A stretch of DNA of 64,000 nucleotides. Source: Membranipora membranacea. Taxonomy: Eukaryota > Bryozoa > Gymnolaemata > Cheilostomatida > Membraniporidae. Shown here piece by piece: positions 1-64,000 of this stretch. The DNA lies in the NCBI GenBank assembly GCA_914767715.1, contig OU612069.1, forward strand, positions 16,613,387 through 16,677,386. The letters run 5' to 3'. How positions within the stretch are numbered: the first letter of the stretch is position 1; each line of letters starts with the position of its first letter. The notes under the pieces are model-generated. The model was not told where the DNA came from and ran no database searches. It saw nothing but the letters and a program-made list of their open reading frames with translations. A program made the translations under genes and the position numbers.

Positions 1-3000
1 GAATTATCAAACTTAGACTCCCTCACTACAAGAACAGATATTGTACTACCATTGCAGTGTATGCACCCACAATGTCGAATAACCCAGATAACATCGCACA
101 GTTTTATCAGCAGCTGGATTCCACCTTGAGGACAGTACCTAAAGAAGCTAAAATCATGCTCCTAGGTGAGTTTAATGCTAGAGTTGGCCAAGATAATGAG
201 ATCTGGAATAATTTGTTTGGAAAATTCGGAACTGGACGATTTAATTCCAATGGTGAGCTTTTACTCAATTCTATCTGTACTGAACATCAGCTGGTGATAA
301 CAAATACGAGCTTAAAGCACAAAGCTAGCAATAAAAACTCATAGATGCACCCGAGGTCTTAACACTGGCACCTGATTGACTTCATTATCAACCGCCAATG
401 TGATTTGTGTGACATCAGTGATGCTAGTGCTAGTTACAACTGCAGCACTGATCACATCATGATCAGGTCTTACACCAGGCTCAGAGTGCGGAAGCTCATG
501 TGTAAATCTACTTTGGGCAGTAGGGGGTTCGAGGGTTGATCAATCTGATCAGCTACTTTCCTCTGACAATCAGACCTTACTATCTGAGAAAAAAGACCTT
601 CTCCCTCGTTGTACAGAACATTTCAACACTCTTCTCAATGAAAGCAATGAGGTCGACCACAGAGCAACCAACAACCTACTGCAACACCCAATACAAACCT
701 GGATGGATGATGCTCCTGATTTGGACGAAGTGAACAATGCTATGTATTTGCTCAGCAATGGAAAGTCACCCGGTGCAGATAGAATACACCCTGAAATTAT
801 CAAGTTCAGAGTGGCTCTACTAGTGCAGCACCTGCAACACCACAAGATTGGAAGGATGCTCAGCATATAACTCTGTTTAAGAAAGGTGATCGACATCTCT
901 GTGGGAAATATCGAGGCATCTCACTTCTATCAATACCTGGTAAAGTATTGGCCCGTGTGTTACTCAACAGATTGAGCTCTTATGCAGAGGACCTGCTCCC
1001 AGAGGCACAATGTGGATTTTTTGCAGGCCAAGACACTGTAGATAATTATGATATTCTCCCTGAAGCAAATTCAAGAGGATTGTTTTGAGCCGAGGATGCC
1101 ATTGATTATGGTGTTTCGACTTTCGACACTGTGAAAATATTGCCTTGTGGGCTATTCTTAAGAAACTTGGCAATTTCACCAATCTTGTTTCGGCCCTACA
1201 CCAAGGAATACATTAGTCAGCAGGTTGTTGTGAACAAGTTTAGATGAATGTGGTTACTCGTAATGTGAATGCTAGTAGAGATTGTGAGTATGAGGAATTT
1301 AGGTATTACTTTTGCTAGTCGTCTTCTCATGAACATGATGAGAAGACAACTACAATGTATTACAAATATGTTAACAGTATTAATGAGGACCCCTAATTCA
1401 CACATGAATGAACATGGATGATTAGGGAGTGTGAATGAAGTATTAATAGAAGTGAAGAGCTTAGCTCTGGGACTCTTGACCCACCAAGAGAACTGCGCAC
1501 ATCAGACATTAATTGGAGCTGAAATATGTGGCAACAACGCACAGATACCTAGCCACATATTCAGTATAAGATAATATTATAATAACAAGAAAAACCTACA
1601 GAAAAACCTTCAGAAAAACAACAAGAAAAACGACCGGAAAAAGACCAACAAAAGCAGAATATGCAATCAGCCAAAGGTCTTGCTACATGAGCCTACGAAA
1701 TGCGTGGAATTGTCTTCCCACGCGTGGTAGGCGTGGCTTCATAGGCTAAACACACCCACCTTGTGACAACATTGCTTAGTGAGTGGCCAATGAGCCATGA
1801 CCAATGAGCCATGACCAATGAGTAAGAGTAATGGCCAATTAAATACGCTCTATTGTACCAACTGGCCAATGACAGAAGCGTTTTCGTGGGCCTGTCTAGC
1901 TACACCTTTAGTAAACCTAACCAAGATGATTGTGTGATTGTGGTTGCGAGTTTATATCTTGTTCTGTTTATATTGCATGTTTTTCTATCATGACGATGTC
2001 TCTCACCCGTGTTTTTGTCTATCTCTAGGTTCGATATCACCGTAACAGGACAGGTCGATCAGGATTATTTAACTTTGATGGTTCTCGGTTCAGAGGTAGA
2101 ATAGTATAATTCGGTGAGTTGTATATTTATAAGAATTGGGCATTTGCCATTAACTAGTTGTTAGTGTACACCACAAAGTGCACCATTTAGAGTATATCAA
2201 GGTGTAAGGTGAACTAACGGAATCATTCAGGGTTGAGAACGGAGTGAAGCAGGGCTGTCCGCTTGCTCCAACACTTTTCTCCATCTAGTTGTCAGCGGTG
2301 CTTACTCTGCCTTCAGGGACTTTCAGCGAGGAGTGTTGATCCAAACCAGCACTGGTGCAGATCTCTTCAATATTAGTCAGTTCAAATCTGTCAGAAGCAC
2401 AACAAGGGCTTTGGTACGTGAACTTATATTTGCAGATGATACTGCATTTGTTGCTCAAGACCTCGTTTTGCCCAGTCAGCCAAACAGTTTGGGTAAAAGA
2501 TTAGCATAAAAAAGACTGAGGTGATGTACCAAACTACACTGGGCTTATCTGACGCAGGAGATGACATCCATATTGATATTGAAACCCTTGCTATGGTTAG
2601 CAGGTGTAAGTATCTTGGTACAACTGTCACCAACAACAATAAGGTCGACACTGAACTGGAGATACGCATGTCCAATACCTCAAGAGCCTTTGGGAGACTC
2701 AGATATCATGTATGGGACAATAAGGATCTTACCATCAAGACTTAAAGTGCTGTGTACAGAGCCATCGTTCTATCAGCTCTTCTATATGGTGTCGAATCCT
2801 GGGTTGTGTACAAGGTTACTGCTCATAAAGTTAGTGCATTCATGATGAGACACCTGAGACAGATACTCAACATAAAGTGGTGGCAGTTTATACCAAATGA
2901 AAGGATCCTGAAATCAATTTCCTTGCCTGGCAAGTATGACATTCTCATCAGCAGATGCCTCAGAAGGACCGGTCATGTCAACAGACTAGATAACACAAGA

Positions 3001-3112
3001 ATACCAGAGCTTATATTGTACTCACAACTCACTGATGGTACACATGGAATTGGATGCCCAAAGCTGAGATACGAGGACATCATCAAAAGAAACCCCGTTT
3101 GATCGGGACATC
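1..3112 (+). mobile_element. Decayed non-LTR (LINE) retrotransposon, 5' end outside window
   Basis: Broken reading frames on the plus strand add up to an endonuclease plus reverse transcriptase. Positions 57-344 encode an apurinic-type endonuclease segment (LLGEFNARVG, LVITNTS), continued in a shifted frame by WMHPRSKHWHLIDFII near 343-395. RT motifs follow: YRGISLLSIPGK near 910-945, GVKQGCPLAPTLFSI near 2240-2285, the catalytic LIFADDTAFVAQ near 2422-2460, and the thumb/connection part (SRCKYLGT, YRAIVLSALLYGVESW) at 2521-3102. Many stops and frameshifts show it is dead. The arrangement is that of LINEs often mis-annotated as craniofacial development protein 2. The exact clade is not assigned. 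The window starts inside the element. A 973-bp insertion splits the RT domain. Confidence 0.9.
1236..2208. mobile_element. 973-bp insertion inside the LINE reverse transcriptase
   Basis: RT coding sequence stops at QVVVN (to about 1235) and resumes as LTESFRVENGVKQGC from about 2212. In related elements these two pieces are contiguous, so about 1 kb was inserted. The hexamer GTGAAC flanks the insert on both sides (1230-1235 and 2209-2214), fitting a 6-bp target duplication. The insert has no ORF of note. It contains A-rich AAGAAAAAC-type repeats (1590-1660) and three close CCAAT-containing direct repeats (1778-1830). It does not start TG or end CA, so a solo LTR is not supported. Element class unknown. 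Confidence 0.6.
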
Positions 3113-4351
3113 CCCCTTAGATCTTGGCAGAGCCTATCCCGAAGCAGAGATAATTGGATAATTTGTAGATGATAGATGTCATCATCGGCCACGATGGACA
3201 TCTAACTACTTAGAATGTAAACATTAGCAACATGGAACCCTTTTTAGATGGCAAGTTCACAGCTTTAAAAGAAAATTTATATGATGCAATTATCACAAAC
3301 CGAAATACTGTGGCTGTTGTTTGAGTTCAGAATTGCCTTCTCATAAGCATAACACAGATAACTCCCGAAATAAACATACAGTAAGCAGACCAGAATTGCG
3401 TTAATAATTAGCATGTTCGCTCATTATATCGGCTATTTGTGTAAGGTGGTTTTCTGTAATACTTAATATATGCCACATGAAAGCTCATTTGAGCGAGATT
3501 TAAACAAATTAGTTTCAATGACATGACCAACTAGCTGCATCGCCAGGTAATACTGTAGAACTGTCTTACATGATATGAACTGGACGGCTAAACATCTGTA
3601 CAAGAAACTCCTACTCAGCTTAGTATATAGTCTGCAACAGGACAATATTGTATGGGGCATGCATGGGGCCAAGTTTGGTATTTGGAGCCAAGTCTTAGTA
3701 TTGGGGTCAAGTTTTACTAGTGGGGCCAAGTTTTATATTTGGAGCCAAGTTTTGGTATTTGGGGCCAATTTTTACTAATTGGGGCCAAGTTTCATTGCAT
3801 GGGGTCAAGTTTTAGTATTTGGGGCCAAGTTTTACTAATAGGGGCCAAGTTTGGCTTGTGCCAAGTTTTGCTCGTGCCAAGTTTTGCTCGTGCCAAGTTT
3901 GGCTCGGGCCAAGTTTGGCTCGGGCCAAGTTTGGCTCGGGCCAAGTTGTCGCGGATTTGGTGCATCTGCCTAGTTAACTTCCGATAAAATTTTTGCCATT
4001 CGAATTAGAATTGATTCCTGTTACCATTGTTCTTTCTATCGTGTAAGCACACAAACCTGAATCACTGTGAAATAGTTGCCATCTTCCAAGTTGAAATACA
4101 GGGTTCTCAAAATCACACTGGGATAGACCAAACAATTTAGAGACAAGTTTTTGAGAGATAACCATCCGTAAAAACTGGAGATGAATTGTAATTCACCAAA
4201 ATCTAAGCAACCTAGCACTATTACCTGCAGGAGGGTACCGGGGGCTAAAAACTCGACCCTGTAATCTCCCTAGTGAGGACAAATCTCACAATAAATGACA
4301 AGGTTTGAATGGTAAGGGACGGGTACCAAGCAAGGCTGGTAAGTGAAGACA
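3113..4351. other. Intergenic stretch, no gene seen
   Basis: Apart from the minisatellite at 3655-3945 I see no coding exon, RNA gene or recognisable element. Sequence just after 3112 may be the decayed 3' part of the LINE: short frames with paired cysteines (KYCGCC near 3310) recall the C-terminal zinc-binding end of such elements. Confidence 0.5.
3655..3945. repeat. Tandem minisatellite, GGGGCCAAGTTT units
   Basis: About 15 degenerate copies of a unit containing GGGCCAAGTTT. In the first part the spacing is about 20 bp (GGGGCCAAGTTTTAGTATTT). From about 3845 it changes to a 14-16-bp form (GCTCGTGCCAAGTTTT, then GGCTCGGGCCAAGTTT) that is nearly perfect over the last copies. The open frames across it (3575-3778, 3739-3987) are repeat artefacts. 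Confidence 0.9.
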
Positions 4352-4983
4352 ACCCTAGAAGAGCTGATCCAAAGGCTGCCAGTCCACATCTGGAGTGGGG
4401 AATTACCAATGAGTTAAATCTAAATTACCGCTCAGTGGTGAATTGGTCACCACAACTTTTCCCTTTAATTTAAAAAATGACAACTTGTATTTTAAGTACC
4501 AGTCAAATGTGAACTGTATATTTTCAACATAAAATACATATAAAATATATTCAATCTGAAACGAGCCATATTTTGTTTCATAATGAGGAGGATAAAAAAA
4601 TTTAAATCAACAGAGCATTATGTGCAGGTCATGTGATACTCAGTTAGTTCGATCAAAGTGGACCACAGCAAGCGGGGGTGGTGAACAGGGTGCCAAGTCT
4701 AATTGTAAGTAAAACGCTGATAAGAATTTAACGAATATGATAAAAATATGCAAACACGCTCAGTATGATGATCCAATGAATGTGCCAGCGATCTCTCTTT
4801 CTTTTGTTATCATTACTAAGTTCAGTCAGTGACACAGCAATATCAGAATGATCATTATCCCCACCATATACACGCTTACGCATATCTAACGATAGTCTGT
4901 GGTATTCTGCTGCTTTTTTATACTCATTCATTGCGTTGTAAGTGGTACCCAAGTTATTAAAAAGCAACTACACAGAGAAAAAA
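4352..4983 (-). repeat. Left arm of an inverted segmental duplication
   Basis: Read on the minus strand, this segment matches 7125-8279 on the plus strand at high identity. The match covers a TPR exon, its acceptor (GTGTAG before TTGCTTTTTAATAAC), the 3' flank with GTTTTACTTACAATTAGACT, and the outer boundary with CCAGTCCACATCTGG. The two arms differ mainly in the number of TPR units (one here, five in the right arm), so unequal exchange or unit expansion followed the duplication. Confidence 0.88.
4728..4968 (-). pseudogene. TPR exon fragment, single kinesin-light-chain-type repeat (left arm)
   Basis: The minus strand encodes LFNNLGTTYNAMNEYKKAAE followed by YHRLSLDMRKRVYGG and a tail DHSDIAVSLTELSNDNKRKR. 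It opens directly after a good splice acceptor, so it is an internal or last exon, not a start. It has the head of the first repeat and the tail of the last repeat of the right-arm copy, as if the middle four repeats were lost by recombination. TPR helices of this type bind proteins. Here there are too few repeats for a stable solenoid, and no upstream exon is visible, so it is called a gene fragment. Confidence 0.7.
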
Positions 4984-7124
4984 CAAGTTTTAAAGCAAAG
5001 CTAAAAGCAAAGTCATCGCATAAACGGCACCAATTCACACAGTGTTTATTCTATATGTAGGTGCAACAACGTGGTTTAACTATATTTCGATTCATTCTTA
5101 TCGCTATCCAGCCTGAACACATATATACTTTTGTATCCTATAGGAGTGAATGTTAGCTTTAGTTTATTTTGGCTAGCGGAATGTTAGCTATCACTAAACA
5201 ATATCACGGTAAAGATTGAGACAATGAGGTAACGGAAAACCTAATGTTTTCAGAAGTTCATAATATTGCAGCGTGGTATACACTCAAAAGAGATCAAAGT
5301 AATAGGGTTTGAGGATAAGCCGAATTTTGGCCTTGCTGCTTATATAGAGTAGAGTCCAAGCTAAAAATGTGATAGCTGCGGCACTGTGAAATTGTATGCA
5401 CACACTATAACTTCAGGTTATGCTGGCGGACCAGTACCCAGTTCTGATTATTTACAATGATAATTTTATTTTTTGTAGCATAGGCCTATATATGTCTGAT
5501 AAATACTTGATGTATAGTGACGTTTTAGGGAGCAGTATAGGCGTTACTCCGGAATAATATGAGCAATGCAGTTGGTTTAAATAATCTTCCTATATAAAGT
5601 GAAGGTGTAGATATCCATTCTCGGCATGCGATATCTATTATCAGCATCGGGCGTCTCATTCTAAAGTTTATATAACGGCTGAAATATGTCCACAGATCAT
5701 GCAGGTCAGGGGGCGGTTATTGCGACTTCACGTCAGATGGAACACTGTTGCAGAGCGTATTGTCATACTTTTAGTAAATTTAATCCATTATTTGCTAGAA
5801 TTGCGTCGGAACTTAGTGTTGACAGGTTACAGGTTGTTAATATGTTGGCGAGATCCAGTTGTATCATCATCTACAAAAAAAAACATACATGATGAAAAGA
5901 TATACCCATTTGTATCTCACCAGGGGTGTGGTATGGAGCAACAGAAATGCAGAGTAACAGGACCGGGCTTATCAAATCAAAACAAATTATTATTGTATGC
6001 ATATTGGACCAAGAATAGTATCCTTTTAGAGCAAATTTATCAACAGTGTTCGAGGTTCAAATAAATCCCTCTCGGGAACAAAAAAAGGGAATAGGCTGAC
6101 AATGCAATTTGTAAAAGACACAAGACGAAAATCTTGAGAAATTAAAACACGAACCTAGTAGTAATTAAGTCTCAACAGACCCTGCACCTAATCCCCAAGG
6201 GGAGGGAGTTCATTGCCTTGTCAGACAGATAATAAATCAGCAGCTCAATGAAGTCACAAATAAGTAAAAATGCTCAGTCTACTAATCAAGGAGTCAGAAG
6301 GAGTCTAACTAATTCATGGATGGATTCAGCAGCATTAGCCTCTTCACTGTACAAGTATAACTATATTATGTTGTCAGGACATGCATTGGTTGGGAGTAAC
6401 CCTTGGGTCACCACACAAACAAACAAATAAATTAAAAACAGCCGGAGAGAATCTCAACTTTCATATTTAGTATCTTCAATATTATTTATCATTATACATT
6501 CCAAATGTTTGCTTTATTACACTTACTTACTCCCTGAGCTGGTAATACTTGTTTATGTAGTAGGAAGTAGTTGCTGTGCTTCACCCACTGCAATCTGTCC
6601 ATGGCAACTAGTGTGGTGTGGTGGTAGGTAGAAGATGCAAATATTACTTAGCTGCTCTATTGTTGCAGAAAGCAAGTTTCATTGTCTGTCTAGTGAGCAG
6701 AAGCTGAGCTTTGGGAAGTTCTCTGACTACTAACTTAACTGAATGAATCTGAACTGAAAAATGTGCTCTAGCCTGGAAAGTCTGTCATGTGTGGATGGGG
6801 GGTACACCCATCAACCCACACAACACAGCCTGCCTAAGATAAATAGGTTTATGGGAAATCCACATAGACATATCATGTCTATGACATATGTCTATGGAAA
6901 TCCAGGTTACTAGTCCACTCCATTCATTGGCTGAGCCTTCTTCTTCTTCTTCTGCTTTCTGGCCAGAATCAAGAAGGGACGCCTTAATATTTATGCAATT
7001 AATACACCAAATATTTCTTTTCCAAAAAGACTTTTTACTTTTTCTTTATTTTCACATATTTCACATTTCAGATGAGAGTTAGACCAGTGAGCTTTAATAC
7101 AATCAATTTTATGAGCAAAAGTTG
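4984..7124. other. Spacer between the two inverted arms, no confident gene
   Basis: About 2.1 kb separates the arms. The only sizeable frame is 5686-5892 (68 codons; overlapping frame to 6064), with no motif or clean splice site that I can name. A fragment of the micro-palindrome core (GAGGGAGTTCATTG, 6202-6215) and a CATAGACATAT direct/inverted cluster near 6863-6896 are present. Otherwise nothing is recognised. Confidence 0.45.
6202..6215. repeat. Core fragment of the micro-palindrome family
   Basis: The 14-mer GAGGGAGTTCATTG is identical to the right half of the insertions at 21362, 35479 and 56284, but here no left CAATGAAC half or 7-bp duplication is clear. It may be a degenerate or truncated copy. 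Confidence 0.45.
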
Positions 7125-8279
7125 TTTTTCTCTGTGTAGTTGCTTTTTAATAACTTGGGTACCACTTACAACGCAATGAATGAGTATAACAAAGCAGCAG
7201 AATACCACAGACTATCGTTGGAAATGCGTAAGTATGTACATGGTGAGACTAGTGACCATTCTGATATTGCTATATCACTTTATAACCTGGGTACCACTTA
7301 CAACGCAATGAATGAGTACGACAAAGCTGCAGAGTACCACAGACTATCTCTAGAAATGAAGAAGCGTATACACGGTGATAATAGTGATCACACTGCTATT
7401 GCTGTGTCACTTAATAACCTGGTAAACACATACCACGCAATGATTGAGTATAAAAAAGCAGCAGAATACCACAGACTATCGTTAGATATGCGTATGCGTA
7501 TACACGGTGAGAATAGTGATCACTCTGATATTCCTGTGTCACTTGATAACCTGGGTATCACTCACTACACGATGAATGAGTACGACAAAGCTGCAGAGTA
7601 CCACAGACTATCTCTAGAAATGAAGAAACGTGTAAATGGTGAGAATAGTGATCACTCTGCTATTGCTGTGTCACTTAATAACCTCGTAAACACATACCAC
7701 GCAATGATTGAGTATAACAAAGCAGCAGAATACCACAGACTATCGTTAGATATGCGTAAGCGTGTATACCATTCATTCATTCTGATATTGCTGTGTCACT
7801 GACTGAACTTAGTAATGATAACAAAAGAAAGAGAGATCGCCGGTACATTCATTGGATCATCATACTCAGCGTGCTTTGCATATTTTTATCATATTTGTTA
7901 AATTCTTATCAGCGTTTTACTTACAATTAGACTTGGCACCCTCGTTCACCACCCCCGCTTGCTGTGGTCCACTTTGATCAAACTAACTGAGTATCACATG
8001 ACCTGCACATAATGCTCTGTTATTTTTAATTTTCTTATCCTCCTCATTATGAAACAAAATATGGCTGCTTTCAAATTGAATATATTTTATATGTATTTTA
8101 TGTTGAAATTATACAGCTCACATTTGACTGGTACTTAAAATACAAGTTGTCATTTTAAAAAAATAGGGAAAAGTTGTGGTGACCAATTCACCACTGAGCG
8201 ATAATTTAGATTTAACTCATTGGTAACTCCCCACTCCAGATGTGGACTGGCAGCCTTTGGAACAGCTCTACTAGGGTTC
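7125..8279 (+). repeat. Right arm of the inverted segmental duplication
   Basis: This is the reverse-complement partner of 4352-4983. Homology includes the acceptor before the TPR exon, the region from TGACTGAACTTAGTAATG (about 7798) to the 3' flank, and the outer end near 8279 where a LINE fragment begins. This arm is longer because the TPR exon carries five units. Confidence 0.88.
7140..7802 (+). pseudogene. Exon with five 42-residue TPRs (kinesin-light-chain/NPHP3 type), 3' frameshifted
   Basis: The open frame starts right after acceptor TCTGTGTAG and encodes five TPR units of 42 residues, each of the form NNLGTTYNAMNEYDKAAEYH plus RLSLEMKKRIHGENSDHSDI. Units 2-3 and 4-5 are nearly identical pairs, showing a recent 252-bp (two-unit) duplication. 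After KRVY a small deletion, seen by comparison with the left arm, shifts the frame so that it ends at 7802. The left arm keeps the intact tail (SDIAVSLTELSNDNKRKR). Such arrays form the sensor half of STAND/NLR-like proteins or kinesin light chains; no NTPase domain is seen here. Upstream exons were not found, so I treat it as a partial or broken gene. Confidence 0.7.
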
Positions 8280-8286
8280 AAATGTT

Positions 8287-8468
8287 CACGAACCAAAGCC
8301 CTTGTTGTGCTTCTGACAGATTTGAACAGACTAATATTGAAGAGATCTGCACCAGTGCTGCTTTGGATCAACACTCCTTGCTGAAAGTCTCTGAAGGCAG
8401 AGTAAGCACCGCTGACAACTAGATGGAGAAAAGTGTGGGAGCAAGCGGACAGCCCTGCTTCACTCCGG
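8287..8468 (-). mobile_element. LINE reverse-transcriptase fragment
   Basis: The minus strand matches positions about 2240-2420 of the LINE at the window start: KQGC/PLAPTLFS, then STGADLFNIS and VRSTTRALVRE. It is cut off at both ends, just before the FADD box on one side. It abuts the outer edge of the right duplication arm. Confidence 0.85.
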
Positions 8469-9177
8469 TATACCTAAATCTAATAGACTACACTAAAGCT
8501 ATAGATCAGTGCTCGTTTTCCTCTACCCACCGGACCCCTAATTACAGCCATAGTTGGATCACCAAATTGTATACTGAATTTATTTCAGTGCTTTCAGTTG
8601 AGGGTGCAATAGTGAGGACCAGAAAGCCATTTAAATAGCAAGTTAGATTGACAGTTACAGTCTTTTATATTTTATATAATACCGAAGTGTATAATGAGAC
8701 AATTCCGATGTTACATGTGAATTATCAGTGCAACACTTAGTGAGTGATCTCAGCAGTGTGACACACTGATATAAAATAATAAACTGATTGGTCTGAGGTA
8801 CTCATAATAATCGTCAATAATATAAATACAATTATAACTTTGGGTAGAGTGATAAACAACAATAACTAAATAAATGTATTAGTTAGTTGGAGGTACTTGC
8901 TAAAAAAATCAAGTATGTTATTTCTAATTTCAATTATAGCAGAATTTTTACTGGTACCTTTGTACATATATTTTGATGAAAATTAATAGTATGAAACTTT
9001 ATAGGCCGAAAGAGGTCATAGAATCTAACTGGAATATCCGTACCTCATGTATACCCATAGTCATTGATAAATTATAAATGTCTTTAGATTTCATAAAGGA
9101 TTTGACTAAGAGAAATATTTCAGTTTCTGTCTTTCTCTATATATATATTGGCTGCCTTGAAACACTTGATGAAGGAT
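8469..9177. other. Intergenic, AT-rich, nothing recognised
   Basis: No exon-like frame, RNA gene or repeat seen. Confidence 0.5.
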
Positions 9178-9417
9178 TTAGGCCAGAAGCAAAAGGTGTT
9201 TCGTTTTTGCATTATATGTGTGTGGACATAACTCCTATTCTGTGTAATTTTACTAACCTAATCTTCAGGGAATTCCAGGTTGAAACTGCATTGTGGGGAT
9301 TTTGTTGACTTGCCAATTTATTTACCAAGTAAATTTGCAGAAGTCTGCTCGTGTTAGATCAGGACAAATTTAAAATTTTCAATAAGTTTAATGTCAGATC
9401 TTTATGAGGTTAGTATG

Positions 9418-10075
9418 ATACTGTTTTGCGGCAGCATATCCGCAATATTTCTCAAAATTGCATATAATAAGTGAAATGTTAAGAATTCAATAAAAGGAGT
9501 TTCTAGGGTGGAACAACGTGCTGAATCCAATATTAAGGGTGTACCCAGGGTTGTAGCGATCATGTCAGCGGCAGCGCAGCAGCATATCCTCATTTCCTCG
9601 AAAAATAGCTTTTAATGAGTGAAATATTAAGAGTTTAAATAAAAGGTGTTTCAATGGTATAATAATGTGCTGAATATAAAAAAATAAGGGTGTAACCTAG
9701 AACAAGTTTGATCCAATTGCCTGCATGCCTGTTGCTCCCGATCCACTGGTCACGCTGCGGCATGACCAGTGGATTGGAAGCCACTCGGAATGCAGGCAAA
9801 TGGACCAAACTTGGTCTAGTGCACCCAGTCGTAGCAATCATGTCAGCGGAAGATCGGCAGCGCGGCAACATATCACAATTTTTCTCAAAATCGCTTATAA
9901 TAAGTGAAATGTTACAAGTTTTAAACAAGGGTATATCTAGGGTAGAACAAAATGCTGAATCTAAAACTGAGAGTGTACCCGGTTGTAGCAATCATGTCAG
10001 CGGCAGCGCGGCACCATACCTGCAATTTTCTTCACAATCGGTTAGGTAAGTGAAATGTTAAGTGATTAATATGGT
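9418..10075. repeat. Satellite-like tandem repeat, about 140-bp unit
   Basis: Units share GTAGCAATCATGTCAGCGG, CAGCGCGGCA, a CTCAAAATCGCTTATAATAA stretch, AGTGAAATGTTAAGAG and GGGTGTACCCAG. Clear copies begin near 9425, 9550, 9830 and 9980; decayed ones continue near 10140, 10240 and 10390. One unit is interrupted by a MITE at 9698-9818. Confidence 0.8.
9698..9818. mobile_element. MITE family A copy, ends TAGACCAAG
   Basis: A 121-bp insertion with near-palindromic ends (TAGAACAAGTTTG ... CAAACTTGGTCTA) and the internal words TTGCCTGCAT and GATCCACTGGTCA. It splits a satellite unit: neighbouring units read AAGGGTGTACCCAG at the spot where this one has GTGTAACC, insert, GTGCACCC, giving a natural empty site and an 8-9-bp target duplication. 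Other copies are at about 35346-35476, 44477-44592 and 47915-48003. Confidence 0.75.
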
Positions 10076-11184
10076 CAGCAGGAAACATGACTATATGTAT
10101 GATTTTAACAAGATATTTTATCACACCATTTTAAAAGGTGGTCAGCGACAGCACTACATCTCAATGAGAACAAGACAAATAGCAGCCTAGATGTGAGACA
10201 AATTTGATGTAGGAAAGAAGTGTGTACCCAGTTGAAGAGGTCAGCCGCAGCACTACTGCATATCCCAAATATTTACACTATCGATATGTGATTAGTGGGA
10301 AGTCAAGAGTTTGATGCAGTTGACACAAGTCAAGACTATAGTCCTGGATTCTACATTGTATATGTTTTATCATTGCATGAGGTGGTTGGTGAGAGACAGC
10401 GCTACCGCATATCCCCATATCTGTCATTAGCATGTTAGGAAAGTATGCGAAGCTGGCATATCTAAGTTTTTCAGACTCTGACAGTTGGGTTTCTTTACTG
10501 AAAAGTGAGGCACTCATTGAACTCTTTGCTCATGTGCTATGCAAAAGATATCCAGCCGAAAAATGACATAAGAGGCAATTGAAACATCAAAAATGTCGTT
10601 GGTAATTGCCCCAAGACAGTGGTCTTAAGACCATACAATATCATACTAGTCCCATAAGAAGTTTGACATAATTCAATTGAAATTTTTCAATTTGTGCTGG
10701 TCTGATACGAGCAGACTTCTCTACAAGTTTACTTTGTGAATTAATTGCCATGTCAACAAATCCCACAATGCCATTTCAACCTGGAATTCCTTGATGGTTA
10801 GATTAGTTAGACTACACAGAATAGGAGTTATTTCCCCACACATATAATGCCAAAACAAAACACCTTTTAATTTCTAAATATGACCACTACAACTGGGTAC
10901 ACCCAGTGGATTTTACAGAACATACACCAATGAAGTATAAAACGTGATCAATATCCTGCCATCAATTATTGTCCGTGCCATAACAACTTATGCTATAGCT
11001 GCTTCTGGCCTAATTGTGGTGGAGGCAGGTGGGTCAAGGCTTGAAAACTCATGCAAACAAAAAACTTAGACATATTTAGAGTATGTTACTTGTAGGTTTC
11101 CATGTTCTATATCAATTGCCGTCGGAAGGAAAATGTGATGCGAAGCCTTGCATTTAACTCAGAAAGGCAAATATGCATAAAAAG

Positions 11185-14100
11185 TCATGGACACGTGCCA
11201 TGAACCTCGATCTCCCTGAACGACAGAGCTGTTCCATGTGTGTTATACAGTTCAAATACAACTTGTCTCCCTTGTATAGGAACATCGCATGTGAAAAACA
11301 TTGAATCCTCGGATATCATACCATCAAATTTGGAACAAACTGCATGTCCTGCTAGCTGCTCTCGGTAGGTTCTATTCTGTACATAATGACTTTGATTGGG
11401 CATACCCACATACACTATCGGATCTAAAATCAAACAAACGAAAATTTCAACAACAAAAAAGGGGTAATTTATTGATTTTCTGCTCAAGACAATCAACCTG
11501 TTTGCAAACCTCTATATGCTCATTCAAATTTTTGTAAGGATGATCAGCTAAAGCTACAGTATGGTGTTGCTTATGTTCGAGGAATGGCACAGCACAGCAC
11601 CCCATCCAAAAACATGGCAGTGATATTCAGATTTCATCATTCCGGAAAAACTACACCATAACAACACAACACTGTGCAAACTTCTCAATAACCCAGTACG
11701 ATAAAATGTACATTACTACAGTATTATTTGAAACCGAATATTTACATTAATCAAACAAAATTAGGGTACTGTAAAAAGTAGAATACTCGCAATCTTCTTC
11801 TAATTATATTAAATATTGTACTTCTAGATTTGAACTTTCGCTCAAACAATCAGAGGAAGATCACGTCAATAACTGCGAGGTAGCTTTAGGTAAACTAACC
11901 CGATGCATTCCCTTTTCTTTCACACAATGCGCCATTGTTGTCATCACATTCCATATCATTAGCTTGTATCTGTACTCCCAACATTTTAACCTCGATACAG
12001 TGCTGTACTCCATTCTTATTATTGGGAGAGGTACCTTCAGCAGCAAAAACTGTAAGAGAAAGTAACACTACTACATGCTGACCTGCCGACCTGCCGACAA
12101 GCTGATAGCTATGATATTTAGTGGAGTATTGACATGCCAAGCATCAACATACTGCAACCATTTGTTTCCATAAATTGTCTCTTTTTTGGAGTTCTTTATA
12201 AGTTTTGTGACCCCACAAGAGTCACATGTTCACAAGCTCAGACCAACTTAGAAGTCAACCTGACAGCACAACAAGTATATCAAGTTGTTGTCTTCCCTGG
12301 CGCAAAGTTAATTGTTTCCACAGAAATGCAAGGATGTCTCAGTTAATATAATGTATTTCTCTCTACTAGAACTCATAAAGTGACAAGATACAAAGGTGAG
12401 AAATGAATGTGACACTTTAATAGAGGGATTAAAATGAGATCAATATAACAATATCAATATAATTATAAAGTGTATAAAATCTTACTTGCAAAAAGAGGTA
12501 ATGACCCTACCAGATATATCAAGTAATCTAAACAATTCCCAATAATGGAACTTAGACATAACCGACTGAGAGTGTGCTCTTGAGCATTGTAAGTTCAGTG
12601 TATCACCGTGCTAGGGGCTGAACAAGACGATTTATGCTCTGACATCTCAATAACACCTTATAGATTAGTGATACAAAGTTGTGACACCTTGAAAGTGAAG
12701 TTTAATATGCTTACTTTGAATTATATTATTGAAGAGAAAATGGTTGTACAATTTGTTCTTTTTTTGTTCTCGTCAAAGGCGGGCAGACATGGGGCTCCCC
12801 GCGTATTTTACTGAAGATTGAAGATTGAGTGTTTTAAAGTTGAAGAAAAGATTTAGTCAGTCCAAATGAAAAATCAATAAAAGATTTTTGACTTGAATTC
12901 AGTCCAACAATTTGGAGTTAGCTACTCAGATTATGTGTTTTGGACCATCAACTCCGAACAATAACAAACTTAAGCTCATCAGCCTATCAAAACAAAACCA
13001 AAAATCAAGCACATGGGTCATCCTAAGCAGAAATGAGTAGATAACACCACTGTCCAGTAGTTTTGAAGAATTAAGTCTGAAGATGAGAGTTTTAAATTGA
13101 AGATTGCTCTATTTTCGCTGAAGAAATTGAAGACAGCTTTGTGTGCAGGGAGCGGGCAGACATGATATGACTTGATGAAAGAAATTGCCAACCTACCTAC
13201 ATCTAGTCTGTTTAGTACCAGTAGTTATTAATTTACTTTTCTTATGCTTCTACCTGACTCAAGAGGGATTCTTTCTAGCAAGATTGTGACTGGTAAAAAT
13301 GTTTTTTTTTGTTTACTTGATGTCTGGAGTGAGTGTTTTAAAAATTAAAAAATAAACGCACAGACATGAACCCTAGCCTTTGAGCTCAATATTACTGCAT
13401 TAGGAAATCTTAAATCATAAACATATCAATGATTATTTAATGAACTAATATTTCAAATTGTGGAAACATAATTCTGAAATCATTGTATTACAAAGATTGC
13501 AGAAATATCACTTAAACGATTTGTTTGATTCAACGAAGATGTGAATTATCTTTTGATCAATGGACATCAAATGATATATCAATTGTCACATGATCGAACG
13601 ACCTATGACTCCAGCACAATAACCACACAGTACCTAAATCACATGATATTTTCTAATCATTGTATTATCGTTTCTTGGATGTAGAAATATATCTGTCAGG
13701 CAACAATACATTTGTAAAATTTTTGCCAGGTCTTGTCGTTTGAAGGAATGATGGATATACCAGTTGCCATATTATATTCTATCCTGAAATTAGGCTGAAA
13801 TGTCTCGAATCCCTTTTAACCATCAATCGAAAACCAGTTTGAGCGCCCTATTGCAGTTTGCCCTATCACTCGATTAACCACCGATAAAGCAATTGAAGGT
13901 GTGCATTGCTTAAAAGGAGAGAAAGAATTGCTATAACTGTCCATATTTGCCAATCCGCAAGCATATGATAAGATCTGATTGCTATAACAGATCCTTCCAA
14001 AAGTGGATATGGAAACAATCTCCACCAAATCCTGATTGAAATAAGAAATAAGATTGCTATTTTGTATCACTGATTGCTTTTTATCATGAACTTTTCATAG

Positions 14101-16810
14101 CAATCAAAAATCTATTCCTTTCTTTCATTTTTCTTATTAAAATCCTTAATTACAAATTTTTATAACAATGGCTTTTGCTGGTTGAGCTATTCTATGTCAA
14201 ACCACTGCTGCCACACAGGCAAATGTGTGCTTATTGAATTCTGTATAGAACAAAACTAATGATATGAGGCTCCAATCTCAGCATTGTCACATTGTGGGCA
14301 AGTAATTTGCTCAAAATGATCGTCAAAATCAGGGTTCGAAATTAATTATCTAGCGTAATTATTTACGCAGTTACTGTCTGACTAGTTGAAAATAAAGACG
14401 TCATCTGCAAGTGCGTTATTTCATACCCTGATTTTTAAGATCTGTTTGTGCATATCATTTGCTGATTAGGAGAATTTTTTTAGGTTTAAGCCTCAATCAG
14501 TTATCTGTGAGCTATACACATTTGCAGTGGCAGTAGTAGTTTACGCTTTTAATTAGTATTTTTTCTTTTATGTACAAATAGGTTTTTGAGGTTTTCTCTG
14601 GGTACGTACTATCATATGGCATCGGATCACCGTTTATAGTCACAAACGTATCTTCAGTTTCTCTATCGTCCAAACCAATCCAAAACGGTTTTCCAGTATC
14701 TTCGGATACACTGCAGAAAACAGATACCAAATACTGGAGAAATATCAAGTGCAAATATTCATTCCCTAAATTCCCAACTTGGAGACTAAAAAAGACCGAA
14801 ATAATTCCTTATATCTGGTTAGGTTGAAAAAATTGTACACCTAAAAAATTATATGATTTTTTTACTGCAATGGTTTTTGACTGTCTCAAGGAACATGTTA
14901 AGTTGAGTTAAAAAAATAGTGAACTTGAATTGTCCGCCTCTGATTGGCCAGCCGCAACAGTAGGTACTTACCTTTTCATATATGACCACTCTCTAGACGT
15001 CTCTGGTATCGCAAGCCAACCTCCGTTAACAGCGCAATATTGGTTAGCCTCATCAAAGGTATACTGTCCATCAACGTCATTAAACAACTCCTTTTCTGAA
15101 TATGAGAAATCCCCTTGTATTGAGTTCCCGCAACCAGTGTATCATGAATTCACACGTAAAGTTAGCTAGCATATTTTAAATATATGAAAATTCAGACACT
15201 TTTGACCATCGATTTCAGCCATAGAATGTATGTTTCAATGGCGGTGACAAAAACAACAGAACAACTTGGCTATATGACATAAAACAATGACCCCTCTACC
15301 TGTTGGTAGGTTTTGATTGAAGAAGTGTACACCCCAAATGGTACAGTTGAGTCCAAGATCTACCATCCAATAAGGCTGACTCTCCCATTTAGTCGTCATT
15401 GTGCTGTTGTAGTCACCAGTAACACCATCATTCCCAATGTGCGGTCCATTCAACATACCGTCATTTTCCGAAACTGTAGATGCGATGCTAGATTTTCCTG
15501 TAATTGAGAATGAGTATTCCCAAATGAGCATTTCATCAAAATTCCCGCAACTCAATGACTTTCTAGTTACATTGCAGTCATTGCTTTCTCATACCATGTA
15601 AGGCCTTCAAGTTCATGATTGCAGCGCATCAAGTAAATATAGCGCTGACATTGAGTCGCCCCCTCATTAGCCGAACTCAGCTATTGCTAATATTTACTCC
15701 TCATTGGTAATGAACATTTTCTGAAGAAACTTACCTAGCGCTAAACTTCTATCAATGTCAACAAAGTATGTCAGAGTATCCCCAAAACCAGGTGACCTTG
15801 TTAGCTCATGATTAGAAGAGTAATTCAGTAAGTGACAATCTCCGAGCAAAGGTAGGAAGTGAAAACCGAAACAGCCAAGAATAGAGAAGCATCTCTTTAC
15901 ACAGTCACTCAGACTCAGCTGCTGATATTTTGCAAAGTAATGCATATCATCGCTGCTGTCTACTCTGTGTAGGACCAGCCGCTGATGGTGAGTGAGGTTG
16001 ATGTTAGATATATCCTCAGGAACTACAGAAATAAAATTTATGATTATGTTATATTCACCGAGCACATATATTATCCATTATCATGTGCTGTTTTTCTGAT
16101 GAAGACCACTTTATACACAATTTTCTTGAACATTGCCCTTCTAGTCGTCTTAGACATGTTAAATATCGCAGCTCATGGGGCAAAGACTGTTTTCTCAGGC
16201 AAATGTGCATGACACTTAATGAGATTCTTTTTTAAAAGTCCATAGTTCCATACACTGGTAGCAAGCTCTTATTATGACAAAGTATATGCATCCACTTTTC
16301 GAAACATTTAATGTTTGTGATAGCTAATAAATCAATGAATCAATCAAGAACACTCCCTGTCAATATCAGTTTTACTAAGCGTTTAAAATAACATGGATCT
16401 GACCCATTGGATTTTAATCAACCTTTTTAATCAACCATTGAACTTGATCTAAACTCTGTCAGAACTGATGCTGATAATTCGGGTGTAAATCCCAGAAAAC
16501 TACCTGTCTACAGTAAGGCTCTTTGTATGGTGCTAGTGGTAATTGTCTTAATGTTAATCAAAAGATATGTGGACATACCTTTTAAATAAGCATTCTGTAA
16601 GTTATTCCCTGCATTTTGGAACGCATTGTACAGGATGCAGTTAGCCTCTTTTCCCTCATTGCTGATAGAAAATGAGACGCAGCTGCTTTTGCGTGAGCAC
16701 ATGTACCCACAGACTTCTGGTGGTATTGAGGTAGCATGCATATTCAGTGGACTCGTTGCGACAAACCTTGTTCTAGTACTGGAGCTTACATAAGCAATCG
16801 ATGACTGTAC
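11185..16810 (-). CDS. Secreted-type lectin gene: PAN, PAN, F-type lectin with embedded C-type lectin cassette
   Basis: Exons, in transcript order: 16579-16810 (PAN-1; VCGYMCSRKSSCVSFSIS, CILYN), 15735-16022 (PAN-2; DCVKRC, GCFGFHF, GDCHLLN), 15300-15497 (F-type lectin N-half; LALGKSSIAS joins across the splice, then PYWMVDLG), 14972-15095, 14610-14710 and 11900-12049 (C-type lectin: YTFDEANQYC, GGWLAIPE, PFWIGLDDRE, HCIEV, ALCER), and 11185-11423 (F-type lectin C-half: PIQGRQVVFELYN, FREIEVHGTC, stop TGA). Almost every junction is phase 1. The cassette is 375 nt. F-type and C-type lectin domains bind sugars; PAN domains bind protein or carbohydrate. The C-type Ca-binding EPN/WND positions are degenerate (EGTSPNN, ANDMEC). 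The first exon with a signal peptide was not found. Extracellular role inferred from domains. Confidence 0.8.
14610..15095 (-). CDS. C-type lectin exons 1-2 of the embedded cassette
   Basis: Exon 14972-15095 follows acceptor CATATTCAG (phase 1) and ends at donor GTAAGT (phase 2). Exon 14610-14710 follows TTTCTGCAG and ends at donor GTACGT (phase 1). Joined to 11900-12049 they read in one frame through PMPYDIFAAEGTSPNN to GALCERK, matching the C-type lectin fold order of WIGLDD, EPN-like loop and final cysteine. The upstream frame before the first acceptor has a TGA, which supports a splice start there. Confidence 0.72.
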
Positions 16811-18688
16811 CTAAATAGGAGAGTAAATGCTATGCTGAACACATCATTGAACAAGTAGATTTATCAAACAGTTGTGAAATACAAAAATCTTTGATCAATC
16901 ATAGTGTCTTTTTACCCATTTGCTGCATGAATCTTTCACATTTTTTGATCGATTCAGTCTGAAATAGCTCAAGTTTGTTAAAATAACTTCAAACAATGTG
17001 ATTGTCAACATCATTGTGAATTTTCAGTAGGTATCTGTATCTCATAAGTCTTAAGGGAACTGACCGTTTATAATAGGTAATACAATATCAAGTATCCGTC
17101 AAAAAATGTCAACCACCAATTTGACATACTCATATCGAAAAGCTATACGAAAATACAAAACATCTCTTAATTGCTGTAGATTTTATGGATCTACATTATC
17201 GACTAATTGTTAGATTTGTGTACAACTTACCGCATATAATGCTGTGCTATAAAAAAGATGTATTGTGTAAATCCTGTGCAGGCAGTCCATGGCGTTCTAT
17301 TGCCTGAAGTGACTGAAAGATCACTTTGGACAATGTAATGTCCGTACAAAGATATATAATATTTGTATATTAATGACATTAACATACTACACATTGAATC
17401 ATAGGAGTTAAATGTCACTGACGTTATTGACCAATGTCTCAATGAAGATTCTGAATAAACAGTAGACAGAATCTGTCCAATGAGAACGCTTCCCCATGTA
17501 CTGAACCATGATGATGTATTTTTTGAAAACGGCTTTCCTGCGAAGGGAATGACTTCAATTATATGAACAATATAGCAAAATGAACTATGAAAATAAAAAT
17601 TGTCCTTTGTTCTATTTACATGGTAGGCCTGCTGTTTTTTGTCATCAACATCAGACAACAAAACTTGAGATAATTCAACAATGTACCTAGAGCAGCAGCA
17701 GTAAAATATTTGTTGGTGGAAATAATTATTACTACTAAATTAGTGAAACATATTGCTAACTTTTACTCAACTGCTATATTTACAAAAGCTCCAACCTAAG
17801 CAAGCTAAAATTTGTGCTAGCAAGTATTTAGTCAGCCCCTTGCTAGCTAGATTGAAATCTAGCCATTATTTAATCTTTTGTGGTATTTCATTCAAGAGCA
17901 ATTTGTTAATAAACACTGTTTATTTAAAAAATGGTGCCTCTTTGGTTAACATAAATCTAAACATTTCATTACAAACTTCATAGCACCAGAATTGTCTTGA
18001 GAAGCAAAGTAGAAAAACAATTTGTACTGAGTCAGATCTGTAACCTTCACATTGGTTTGGAAATCATTATTTCGATTCTGCCAAGCAAGGGTTGATACTG
18101 TTTTGCCTCTATCTATTAAAAGTCTAAGTTTGGTTTTCTATCGCATCCGTCCTGCATTCAGAATTGTATCAAATTCAGGTGAGAGTTGGCTAGCCTTTTT
18201 CACAGTGGGCGACAATTGTGAAAAAATGATTATCCCGATATATTCGAGTGCAATATATATGATATAGCAAGTGCCCGCACACTTTTTTTTCAGTTTATCT
18301 ATTGTCACCTTATATATGGTATTCAATTCATTGACAACTTGTCCTATAAATAATGCCCACAATAGATTATTTTTGTCGCATAAACAGGCTCTATCTATAA
18401 TCGCCAATGTGCATTACATTCCGTATTATCTCATTCCAATCGAAACCCTTATGCGATTATCACAACTTCTGCCACTTCCTACGCTTGTTTGTTATTTCAT
18501 TTCACTTTTTGCGATTTAAACACCATACCTGGTTCAGCTTTCGTGATAAACACTTACTTTTATCAACCTTCATTAGAGACAAACCCTACTCATCTTCTTT
18601 GATCAAGGGAAGGTCATCCAACAATCTACATGTAAATGCACAATGACTCTATGATCCATCAACATGTTACGAAGACATTTTTATTTAG
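16811..18688. other. No confident gene; possible upstream minus-strand frame at 17227-17661
   Basis: The minus frame 17227-17661 (144 codons) ends just before a donor-like GTAAGT (phase 2), but its composition fits no domain I know and its phase does not fit the PAN exon at 16810. The plus frames at 17753-18646 have no splice or motif support. The first exon and promoter of the lectin gene should lie here but are not identified. Confidence 0.35.
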
Positions 18689-21367
18689 ATGATTGACAAC
18701 GAAGACGACTTACATGAGTTTAAGAGGAATTACTCCTGTAGTGTAGGAGGTAAATACAATCTACAGGTCCAGGTGAAGCACTTGGTACAACTAGCGGATT
18801 TAATTACAAGAAATACCAGAAAACTGATGACTGGACAGATTGTCTCAGAGTAAGTTATAATAAAAGAATAAAGTTATCTGAAGCAAGACAGAAATGTGTT
18901 AGTATAATAAAACTAAGCAGTGCTCCTTAGTCTTACTATTTCTTTTAGCATGTTCCACCCTTAGACCTCAAACCAACACGGCATCCTGAAACCTGTCTTT
19001 TAACAACCAGATATCACGAACCAATACTTTTCGACTTTCACAAAGTAATTGCTTTATGCTTTATGTATATGGTAATTTAGTGCATAATGTAAGAATGATA
19101 TGCTCCTTGATACGTCAACAAAATAACCAACCCAACTTCTGCAGATTTCAACCTAATTATATTAGGACAATTATTGTGTCATTGTACAGGCGCACGCACT
19201 CTTCAACTCTGTATCTGTGAGAAAACCAGGATATGGCGGCTGGAAAGAGAGAGTATCGAGGTTCAGCAGTCATTCTGGAAGGGATCAGCTGTGACCACCT
19301 ATGATCAACAGCAGAAAGTAACTACTGATCTTCTCTGTAATCTACATGAGATACGAGATGAGGTACGAATCAAAAACCAAGCAACTAACAGTCTATCCAT
19401 GCGCTTCAATGTAGGTACAGGAAAACCGACCGGAGATTTGAAGGGACAGCTAGTTGATTCTGCTTCCATTGCCTGTTTTGTAAGACTGTCAGCTTACCTG
19501 TACCATGACTCTCAAGATGACAGAATTTCAACGGCAGAGAAGAAAACAGTAGAAACTACAAATGTAAAAATCTGCACAAAACACCTGGGGATAGATTGTA
19601 CGTCCACACAGGTCTAATCCTGGCGCTAGCTGATTTGATGGTTCCTTTGAAAGGTGAACTAGGAGAAGCAAATGCTGATCAATTAGGTGCTGCATGAGAG
19701 GGCTATCAAACAAAAGCTGACGCAGATGACCAGGCATTCCTATGCAAGATATCAACACTCCAGCATACTGGGCACACATTACAAGCATTCAAATTGCTAA
19801 ATGAGCAAGTCGGGCCGGTTCAGCAGTTAGTCAATGAGGACATTCTAGACTGGTTTGGCAGTCATAGTGCCATCTGTAAACCAGAAATTAAGTATCAGGT
19901 TGCAAATATTTTCATCGATAACTTATACTTTGCGAAAGGGCTGAAACTTCTAAGTCATCTCAAAGAGAATTACAAGGAATACAACAAAATATCGGTTAAT
20001 CATAGGATTGCTACCTGCCAGCGTCATCTGGGAGATCAAACTGCTGCTCTTCACACCCTTCTGGGGAATGTTCATGAAGATTCATCAGGAGAATACTCTC
20101 TTAGCATAGGGCGCTTATATGTTGATTTGAGACAATGTGACAAAGCTGAAGAGTATCTCCTATATGAAGGCATGCCAAGAAGTGAAGTTTGATTATTATG
20201 GTGAACCTATCGGAAGCTCAGAAGCAAGCAACATTTGGAGACACCTACAAAAGTTGACGACTGAGGAAAGACTACTATTTTTACAGCAGCCAACCTCAGC
20301 CTTGTTCGAGTGTATAGAAGCACTGGCGTATTTGTATGATGAACAGTATGACCAGGCCACCTCAGTCGAGTACAGCAGAAATTATCAGAGTATGTTTGAA
20401 CATTTGTATGGAGAGGAGAGTTTAGTACCTGAAGCTGCTCATAGATATTATGTAGTCGGATTGGCCCTCTACAAACAAGAGCATTATGAACAGGCTAAAA
20501 TGAACGTTGAAAAATCAACGGCAACATACTACAGGATTTACAGGAAGATTGTCGATCATCCAAAAGATGCTCTGTTAATACTAATAACCGGCATAAACTA
20601 TTATTGAAATAGGTGATTTATCTGCAGCTGAGGAGTGTATGATTTCATCCCTTGACATGTACAAAAGTATCCACGGTGAAAACAACTTTTGTTCGGACAT
20701 GGCCGATACTGTGAACTACAGAGGATATATAATGGAACTTATGAGGCAGTATGATGCAGCAACAAAATACTACAAATATGCGATAAAAATGTATAAGTGT
20801 GTACATGGTGAGACTAGTGACCATTCAGATACTGCTACAGCACTGAATAGCCTTGGGCTCACTTACTCTAGTATGAGTAAGTATGACAAAGCTGAAGAAT
20901 ACTACAGACTATCACTAGACATGCGTCAGCGTATACATGGTGAGGATCAAGATCATTCTGATATTGCTCAGTTACTGAATAATCCGGGTACCATATTCTA
21001 CGCTATGAATGAGTATAACAAAGCTGCAGAATACCACAGACTACCACTAGAAATGGAAAAGCGTATACATGGTGCGATTGGTGATCATTCTGATATTGCT
21101 GCGTCAATGACAAAACTGGGTACCACATACTATGCATTGAATGAGTTTAACAAAGCTGCAGAATACTACAGACTATGTTTAGCCATGTTTCAGCGTATAC
21201 ATGGTGAGAATAGTGACCATTCTGATATTGTAGTGATAAGGAATAATCTGGTTATCAATGACAAAGAAATGAGAGACAGACGACGAATAATGTTGTCTGA
21301 TCAGCTGAGGGGGTTCCATACATTTACCATATTGTTTTTTGCATCAGAAATACCCTGTACCCAATGA
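18689..21367 (+). pseudogene. TPR gene, at least two exons, frameshifted and truncated
   Basis: Exon 1 (18689-18849) begins MIDNEDDLHEFKRNYS and ends at donor GTAAGT (phase 2). Exon 2 starts at 19230 after AAAACCAG and continues in frame (EIWRLERESIEVQQSFW). It is then broken: TAA at 19615 with the frame resuming as LILALADLMVPLKGELGEA, a TGA near 19695, a shift near 20160 (EEYLLYEG to YGEPIGSSE) and another at 20607. The last piece (20639-21367) holds about five 42-residue TPR units (SLGLTYSSMSKYDKAEEYYR type). The final frame ends inside a micro-palindrome insertion at 21362. The N-terminal region is not recognised. The architecture resembles TPR-bearing STAND/NLR-like proteins, but no NTPase motif is present. 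It is related to the TPR exons at 4.7 and 7.1 kb. Confidence 0.75.
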
Positions 21368-21398
21368 ACTCCCTCTTCCTCGAAGAGGGAGTTCATTG
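21362..21398. mobile_element. 37-bp perfect palindrome micro-insertion
   Basis: Two 17-bp arms (CAATGAACTCCCTCTTC and its reverse complement) surround a 3-nt loop. The heptamer CTGTACC lies directly on both sides (21355-21361 and 21399-21405), i.e. a 7-bp target duplication. The insertion supplies the TGA that ends the TPR frame. Confidence 0.85.
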
Positions 21399-22249
21399 CT
21401 GTACCACATGCTGTTTTTGCTGAGACCAACTATTATCTAAGAATATGGGTATCTCAGAACTTTAAAATGATGCCCTATTGATCCACATTTATTTCATATG
21501 CTCATTTGCGCTTCAAATAAAATACCCACAGGGATAGATAGTTTGTGATATTATAATAATCTTGTGGATAATAGTATGCTGAGACTTTCGTAAACTATTC
21601 TTCACTCGAGCTTCTATCATTACAATTTGTGTGATAGTAAGTATGTCCAGAGCCTTTCCCTATGTTGTTTTATCGTTCAGATGAGTTGTTGTCCTATTCT
21701 TCAGCAACAATTTATCAGAATAGTATGTAAATAATGTGTTCATATATAGCTCTGTCTAGCATAGCAAGAGTCAAGTGCAGCCAGCACCGACCTTAAGCAT
21801 ACTCCTTGCCCACAAAAACACTATATCAATCAATTTGGCAGCAAAGATGATATAGATCACTGTCGTTCTTTAAAGTCAGGTTTATATGGATGTTTATTTT
21901 ACATACTCCAAAAGTCTCCATGATATTCATAGTATAAGATCGGTTTTGATATTGAAATATCATATTGTACATTTATAACTAGTCTTATAACATGACATAA
22001 TAGATGATGTCAATAGTTTCCATACAATATAATGGTGCATTATTGACTGTAGCACAAGAAGGTCAATAAATCACTTCATCTTAAAACAATGTCTAGAGTG
22101 ATTTATACAGAGATAAAGAAATATTATGATGACATTGTGGGCGTGTTACATGATGACTGGGCGAGGGCCTTTTACAGATATTCCATGAGAGTGCGTACTA
22201 TAAGATGTCTATAAGACGGATGGTTACACGACATCTCTTCTACAGTGCG
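21399..22249. other. Between the TPR pseudogene and the 3' end of PCID2
   Basis: AT-rich, with no exon seen. Convergent genes meet here. The 3' UTR of PCID2 probably lies just below 22250. Confidence 0.4.
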
Positions 22250-25200
22250 TTATAGCACTTCTGTGAGAGCAGGGAATGGTTCCTGTTTGCTGACTACGAC
22301 AGTTCTGTGGGCGTGTGAGATGTAGCCTTTGATCTTACCCTGTAACACAGTGAACAAAAATATAAGTTAAAGTTAAAACATAGGTTAACAATCTGTGAAC
22401 CCATAATGTCCTGATGATTAGAAAAATGTTGGGTCGAAATCAGACAGTCATATTACTACTCGCCAACAAATTGGTGGTGAAACATTGGTTCCCGTCAGAT
22501 CACCATAAAAAAAATCAGATATCTATATGAACATGCAAAGCCAGTTTTTTAGTGGCAGCAAAATTGAGTAAGTTGTTTCAGCTGTTACTCTGCTACTACA
22601 GCTAGCAGACCTATAGAAACTCTTAAATCCACTGATCCTGACATGCTCTCTTCAGGTTTTTCAATGTTTTAAGATAATAAAATAATTTTTTGATTATTTT
22701 TCCTTTTGCTGGCACCATTTTTAACAATTAGCCGCTTATTGAGCAACATTATGTAAGGTGCAATATTACCACTGCGATCAACATAAAGAACTCCACTAGA
22801 ATTAACTGTCAAGCCCTTACCACCCAATTTAGTAACTGTAAGTGAAAAATAGGAGGAGGCTGCCACCAAACTAACAGGTTTGTTTTATTATATGAAAAGT
22901 TGATATATTACCCCAGTAAATCAAATACTGTGAGTTCATAGGGCAAATAAAAATTACCAAAAAATGAAAATTGTGGAAAATAGGAATCGGTTTTTTTTTC
23001 AATTATTTTAGCAAGGATTTTCGTGTATCATAGTGGTCAGGGGGAGGCAATAATCACTATGATCCACTATGATCCCAATTTTCAGACTTTGCAGCAGTTT
23101 TACTGCAGTTAGGTTCACAGGCCGTTATATTTCATATGCCTTAATGACTTTTCAGCCTGAGATCTTTAAAACCATACCAAACATGGCCTAGTAGGACTGT
23201 CACTTTAAAATCCCTATATGAGAGAAAAACTGAAACCAAAAGACAATTTTGAGCCTAATGATTACATACCTCATATATAAGATTAGCAATGATACATTCA
23301 GCCTCATCTATATCGATATCTTCATACTTCATAAGCTGTAGAGCTGATAGGAATGAGCTGACTGGTAACTGATGTGTCTTCAGTAATATCCATCTGTAGT
23401 ATAGTCCAGAAATAATAAAAGTGTGGTGATTAAGGTCATTTATCGCTATACGATCTGAAATCCACACCGTTTATCGGATCAACAAAATTCTTTCACTGAC
23501 GTGGCCTAAATTGATATGCGACCAATATTAGATGTTAAAAATTTCGTCTAACATTTTATCAGGTAACTATAACAACAGATTCACAATTTGAGAGACAAAA
23601 TGTGCAGAGTCTCCTATGTTTCCTATGATAGTCAGATGACGTTATGTCTCCTGGCTCAGACGCCTCACAACGTTTTGGATGTATCAATAACATCAAAACA
23701 AATAGTCCCTTTATACGTCATGTTGTATTGATTTGAGGTAATCATCATTTACACTCGCTAACTTACCACTTTTGATAAGGATCTGTTGGGTGGCACTTAA
23801 CGGAGGTTCATGGTTTGCACTGTGTTTGTTTAGCTAACAGACTAACATGGTAATTATGCAGATGCTTAGGTAGGTAGGTAAGCAGCTGAGAGTAATTCTA
23901 AGTATGATTGCGATTGACGTGATCAAGAATGTTGATAGTTAGACAGTTCACTGCAGTTTATTTAGCAGGCCGCGCCATCGCGGTGGCAGTCTCAGTGGAG
24001 TTGAACCACCCTGCTTTGTGAAATAAAGACAGAGCATGCTCAAATTATTGTTTAGGGAGTTGTTGATATACATGTGGTTGCTGATGGCGAAGAGAACAAA
24101 AGCATGATTGATGAAGACTATTGAGGTTCAAGGTTGCAGCCAAGTGCATTATATTTTCTGGTAGAGTTGAGAGGATGTGAGGACGAGTGCCATGCAGAGT
24201 GTTAGAAAAGAATACAAAGGAATGACAGAAATAAAACTGAAAAAAAATCAGAAATAAGGAGTGTTGCTTGATTGCATGAGTGAAAAAAAATCTACTTATA
24301 ATTCCACTCAACATAATATGGTCGAGCACCAGAAATAGACATAAGTGGATAAGCCAATTCTGGCAGTATAGCTTGATAGTAGAATCGTCTGAGCTTTGGT
24401 AAAATATGAGTAAGAAAGAAATGTTTATCAAAAGTGATCCATACAACAGCCATACTGAGCTTGGCTCCTCTAATTACAAAGGCTGCATTCGGAAGCTCAG
24501 TGGCAGCCATCACACCTTGTACCTGGTAGTAGAAGGAATGGGAAGTTTTGAGAGCATAGTTACCATTCTCATCTAAACCCAAAGGAAAATCCTTTACTTT
24601 AGTCCTGATAGCATCATCTACTGTCAGCCCAGCGTCAGCCAGTTTTTTTGGGTTTTTGTATTCAACCACAAAAGATGCTGGTATACTGGCTTTACTTGGC
24701 TGACAGCAGAATATACCATCAGGAGAGGCCCCGAAAACATTCTCATCGGGTAACAAAACTAACCCGGGATGGCTTACAGAAATCTCGTCACAACCATTGA
24801 TTTTTAACCAATCTACAAACATTTTGCTGTAGCAGCATTCCCTGTAAAGGATGGATATAGCAGGTTTTGAATTGTATTTTTAGGAGAGGTCTTTGATCTC
24901 ATTTTACATATCTGTCCATAGTTGCTCGCAGTGAGTCTCATTCTTCTAGCCGCTTTCCATTGTGGAGTGCCTTGCTCCGCGCTGATGGAAGAAGGCATTG
25001 TCAGTAAAAATTCAGTCATCAGCTCCTCGAGCTTATCCTGCTTTATATCAGCATCTCGAGCTGCCACTTGACCATATACATCATCTTAAAAAGCATTCAT
25101 ATCAAGCGTCTCAGAAATTATAGTTAGTATAAGCAAGCAAACAGCAAGCATGCAGTGTGCAAAATAATTCAGATGAGAAGGATTGAATGGGAATCGTGTT

Positions 25201-28200
25201 CCTCCGCAAAAAGAGAAGACAACAGATAAAAAGGGGATGCTTCCCAGTATTGGGATATATAATATTTGTTGCAAACTGATCAAGCATGTCAGATAGATGT
25301 GCTCAGCAGAAAAGAGAAGCTAGCAAGGTATTATTAGCCTTTGACAATTGAGCTCTGCGGTATAGATAAAATGTGTACAGCATGAGGTAGAGCAAGTAAG
25401 TGAATGGGTGTGTGTTTAGAATATGCGTTAGAGGGTGACTCTGATGTTTTAAGGCAGACTAACAGACATTTCCTATGTGATTTTGAGACAAGTTGAAAGG
25501 CTTGTGGAAATATGAAGTGTCATGATTATGTGGGACTCACCAACAGCTGATTTAGGCAGTCGTTTTTTACTTCTGTTGCCTTTTGATTCTGCCGTCTTTG
25601 ATTTTGTTCTATTATAGGCCACCTGCCTTTCCTCCTGATCAAAAAGCTTTTCTGAATTAACACAGTGAGTCAGAAATCTTCCACTCCACTTAGGGCCATC
25701 ATTGTAGCGAAGTGCTGCAGCTATAATACAGAGAAACAGTCCTTCAACGCAACATCATTGTCACAAAAATAACTAATTGCGACATATAAGTGGAAATACA
25801 CGTAGCTCTATTGATAGTTTGTTACTCCAATAATTTTGATAACAAAACATACCGTGACACCTTGCTGACCAAGATCCAGATTTTCCTCTGTCAGTGTGTT
25901 TGTTTCCGTCCATGACGCGCCGGATGTTCATGTAGGTTTCAGCTGCATTACTCGTCATATTTTCAGCTATATATGGAATGTCAGCCATCCTCTGGAGTAT
26001 CAGCTGGAATATGAATTTTAGTCGTAACATAAGAATCCCACAACTTGACCCGGTAGATTCCTGAAACTTTGGAATTAATAATGGTGTTTTCGGATTGAAA
26101 TAATTACCCTATAGGAGTTTAATTTAGCTAGAGTTTAATTTCGGACCTGGATCTGGACCTGGTACTAAATTTCACTAGTACTAAATTTCGCTAGTAGGCT
26201 TACTTGTGAAAATTAAAAAAAAATGTCCAAGCTGGGATTCGAACCCAGGGCATAAATCTCCATCTGATTGCAAGGCAGGCACTGAGACCACTACACCACG
26301 CTAGCTTGCATTTTTGGATAAGGTGTATTCCTGTATAATTGTACATTGTTTATGAAACTATGGTGAGTGAGTTTAATTTAAGATACACTAAATTTCGCAA
26401 ACTAGGCAAAAACGCGAAAAGCGAATCCTAAATGCCGCGAAAACTAAACTACTATAGGGTAGATATTGTAGAAGAGTTGGAAAAAATCCGATGATTATGC
26501 ATTTAGTAAGCTTATTTTATGAAAGGTGTAAAGTTAAGGTTTTACAGCTTATCTGACACAGCCTTCCTGCATTTCAGGTAGATAATAATATTTCACCTTT
26601 ATCTTGTTGTATGTCTCCAAAGACCACGGGAGCACCCCCTCTGTCCCAGCATGCTTGCATTTCCACTCAGGTGAATACGATGAGTGGTCTCCCCCTACAT
26701 GATTGATGGTGTTCAGTATAGCTACTCGGGTCTGTTCTTCAGGTAGATGCATGTTTAGAACATGTTTTACACTATATGTTACCTTTGTAACATGCTCTTT
26801 CGTTAGTAGTCTGTCTGTTTTTCTCAATTCTTCTAGATGTTTTCTTACATTCTTTGCTGCGTGGTTGCTGCAAGGTATCTTTCGTACGCTAGTACCATAG
26901 GAAACCTTAAACATATAATAACAATAACAATGAAGTCAATGACAAAGTAAAAGTAAAGACATTAATTATATGGTAAATTAAATATGCATATATATACATA
27001 GGTTTGAATCGTACCATCAGAAATTCAACCTCAACTAGTCATACACTATGGATAATGGGTAAATTCAGTATTTAACACCTTTTTTCACAACATATATCAT
27101 GTTATGTTAGTGATAGAAATACAATCTATCAATCAATCATTGGAGGAGGGGCTTGGCCAGAGTGTTTGAGATGAACAGATTTGATTCGGTAAGGATTAGA
27201 AGAAATAATTTGAGCTCACATTACAAATGATGCTGTCTGCTACCGTGGAGTCACCATCGCCAACATATTCTAGATAGTAACATTGATGAGCTGTCATCGC
27301 CTTCTCAAATCCTTCCACCAATCCCTTAGACTCCATGCTCCCTGAGCTTCCTTGGTGATTTTTGTGGCATTCATGTAATTTGTTGGGGCTTACCGTGCAC
27401 ATTTGGCACGAACTGTTCTTCGGTATCACCTGTAGTACCTTATTCGTCTCGCTTCCGATAATGACAGCTACACCTGTAACAATAACATAATCAATTATAG
27501 TTGTCCACTCAAGATTATTATAAGATGTACTTGTATATTAAACAAATTTCAGAGACTCATCAAGTAACTCTATCAGCATTTCAGAAAAATAGGATCACAC
27601 TTGAAACAAATGAATAAGGTAAACCTTGCAAGCATAAATAAGATTTTGAATAATTTTTGTCTTTTATTTTCATTGCATACTTATACACTTTTACTAACCT
27701 GACGACGACGTGTAATTGTGGCCATGGGATTGTTTCTGCCAGCCTGCATCCACTATCACCCTGATCCACGGCAGTCCATGAAAAAATCGCCATTTCTTTC
27801 TTGCTATTTCTTTTTCAGCCTCATGAGCAGCTTTAGATTCCACTAGCCATTCTGCCTCGATAGACCTACCAGCTGTTTTTTCTTCAGCACTGAAGCTATT
27901 AGGCCGATACGCTAGAAGAAATAACATGAGTGTTACCGTAACCTAAGAAATAGGCATTAAATTGATCAGTAATTGGGTTCTAGACTAGATAATTGTATTA
28001 GTTAAAAGAATTTAAACGCTAAATCTGGTGTACTTATACAACCGTTCATAGTCATTCAAATAATCTGTGTAACTTACTGGGTAAATTCATGTTTGCCATG
28101 AGCTTGTTAAAAGGTCTTGCCCCAACACCTGCTGATATCGCCCGATGACAGCCTCTTTCTGTAGATTCTACAATAACCGAGGAACCCAGAATAATAGAAG

Positions 28201-31200
28201 AAAAGGATATGATCCCACATGAAAATGAGTACAATAATCCAGGTTGAGTTGTCTTAACCTGATGAAAGAGAAGACAATATATGCACAGTTAATCCTTGAA
28301 TCCATGTTATTGAAGAGCCAAGTAACACCTCTATTGCTTTCCTTTTCCATCAAGTTTATAGGCATATTGAGATCTCACCATATTATTATTGAAGAAGGTT
28401 TACAAAACTGTGTAAAAATTTGGTTGACTTACAAGTTTATTAGTTGTTGTCATCCAGCCACATACGCACTCAACTTTGTGCTCGAACGAGTATCCTTTCT
28501 CCTTGGAGGTCAATTCTAGTAAACTGAAACCTGAAAGTGCTCTGCGACCGAGTTTAGCATCTGGAGCAGACCTTGCCTGCTGATTATGATATTGCCATCC
28601 ATTCCTATTGGGTATCATATATGTAGATAAAATCATGAAACATCTGCATACCAAAAAAGACACTTGTGCAGAGTGATACTGAATTTAGGCTTACATACAG
28701 AGCAACTACAAGTAGCGAGATATATTGCAGCATTACAAGAAATTTAAAAAACTTGGCCAAATTAATGACATCATGCAAGTAGTGAGATGTATCGTAGTTG
28801 GAGTGATATTGATATGAGGAAAGGGATTCAGAGTCTTCAGAGTGTTAGTTTACTACGCTAAAGTAAGCAGTCCCAGTGGATTTGAACCACCCTGCTTTGA
28901 GATCTGAGGGATTGGAAAGAAGTGACATTGATATGATAGGGATCGATGCAGAATATCGCTTTGAGTTTTGTTTACTGCATTTTATTTAGCAGGCCGCGCC
29001 AATGCGGTGGCAGACTCAGTGGATTTGAACCACCCTGCTTTGTGATATACGTGATTTAGAAGCTGTGATTATTGGTCAGACAAATAGTACAGTTGTGAGT
29101 GCGGCACATCAGAGCTACATGAAAAGATATATATGCCAGCTACTGCAAAGAGACTTACCCATACTGCAGTTCTCGGCTTCATCATCCATCGGTTCTGTAT
29201 CGCATTTCAACATAGCTGTACACACACTTGTACTAGATGATGAGGGTGTGACCACCAGCTGCTCCTGATCTTCACTAACAACTGCTGTTGCTGCTGAAGT
29301 TGTTGGCGGATTTTCATTGATCTAAAATGACACACCCAAGTATTATGATAATGGTTATGATATCTGGTAGACATACCAATGCTGTTATCAACACACTTAC
29401 AACAGAGATTGGATGCAACTTCATGCAATGAATACAATTGTGCCAAGGAGAACACTGTAACTCCTTGGTTTGTACAACACTATTGAGGCTCTTTAATTTG
29501 AGTATGACTTGAATTGCATGAGAGAGAATTGGCTCTATAGTTAGCGTAGAACAACAAGTACAATGGTATATAGTTTGTCAATAAAAGTTCTAATCTAAGA
29601 AGTTCTAGAGTCCCCAATTCATTCAAGGCCTTTCAGTTACTTACTACCATGGGCTGAGTGTGTGAGAAGAAGTACATTGCGTGAATAATCGTGCCTGTGA
29701 GGCTAATCACACATAACTAGCAACTCCTTGGTCTTAGTCTAGACAAGGTCTAGAAAGAGTGGGACTAACGCTAGTAGTAGGTAGACTAAGTAGTGGAAAC
29801 TTTCAGAAACTTACCAACAACAGTGAAAGCTTTTTTTTATTCATCTTAGGATTGAATCTCTTCTTTGTCAATCTTCCTCTGGATATATTACGATTTCTGG
29901 CATTTTTAGAATTACCCATGTTTAGCCACTAAGGTGAAACAAGCAGAGAAAGAGCAGAATTCAGCTGAAAGACTTCAGATGAATTTTATTGTAAATTTGC
30001 TTAGTCAGTGACCAAAGTGCGCATGCCCGGCGTAGGAATATAAAAACAATTCCATGGTAACATGTAAACAAAAGCAAGATCAAATTTGATGAGCTAACAA
30101 CAAAATTGCAAATGGACATGATAATCTTATGTTTATATCTCAGGCCTGACACAGATAAAACCTAAATACTCATGTCCACTCCTAGTTGAGTACATGATCT
30201 AAAGATTCATATGAGTTTAAACACCCAAATGAGTACTAGTTACTTGCAATATTACAACAAAAATAGTCTAGTTAAACCAGTGTTTGAAGTTAGTATAAAG
30301 TATTATCACCGTTTAATTCCACACCTGACTAAATAATTGCAATATCTCACGTCCACCCCTGTATTACATCATAGTAGTGACTCATCAATCATTAAAAATA
30401 CCCAATGTGTATTCTGCTTGTTGTAATCACACACAAAGATTCCCCTACACTAACACTAGAAAAGTCCGTGTTTGTCAATGATGTCACATGACCGGTTGCT
30501 TAGATACATCGTGAATAACAAACACAAGTTGATTCCTCATGGGTATACAACTCATAAATGCAAATCAGCAACTGTATGATAACTTCTTGTATTATTTATG
30601 CTGTATTTGAATAAAGCATGTTTTTTATGAAAAACATCAATACTTTCAGCAAAAATTTATGGATAAGTTTAATGCCATATACTGTTGGGATGCCAGCCAT
30701 CAGTCAGACAACAGTACAGAATGAATTCATTGAGCAGAAATTAAAACCCCAGCCAAATTGCTTACCCCCCAAACTCATTTTAAAATAACTCTATAAAATG
30801 CAATGTTGAACTTTGTCGCAACGTCACGACGTTACGTCACACACTGGGGGTGTGAAAAATTGTTGAAAATGTGCCTAGGGTTGGTGGGTATAACATATAA
30901 AAATTTCGTACAAACTGATAAATCACCTTAACGTAAAAATTGTAAGAATGTACGAGAATTACTGATCATATTCGTTGTGTGTATTTTTCTGATCGATAAT
31001 GCATGAATCGATTCATAAAGCCATCATCTTCAATACCAATTTAATGGTCAGATAAATTGATTTTTATCTACCCTAGGGGAGAAAATGTTAGCTAGAGTTT
31101 AGTAAAGCTTGGTAGAGGGTGAGTTGCAGTTAGCCAGTGCTATAGCAAAGTAAAGAGTGTGTGCAAATTAAAGCAAGGCTTAAATTTGTCTATTTGAAGC

Positions 31201-34200
31201 AAGCTCAAAATGGAGAATTTTTCCGGCTGCAATAACATTATTCCCTTTAGATGTTTATTATTCCCACTAATGTCCCATATATTTAAGTAAACATGGCTGA
31301 GAAGTATGCATTAGCAACTTACACTTTCTTGAAGAGATTTCTGTACGTAATAATCTTCAGTTTCTCCAGTATAAGATAAACTCCGGATTTGATGAAGAAT
31401 TGTTCGTGAGCTTGTAAAGCCTCAGTTAACTTCAGCAGATTTCCATGTCTGCAAAACAGAAATAATTTATGAAGAATGATACAATGTGGGCTAAGTACCA
31501 AGGCTCACATTGGGTAGGGATAATGGCTATTCATGTTGAATTTGAGGATGCGTACAAACGATTTAGCAGATAAGATGGGTATCATATTATATATAAAAGG
31601 TTTGTATAATATATCCAAGTACGACCATCTAGACCTCTTAATATGATGCGTGCCAAATATCAATATATGGCTAGAAAGTTGTCCTCTCTCTGACATTAAG
31701 AAGACAACTCCGAAGTATGCACCATGCATTTATTGCTAGTTATTCGCTAATTGCTTGTAAGGGTAAGCTGAATGAATGAATATTTGTGCAGATAGTAACC
31801 AGTAATCCAATATTCCCTTAACCACAAGTAGGTTTGACAAGTTTGAAGTTATCAGAGTTTAGGAGGTCATTTTTGCTTCATTCAAGTGTTCAGGTTCATT
31901 CAATATGATCGCTAGTGATTACACGGAGTATGTTTTTTTTTTAAATTTAGTTAAAATTGCAGGTTTTTGTCTCTGTCTGAAGATGCCAAGCTGCTCTCAG
32001 TTTGCAGGCAGGTCAGAGCACACCTGGGGCGTCAATTGAGCCCAGGAGTCAATAGACTGCAGCGGGTTTCGAACCCGAGACCTCCAACGCTTGCGCGTTA
32101 GAGGGCAGGCGCTCTAACCAACTGAGCTACCTCCTATCCCTAGGGTTAGTAGTAGAGGCAAAATATTGAATAGTAAATGGTATTCACCTCACAGCATCAG
32201 CGACATGCGAAAACTGAGTAAGATCATACTTCTGTAAAGCTTGTTTACTTGGCAGTCTTCCCTATAATGGAGATTACACAGCAAATTTACAAAATTGAGA
32301 ATAACAAATTGGAGAATAGCAAAATGGAGAATAGCAAAATGAAGAATAGCAAAATTGGAGAAAAGCAAAATGGAGAATAACAAATTTCATACTACAGTAT
32401 TCTCTGTTCTTGAATTGTCATCATGGTTTAAGATGAAGCCAACTGAGAAGTTAGTGAATGAAAAATCTCCAACATTGTCATTAACTCAAGTGAGTTCATA
32501 CACAAGGACAACTTTAAATTTTACTGTGTTTTAACTGCTAGACCGGTAGAATGTTGAAATATCACAGCGAGGTCAGGCTAGGTTGTTGGGCGGATTTTCT
32601 TTGCACATTTTCATCTGGGTGCAAACAATGCAGTAGGATTCGAACCGAACTGCAGTCATATTCAATGCAAGGTAGCTATGAAAGTAAACCGAGATCAGAA
32701 AAATTGCCCACTCACCATTAACATTTTGACAGGTAGCAGAGATATGAGGATGAGCCTCTTATTGGCCCGAGATATTCTGTGGCAGCGCTCAAAAGCAAAA
32801 GTGAGATACTCGTCCGCTGACTTAAAATCATTCTCAAACATACACTTCCTTCCTACATAGTATCTGTGAGCAGAAAATAAAACAGAGGTGGCTATCTCTT
32901 AGTAGTCATTCGATAATCATATAATTGTTAGCATCATATTCTTCAGATTGGAATGTTTTGTCTTCCTTTCAAACCCGAACAATTTATAGTGGACTGATCA
33001 TCTTCATTAAACCACTGCTGACACAGCTGGGCTTCGCCCAGCAGAGCTACCAGTGAAAAGTTTAAATAGAGAGTTGTGGCATCAAACCATCTAGCTTTGC
33101 ATGGAGTTATATGAGTTATAATATGAGCTCTCAAAAAGTAAGGAGTATCTTCTTCCCAAGCCATCCGCCATTAGTGATGACAAAAGTTGACCCTGACCAA
33201 TCAGGTGCCTTTAAAATCTAGCTGAGATCAATCCCTAATAAAGTTGTTGGATCTCAGCTTAGATTTTAAAGGCACCTGATTGGTCAGGGTCAACTTTTGT
33301 CATCACTATTGGCGGGTGGCTGGGGAAGAAGATACTCCTTACTTTTTGAGGGCTCATATAACTCCATGCAAAGCTACTGGCTAGATGTTTTGATGCCACA
33401 ACTTTCTATTTAAATTTTTCACTGATGGCTCTGCTGGGCAAACCCAAGCTGTGTCAGCAGTGGTTTAAACACTCGAAATACATGTTTGAGTTGCTGACGG
33501 TGAATATCTATAATATAATCATATCAGAGACTATAGATAATATATCCATAGTCTCTGATCATGTTACATATATAATATTGCTGTCTGTCAGCGTTAACAA
33601 TGAAGGACACTGATGTGCCTGCAAAGGAAGTGTTTTATAGTGGCGATTAGGTTTCCAAGTCATTAGCGGCACTCTTCAACCAGTGACAGTCGTAACCCAG
33701 CGTGAAGCATATCTGCTATCATGGCTGGAGCTGCAGTGCCGACGCCGAACAATGGTGCTTTTAAATCCTTCGAGAGAAGACAGTTTGCAACAAAAAAAAC
33801 CTCATTGACAGACATATAAAGTATGAAAGATTCAATATGTTGTTCTTAGGGAATGGGAGACACCCTAGCTTTATTGATTGTGAGCGTACAATAAAAGTCA
33901 GGGAGATAATTGACATGATATTCTTGTTGAGCGCTAAATTAGTTCAGAAGATTGGTACCCCAAATGCAGGATTAAATTTCTAGCAGTTAGGTCTTGCGAA
34001 TTGTCATGCCTTCTTTCATAGGGCAATGTCAGGAGTTGTCCTACTCTATAGGGGGCTGGACAGATAAGATGATGAATTTCGACATGGGGGTAGCTCACAC
34101 CTAGTGGTATGGTAGTCAGCACAATAAAGATAGAAACAAAATATTGCCCATATTTCATAAACCTAACAAATAAACCTACCTGTATGTGACTAGCTGGGAG

Positions 34201-37200
34201 AGTGAGAATTTATCTTTGATAGGAAGACTATCTATAGCCCTGGTGAGAGGTTTACACAGATGTAGCTTGTTTATCTAAAAGTAGAGCAAAGATTGTTCAT
34301 AACTCCATACATACAATAATGTACAGTATCAGGAAGCACTGGACTAGTAAAATTATAATAGACTAATAGCCTCAAATCGATGTGTGATGGGACTGCAGAA
34401 ATTACGTATATGAAACTGTCATGCCTGTAGGGAAACAGTCTACGCGCTCAGACTGCAAATATAGTATAGACCACTTGTGATACCCTGTTATCAAAGGTGC
34501 CGCTATCTAGACACAATCCCGAGTCTAAACAATTAAACTTGAGACTATGTAGACATATATATGTAGCCCATCAGCTTGTGTCAATAATATTTATATTACA
34601 TATACGGATGATTAGAGACTATGAAATGTGTACAAATGTAGCATTGCTTGTTATCCACTTTCATATGAGATATCTGGAAGAAAATGGCATCATATATACA
34701 TGTATAGAAAAGTAATTCATCAATTTTGACCAATTACATATCTCGACTCAACTGTGATGGGTGTAGTGTGAGTATGCTTACCCTGAAGTAAATCTTGAAG
34801 AGTTGGTTTACAAGATTCAACATTCCCCACTTTTTAGAGTTTGCTGGTGCAGATCGGCTGTAAAAAACAAACAAAGTTATGTATGTAATCATCTAAACTG
34901 AATTTACAAGATATTGAAGTTATCCTACATCAGTTAGGTTTCCATCGCTAGCAAATTGGGAAAATTAGAGTATACTATCAGGGACAACCATAGACATAAA
35001 AATGCTGTGTATATTCATGGGGTAAGCTATATTATCTATATTTGAAGTTGTCTATACTTGAAGCTACCTTTCTATGCTCGCTATATAGGCCTAATCCTCA
35101 GCCAATATTGATATCAGCTGCCTGCTATATATATTTGATTCTACCCAAATATTGATATTCAATAAGTTTGATGATCAGCCTGTTAACAGGTAGAGTAGGT
35201 TAAGTAAACATAGATGAAAAACCAATTACAACCGATGCCAATACCCAAATACCTTATGCACTGACGATTAGACCCAATTTACATCAGTGCCTTCATACTA
35301 CCAATTCAAAGAAATATTGTAACACTGACTTCTCACCATGTCGGGCTGGAACAAGTTGGATCCAGTTTACCTGCATACTAGTTGCTCTCCCTCCACTAGT
35401 CACCCCAGTGGCTGGCGGGGTGACGAGTGGAGGGGGAGCAACTCCGAATGCAGATAACTGGATAAGACTTTGTCTAACCAATGAGGGAGTTCATTGGTCT
35501 AATGTCTGGCAATTGATGCTCCATCCAGCAGGTATCATATTTTATCTGCACTAAGGTTGTAAAACTGACCTGTCACTAGCACAAACCCTGAAGCAGGCCA
35601 TCAGACCATCAGCTGCTTTCTCCAACATCTCACCTTTCTTAGATGTGTGAAACTTACGAGCTCTCTGTGTCTCTGCCTGAAAGATACAGATTAAATTAAA
35701 CTTTATTTAATAGAAATATAAAATTCATCTGATTCAATGCCAATGGAATTTAATGCACTCTGTCAATTTCATTTGCAGAATGATTCATAGTATCCAATAT
35801 CACCGGTATGGCCATATATATCCATGTGTTGGCAAAAGATGCTATGGCCTTCCCCTCAGCTTACTTTAGGCTATGATCTATTGACATGTACATTGAAAGC
35901 TTGTTTTATAAAGCTATGTGGGAATGGGAGTGTAATTCAGGTAAACTTATAAAAATACTGAAGATGAAGATCAAGTATTATTAATTTTGCCGGGATTGAG
36001 GTGCTCTGCTTCTAAGGGTGCACGGATATATCAGAATAGGGGAAGCATATCAGTTTGAGATAACTATTATCAACATTGGTTTGACGCACAAAGGAGTAGT
36101 TTTCCATTGTTGATAGACTTGGAATGATCCGCTTGAAAAAAAGCCCAGAAATGATATAACTAAGGAAATTTCATATAACAGCATCATAATCAGGCAATGA
36201 TGCATTTCACAGCAGGTATGAGCACTCACCGACAAGGCAAATAGCCTGAGATCAATACACAGAACGAACATGATAGGTAGAGCCCAGTTCTCATCCTTCA
36301 TCGCCTGCATAGCCTTCGAGAATGCTGTCACAGCCGCTGCCTGACATCCGAAAGCTTCAATAAAGTTGTGATTACTAACCGCCCATAGAGCTCTAAAAAT
36401 CAAAATGAAAACACTCGCATGAGAATGTAACTCCAAATAATGACAACTTTATAAAAAAAAAAGCCAGGAAGACAGCAGCAGCCAAGTTACTACATCTATG
36501 AATGAGTGAGCAATTCTTTGCAGTAACTTATAAAATTGCCAGAAGGAACAGGTCTAAGTAGTATGACAGCAGGTGCATATGACTGAAACCCAGGCACTCT
36601 CAGCCATATTGAGACCTGATGTAAATAGTATTATAGTTGAGTGCAGAATCTGCTAATCTGTGAACCAATTTTATCGGGCAAACAGTATGTCAAATCAAGT
36701 TTATCTCAGTGTATTTCTAAGCGAAATCCTCCAAACCAGTCCCACCCCTTGTCAATGTGTTGTCACTGATTGGCTGTTGTGTGGGTATGAGAGCCAATGC
36801 CAGGTCACTGAATGTACCCGTCGACATATAGTGAATGTAAAACTGAGTACTTTCACTTCATCTTGATAGGTACTTTCTAACCAGTAGCAACAGGCTTTGC
36901 TCTAACAACCCTCAGCCAATCAAAGCCCAGCCCAAACCCTCCTCACAAGACACAAAATGAAGCAAACTATGTTGATATATGATTTAATTTCTGACTAAGC
37001 AACAGACAGAGATACTTACAGAGTAAATATTTAGCCTGACCTTATGTGAGCAGCTACTATCTCATCCCAGGGCTGTCTGAGGATCTGTTCACATTTCTGT
37101 TCAGGATTCTGTAGCTGTAGTCGAGGGTTGTTGATGTGTGGATGTTTGAACGATAGCAAAGGCTAAAGAAACAGAAAAGATTAGAGAATTAGCGAACCGG

Positions 37201-37990
37201 AGAACTAGCAGGCTCTATGCTGATAAATTGTCTCATGGTGCAAGCTAAACAACGCTGCATTTTGCAGCCTTGCTTTAATTTCAAGTTTGCAAGCTATTAG
37301 ATTGCGACAGATCAAGGAGTTTGAAACTGTCTGTAGCTCCCTGGACAGATAGCTATAGGATGGCTGCATGCGCCATTGCCAAATATTTCACTTGGGATTG
37401 CATTACATTGTCATGAACTTGTGTGCCATTCTGCTCATTCCGTTTCAGTCCACCGCTGTAACCCTTATTATAACAGTCTGTTCGCATTAGGTAATCGGGT
37501 GCTAAGAGCAACCATTTAGTGATATTGTTGTTAATGTAATGCTTCCAACATTGACCTGGGATATTATTTACGGCTTGGTAGTTCAGATGTGAAGGAATAA
37601 GAAATTGAACTCAGTTATTAGTAAGACATATTTACCGCTAGATTTAGTCCATCTCGGTCATCAAGGCAATCAGAAACCTACAGAGACGAACAATAACAAG
37701 CGTTAAATCGGTTACCTAGGTCTAGGTCCTCGATTCTAATAGACATCTCTTTTTGGTGAATTTCAAGGTAGATCTTTATGATATAATCTTCTCTTGCATG
37801 ACATTCACCTTAAATTAAAGCAATGGGAAAAACAGCAAGGAGCTTGAAAATATGTCTCTTTCAAGATTGTTCAGCCCAAATCATTAATGAATGAATGAAA
37901 AGGTAAGATCGCCAGAGTCAAAGTTTGCGATCGACTATAATACAGGTAACTTACATGAGAAAGGTAGGAGTTCAGTGTGGTGTGCGCCAT
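22250..37990 (-). CDS. PCID2: PCI domain-containing protein 2 (PCID2), complete, 12 exons
   Basis: Exons: 37955-37990, 37636-37677, 37041-37162, 36230-36392, 35570-35676, 34782-34857, 34180-34274, 32716-32863, 32188-32261, 31323-31448, 23270-23393, 22250-22339. All have GT-AG borders and every phase joins, giving 1203 nt (400 codons plus stop; the human protein is about 399). Start [12 protein letters not shown]; hallmarks [123 protein letters not shown]2 is the metazoan Thp1-like PCI subunit of the TREX-2 mRNA-export complex at nuclear pores. The PCI/winged-helix part is in exons 9-12. Intron 10 (23394-31322) contains a transposon-derived gene. No lesion seen, so it is probably functional. 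Confidence 0.97.
22905..23215 (-). repeat. Dispersed repeat family B, copy 1
   Basis: It shares with 45410-45650 (opposite orientation) the words GTGAGTTCATAGGGCAAAT, ATCACTATGATCCACTATG, CAGACTTTGCAGCAGTTTTA and an end like AGGACTGNCNCTTTAA. It lies in PCID2 intron 11. No coding capacity; probably a non-autonomous element. Confidence 0.65.
23951..24030 (-). repeat. Pol III B-box-like dispersed repeat, copy 1
   Basis: Read on minus, CAGGGTGGTTCAACTCCACT (a B-box-like core) is followed by a CG-rich hairpin (GCCACCGCGATGGCGCGGC) and TGCTAAATAAA. A near-identical copy is at 28975-29047, and a shorter one at 28868-28905 without the hairpin. It is probably the tail of a tRNA-derived SINE. All copies sit in PCID2 intron 10, around the nested transposase gene. 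Confidence 0.6.
26224..26306 (-). repeat. tRNA-like sequence, SINE or pseudo-tRNA
   Basis: The minus strand has an A-box-like GTGGTGTAGTGG and a T arm CTGGG/TTCGAAT/CCCAG with the B box GGTTCGAATCC. The acceptor stem does not pair and the anticodon arm is mismatched (CCTGC/CTTGCAA/TCAGA), so it is not a functional tRNA. It lies inside an intron of the nested transposase gene. Confidence 0.65.
28975..29047 (-). repeat. Pol III B-box-like dispersed repeat, copy 2
   Basis: Minus strand GCAGGGTGGTTCAAATCCAC holds an exact B box (GGTTCAAATCC), followed by the hairpin GCCACCGCATTGGCGCGGC. Near-identical to 23951-24030. Confidence 0.6.
31975..32137 (-). repeat. tRNA-derived SINE, copy 1
   Basis: The minus strand starts with a tRNA-like head: GGAGGTAGCTCAGTTGGTTA (D-arm GCTC/GAGC), a 10-bp hairpin CCTCTAACGC-GCAA-GCGTTGGAGG and the B box GGTTCGAAACC. 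A body follows with TGCAGTCTATTGACTCC, CCCAGGTGTGCTCTGACCTG and GCAGCTTGGCATCTTC. The body recurs at 51868-51990. The acceptor stem is not complementary at the 3' side, so it is not a tRNA gene. It lies in PCID2 intron 9. Confidence 0.78.
32284..32386. repeat. Tandem repeat, about 15-bp unit GAGAATAGCAAAATG
   Basis: About six imperfect copies in PCID2 intron 8, next to exon 9. Confidence 0.85.
32630..32690 (-). repeat. tRNA-like T-arm remnant
   Basis: The minus strand carries GCAGTTCGGTTCGAATCCTA, with an exact B box (GGTTCGAATCC). No matching 5' half of a tRNA is visible. Confidence 0.4.
33011..33464. mobile_element. 454-bp MITE with about 200-bp terminal inverted repeats and TTAA duplication
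   Basis: The ends read ACCACTGCTGACACAGC and its complement; the arms continue through CATCAAACC, ATAACTC, CTCAAAAAGTAAGGAGTATC and TTGACCCTGACCAATCAGGT to a centre near 33237. TTAA flanks both sides (33007-33010 and 33465-33468), as for piggyBac or Kolobok-type elements. It lies in PCID2 intron 7. Confidence 0.85.
35346..35476. mobile_element. MITE family A copy
   Basis: A strong inverted repeat, AGTTGCTCTCCCTCCACT against AGTGGAGGGGGAGCAACT, lies inside, with TTACCTGCAT and ACAAGTTGGATCCA near the left end and GATAAGACTTTGTCTA at the right. It shares these words with 9698-9818, 44477-44592 and 47915-48003. It lies in the PCID2 intron before exon 5. Confidence 0.7.
35479..35496. mobile_element. 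18-bp micro-palindrome insertion
   Basis: CAATGAGGGAGTTCATTG has 7-bp complementary ends and is flanked by GTCTAAC (35472-35478) and GTCTAAT (35497-35503), a 7-bp target duplication with one mismatch. Confidence 0.7.
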
Positions 37991-38322
37991 GCTTCAACCT
38001 GTCGTCCAATGTGGTTCAGATTCTTCCACTGCTCTTCCTGTGCAATTCGATCTGCAATCACACATAGGGCTTTTTATATATAGAATAATGATGGGCAAGT
38101 TATTTACATTGTAATCCAGAGGTCTACTGCAAAACAAGGTAGCTGGCAATGTTAGACTAGATCAAAAGTTAGTCTGATTTCGCAATAAACCCTGTGTTTG
38201 GCAGTAGGCTAAGGGTTAACTCCTTGCAAAAAATTCCCTCAAATTTCTCATTCTCCCTTCCAATAAGACAGATTACCTGAATCACGCGTGAGCAGTGCAT
38301 TTCTGCAGCATCATGAAATCAT

Positions 38323-38343
38323 GGGGGGGGGGGGGGGGGGGGG
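38323..38343 (+). repeat. Poly-G tract of 21
   Basis: An uninterrupted run of 21 G about 330 bp upstream of the PCID2 start codon (C-run on the gene strand). Such runs can form quadruplexes and are also common assembly trouble spots. Confidence 0.95.
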
Positions 38344-38603
38344 CTGATCGCCAGGATCCTTTTGCATAACCTTTAGGTTCAGGGAAAAGGACCTAATAAC
38401 TGAATAGGCTTGTACTTGAGATAATGCTGAGTGGTAGTAAAACCGTGTGTTAGGTCTTCATAGGAGAGAGAGCGAGGGGAAGGAAGTGACATCGATTGAT
38501 GATCATCCCATATGCCCGACGGATGGTATAAGTGAGCAATTGGTATCGGATTGTACATGTCTGTAGTGCCCCTGAGCACAAATCAATTACAACAAATAAT
38601 CAT

Positions 38604-38692
38604 AACCTAGCAGCGTCACTCAGCAATGAACAACAATGAAGGTACAGCCGTCACTCCTTTCATTGCTCATTGCTGCTTGGCACTGCTAGGTT
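38604..38692. repeat. 89-bp imperfect inverted repeat
   Basis: The ends AACCTAGCAG and CTGCTAGGTT pair, with further pairing of CAGCAATGA to TCATTGCTG inside. It may be a small MITE. No target duplication seen. Confidence 0.6.
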
Positions 38693-39536
38693 TGCAACCT
38701 GAAAAAACTAACTTAATTCTTCAAGTTTAAAGGTCAAGTTCATTACAGACAGGTAAGTTGGAAAGAATGTAAATTGTAAATGTAGAGAAATAAGAGTTGT
38801 GGACTCACTGACACTAATCAAAGATCTCCAAATCAATTGAATTACGTTTCTGTATCGACTTGATAAATAAAATCCTGCAGAATAATGATAACTTACATCA
38901 CTTACATCAACTTGCATCAAAGACGACATCACGCTAGACCACCTAGGGGGGCGTAAGGGGCGTGCCTCAGTTTTGGGACATAACTACATAAGGTTTGGAC
39001 ATTGTTCCAGAATACCATCCCATGGGTAGGGCATTTGGGTTCAGAGCGGGTACAAGTACCCATTCAGTAGGGCATCAGTAGTATTGTCCTCTGATTGTCC
39101 TTAGATATTCACATCCCTTATTGTCCGGGGCAGAAAACAGTTCCCTGTGGCAGCGATAGAGCGTGGCTCGTTCCGTGTTTGTGATCTTGTCGAGACTGTA
39201 GTATGGGGCTGGTTTATTATTTCATCGTAGGATGTGCAGAGTGCAGGGTGTGCCTCCTCTCTTGACAGTACCTTATTTAGGAGCTTTACCCTGGAGTTCT
39301 TCCGCCGAAGATCTAGCTGTTCCAGCTGCAATTTCTCCTTTGCTTCCGTAACAGCCCTCTGTGAGAGTTGTCTGCTCTTGAATGATAGATTGATACCGGA
39401 CTGTGACATCATACGGCAGGAAACACTGTACTAATAGGAGCTCTCTTATATCTAGGACTCCAAGGTGTGTGGTTGTATATGATTATCACTCTTGCGGGCA
39501 TTCTATGTGTATAACAATATATGTGATAACCTTACA

Positions 39537-39551
39537 TGGCGCAGTCGGCTA
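39537..39551 (+). mobile_element. Retrotransposon primer-binding site (tRNA-Ser type)
   Basis: TGGCGCAGTCGGCTA follows TTACA, the usual end of an LTR. The same TGGCGCAGTCGG core is used by 17.6/297-type Gypsy elements for tRNA-Ser priming. The 5' LTR would lie just upstream, but its start is not determined. Confidence 0.65.
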
Positions 39552-39689
39552 ACAACGTAAGTGATAATACCTAGTACTGTTTCTATTCAGCTTGAAGAGT
39601 AGCAAGTAGACACAGGGTGTGTGTGTGACTTGAGCTACGGCTAGTGGATTTGCGTGAAGAAAGCTAGTGGAGGTGCGTGTGGCGAGTTA

Positions 39690-39765
39690 GTTTTGTGTGT
39701 GTGCGAGTGTGCGTGCGAGTGTGTGTGTGTGTGTGTGAGTTAGTGGTTAGTGAGTTAGTGAGTTA
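39690..39765 (+). repeat. GT-rich microsatellite and GTTAGTGA repeats in retroelement leader
   Basis: GTGTGTGTG runs are followed by degenerate GTTAGTGAGTTAGTG units between the primer-binding site and gag. Confidence 0.8.
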
Positions 39766-39937
39766 GTTGGTGTGGGATGAGTTTGGTTTTTGTTAGTGGT
39801 TAGTTATTTGTTGTGAAGTTCAGTGGTTATAATATTGCTGGATAGTGATATCGTTGTGATTCTGGTGTATTTGTTGTGGGAGTGTCGAGGTGACATACTC
39901 AAGACAAACAAAGTAAATTAAACCCCCAAAGGTCCCT

Positions 39938-40816
39938 ATGGCTATGAAATCTCGCGATTTCCCCACCCTCGAAATTAATCCGAAGGATGTATGTGGATCA
40001 TGGAAGTTATTCTTAGACAGGTTTACTGTCGCAGTTAGATTTGAAATTTGTAACGGTGGTACTAAAACGGTGACCGTTTCCTCACAAGAAACGGAAGTTA
40101 ATGTATTTAATGATGAAATGAAATTGTGTGCATTGTTGAAAGCAATCAGTAGTGAAGGCTTTCAGGCATTACAGGCTCAAGGAATTGATATTGCAAGTGA
40201 AGAGCTGACCTATGCCCAGGTTCTGCAGGCATTAAAAAGCACTTATGAGCGAGAAGAATCCTTGAATGTTAAATTATGGAACTTTAATAGTGCTCGTCAA
40301 CAAACGGGTGAAGATTGTAGGGACTATATAAGACGTGTGGAACATTTGTCCCGTACCACAGGTATATTTAAATCCACAGACAGTTCATTTGCGCCAGATA
40401 TTAAAGCAGGGGCTAATAAAGAATTAGATAGAATTAGGAAAACCCTAGCCCAAGTTATTGCAGTTAATGGCCTACAGGATTCGACTTTAAGGCGTGAATT
40501 GATGGCAAAAGATGACCTTGATTGGGATTCTCTCTGCCGGATTTTGTCTTGGCGTGGTACAGCTGTTGAGACAGACAAAAAATTGGAACAGCTGAATTTC
40601 CAAGTCCCAGATCCCATTGAACAGAAAGTTGCCTATTCCCATTCTGACAGACGCCAGCCAGACAGTCATGACACCAATTCTCGACGTTGTTTTGAATGTG
40701 GTAGTTACTCGCACACATATTTAGACTGTCCAGACATAGTCTGTTATGAGTGCAAAGGTAAAGGCCATATTTCCAGAGAGTGTCCACGCTCATCCCGAAA
40801 CAATTACAAGAATTAA
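39938..40816 (+). CDS. Gypsy-like retrotransposon Gag, intact ORF, no pol downstream
   Basis: A 292-codon open frame. The C-terminus has two CCHC zinc knuckles of the form CX2CX4HX4C: CFECGSYSHTYLDC (residues 251-264) and CYECKGKGHISREC (269-282). These bind RNA in retroelement capsids. The N-terminal part (WKLFLDRF, FNSARQQTGEDCRDYIRRVE, LRRELMAKDDLDW) fits a Gypsy-type gag helical region. A priming site sits 390 bp upstream. After the TAA there is no protease, RT, RNase H or integrase, so the element is truncated, or the gag has been retained alone. An intact frame in an otherwise deleted element is notable. It lies between PCID2 and the ERCC6L-like locus, on the opposite strand. Confidence 0.85.
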   Translation: MAMKSRDFPTLEINPKDVCGSWKLFLDRFTVAVRFEICNGGTKTVTVSSQETEVNVFNDEMKLCALLKAISSEGFQALQAQGIDIASEELTYAQVLQALKSTYEREESLNVKLWNFNSARQQTGEDCRDYIRRVEHLSRTTGIFKSTDSSFAPDIKAGANKELDRIRKTLAQVIAVNGLQDSTLRRELMAKDDLDWDSLCRILSWRGTAVETDKKLEQLNFQVPDPIEQKVAYSHSDRRQPDSHDTNSRRCFECGSYSHTYLDCPDIVCYECKGKGHISRECPRSSRNNYKN

Positions 40817-41562
40817 TTGATATAAACAGGAATTGTCTGAATTTGTTACATTTGTTGAATTTGTTGTAAATCATACCGCCATGATTTTGTTGTCCGCTCG
40901 GTCTTGTATTTTGACCCTTGCTTATCCCAGTGAGTTTGAAAATAGAAAGCACTGATAGCATGGTATTTATGCAAGCTTTCTCCATTCTCTAACAATGAGA
41001 GGAATTGTGATGAGTAATAGCGCTCATTTGAAACATTTGAGAGAATTTGATCTTGGGCATTGTATTGTTATTTAAGCTTTCCACCAGTTAATTGTGATAG
41101 CCCCTGAGTCACTTAAACATGCCTACGTTCCTCTTTAGGGGCAGCGCAATCTTCTGTTTCTTAGCAACCAGCAATTACCCAACAAGGAAAATTATAGCCT
41201 GTCTTGACATTTTTGTCAAGACAGGCTCAGAAACTTCAGGCATATTTATTGGCACACCAAAGACATCCATAGCTGAAAACAAACAAATGTTTGAGCTGCA
41301 AAATAAATACCTTATCCTTTTGTGATGCGGATTTACACAGAGTCCACTGTCTCATGTTCATCACCATCACGGTGATGAGTACCTCTATCCTCTCTTTTGT
41401 GTACGGTATACATGCTGTAATGACAGAACAGAATGTGATACGCTAAGGAACGGGATATAAAAACATGTCAGTACAAGTTTTGATATCTTTGAGGTGTGCA
41501 GATGCTGGGCAAATTAACGACATGGAAAAAATAAACTGTACTGTCAAGTTAAATAATTGTAC
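40817..41562. other. Gap between gag and the ERCC6L-like 3' end
   Basis: It contains a hairpin at 41196-41227. A possible last exon of the ERCC6L-like gene starts at 41414 on minus (acceptor TCATTACAG, phase 1 as needed), reading IPYTKERIEVLITV to a stop near 41240. It has no recognisable motif and could be non-coding. Confidence 0.35.
41196..41227. repeat. Perfect hairpin, 13-bp stem
   Basis: AGCCTGTCTTGAC, loop ATTTTT, GTCAAGACAGGCT. It is near the 3' end of the ERCC6L-like gene on the other strand. No target duplication seen. Confidence 0.75.
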
Positions 41563-44476
41563 CTGTGCATTCCCCTTCGTAAAGTTCTTGGCGCACTTCT
41601 TCATTGTCTGACTCCGATCTTACGCTGACAGACACGTTTACTGGTGTCTGGTGGAAAGACTCCCTCCCATCGAACATACCTCCATGCTGTGGAGTGGACT
41701 GCAATGGAGTGAGAGATTAGATTAAGTTGAATACTTGCAGTGGTAAAACAATTTAGATATAGCAGGGATGCAGTTCTATCCGACAGATAAACAATGCAAG
41801 AGAACCAGGACTGTTTTATTTTTCAACAATTGTGTGATGAAAGTTACAAACATTGACATATTTGAGAATACTTACACATTTAGGAGTTGTAGGAGTTGAA
41901 ACTGTGAATCTGTGTGACGGGGATGGCGTCTTCATGAGCTAAAATACAAAATACATGATAATCGAAATTGAAATTAACTGGAATTTAAATTAAACCTCTG
42001 CCCTGCTACAGTCAAACAATCATAACAATAAAATTTGGCCGGAGAAAATGGACATGATCCTCATCGCCAGTTATTTAGGCTATGAAATAGAACTTCATTT
42101 TGAATCCATTTTAAACGAAAAAGGCAGTTGAAACAATCCAAACTAGAATGATTGTTTGAATTTTGACGCTCATTATCCTACCTGTTACCAAAAGTGTTCT
42201 TACCGAGGTTTTCTTGGCCTTCGCCAAGACTTTTTGAGATACTGTCGTCAGACAGTTTTTTTATCCCTTCGGCCTTCCTCTCTTCTTCTTGATGTTAACT
42301 ATGACCTCACTAAAAGAATGCAATCATTGAAATCAAACAACTCGTCGATAAGAAAGTGCTTGGGACGCAGCTACACATATAATTGTAGCGATGGATCCTG
42401 CACATGGGAATTCATGAAGTTTGTAGAATAGCTAAGTTTAGTTTACTAAGCAATCTTTATCAATACCATGAAAACTATTATCACAACACCCATTACTCTC
42501 ATTAGAGATTATGAGAACATTGGAACATTGGAACATTAGAACTTTACTTGAATATGAAAACCAGTATCAAACCTTTGGGAAGGTTTTGGTGTGGCAGAAG
42601 CCATCATCATGACTGGTGTACAAAAGAAATCAGGTTAAGCAATTGTGCGAAAAAGAATGTGAAAAAAAGGGGAACTGTTGTTTTAGGAGCATAAAAAAGC
42701 AAACTATTACTGGCAACTAAGGCAAGGGGTTTAGAACAGACCTGTGCTCAGATTGCAGGTTTACTTGTTAACCTGATTTAGGAACATTCTTTCGGTGTAT
42801 GACACAAGGAGTACCAATAGCTTTCATGTACGACTTCATGTTTTAGTTGTAAAACTTGATACTCAGTTATCATCATGCAAAATACATTGCACTTACCTTC
42901 TTGTTTCACATGTGATTCCTTCTGTCCTGGCGTGTCATCGTTGACTTCTGTAAGGTCAACTAGCATCTCCAAACAAGGAGTGTTAGCTAAAAAAGTCAAG
43001 CATGTCAATTTCAAAATACATTGCCTACAAGGAAGGGGGTTTTCGTAATTACAGATAAATATATAACGAAGCCAGAACGGTCATCCAATATACTGCTTAG
43101 AAGTTTTGACAGGTTTCAAAGCTTCAATACCGCACCAACCTGATTGTAAACTTATGAAAAAAAGCTCCGATCAAAATAAGGAGCTGAACTGACTGAATAC
43201 AAAGCTGAGACAACATATTTTGCATACCTTGTATACTTTGTATACCTAAGAAATTTCAAAGGCAACTCAAAAGGTTTTGCCAAAATCCTAAGGCCATAAT
43301 ACCGTTACATCTAAATTAGCGGACGTTATTATGATGGCAACTGTAAAACCTGTTCTTTGTGAAACTGTAATTGATACCAGTCCAGTTTACGTAAAGAACC
43401 AAAACTTCAAGTGAGTACTCTCTGGCCCTGTCCCATGTAACAGTGTGTGATGGTAAAGTGACTTTATTACGACAATAAGCCACACACATACCGATATCGC
43501 TGTATCACCATGGCAAGTATTCACCAGGGCCCACATAATTATGGGCCTTGACCTTAGTAGTAGCTAGACAAGAACATTAAAAAGCCATAGGGGCCATAAG
43601 AACATTATCAAACAATAAAATAATGTGACAGAAAGAAATCCCTCTACAGCTCAACCAAAGGCCTTTCACATATAGAATAAATGTCCAAGATAACTAACTC
43701 ACATATTTGAATTCTCCGCCGAATTATTCTCCGTCTTTCTTAGCTATAAGCTCAGCGGAGGAGACGATCATACCGTACGATGTTAGTAGTACTCCCCCTC
43801 TTCTCTGTATCTTAGCTGTAGCCCGAGCTCTCTCACGGGCAGATCCTCCGTGGTATGTGTGTACACCGATACCGGGCGCCCTACATCATATGTAGATGAG
43901 TTAAGAGTGTCGGGTTGTTTGTTTCAAAAATTGGGAATGTTTCAAAGCTTATTTTAACTCAAAGCTTAGAGTCTACAATGAATTACATTCAAATGCGTTG
44001 AGCGTTTTTAGCTGTAACAGATTCCGTCTGTAACTGTGTCATTTTAGCTCTTGGTAAGCAATTCATAATCAGATAAATCTAGGCATTTCACCTCTCACTT
44101 AAAGTTTTTATTGTGAGGGCTCTTTTGGTTAACAATTAAAGTTTGGGCAACTCCAGCTCTCATACTTGCAGATTGTTGATGATTTCGTCAGTGTTTATCG
44201 TATTAAGTGAGGTTAGGGTTGATCTGATATTATACCCAACATGTACATCATACATACATCACCCGGCAACTTGAGGAGAAAACTCACCATTTTTCGAATT
44301 CTTTCTTCCAATTCTCGATTAGAGACAGAGGCATGACAATGATAACACACTTGGCCTCATCAGCATCGAATAATCCTGATAAGAAAGCTATCACCTGTAT
44401 AGTCTTACCTAAACTGGGAGTAGGAGAATATACAGGAGTGTTAGGCCAAGATATGTAAGGAGTGTTAGGTAAGTGA

Positions 44477-44592
44477 TAGGCCAAGTTTAATCCGATTGCC
44501 TGCATTCCAGTTGCTCCTTTCCACTGGTCACGCCTCAAGCCAGACCAGACCAATGCAATTCAAATGCAGGTAAATGGACCAATCTTGGTCTA
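44477..44592. mobile_element. MITE family A copy with 9-bp target duplication
   Basis: The ends TAGGCCAAG and CTTGGTCTA pair. GGTAAGTGA flanks it exactly (44468-44476 and 44593-44601). Inside: TTGCCTGCATTCCAGTTGCT, CCACTGGTCACGCC. It sits 64 bp upstream of the exon with motif I (44288-44413), inside the intron. Confidence 0.82.
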
Positions 44593-45161
44593 GGTAAGTG
44601 ATGGCAACACAGAGCTGAAGTATGCCTCACACAACATGCCATCAGATGGAAGGGTTCTATTATTCTATCTACAGAATTATGATGGGCCTTGATGGGCAAT
44701 GATGTATATGATGACATTCGCAGGTATAGAAATATATCAGTTCAAAGGTGTTCTACGGGCCCAAAGAAGATCAGGAAGAAATGCATTACCGCTGACTCAC
44801 TAAAATTTTAATGAAAAATTGATCAATATCTATACATAATGATGGTTTAAAGATTTGCTTCACTATTTTTTCATTGATCACATAATAGGACAGATAATAA
44901 AAAATAATATAATATGATATAACGTCACCAAGTTAGATATTTACATATATACATGACAGTTATTGTATCACCTACCCCATATCATCAGCTAGAATACCTC
45001 CAGTCTTCTTCTTATGAAGTCCCCAGAACCAGAGGATACTCTCCTTCTGATGAGGGTACAGCTTAGAGTATAAATCCTACAAAATATAGTCATAGTGCCA
45101 GCGGGATACACTTACATAATGAGCGTGGCTAACACATACATTGTTACATACCTTGTTCCGG

Positions 45162-45290
45162 TTTTCACGAAAATCAATGGTAGACGATGGCTCTAATGAT
45201 TTGTTGGCCGTTAATCAATTAAACATTCCGGGGTCAAAGATATCGGTATCACCATCACAAGACTCGGTTTTTAAGAGTCGGCAGGGACTG
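45162..45290 (-). pseudogene. Exon-like block with in-frame TGA inside an ERCC6L-like intron
   Basis: The minus strand has acceptor TTCTACCACAG, a protein-like reading LPTDSPCRLLKTESCDGDTD then IFDPGMFN, TGA, LTANKSLEPSSTIDFRENRN, and donor GTATGT. Its phases (2 in, 0 out) do not fit the flanking exons, which join each other directly in phase 0. Probably a relic or cryptic exon. Confidence 0.35.
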
Positions 45291-45409
45291 TCAGTGGGAA
45301 GGCTGTGGTAGAATGGACAGTGCATAACTAAACTAAATGCCTTCCAAAGCAATTTAATATCTTGTTAGAGCCGCCCACATACATTAACGACGGTTGAGTC
45401 AAGAGGGAC

Positions 45410-45650
45410 TTGGATTAAAGATTTGAAAGTCAATAAAACTGCTGCAAAGTCTGAAAATTGGGATCATAGTGGATCATAGTGATCTATTGCCTCCTCCTAA
45501 CCACTATGATCCTTGCTGAAATATTTAAAAAAAACTAATAGCTATTTTCAACAATTTTTTATTGTTTATTATTTTCATTTGCCCTATGAACTCACAATAT
45601 CCGATTTACCGGGGTCCACTTTTCTAATAGGACTGACCCTTTAATTTGGG
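45410..45650 (+). repeat. Dispersed repeat family B, copy 2
   Basis: Inverted relative to 22905-23215. Shared words: AAAACTGCTGCAAAGTCTG, GGATCATAGTGGATCATAGT, TTTGCCCTATGAACTCAC and TAGGACTGACCCTTTAA. Confidence 0.65.
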
Positions 45651-47914
45651 CAGTAAAACTTGGTCTTTCATCAGTAGAATAATGCTATAATTTATCAGCA
45701 CGCTTCTTCTTAGCATCTCACCTGTTGCAGACCTAACAGAACCCCTCACTCCTAGACATCGATATAAGTTGAGGTTCCACTGAGGAAATGGCACTTATTT
45801 ATTATCATGTATGCATTCATTATCTTACCTCATGGAGATAGAATCCATTACCAACATGAGTAAACTCGGATGAATGATCTTCCTCATTCGCCTCTATGTA
45901 GTCCTGTAATATTGGAAAAATGTGGTAAAGTTTGTCATTGAAGGAAACGCATACAACCAGAGTGAAATCAATTAGGGATGCCCCTTAATGACAGAAGTTA
46001 GCAAGTGTGCTTTACTGTAACCGGTGAGATCGATGATAGCTGTGAATTGGTTTGGACAAGCAGGTTCACTACTGCTACAATTTGTGGGTTAAGGCTATCG
46101 AGTACAGCAGTCCAAAGTGAGGACTCCTATTTGCAGGCAAACACATCTAAATTAACCTTTGTCTATATTCAAGGTATTTTATTGCAAGGACTGATAATTA
46201 AAAGGACATACTAGACAAAATTATCAGCACGTATTCCATCATCTCAATCACACATACACACATACCTTGCACTTTTGTATTTTCTTGGAAAGTTTATCGG
46301 ATGATTTGATGAGAGCTGCCTCCTGTAGGACTTGTAGAGCTTGTTTAACTTCTCTATTAGATATCAGCTCCTTACCTCTCAGTACCAGCTCGTTATATCT
46401 CTCATTCTTATCATCTGTGAGCGGAGAAAAGAAAAATCAATAATATGAATTAACACTGATATTCAGGGTGCTCAAGATTTGATGGTCTAGCATGAGAGGG
46501 TGAATACTAAGAAATAGATTCACTGAGGGGGTTGGAACAATCAAACTCCCTAATGGAAACAAACTATTTATATATCAGTAATTTGAAACTAGAATCAGGT
46601 TGACTGATTTGACCTATTAAAATTTCCAGTATACGGGTGCGTTACAATGTCATTTGGCTTACATACACGGACAGTTAAGAGTTTAGAGTTTTTGTATTTC
46701 CCATCAAAGTACTACTAATGTATAAGCGATAGCATCTTGGGAATTCTGGTGTGGCGGATAAATTATTTACTTGAGGCGACCAGGACAGCATACTCACATG
46801 TTACAGGTGGAGCACTTTCACCCTCCGACTTCATTTCAATCTGCTGTGAACCATGACTAGATTCCTCGGTATTTGCCTCCCCTGCTTGCTGTTTCTTTTT
46901 CTGCTGCTCTATATACAGCTGTATTCTGTCCATTTTTCTTTTCAGTTTATCGTTAGGTTTGACTCCATATGCATCCTCGTACAGACTCAAAGCCTCCTGT
47001 AAAAGATTATTTAGAGATACAAACCTGTTTACACATATTGATATTGCAGTGATTCCGTTTGATCTACAAATCAGGGAAATTTTTAATTGAAGAGGCCTTA
47101 GATGAGATTTTTAACTAAAATATACAAGATGTGGTAACAGATTTTGGAGAAAAAACAAAGAGTACAGCAATGATAATACAGAGTGATGAATACCACCATT
47201 CAATTCCTAGATAAATGTCGATTTCGAGTTTGAATCAATCAACATAGCAAGGAACATGAGAATTGATAGCAACTAGGAGGAAACTTCGGAGTCGTTCTCC
47301 CATTTTCAAAGTAGTACAATGAGAAGATAACTCGTATTTTCAAACATATAAGCAGTGAATTTTGGGAGATATTCCAACTCCTGCATCCAGGAATGGTGGG
47401 TCTTGCTCTTATGGTGTCCACATGACTGTTATAGATGAAAGATTGTGAAAGATAACTGTGAAATCTTGATATTTTCTTTCAAAAGCCAGCCCAATTGTAT
47501 TGAGTAACCTACCTGTAATTTTTCCTGCTCAATCAGTTTTTTCCCTCTACTGACAAGTTCGTTATAGTGAGCCTCTATAGCTGAGTCGTCTGGACTGTTA
47601 TGTTCTCCAGGAGGCGGGGGTGTGCTTTCTCTCTCTACTGTGACAGCTGTAGGACTTGCTGGGGGCTGAAGCTCATTGACATATGTCTTCAAGAATCAGG
47701 CAAATTGTAACTTTTTATAAAAAAAGCCTGGGACCGGCCAAGAAAATTGTCACCGTGTTTAAAGACGGCTTGAACTAGACAACCTTTCACAAGTGCATAT
47801 GAGTATCATCTTGCCAACGTGATGGCACTGAATGGCTGGCATGAGTGACCGACCCAACAGCTTACATCGGCTTATTATCATAAAAACAATTAACAACTAC
47901 AAATTTAGATGAAC

Positions 47915-48003
47915 TTTGCTCAAGTTTGCATGCGATCCAGCTGGTCTCATCCACTGAGGAGGTTATCATTGGAGGGGGAGCAACTCTGCATGCAGGCAAA
48001 CTA
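47915..48003. mobile_element. MITE family A copy, partial
   Basis: GTTTGCATGCGATCCAG, GGAGGGGGAGCAACTCTGCA and TGCAGGCAAACTAGATG match the family. It lies in an intron of the ERCC6L-like gene. Confidence 0.6.
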
Positions 48004-49477
48004 GATGATGCAAAGAATTAACAATTACAATATGAGAGATAGAGCAAAGCAAACCTTGATTTTGGTGATTTTCTCTTTTAGTTTATCTGATGGATGAAGG
48101 AGACAGGCCTGCTCATACATAGACAGCGCCTCAGCAAACTCTCCGTTTCTCACCAAACCTGCAATAAAGGGTAAAATATCATCTTGACTAAGCATTTGAT
48201 AGCACCAAAAATATAAACTTGTCCAGGTGGTGTAAGCCTTACTCGCATTACTTACGGTGCACTTGACTGCATTTACATGAAAGAGATTCCATACATAGAC
48301 GCACATTGTTGAATAATACTCATATAATATGACCATGAGATAGGAGAAAGGGCGGCGAGCAATATCATCACACAAAAACATTTCAGTAGGATATAAACGG
48401 CAAGTCAAACTGAACACCCATAAGAAAGTTGGTGTTTAGAGTGAGTAGATTGGTAATAACTTTATAAGGTAAACTCACTCTTTGCTTGTGAGAGAAGACT
48501 GTTGTAGATAGCGATATCCTCCTCTGACAGGTTAGCCTGAGCACCAGGAGTGGACACACTGTTATACCTGTTACTGCTGGGCGTCTGCGCCACCCCCATA
48601 CCGTTAACTGTGGGTGGCTGTTCTTGTGGAGGACTAGGCTGTTCTGAGTCTTCACTTAATTCGGGCTCATCATATGACATGCTAGAATAGTGGAATTGTT
48701 TGCAATGTGATTAAGTTTTGGCATCATCTAAAGACTCTCCATCAAACGATGAACTGTGAAAGCCTAATTACAGCCAAGTGCCAACCACTCTACAAACTAG
48801 TATTAATTTGGACTTGCAATGATATGGTATAAACAAGTCACATGTACTGCCAAAATAACAAGTAATGGTCAGTAACTGGTGACATAGTCTTTAAGATCAT
48901 TATTCCAATTTGGAGTGATAGTCTGTCGTAGTAGTTCAGACGATTATGTTCAACATTAAACATTAACCCAATGCGTGATATCGTTGAGTGTCCAATTTAA
49001 ACTTCGGCCATGAGGTATATTTAACCGCCAGCAAAGGCAATATCTCATATTCAAATAATATACAATTCTAACTTCCACAGTATGTAGAGGACTTAGAGCG
49101 GGCCGATCCCAAAGGAATCCAGCACAAAATTATTCCTAGTATTGGCTCCTACCATAGAGTTATCATACATGTACTATTATATAATAGCCCTATGGCTCCG
49201 ACCAATTTTAGAATATTAAACTCTATTCTCAACTCTGTATAAATACCTTTCTGTTTCCACATTAGGCGACGGACCTGTCTCCATTTCTTTGTCTTCTTGT
49301 TGTTGTGGGTCATCAGTCTCTATGGTCTCTGGGGATGCTGTGTCTGCAGCAAGACTATTTGTATCATCTGGTAGAGGGATTCCCTTATCTGTTAGGAAAT
49401 TCTGTAATAGAAAAGTTGTTATGAGATGAAAACGAAGGTGGGGTATAAGCACACACTGACATCCAGAATATGCTATT

Positions 49478-49640
49478 TGATGTAGAGTAGATGTAGAGTA
49501 GATGTAGAGTAGATGTAGAGTAGATGTAGAGTAGATGTAGAGTAGATGTAGAGTAGATGTAGAGTAGATGTAGAGTAGATGTAGAGTAGATGTAGAGTAG
49601 ATGTAGAGTAGATGTAGAGTAGATGTAGAGTAGATATAGA
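49478..49640. repeat. 11-bp minisatellite TAGATGTAGAG
   Basis: About 14 nearly perfect copies of an 11-bp unit in an ERCC6L-like intron. The minus frame STSTLHLLYIY is a repeat artefact. Confidence 0.95.
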
Positions 49641-51867
49641 GTACCTAACGTGCTTCAACTACTAAATTTTTGAGTCACATAGATTCACGCTCTATCGTTC
49701 AGAGACATACATATGCGAGTAATAGTTGACTCAGTGGTTAAACTATTGAAGTTGAGTTTTCTCTACTTTTTGAGGTGAGTAAGCCTCTAAAACCCTCTTT
49801 CTGTACCTATTATCCTGCTGCACGCATGCAATGAGAGCCTGGAACAGACAGAGCCTGCAAAAAGTCCCTCGTCTGTGACGATTTCACCAACCAATATGAC
49901 AAGATCATGGGATCATGGATGGGACACTCTAATTCCATGACAATAGTGTAAAGTTGTGTATTGATTAGCAAAATTGGACTTCAGGAATATTGATATCGAA
50001 AAATCTATTATATAACATCGTTGGCTCACTACCAAATGTACACTAAGCAAAGTAGATATTGATAGTTTTTAATCAGGAGATAATTTATTGTTTATCATCC
50101 GCTAGACAGTGAGGGATACTCGATTAGCTGTGTTACAAACCTTGAATCTATCGATTCTTCTCTCCAGTTTCTCACTGGGCTCCAGTTTATTTGCCTTCTG
50201 ATAACATCTTAGTGCTAGCAGCACATTGTCATTACCGACAAACTCTTTAGCTGCCTTTAGAAGTGAGGCTAAATCATCGGGTAAATCGTCTGCTGGTGTT
50301 TCATCTACAATATCGAGTGAAAATAAAAAATGAATTGAAGTAGTCATAGCTGTAGGCAGCAAGCTAGATAGGCTAAGATATTATTTGCGCTAGAGAAAGT
50401 GGGCGATTTATCATCAGATAAAAGCTGTGACGACTATTTAGCATTGGGTCCTGTAATGTCAAGGTTATGCAACCATTATCTTTGATGGGTACAGAGATAT
50501 AATACTCACAGACATAAAAGGGCACACATATGCAACACAGTCATTGAAATGGAGAAAGTCATCCACTCTTGAGCGCAGGTACTGCGACCCGCAGTTCTTA
50601 CACCCGTCCCTATACTCATTTATCTAAGAGGCAGTGAGGGACCTTTTGATTGTATGTGAGATGTCCGACACACTGAAGAGATTTGGTATTATTCATCTTG
50701 TTCCTCAAGGACATGGCTATGATGAATGGTGCGCAATTACCAGGTCAGGTTATTGCTGGAGAGTGGAATCAGGAATCCCTACCTCAAATATCGAATCTTT
50801 ATACCCTCAACCAATAACCACTCCTGATTCACATATACACCGACATATGTACCTGTAGTTAATAGGTTATCATCTAGAGATAGATGGGTAGGAATGAGAC
50901 ACTACACTACAATCTCACCTGCATCATGCTCTGCTCCATCAGGCTCAGTATTTGTCTCTTTAGCGCCATGGTCTGTTGGGGTTGTATTCTCCTTGTCCGC
51001 ATCATCTGTGTCAATTTCAGCAACCTACAAATCAAGTAAAACAAATCAAGTGATACTGTAAGAGCGTTATTTGACTCGGAATCTGATAATTATCTTGTGC
51101 TGACTACCGCTTGTGTACCCTAGAGAAGTAAATTTTAGCTAGAGTTAAGTTTAGCTTGTGAAGGGGTGACTCTATGTGAGCTAGCACTGAATTCAGCTAG
51201 CTGAGGTTAAAGTCTATATGAAGTAAAGAGAGTCAGTAAATGTTACTAAATCTCCTTCCTCCTACCTTAGCTAGCTAAAGTTTGTGCTAGCTGACATAAA
51301 TATCGCCACTCAGGTAGCTAATATTTAATCCTCCATGACTAAAACAAAACGTCTTGTACTAACCTTCATTTCTGCTTGTTCTGATTGCCATGACTCTAGC
51401 CCTGGTGACCGCCTCTTCTCCTCATGTTTGATTGGGGTGTGAGGGCTGGGCCTCTTATTATCAGATCCTGTACTCAGTACTGTCAGTGTGGAACTCGAGC
51501 TAGTGTCCACTGTTAGGTTATCATCTGTTGATAAGTTCAGAGCCCTCTATAACAAGGAAAGAGAATATATGTAATAAGTCTACTTATGTGAAATTACAAG
51601 GATGTGGTCATCCAATTACAGTGTCTTCAAGACATCACAGACATTCTCGAAATTCCCAACATGTTAGAAAATTTTTTTCAGATACATTAAGACATTTATT
51701 GTAAGTGTACACATTTAGCTGCACAGTTTAACATAGATTGTTAGCTCTCCTATATAAGACCGCGACATTCTGATATAATTCTGTGATAATGAAGGAGGAG
51801 CAACTTCGGGGATAGCAAGACATATTTGTTCACCACATCCCAAAGAATGGACATGTGTTAGTGGTTG

Positions 51868-51990
51868 CCTTCAGACTTCTGTTTGTAGGCAGGTTGAGCA
51901 CACTTGGGGGCCAAGCAAACCCCAGACTTCAGTTGATTGAAGCAGGATTTAAACCCAGGACCCAATCATCTGGGCCTTCTCTTGCTTCTA
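51868..51990 (-). repeat. tRNA-derived SINE, copy 2
   Basis: The minus strand contains GGTCCTGGGTTTAAATCCTG (B-box-like), TCAATCAACTGAAGTCTGGG, CCCAAGTGTGCTCAACCTGC and CAGAAGTCTGAAGGCAACC, colinear with the body of copy 1 at 31975-32137. It has a weaker tRNA head and is in an ERCC6L-like intron. Confidence 0.7.
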
Positions 51991-52023
51991 AGGGGAGACA
52001 AAATTTTGATGGACACTAACATA

Positions 52024-52202
52024 TAGCCAATGCGTTGGCTCTGATCTGATTGACCGGGAGCCAAGTCACTGAAATTATCTATCGAGATATAGTGAAAGTG
52101 AATTTCTTTCACATTCACAATAGATCATCCAGGAAAGTACCATCTGACCTGGCATTGGCTCACCGCCTCTTGCACACTCAATCAGAGTCAACGCATTGGC
52201 TA
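52024..52202. mobile_element. 179-bp MITE-like inverted repeat
   Basis: The ends TAGCCAATGCGTTGGCTCTG and its near complement (CAGAGTCAACGCATTGGCTA) pair. The inside shares CAGGTCACTG/GAGATATAGTGAA-type words with 36790-36865 and 57341-57400, so it belongs to a dispersed family. Confidence 0.65.
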
Positions 52203-52889
52203 GCTCAAATGCGGCTTCAAGGTGACATGTTAGCGATCATATGTTAAACTATCTCACCACCATAATTATCGACCTACTATTAGGCCTACAGACTCACCAA
52301 GAGTTTGGAGATTCTGTTGTCTAGCTTTTCACTAGGGTAAATCTTACGAGCTCTCTGATATAAGAGTAGAGCCTCCTGCTGTTCTCCTTGATTTAACCGT
52401 TTCTTAGCTGTGAGAACACACTTGTTAAACTCTTTCATCTCCGCCTCAGAGATGGCCGGGCCGGCACCTGAATAAAAAAAGACGGATAGTCGTAAGTGAG
52501 AAGAACCAATTACTAACCCACAGACAGACAGGCTAGGCTTAATTTTCAATTTCCAAAGTTTCAAAAACCATTACTATCCTATGTTTTGAACTCTAGGCAC
52601 TAGACAAGGTGGCCAAGCTTGAATATAAAAAGAAATGTGATACTGTCCTGTGGTAACCAGCTATACATATAGGGGATTTTGCAGAATATCAAAGCCATGG
52701 CACTACCGAAAATGATTTCAACTTCATTAGGAATAAAGGTTGTTAGGCTGTTAGATCTGTCAGAGAAATACATGATATTTTTTTCCCTGCCAATCTATCA
52801 CAGACGGAGAAATGCAGAACTTGAGCATAAAAGACTATGAAGACATGGAAAAAACACAACTTACCATCAGATCCAGCGCTGGATGGCAT

Positions 52890-53264
52890 CTTGTTTAATG
52901 GGTTTGGGAAGTTTAGGCCATGATCTGTGCAACGATGTCTGCAATAATATACTCAAGTAAGACCACCATTTGTAGAAACTGCAAAAAAGCATTACATACA
53001 TCTATCACCATAGTCGAATTTTGGAATGAACGTCGACTGGAACGAATGTCGACGGGATCGAGCGTAGCTGCAATGAATCTCGAAAATCCCGGGATGAACG
53101 TATAAAGTGCTTGATTGAACGCTGACTACATAATTTAGTATATAGAATCAATGGGAATAAAACTCCCAAAAATTATTGAGTAAATCAAAGTTAAGTTATT
53201 CTGTAATGTACACACAGTGAGAGTGCCAATTGTGAGAGTCAATTGAGTATGAGCACCTTCTGTA

Positions 53265-53295
<31 letters not shown>

Positions 53296-53592
53296 ATATG
53301 GGTACAGTAAATCACTACAAACTGCGCAGGCCTAATTATCCATGCAACCAACTGTTGTGCTTAAGCCTGGTCTCAAGTAACTTCTTTGAGGTCTACTATT
53401 ATACCAGGGGAATCTCCCTGATTATACCTAGGAGTAACAGTTATGTGAAAATATAATATATATATATGACAAGTTATACCTTATCAAAAAGTAATAACCA
53501 CAATGAAATAATACCACTCTACTGTACCAACACATAAACCTGATTTCATATACTCACACTGCCTCTCAAATTCTTCATCAACAAAGGCAGCT
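52890..53592. other. Upstream of the ERCC6L-like start, AT microsatellite
   Basis: The promoter region of the ERCC6L-like gene should lie here; no TATA box or clear core element was seen. It holds an (AT)n run at about 53264-53291. No gene. Confidence 0.45.
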
Positions 53593-53600
53593 GGATAGAG

Positions 53601-54260
53601 CAACGAGTTAAAGTGTGTCTTTAAAGACTTTGTTTGAGGCTGCTCTTTTGTATCACATCTTATTCTCCATATTTTATTCTATCATGTGAGCGATTTTCAG
53701 CTTTATAATCCAAATATTGAGGAAGTTATGGCCTCTCAAACTTCCAAGGTGACGGCAATTTATCGGCAGTAAGAATCAGCCGGCAATCCCTAGGGTACGT
53801 CACTAATATTGATGATCAAATGTTCAAATCTGTAACGGTCTCAAACCCAGGTCCAAATGGCTTTGCAGGCGACGCCGCTAATACTGAGCTATATTGTCTA
53901 CTGGCTAACCTAGTTGGTCCAAGTGGCGTGATGGTAGCGTCATTGCCTATAGGTAATGGGACCTGGGTTCGATTCCCACCCAGGTCTGAATTTTGATCAT
54001 CATCTTATCTGTGTGATTATTAGTGTATTAACTAATAACTCATAATGTCTATGCCACATGCCTGTGGTTGTGACATACCCCAGGGGAAACATCCGCTTAT
54101 TCCCAATGCCGATTGAAGGCAATCACCTTGGAAGTTTGAGAGGCCATAACTTCCTCAATATGTGGATTATAAAGCTGAAAATCGCTCACGTGATAGAATA
54201 AAATATGGAAATAAGATGTGATACAAAAGAGCAGCCTCAAACAAAGTCTTTTAACTCCTT
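53601..54260. mobile_element. 660-bp hAT-like MITE with 8-bp duplication and tRNA-like insert
   Basis: Arms of about 160 bp pair (AAAGACTTTGTTTGAGGCTG ... CAGCCTCAAACAAAGTCTTT; AGCTTTATAATCCA; ATTGAGGAAGTTATGGCCTC). GGATAGAG flanks both sides (53593-53600, 54261-54268), extendable to 9 bp with a leading T on the right. The centre contains a tRNA-like sequence at 53918-53987. Confidence 0.8.
53918..53987 (+). repeat. tRNA-like sequence inside the MITE
   Basis: A-box-like TGGCGTGATGG, a short stem ATTGCC/TATA/GGTAAT in the anticodon position, and the T arm CTGGG/TTCGATT/CCCA with the B box GGTTCGATTCC. The 4-nt anticodon loop rules out a functional tRNA. Probably a SINE head or captured pseudo-tRNA. 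Confidence 0.55.
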
Positions 54261-54550
54261 GGATAGAGTAATGATCTAGCTAGTTAATGCAGGAACAAAA
54301 TGAGGGCAGTCTTGCTAACTTCATAATCAGTGAGTATCAGTATCAGTATCATTCTGATATCAATAATGAAGTAGGCCTAAGCAAGAGTTAGCAACTTCAG
54401 GAATTCCTCCCACTAGCTAGATAGAATGGTTGGTGGTTAGATTTGAATAACAATCCATGATAAACACAATACTAAATGAAGCTATGGATAGGTAATGTGA
54501 GAGTTTTCTTAATTTACCACCTAGTCTTATGTGAGAGAATATGAGTCTAG

Positions 54551-54658
54551 CATGGGCCCCTGGGACTTGCATGTCTTTACTTTGCCAATGTCCACTATCA
54601 TGGGTGGTTGATAGTGGACATTGGCAAAGTAAAGACATGCAAGTCCCAGGGGCCCATG
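54551..54658. mobile_element. 108-bp near-perfect palindromic MITE (family C)
   Basis: The arms CATGGGCCCCTGGGACTTGC ... TTTGCCAATGTCCACTATCA fold back fully. An 8-bp duplication GAGTCTAG flanks it (54543-54550, 54659-54666). The same ends bound the 1.1-kb element at 56121-57233. Confidence 0.92.
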
Positions 54659-54799
54659 GAGTCTAGGTATAACCAAGGAGTAACAGGGTTACTCCTTGGT
54701 ATAACACATTGGAGGATGAAAATTCAAAATTTTCTGGCAGTGGTAGCAAAAACAAAAAATGTGTCACAGTTTCATAAAGCAGGGATAAAGGGATTATCC

Positions 54800-54916
54800 C
54801 AGAGGTCTACTACAAAACCTGGGATTTTGGCAATGTTTGACTGCCCCCCAAAATAGCAAAAACTCAAGGGGGCAGCCAAACATTGCCGAAATCCCAGGTT
54901 TTGGAGTAGACCTGTG
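54800..54916. mobile_element. 117-bp hAT-type MITE, ends CAGAGGTCTACT/AGTAGACCTGTG
   Basis: Long inverted arms (AAAACCTGGGATTT, GGCAATGTTTG, CTGCCCCC and complements) with an 8-bp duplication GATTATCC (54792-54799, 54917-54924). The CA-G-G-type ends and 8-bp duplication fit the hAT superfamily. A left-end fragment of the family is at about 38117. Confidence 0.88.
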
Positions 54917-54924
54917 GATTATCC

Positions 54925-56112
54925 AATTGGATATATGAGAGGTTAATCTAAAGTTAGAAAACTTACTTTACAAAATAAAGTACACCTATGCTGTAGTATG
55001 TTGGATAGGCCCTGGGGGCCGATGTCAGGGAGACATGCCCCAATGAGAGTTGTGTAACAAAAGGCCTTTTGTTTGGTGAACAAAGGAGTACAATGGCAGG
55101 CAAAGTGTGCTTGTCTGAATGCATGTTGGATTCATGTGATTGCATGCTGGGGCGCATGTATGCTAGGCTCAGCTCTCTACTTTTGCTACACTCATTTGTG
55201 GGTATACACAATCCACCCGCTGCTACGATATGTAGGAACCACTGGTAAAGGGTATTTCACAACTGTACTTCATTTTGTAATGTATTTTTTATTTCAGTTA
55301 CCTAATTTCTAGGAAACCATCTACCTACTATTAGAACCGAAAAGATGTGAACTTTCAGAATCTTCAATCAGATTGGTTAAAACATGAGCAGAAGTCATCC
55401 TAGTATTGGCTAGATTGATTGACTGAATGATAGTTTGATAAATTGAAAATTTTGAAGCTCGATTTCTGATCATCATAGTCATAACCATATATGCATATGG
55501 TTACTACTATAGTTACTATGGTACATTTTGCCGAAGGGCCCGACACCTTTTGGCTCTTATTTCAAATCAATTTGAGCAAGGAATTCAACATATACTTTGT
55601 TAGAAAGCTCACATGATTCTGTACAAGATGGAAAAAGAATCTAAATTTTTTTTGTTTCCTACTTATCAATCCCTGCTTTCTGAGACTAGGACACAAATTA
55701 CAAATTCAACACTTCCCGCCCATTCTGCTTGCAGGCTAGACTTGAGACATAGTCTATGCCTCAACAGTTCGCACATGCGCAGACTGCTTCCCGCCAGATT
55801 TTCTGAAAATGATAAAACTCGGTCAAGCAAAACATTGATGTCTTCATTTTATTCTAATTATCATCAATATTTATTTGAAGAGTCCTTGTTTTGAAACGAA
55901 ACTGCATTGCTAAATAAAAATCACACCCAGATTTTATTTTTGCCAGCTAGGAGAGAGAGGGAGAGAGTACAAGTGAAATGACAACCAATTCAATTCTACT
56001 GTGAGAATATTAGCCTCTCGTTTTATTATGTGGAATGATTTGGGTCTACTTCAATGTCTAGTCAAACAATTTGAAGACACTCTCCTCATCATGCCACCAA
56101 CTCCTTGATGCC
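54925..56112. other. No gene recognised
   Basis: Open frames at 54963-55312 and 55613-55894 have no motif, splice context or counterpart I recognise. Confidence 0.4.
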
Positions 56113-56251
56113 ACGAGGCTCATGGGCCCCTCCCCCTGGGACTTGCATGTCTTTACTTTGCCAATGTCCACTATCAACCATCGAAAAAACACCAAACAGG
56201 GTAAGACACAAAATTCTTTTTGTTTACAACCTACCTTGAAATCTCTCACAC

Positions 56252-56272
56252 CAATGAACTCCCTCTTCATTG
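56252..56272. mobile_element. 21-bp micro-palindrome insertion
   Basis: CAATGAACTCCCTC followed by TTCATTG, flanked by CTCACAC on both sides (56245-56251, 56273-56279). The opposite arm of the foldback element (57100-57120) reads GTTAGTGTGAGAGATTTCG with no insertion. Confidence 0.9.
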
Positions 56273-56283
56273 CTCACACTAAC

Positions 56284-56308
56284 CAATGAACTCCCTCAGA
56301 GTTCATTG
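56284..56308. mobile_element. 25-bp micro-palindrome insertion
   Basis: CAATGAACTC / CCTCA / GAGTTCATTG, flanked by CACTAAC on both sides (56277-56283, 56309-56315). Removing it and the previous insert with one duplication copy each restores the sequence of the opposite arm exactly at this site. Confidence 0.9.
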
Positions 56309-56472
56309 CACTAACTCACTCATCCTTCCTCTTTCATTTGCTTCAGGTTTGAAGTTTCTAGCACAAACAGAGCTGACTTCATGGACCAGAGAAAAAAATA
56401 CTTCTACAAAATTCACAAAAATCCTGAGTAGGCTGAAATGGCTGCATGAGTATTGACATCCCTGTTGAACCC

Positions 56473-56637
56473 ACAAACATCGCAAACGTCAAAACGTCAC
56501 AATCTTGCGTTCCACTAACGTCGCAATCCAAAAAACGTCGCAACGAAGGGTTTTTAAAACGTCGCAAACCCACAAACGTCGCAATTTTTTAAACGTCGCA
56601 ATAGCTCAAACCCACTAACGTCGCAAATGTCGCAACT
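56473..56637. repeat. Iteron cluster, core ACGTCGCAA
   Basis: About nine copies of AACGTCGCAA or near variants (ACATCGCAA, ACGTCACAA, ATGTCGCAA) at irregular spacing of 12-22 bp, all in the same orientation, in the unpaired centre of the family C foldback element. They could bind a transposase or another protein; the short core contains the palindrome ACGT. Confidence 0.8.
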
Positions 56638-57430
56638 CAACACAAATACGAAGTTGTCCTCTCATTTGATGCAAATTAGTGATGATGATATGTTGCGAGA
56701 AGTAGAAAGGAGCATACAAACTACAAAACACAGTGGGGAATTGAATATCAACATTAAATATTGTGCCATGCATAATTGTTGTGTAGTTTTCAGGTTATTT
56801 GAATCATGTTTCCACTTTCTCGGTTCTTTTTACACTCATATATGATTACTCATAGTTTATTAGAAGCTTAAAAATTAATGAATACAATTTAGAACTCATA
56901 TATGAGTGTAAAAAGCACCAATTTAGTGAAATGAAAAAAAAAGTATAATAATCATATGGGGATGTCAATACTCATGCAGCCATTTCAGCCTACTCAGGTT
57001 TTTTTCAATTTTGTAGAAGTATTTTTTTCTCTGGTCCATAAAGTCAGCTCTGTTTGTGCTAGAAACTTCAAACCTGAAGCAAATGAAAGAGGAAGGATGA
57101 GTGAGTTAGTGTGAGAGATTTCGAGGTAGGTTGTAAACAAAAAATCTTTTGTGTCTTACCCTGTTTGGTGTTTTTTGGGTGGTTGATAGTGGACATTGGC
57201 AAAGTAAAGACATGTAAGTCCCAGGGGCCCATGACGAGGCTATCCTTGTTGAGAGATGTTGAGTTTGTCAGGACAGGCTATACTAAGGGCTAAGGCCACC
57301 CCCATCACCCTCCCAATAACCAGAAAAATCTAACAGCCCTATGCCAGGTCACTGGAAGTACCTTATGAGATAACGTAGAAATGAAACTGAGTGACTTTTG
57401 CTGCGCTAAGAACCCATCCGGATGCCTATC

Positions 57431-57757
57431 GGACCATAAGGCCACGTGACTTAGATATAGCCTGTGATTTTTGTCAGTGGGTGGGGGTGGGCGAGAAGAG
57501 AAGAATGAGTATAGGAGGAACCATCAATGTAATCTCATGATACTTTTTCGATGTGTTTTGTTTGAGTATCTATATATTAAGACATAGACATAGATATATA
57601 TATATATAGATACCCACACAAAATTGAAAAAGAAACACATCGAAAAAGGACCATGGGATTACATTGATGGTTCCCCCTATCTCTTTCACTCATCTCCCAC
57701 CCCCACCCGCTGACAAATATCACAGGCTATATCAAAGTCACGTGGCCTTATGTATTG
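57431..57757. mobile_element. 327-bp inverted-repeat element
   Basis: The arms GGCCACGTGACTTAGATATA and its complement, ATCAATGTAAT and TTTTTCGATGTGTTT pair around a centre near 57595 holding AT-rich microsatellite. The outer sides carry GGATGCCTATCGG-type words on both flanks. Duplication not resolved. Confidence 0.7.
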
Positions 57758-57946
57758 GACAACCGCCGGTTGTCTGCGCGGCATCCGGTGGTTGCCCGAT
57801 AGGCATCCGGTTGGCCGTCGGACAACCACCGGGTGCCAAATAGGCATCCGGTTGCAATAATCGCGTCCGGACACAAATTTGACAGAGGCGGATGGGTTCG
57901 TAACAGAGAAGGATTGGTTGTGGACACTCATCATCCAAGCAAAAGA

Positions 57947-58131
57947 CCCATCTGGACATGTTTCAGCAGCTAAATTACTGCTCAAAGCCCATCCGGACAG
58001 GTTTTTAGCAGCTAAAATTACCGCTCAAAGCCAATTCGGACAGGTTTTTAGCAGCTTAAATTACCGCTCAAAGCCCATCCGGACAGGTTTTTAGCAGCTA
58101 AAATCACTGCTCAATGCCCATCCGGATGGGC
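57947..58131. repeat. 43-bp minisatellite, about four copies
   Basis: The unit begins CCCATCCGGACAGGTTTTTA and continues GCAGCTAAAATTACCGCTCA. The region just before it holds GGCATCCGGTTG-type short repeats (57775-57870). Confidence 0.88.
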
Positions 58132-58137
58132 AAAAAT

Positions 58138-58425
58138 TCAAGTGGACATCCACATGCCGAGACAATACAAAATAATATTAAGTGGTCATCCTTTTCATAA
58201 GAACACAAGCGCCAAATGGACGTCAATAAAGGCTTGACTACTGCCAAAAGGCCGTCCATTTAACAAGCATTAAATGGACCTCTGTTTTCATTAACATAAC
58301 TTTTGTCAAGTGGACGTCCATTTAACATGCATTTCAAGTGTTAAGTGGCCGTCCACTTTACCGAGAGTATGATTGTGATAGTAGGACGTCCAGTTAACTG
58401 TCAGCCTATTTGGGGTCTTTGACCA
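58138..58425 (+). repeat. Subterminal-type repeats AAGTGGACGTCCATTTAAC (left cluster)
   Basis: At least seven degenerate copies in both orientations (AAGTGGTCATCC, AAATGGACGTCAA, GGCCGTCCATTTAACA, TCAAGTGGACGTCCATTTAA). A matching cluster is at 62205-62445. Confidence 0.7.
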
Positions 58426-59492
58426 GTTAATGTTAAGTGATTGTTTATTGGTCCTGGCAAATATTGACATTTCTCAATAACTTTGGATTTTCCAAAATGA
58501 GCTCTACTTATTGTATAGTTTTACTGGATCTCTGCATTTTAAACTGGTTTTTAAGTGATGTATCAACTAACTTTGACAATGCATTTCATTCTGATCCTCT
58601 TAAACTAGCAATCAAAGGTTTACAACATTCCTAGGTGAAAGAGTGCCACCCACAGGCCTATTTGTCTGGGTCTGAACAGAACTAGATATGACCAGGGAGT
58701 AACAGGGGACTGACACACCTTGTAGCAATAATTAGCTGCAGTTTTATACCATGAGACTTACACAATATTCTTAGCACTCATTGGTACGTTTAGATTAAGT
58801 ATGCTGTCTTACCCAGCTGCTTATGTAATGAGGTTGAAAGCGTAAACCATAGAGCAGATTGGTTTGCAATTTCTGACATGCCACTGACCAAGAGGCTATT
58901 CACAATTCTGTTATTGGTATCTTTGATTTCTATGACATACCCAAGCATAATGTCATGATTATCTTGGCTTGGCAGCAAGCTACTTGACATGCCAAGCCTT
59001 CATGTATAATGTAGATTTTATAAGGATAGAAAAAGAAGAAAATCAGAAAAAAATCCTTCACAATCAACCCGTTTTAACCAATCATCTTTGCATTTCTTGG
59101 GAATCAATGAAAATCTCTTTCAGCTGGTGTTAAAGTTTTACTACTATTATTGTTAATCGAATCAGTAAAATAATAATATTAAAAAAAGTTATCAGATTGC
59201 ATCACAACATGGATTGGGTCACAGGAATGTCTCCTCCAACAAGGTTTTCCTCAATTTATGTAACTTTTGCACTTTTGTAGGTTGTGGCACACTCACACAC
59301 TGCGAGTAGTGAAACAGTCAAGCTGTTTCTTCTTGGATCACCGTTTATCTGCAAACATACATGAACAGCCATTTGTCAGCATGTTGCACACATGACAATG
59401 GAAACTCTCATAACCATGTATATCTCTTATAAAATCCAGATGTTTATCAAACCTGTTTTATATAATTATTATTAAACCAAAGCAGATACAGA

Positions 59493-59862
59493 ATGCCTCA
59501 TGAATTTTTTAAGGCTCTGAATAATTTATCACCTCCATACATCTCTGATTTTTTTGTTACCACACCACACCGATTTCCAAGAAGAGATACACACTTACTT
59601 AAACCTCCATTAGACAACTTAAACCACAAAATAGCAACAAACTTTAATATTTTACCCTCTTCATTGAGAAGCACTCTTACTTTGAATTTGTTTAAGAAAA
59701 GGCTAATGCAACATTTTTTCAGTTTATTGGCATAGTCTTATATTTTTTGTTGAATCTTTGTTTGTATCATTTTTCTTTTTTGCCATTTATGTCACATCAT
59801 GAAAAACATTTGAAATAATGAATTGTTGCTGACAATAAAAGTATATATATATATATATATGA
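59493..59862 (+). mobile_element. LINE 3' end with ORF2 C-terminus and TA microsatellite tail
   Basis: The frame 59493-59735 reads LPSSLRSTLTLNLFKKRLMQ near its end, the usual C-terminus of CR1/L2/jockey-like ORF2 proteins (LP.SLR....L..FK..L...F). It is followed by about 100 bp of 3' UTR, AATAAAAG and a (TA)n tail at 59842-59861. It is 5'-truncated. Confidence 0.7.
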
Positions 59863-60095
59863 TTGTCTAATATTAATTATGTGAAGCAATATAGTATGTC
59901 AATCACGATTCAGAGTGTAGCTTCAATAGCCAATTTCAATGGCATGGCACTCTATACAATACGGTTGAGTCTTGATCACTTTTTTTGTTGGCGTTATTGC
60001 AGAATGAAAAATAGGAAACCTTGTTAACCACCCCTTCATGACAGTGACATATTATATTATGCTCACCCAATCACTTGACCTGAACCTTAAATGTG

Positions 60096-60443
60096 GGCGA
60101 CGTAACAGCATGGGAAGCCTGGTGTAGTAGCATTAGTGTTATCATTGATTTACTGTCCAAAATCCAGGTTTTTCGTTCATAACTCGATCAATTTTGATCG
60201 GATTTTGAGAAATGCTGTACAATCAGCAGCATCTTGTTATCAGCTTGATGCTATTTCTTCTTAAAAATCTTGTTGCCTTAAGTTTTTACCAAACTTTTTA
60301 GTACAAGCTGCTTAATCTATTGTAATTTTCAAACTCAAAATCCGATCAAAATTGATCAAGTTATCAACAAAAAACCTGGTATATGAGCTGCAAGTTAATG
60401 ATAACACCAATGCTACTACACCTTCCAATGTCGTGACGTTGCC
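60096..60443. mobile_element. 348-bp MITE-like inverted repeat
   Basis: The arms GGCGACGTAACA ... TGGTGTAGTAGCATTAGTGT and complement pair, as do CTCGATCAATTTTGATCGGA and complement. Target duplication not clear. Confidence 0.75.
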
Positions 60444-60472
60444 TACAATTAAAGGCCTCAATGCTTATGCTC

Positions 60473-60653
60473 TAGTTAAAGAGCTCTAACTCCGGTGGTT
60501 CAGTGGCATTACATTAGCATCTCCCCCCACAAATGAGTCATCAGGATTTATACAGGGGCACACAACTCCTTATATATAGAGATGTTTTCTCTAACGGAGG
60601 GGGAGATGATAATGTAATGCCACTGAACCACCGGAGTTAGAGCTCTTTAACTA
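60473..60653. mobile_element. 181-bp MITE with 9-bp duplication (Mutator-like)
   Basis: The ends TAGTTAAAGAGCTCTAACTC and complement continue through CCGGTGGTTCAGTGGCATTA. An exact 9-bp duplication CTTATGCTC flanks it (60464-60472, 60654-60662). Nine-bp duplications are typical of Mutator-superfamily elements. Confidence 0.88.
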
Positions 60654-61795
60654 CTTATGCTCCATATAGTCTCCTGTCTAGGTTTATTATTAAGTCTATG
60701 TGTGCATCATAGATCTTGATCCCAATTTGCGCAGTAAACTTTGCAGCGCTAACGTTAACACAATTCAAGGTATGCATAATTTAATCCTTGGATTAAAAAA
60801 GAAGGTTACAACAATAATACAAGAACTGATACGAGAATCACCAAATAGATGCAAAACTGCTCGGCTCAAATGGTCAGTCCATAGCTTACATACATGCATT
60901 CGGAATTGCTCCCCCTCCACTGTAAGGGATGCAAATCCGAATGTTCAAGTAATAGGGCTTAGCAGCGTAAAATTCAAAAACCTGACAATCCAACTAACAA
61001 AATTTACATCTGAGAATTAGGCCCACAGCTTATTTTGCAGCTCATTAGGTCATTTTCACTGAGACAGAGGTCTGGTCATGCGTTAAGTGACGCTCCTAGA
61101 CTATAAGGAATACAATGATCGTAGAATCGAAACAGCGAGTAAGAACTAAGTGGCACACAGAGATAATGTTACGATGAAATATAGCAGTGCATATGGTAGA
61201 TGATGAGCAAACTAAAAATATAATATATATGCTGTGATTCCCAAAAGCTGACCTGAACCTAATCCTGCAGATGACTGCAGTGACAGCTAGTTTTGAGCTA
61301 ATACAAGTCTCCAGTTTAAGCTGGTGAAACAAATGAAGCAGTAGGGAATAGTGGGGAAGTTGAAAAGAATCTAGTTTAAAGTGAAACCAACCTGCCAGAC
61401 GATGCATGTAGAGGGTAGCAATACATCCATCCATCCATATAAAACGATATCTACCTCTCTTAACTGGCGCTATTGTTTTTAGACCCGTATTAATTTATTA
61501 CCAGTAGTCAGAAGAGCATCTCACCGTGCCAAGCAGGCTTCATCGAAAGCGCACACAAACACATGGCATAACAGATACTCTCACTATGTTCTCAATCATC
61601 TATAAAATTTCACATTAGTTTCTGCCTGTGAGGTTCTACTGAGTGCTCGCTTTGCTTAGCATCCTGTAAAATCTTTTGGGCAGAACTGGCTTAAAATAAA
61701 CTTGAGAAATAATTCATGTGGAACTAATTTACTTCCATAACAAACAAACAAAAGTCTTTCACAACAACCTCTGACCATAGACATGGTTGAGACGT

Positions 61796-61918
61796 GCAAC
61801 TTTCAACCAGCCTACATTTTGTGTGATGGTTTATGTGGACAGGGTAGCCTGGATAGCCTGTCTAGGCTACTCTGTCGACATGAACCATCACACAAAATGT
61901 AGGCTGGTTTAAAGTTGC
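61796..61918. repeat. 123-bp inverted repeat
   Basis: Arms of about 55 bp: GCAACTTTCAACCAGCCTAC ... ACAGGGTAGCCT and complement. The flanks show no clear duplication. Confidence 0.75.
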
Positions 61919-62204
61919 AGATCAAAAGTTTTACAACATTCTGCAGATAAACTGATCAGTTGATGCTCATGGGTCTCTGTTTTTGACAAAGGAGAGAAGT
62001 CTGTAAATTAAATTGATATGACTTACCCGTTTCTTTCACCATGTTCTGCATCACACTTGTTCGGGTAACTGTAAATTGCTGAACAGGCTGAACGGACTGA
62101 ATCAGGGAGAGTTCTCCAGTCCTTGATTACATGTAGAGCCAAAAAAAGTTATGGTGAAATGACCAAACTTGAGTCGAGATCAAGGTCAGTCATATCAGGA
62201 CCAA

Positions 62205-62445
62205 TAGACATTCATTTAACATTATAAAGTCCAGTCAACTGGACACACTAATATTCATCAAGGTGGCCGGCCACTTAACACTTGAAATGCTTGCTAAACG
62301 GACGGCCACTTGACAGTGCATTATCAATTATATTGATTTATAAAACGGATGGCCATTTAGCAGTAAAGGACGGGTGTTTAGCACAAGTGGATGGCTATTT
62401 AACAGAGGTAATAAGTGGACTGCCTTTTAGCGGACACATATTTAT
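62205..62445 (-). repeat. Subterminal-type repeats (right cluster)
   Basis: The words GGCCGGCCACTTAACACTTG, ACGGACGGCCACTTGACA, CGGATGGCCATTTAGCAG and AAGTGGATGGCTATTTAACA match the cluster at 58138-58425 in the opposite overall orientation. Confidence 0.65.
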
Positions 62446-64000
62446 CACAACAACTTTAACTACTCTGATTTTGTCTCAATTGTCATTAGCTGCTATTTCA
62501 GAGGAACAATACTTGGCCTCTGGCATTTGGTCTCTCTTGCCACCCAGCCCATCAGAACACAGCAAACACATTGGCTATACAAATTCTCGGTCATAATAGT
62601 TTGGGTACATGGAGAAGCACATAAGATGCACTATGAGGCTGTCCTGACGCAATGTGAGACAATGGATTCTTGAGGTCAAACACATAAATCCAGCACATCT
62701 CACGGCGAAACAATTGACTCCAATATATTATATCAACGAACAGTATAAACCTTTAATATTCATTATCATGGTGTTTACCTTTTCGAACTGAGTTATTTTT
62801 GTGATGCTGTCATCTTATTCTGTCTGATGGTAGATGACAGTTGGTTTTTGGTGTCTTTTACAGTTGATATTGGATTTTTTTCCAAGGTCTGCACACATTT
62901 TCTGGAATTGTTTCCACCTACAACATTTGACCTACCTTTATGAAGTCTATAACTCTGTTGTAGAATGAAGACTGTTCTATGAACTGCATAACCATCACTC
63001 CCTGGTATTACTTGCAGCATTATGCTGAAATTCGCATACAATAAGGTACAAGCCCAAAGAACACCACACCCGGTGTGAACGGTTTGACGTCTTTCTTTAG
63101 TTGTTTTATTGCTCCAGCTTATCAAGTGTGAAGAACCTAGTGGCTTTTAATCAAACATCCAAACGAGCCAAAGTCAAAACAATCAGAGTAGTTTTTATCT
63201 GTGGTGGCGGAGGGATGTTGCAATATTGCGATATGCCTCCGCCACCACAGAGGGGACAAGGTCGTTCTAAGGATTCCAGGGTTTAAGACATCCAAGTGAT
63301 AGCAGATGTTTGATTGTCTGTGCAGGTGTTGTAGTATTAAGCAATTAAACCGTATAAAGTGGGCTGTATTCCATCAAAAAATCTCTCTCTTCTTCTACTT
63401 GACCACCATAATAGATGTTCAGATACTCAATTCATACTGCTTTCAATCAAGTTGGCATAGTTGTCTTCTTTTATTTCAGGTGGCACTTTCTCCTCGTCTC
63501 CATACACAGACTTTGCCTAGGCTTTTCTATAATTTGTATACACCCTATTTGATGAGTAGAGACCACTAATCAAAAGAGCCTTTATATCTGTTATGAGCCC
63601 ATGTAGAAGAAAATATTAGAAGAACCACTGTACATTACAAGCAACGACTATGACTTAGACGCATTCCCTGTCCGCTGTTTTTCAAGCATGAAAATGTGTG
63701 ATTTTCATTTCAGACCGATGCACTTGTTTGCTCTGTTAAAATAAGATTATAATGGAGCAATTGATTCTTCCTGCTGACAAAGCCTTGCTTATTTCAGATT
63801 CACCCAAAAATGGTCCATGCGATGCTTTATAGTTTGTACTAAATCTTGCAATTTACCCAGCACTCGCCTCCCAAATCAGATCCATACTGACGAAATAACT
63901 CAAAAACTCGACAAATTAATTACCTAAGTGACTGTTGTGTGCAGTGACATGTGCTCTCATAAGACTTGCTGCACTCAGTCAGTAATATTGATAGTCTATG
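62446..64000. other. No gene recognised
   Basis: The ORFs 62793-63125 (minus) and 63306-63569 (plus) lack motifs and splice support. A hairpin lies at 63199-63250. Confidence 0.4.
63199..63250. repeat. 52-bp hairpin, 14-bp arms
   Basis: CTGTGGTGGCGGAG pairs with CTCCGCCACCACAG around a loop that itself contains the near-palindromic TTGCAATATTGCGATA. Confidence 0.75.

Follow-up and report, generated by a model that had tools for sequence, protein, structure and literature searches.

The excision sites of the Drosophila P element are the closest described counterpart of the short palindromes analysed here. The P transposase cuts 17 nt within the terminal inverted repeat (TIR), giving 17-nt 3' overhangs, the breaks are mended by polymerase-theta end joining, and the mended sites show, besides the 8-bp duplication, partial TIRs together with microhomology and templated insertions, as described in the accessible parts of these reports (PMC7776569, PMC2895639). 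Galileo, a Drosophila member of the P superfamily, makes a 7-bp target site duplication (TSD), or 8 bp in three copies, and its target consensus is given as GTANTAC in the available portions of its descriptions (PMC4168063, PMC2775673). Among the open PMC papers retrieved, none announces a genome-wide set of P-type scars in its title or at the opening of its abstract. The TIR of P is 31 bp long, and the transposases of the superfamily contain THAP, RNase H and GTP-binding domains and carry out GTP-dependent transposition. A study of DNA transposon activity in rice (PMC4423477) may bear on the excision sites of other transposons.

In this study, we show that short palindromes in a 64,000-nucleotide stretch of the Membranipora membranacea genome (the window) end in the outermost nucleotides, 20 at most, of the 33-bp TIR that bounds a ~0.9-kb transposon. 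The initial annotation had taken these palindromes for elements of their own size, either a minimal transposase substrate or captured hairpins; this finds no support, as the ends belong to the longer transposon, and membership of a longer conserved element is the very outcome that the annotation had named as contrary to its proposal. Judging from sequence, it is very likely that the palindromes are scars of some cut-and-paste transposon, and we give a probability of roughly 0.7 to the narrower reading that this transposon was P-superfamily-like. What the sequence itself establishes is the parent family with its TIR and TSD, the limit of TIR retention, the types of joint and the counts. The main family is represented in the window by the following features.

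6202-6215, plus strand: lone right-end 14-mer, an exact 14-nt end and the fifth in the window, with neither left partner nor flush repeat
21355-21361 and 21399-21405, unstranded: 7-bp target duplication CTGTACC, exact repeat
21362-21398, unstranded: scar-like palindrome of 37 bp, 20 nt of left TIR and 17 nt of right TIR, no filler
35472-35478 (GTCTAAC) and 35497-35503 (GTCTAAT), unstranded: 7-bp target duplication with one mismatch
35479-35496, unstranded: scar-like palindrome of 18 bp (CAAT, GA and GGGAGTTCATTG), fitting a 2-bp GA microhomology join
56245-56251 and 56273-56279, unstranded: 7-bp target duplication CTCACAC, exact repeat
56252-56272, unstranded: scar-like palindrome of 21 bp, reverse complement of the common 21-mer (3-bp GAA/TTC microhomology)
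56277-56283 and 56309-56315, unstranded: 7-bp target duplication CACTAAC, sharing 3 bp with the target of the scar at 56252
56284-56308, unstranded: scar-like palindrome of 25 bp, 14 nt of left TIR, A and 10 nt of right TIR
57020-57230, minus strand: opposite arm of the host foldback element, read-through sequence that gives the empty site of the scars at 56252 and 56284

The four palindromes read as the initial annotation had reported them, and so do their flanking heptamers, which are exact repeats at three and off by one base at 35479. Its empty sites for the palindromes at 56252 and 56284 are likewise exact: the opposite foldback arm (57230-57020, minus strand) is the uninterrupted CTCTCACACTAACTCAC and equals the arm with the two palindromes minus the inserts and one heptamer each. 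A similar arrangement was found elsewhere in the genome, where a scar (locus L028) sits in a repeat of which at least four other copies, ~80% identical, are uninterrupted and carry the heptamer with one mismatch. The lone 14-mer at 6202-6215, which the initial annotation does not mention, would be a decayed or deleted scar. The window contains seven matches to the pattern CAATGA(N4-30)TCATTG, whereas 100 shuffles averaged 0.39; four of the seven lie inside the palindrome family and three (15553, 38624, 38634) outside it. Rfam gave zero matches at gathering scores, and the six open reading frames of at least 150 aa in the window comprise two TPR proteins, one zinc-knuckle/PNMA-like protein and three without a family assignment.

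The wide occurrence proposed for the palindromes is borne out in the one assembly searched (339 Mb, 18 contigs), which contains 2190 exact copies of the 14-nt end GAGGGAGTTCATTG and a single copy of the pattern read backwards; scars of this kind appear to number in the thousands. The 14-mer is preceded by CAAT within 30 nt at 1913 places, a number that includes palindromes, double choices and element ends. Flush 7-bp repeats were scored at 73 distinct palindromes from the fetched loci and the window, selected because they contain the exact 14-mer with a CAATGA no more than 60 nt away, the better repeat being chosen where several CAATGA were possible. An exact repeat is present at 50 of the 73, ten have one mismatch and 13 have two to six, and swapped flanks gave a 7-bp match in 12 of 5256 cases; exact flush repeats of 5, 6, 8, 9 or 10 bp were found at none of the 73. 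When CAATGA was not required, seven of the first 29 distinct 14-mer places showed no repeat within one mismatch, and a set of 75 rows likewise chosen without regard to CAATGA, in which some palindromes are counted on both strands, gave 53 exact repeats, eight with one mismatch and 14 without. We count the 13 palindromes with two or more mismatches and the seven places without a repeat against the reading as P-like scars. The six-letter ends are weak evidence. The CAATGA...TCATTG pattern was counted 7620 times in the genome against 807 for its control, and a total of ~6800 scars derived from this excess was dropped, as the longer-gap count and the base counts of the hexamers show that the control underestimates the background. 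With the longer gap, CAATGA(N31-61)TCATTG is again commoner than its reversed control (3750 against 760), which we count against the P-like reading and which leaves the number of scars in the genome uncertain.

The parent transposon is seen where the end is longer. An extended 20-nt end occurs at 165 places, and the convergent pairs among those listed lie mostly 860-892 bp apart, with a few other lengths. Nine loci that were read carry a ~0.9-kb sequence with the TIR CAATGAACTCCCTCTTCCTCAGGAATAACAACA. In ten end pairs at these loci, the tenth being an alternative left end at a nested locus, the TSD is exact at 7 bp in seven, has one mismatch in two and is 8 bp long in none; allowing up to two mismatches, the TIR measures 35 bp in eight pairs, 27 bp in one and 174 bp in one nested pair, and it is 33 bp exact in the 892-bp copy used as query. 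A search with this copy, in which 40 of 154 candidates were scored, returned at least 115 matches, many of them single TIRs, and at least 24 matches including the query span the full 892 bp, the others being 91-97% identical to it. Since its longest reading frame has only 97 codons between stops, we take the ~0.9-kb family as non-autonomous. Ends with at least 26 nt of the TIR (up to one mismatch) number 113, and the 100 that were listed contain all 69 of the exact matches. Among these 100 are five ends of 39- or 46-bp scars, which attain 26 nt through self-complementarity and one mismatch and which we count against the P-like reading. Variant ends of the CTT type were found at 85 places and suggest a second parent subfamily, which was not found.

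Several properties of this family recall the P superfamily. Where members of the superfamily duplicate 7 or 8 bp, the duplication here is 7 bp, with 8 bp in neither the 73 palindromes nor the ten end pairs. The target is palindromic by preference in the scars: 26 of 48 scar TSDs combine T at position 2 with A at position 6, as do 10 of 16 TSDs of other palindromes, against a background of 9.4%; the full-length elements show the pair in only two of seven, a weak preference that we count against the reading as P-like scars. The TIR agrees with the ~30 bp of the superfamily, which is a weak criterion because TIR length varies within it. P-type RNase H domains are abundant, with at least 134 matches in the genome (150 of 211 candidates scored), and the two P-type genes that were read both encode THAP, RNase H and all or part of the GTP-binding domain. 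The TIR ends of the present family are absent from both of these genes. An autonomous copy was not found, which also counts against the P-like reading: the listed P-type domain nearest to the 100 listed of the 113 long-TIR ends is 12 kb away, and the one nearest to the 85 CTT-type ends is 16 kb away. On C1 at 17.82 Mb a P-type gene seemed nearly to coincide with a scar, but the scar proved to be a nested one lying ~5 kb away. Because no listed P-type domain lies within 12 kb of the listed ends, we assign the family to the P superfamily by its behaviour, as a putative member.

It is in this respect that an origin from some other superfamily, whose transposase also cuts deep in the TIR, has to be weighed. 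It would explain why no listed P-type gene is linked to the listed ends, and the middle 1 kb of the sole 5.2-kb end pair, in which no transposase domain was found, is consistent with it. We nevertheless regard such an origin as improbable, given the Galileo-like 7-bp palindromic target, the TIR length near the 31 bp of P and the footprints resembling those in the accessible descriptions of P, together with the abundance of P-type transposase domains in this genome.

According to the preferred reading, a P-superfamily-like element would insert at a palindromic target, 7 bp of which are duplicated. When the element leaves, the transposase would cut one strand at the edge of the element and the other ~20 nt within the TIR, and each donor flank would then bear a 3' overhang of ~20 nt of TIR. 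Because the two overhangs would be identical and not complementary, sealing would involve trimming and annealing at short microhomologies, and the overhangs would sometimes be lengthened by copying nearby sequence as filler. The expected product is a palindrome of ~18-50 bp, with up to 20 nt of TIR on each side, filler between them in some cases and a TSD at each edge. We infer staggered cleavage, a P-type transposase and an end-joining pathway. With its suggestion of hairpin capture at staggered breaks, the initial annotation came near the mark as regards the breaks, but captured hairpins find no support. As in Drosophila P footprints, so far as the accessible parts of the reports describe them, both TSDs are kept around partial TIRs that face each other, the joins fall at microhomologies or contain filler (templated in P), and the product has a palindromic look. 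Drosophila P differs in its 8-bp TSD and 17 nt of retained TIR, as against 7 bp and up to ~20 nt here, and we count the difference in retention against the P-like reading. Moreover, the P scars in those descriptions come from one laboratory locus, whereas the present ones are found at very many places of a genome and apparently stem from several families.

In the palindromes, each TIR is retained over ~20 nt at most. At least 16 nt are retained on both sides in 76 palindromes; the letters of 38 were listed, and 69 of their 76 ends stop at 16-20 nt, the remaining seven running longer, four of which belong to a 39-mer with an ambiguous overlap of the two sides. At 16 nt, a proportion of 0.89 of the ends also match at the next base; at 20 nt it has fallen to 0.33, with ~0.25 expected by chance. 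The variable length reported for the palindromes is confirmed, and their joints are diverse: 53 different ones (up to strand) were found at 66 typed places, after four nested or very long ones had been omitted from the 70 places listed. The TIR variant accounts for five joints; of the other 48, 20 lack filler, while fillers of 1-3 nt are present in 15 and of at least 4 nt in 13, each of the latter occurring only once. A 31-mer joined without microhomology was found at seven of the 66 places, four of them within 0.4 Mb, and some joints of the TIR variant were found at two places each; both recurrences count against the reading as P-like scars. GAA/TTC is the sole 3-bp match between the two 20-nt overhangs, and pairing of TTC in one with GAA in the other would give the 21-mer. 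This is indeed the commonest product in a position-ordered sample of 74 places (83 typed, nine removed as parent ends), which requires CAAT and the 14-mer and excludes shorter products: the 21-mer accounts for 18 of the 74 (19 have that length) and the 18-mer, the 2-bp GA product, for eight. The 24-mer that another 2-bp match would allow at full overhang was found at none of the 74 places, and this absence also counts against the P-like reading.

Such joints bear on the possibility that the 18-40 bp palindromes are ultrashort non-autonomous elements that a transposase binds, cuts and pastes in trans, with the 21-mer as their most successful form. The exact 21-mer is present in 367 identical, scattered copies genome-wide, and those that were read mostly differ in their 7-bp repeats. 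We find this explanation very hard to accept: miniature elements would keep full TIRs, while the palindromes keep them to ~20 nt and not 33; the joints are highly varied, with no recurrence among the longer fillers; repair alone predicts the 21-mer; and synapsis of a transposase on 21 bp would seem sterically hard. Miniature inverted-repeat transposable elements (MITEs) resemble the ~0.9-kb parent in being short, non-autonomous and bounded by TIRs, but the short palindromes differ from them in having no complete TIR at either end and resemble repair products. Excision scars fit better than miniature elements, since TIR retention fades near 20 nt, the joins vary and some contain filler, and microhomology predicts the product that is commonest. 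One bare pair of 14-mers 313 bp apart (C1:5516427-5516739) may be a shortened element, and it counts against the P-like reading. Decay in situ of ordinary elements by replication slippage or hairpin deletion, without excision, is very improbable: although foldback-prone sequences do delete, target duplications would survive intact and the 313-bp pair would suit it, such deletions would give varied internal ends and often full TIRs, whereas retention fades near 20 nt and the convergent pairs among the 100 listed of the 113 ends that retain 26 nt of TIR or more are all at least 541 bp apart.

It seems that excision scars in this genome are not confined to one family. A sequence-blind scan for arms of at least 6 with flush repeats of 5-10 bp was run over 189,577 unique letters in the flanks around known scars. 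Among CA..TG inserts without the GAGGGAG core, 15 have 7-bp repeats, one has 8, one has 5 and none has 6, and ten Markov controls gave zero CA..TG inserts at 7 bp; the other inserts without this core have repeats of 5 bp (11), 6 bp (four), 7 bp (one), 8 bp (one) and 9 bp (two). Seven of the 15 palindromes start with CAAGG and four with CAATGAACT and then A or T. Another three represent other types, and the last, at locus L024, may be a copy of the main family that has decayed. A second family is represented in the window by two features.

53601-54261, unstranded: 661-bp long-TIR (foldback-like) element with ends CAACGAGTTAAA / CAAGGAGTTAAA and the 7-bp repeat GATAGAG
54674-54698, unstranded: scar-like palindrome of the second family, CAAGGAGTAACAGGGTTACTCCTTG, with the 7-bp duplication GTATAAC (54667-54673, 54699-54705)

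The 661-bp element ends 413 bp before the palindrome and the ends of the two are alike, and it is a candidate for the parent type of this family. Its 7-bp repeat is weak alone because longer CA..TG TIR elements in the fetched sequence carry repeats of 5 to 8 bp (three with 7-bp repeats, one of which is a pair of scars, seven with 8, three with 5 and three with 6). As far as the available portions of its descriptions go, Galileo shares with the present families the 7-bp palindromic target, many non-autonomous copies and foldback-like long TIRs (compare 53601-54261); its TIR sequence differs, as does TIR length in the case of the ~0.9-kb family, none of the listed transposase genes is tied to the present family, and scars are not described in those portions. 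We give even odds to the broader proposal that tens of thousands of fixed scars in this one genome were left by several families of the P superfamily, each with a 7-bp target and a staggered cut of ~20 nt. If the flanks were representative, the 15 perfect palindromes outside the main family in 190 kb would extrapolate to ~27,000 in 339 Mb, a density that may be biased upward since the flanks surround known scars.

These findings carry a warning, namely that clustered tiny palindromes with target duplications need not mean a new class of element. Such scars are a genomic record of former transposon sites and of how breaks were mended there, in which one kind of break is naturally repeated very many times. 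They allow the cut position, the repair pathway and the ratio of excision to survival to be measured for a transposon family in a genome outside the model organisms. If the reading as several families is true, the scars would be among the commonest dispersed sequences by number in this genome, and the outcomes of end joining at a defined break could be read from them as from an archive.

The same target appears to be hit repeatedly by scars, the short palindromes with 7-bp target duplications (TSDs) read as putative excision footprints of a P-like transposon, at two loci elsewhere in the same genome, L020 (about 1494-1567 of that locus) and L081 (5946-5993). In the former, two scars flank copies of the heptamer GTCTGAG, and in the latter one scar sits within what looks to be an older one. 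Outside the window, two ends retaining at least 26 nt of the 33-bp terminal inverted repeat are spaced 5163 bp apart (G000:C4:21953135-21958297) and form a candidate larger element; no transposase domain was present in its middle 1 kb, the part that was read.

The window holds further features, as follows.

6863-6896, palindrome CATAGACATA...TGTCTATG, flush 8-bp repeat GAAATCCA
26224-26311, tRNA-Gly (gcc) call, ARAGORN under bacterial settings
35380-35443, imperfect palindrome AGTTGCTCTCCCTCCACT...AGTGGAGGGGGAGCAACT
53601-54261, foldback-like element, 661 bp, 7-bp repeat GATAGAG
54551-54658, hairpin element, CATGGGCCCC ends, 8-bp repeat GAGTCTAG
54674-54698, second-family scar-like palindrome CAAGGAGT...ACTCCTTG, TSD GTATAAC
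56121-57233, hairpin element, CATGGGCCCC ends, 8-bp repeat ACGAGGCT

The imperfect palindrome lies shortly before the scar at 35479. Between the foldback arms of the larger hairpin element, which carries two scars, a short motif of AACGTCGCAA type recurs many times (56470-56640). The foldback-like element lies near the second-family palindrome, and the ends of the two are alike.
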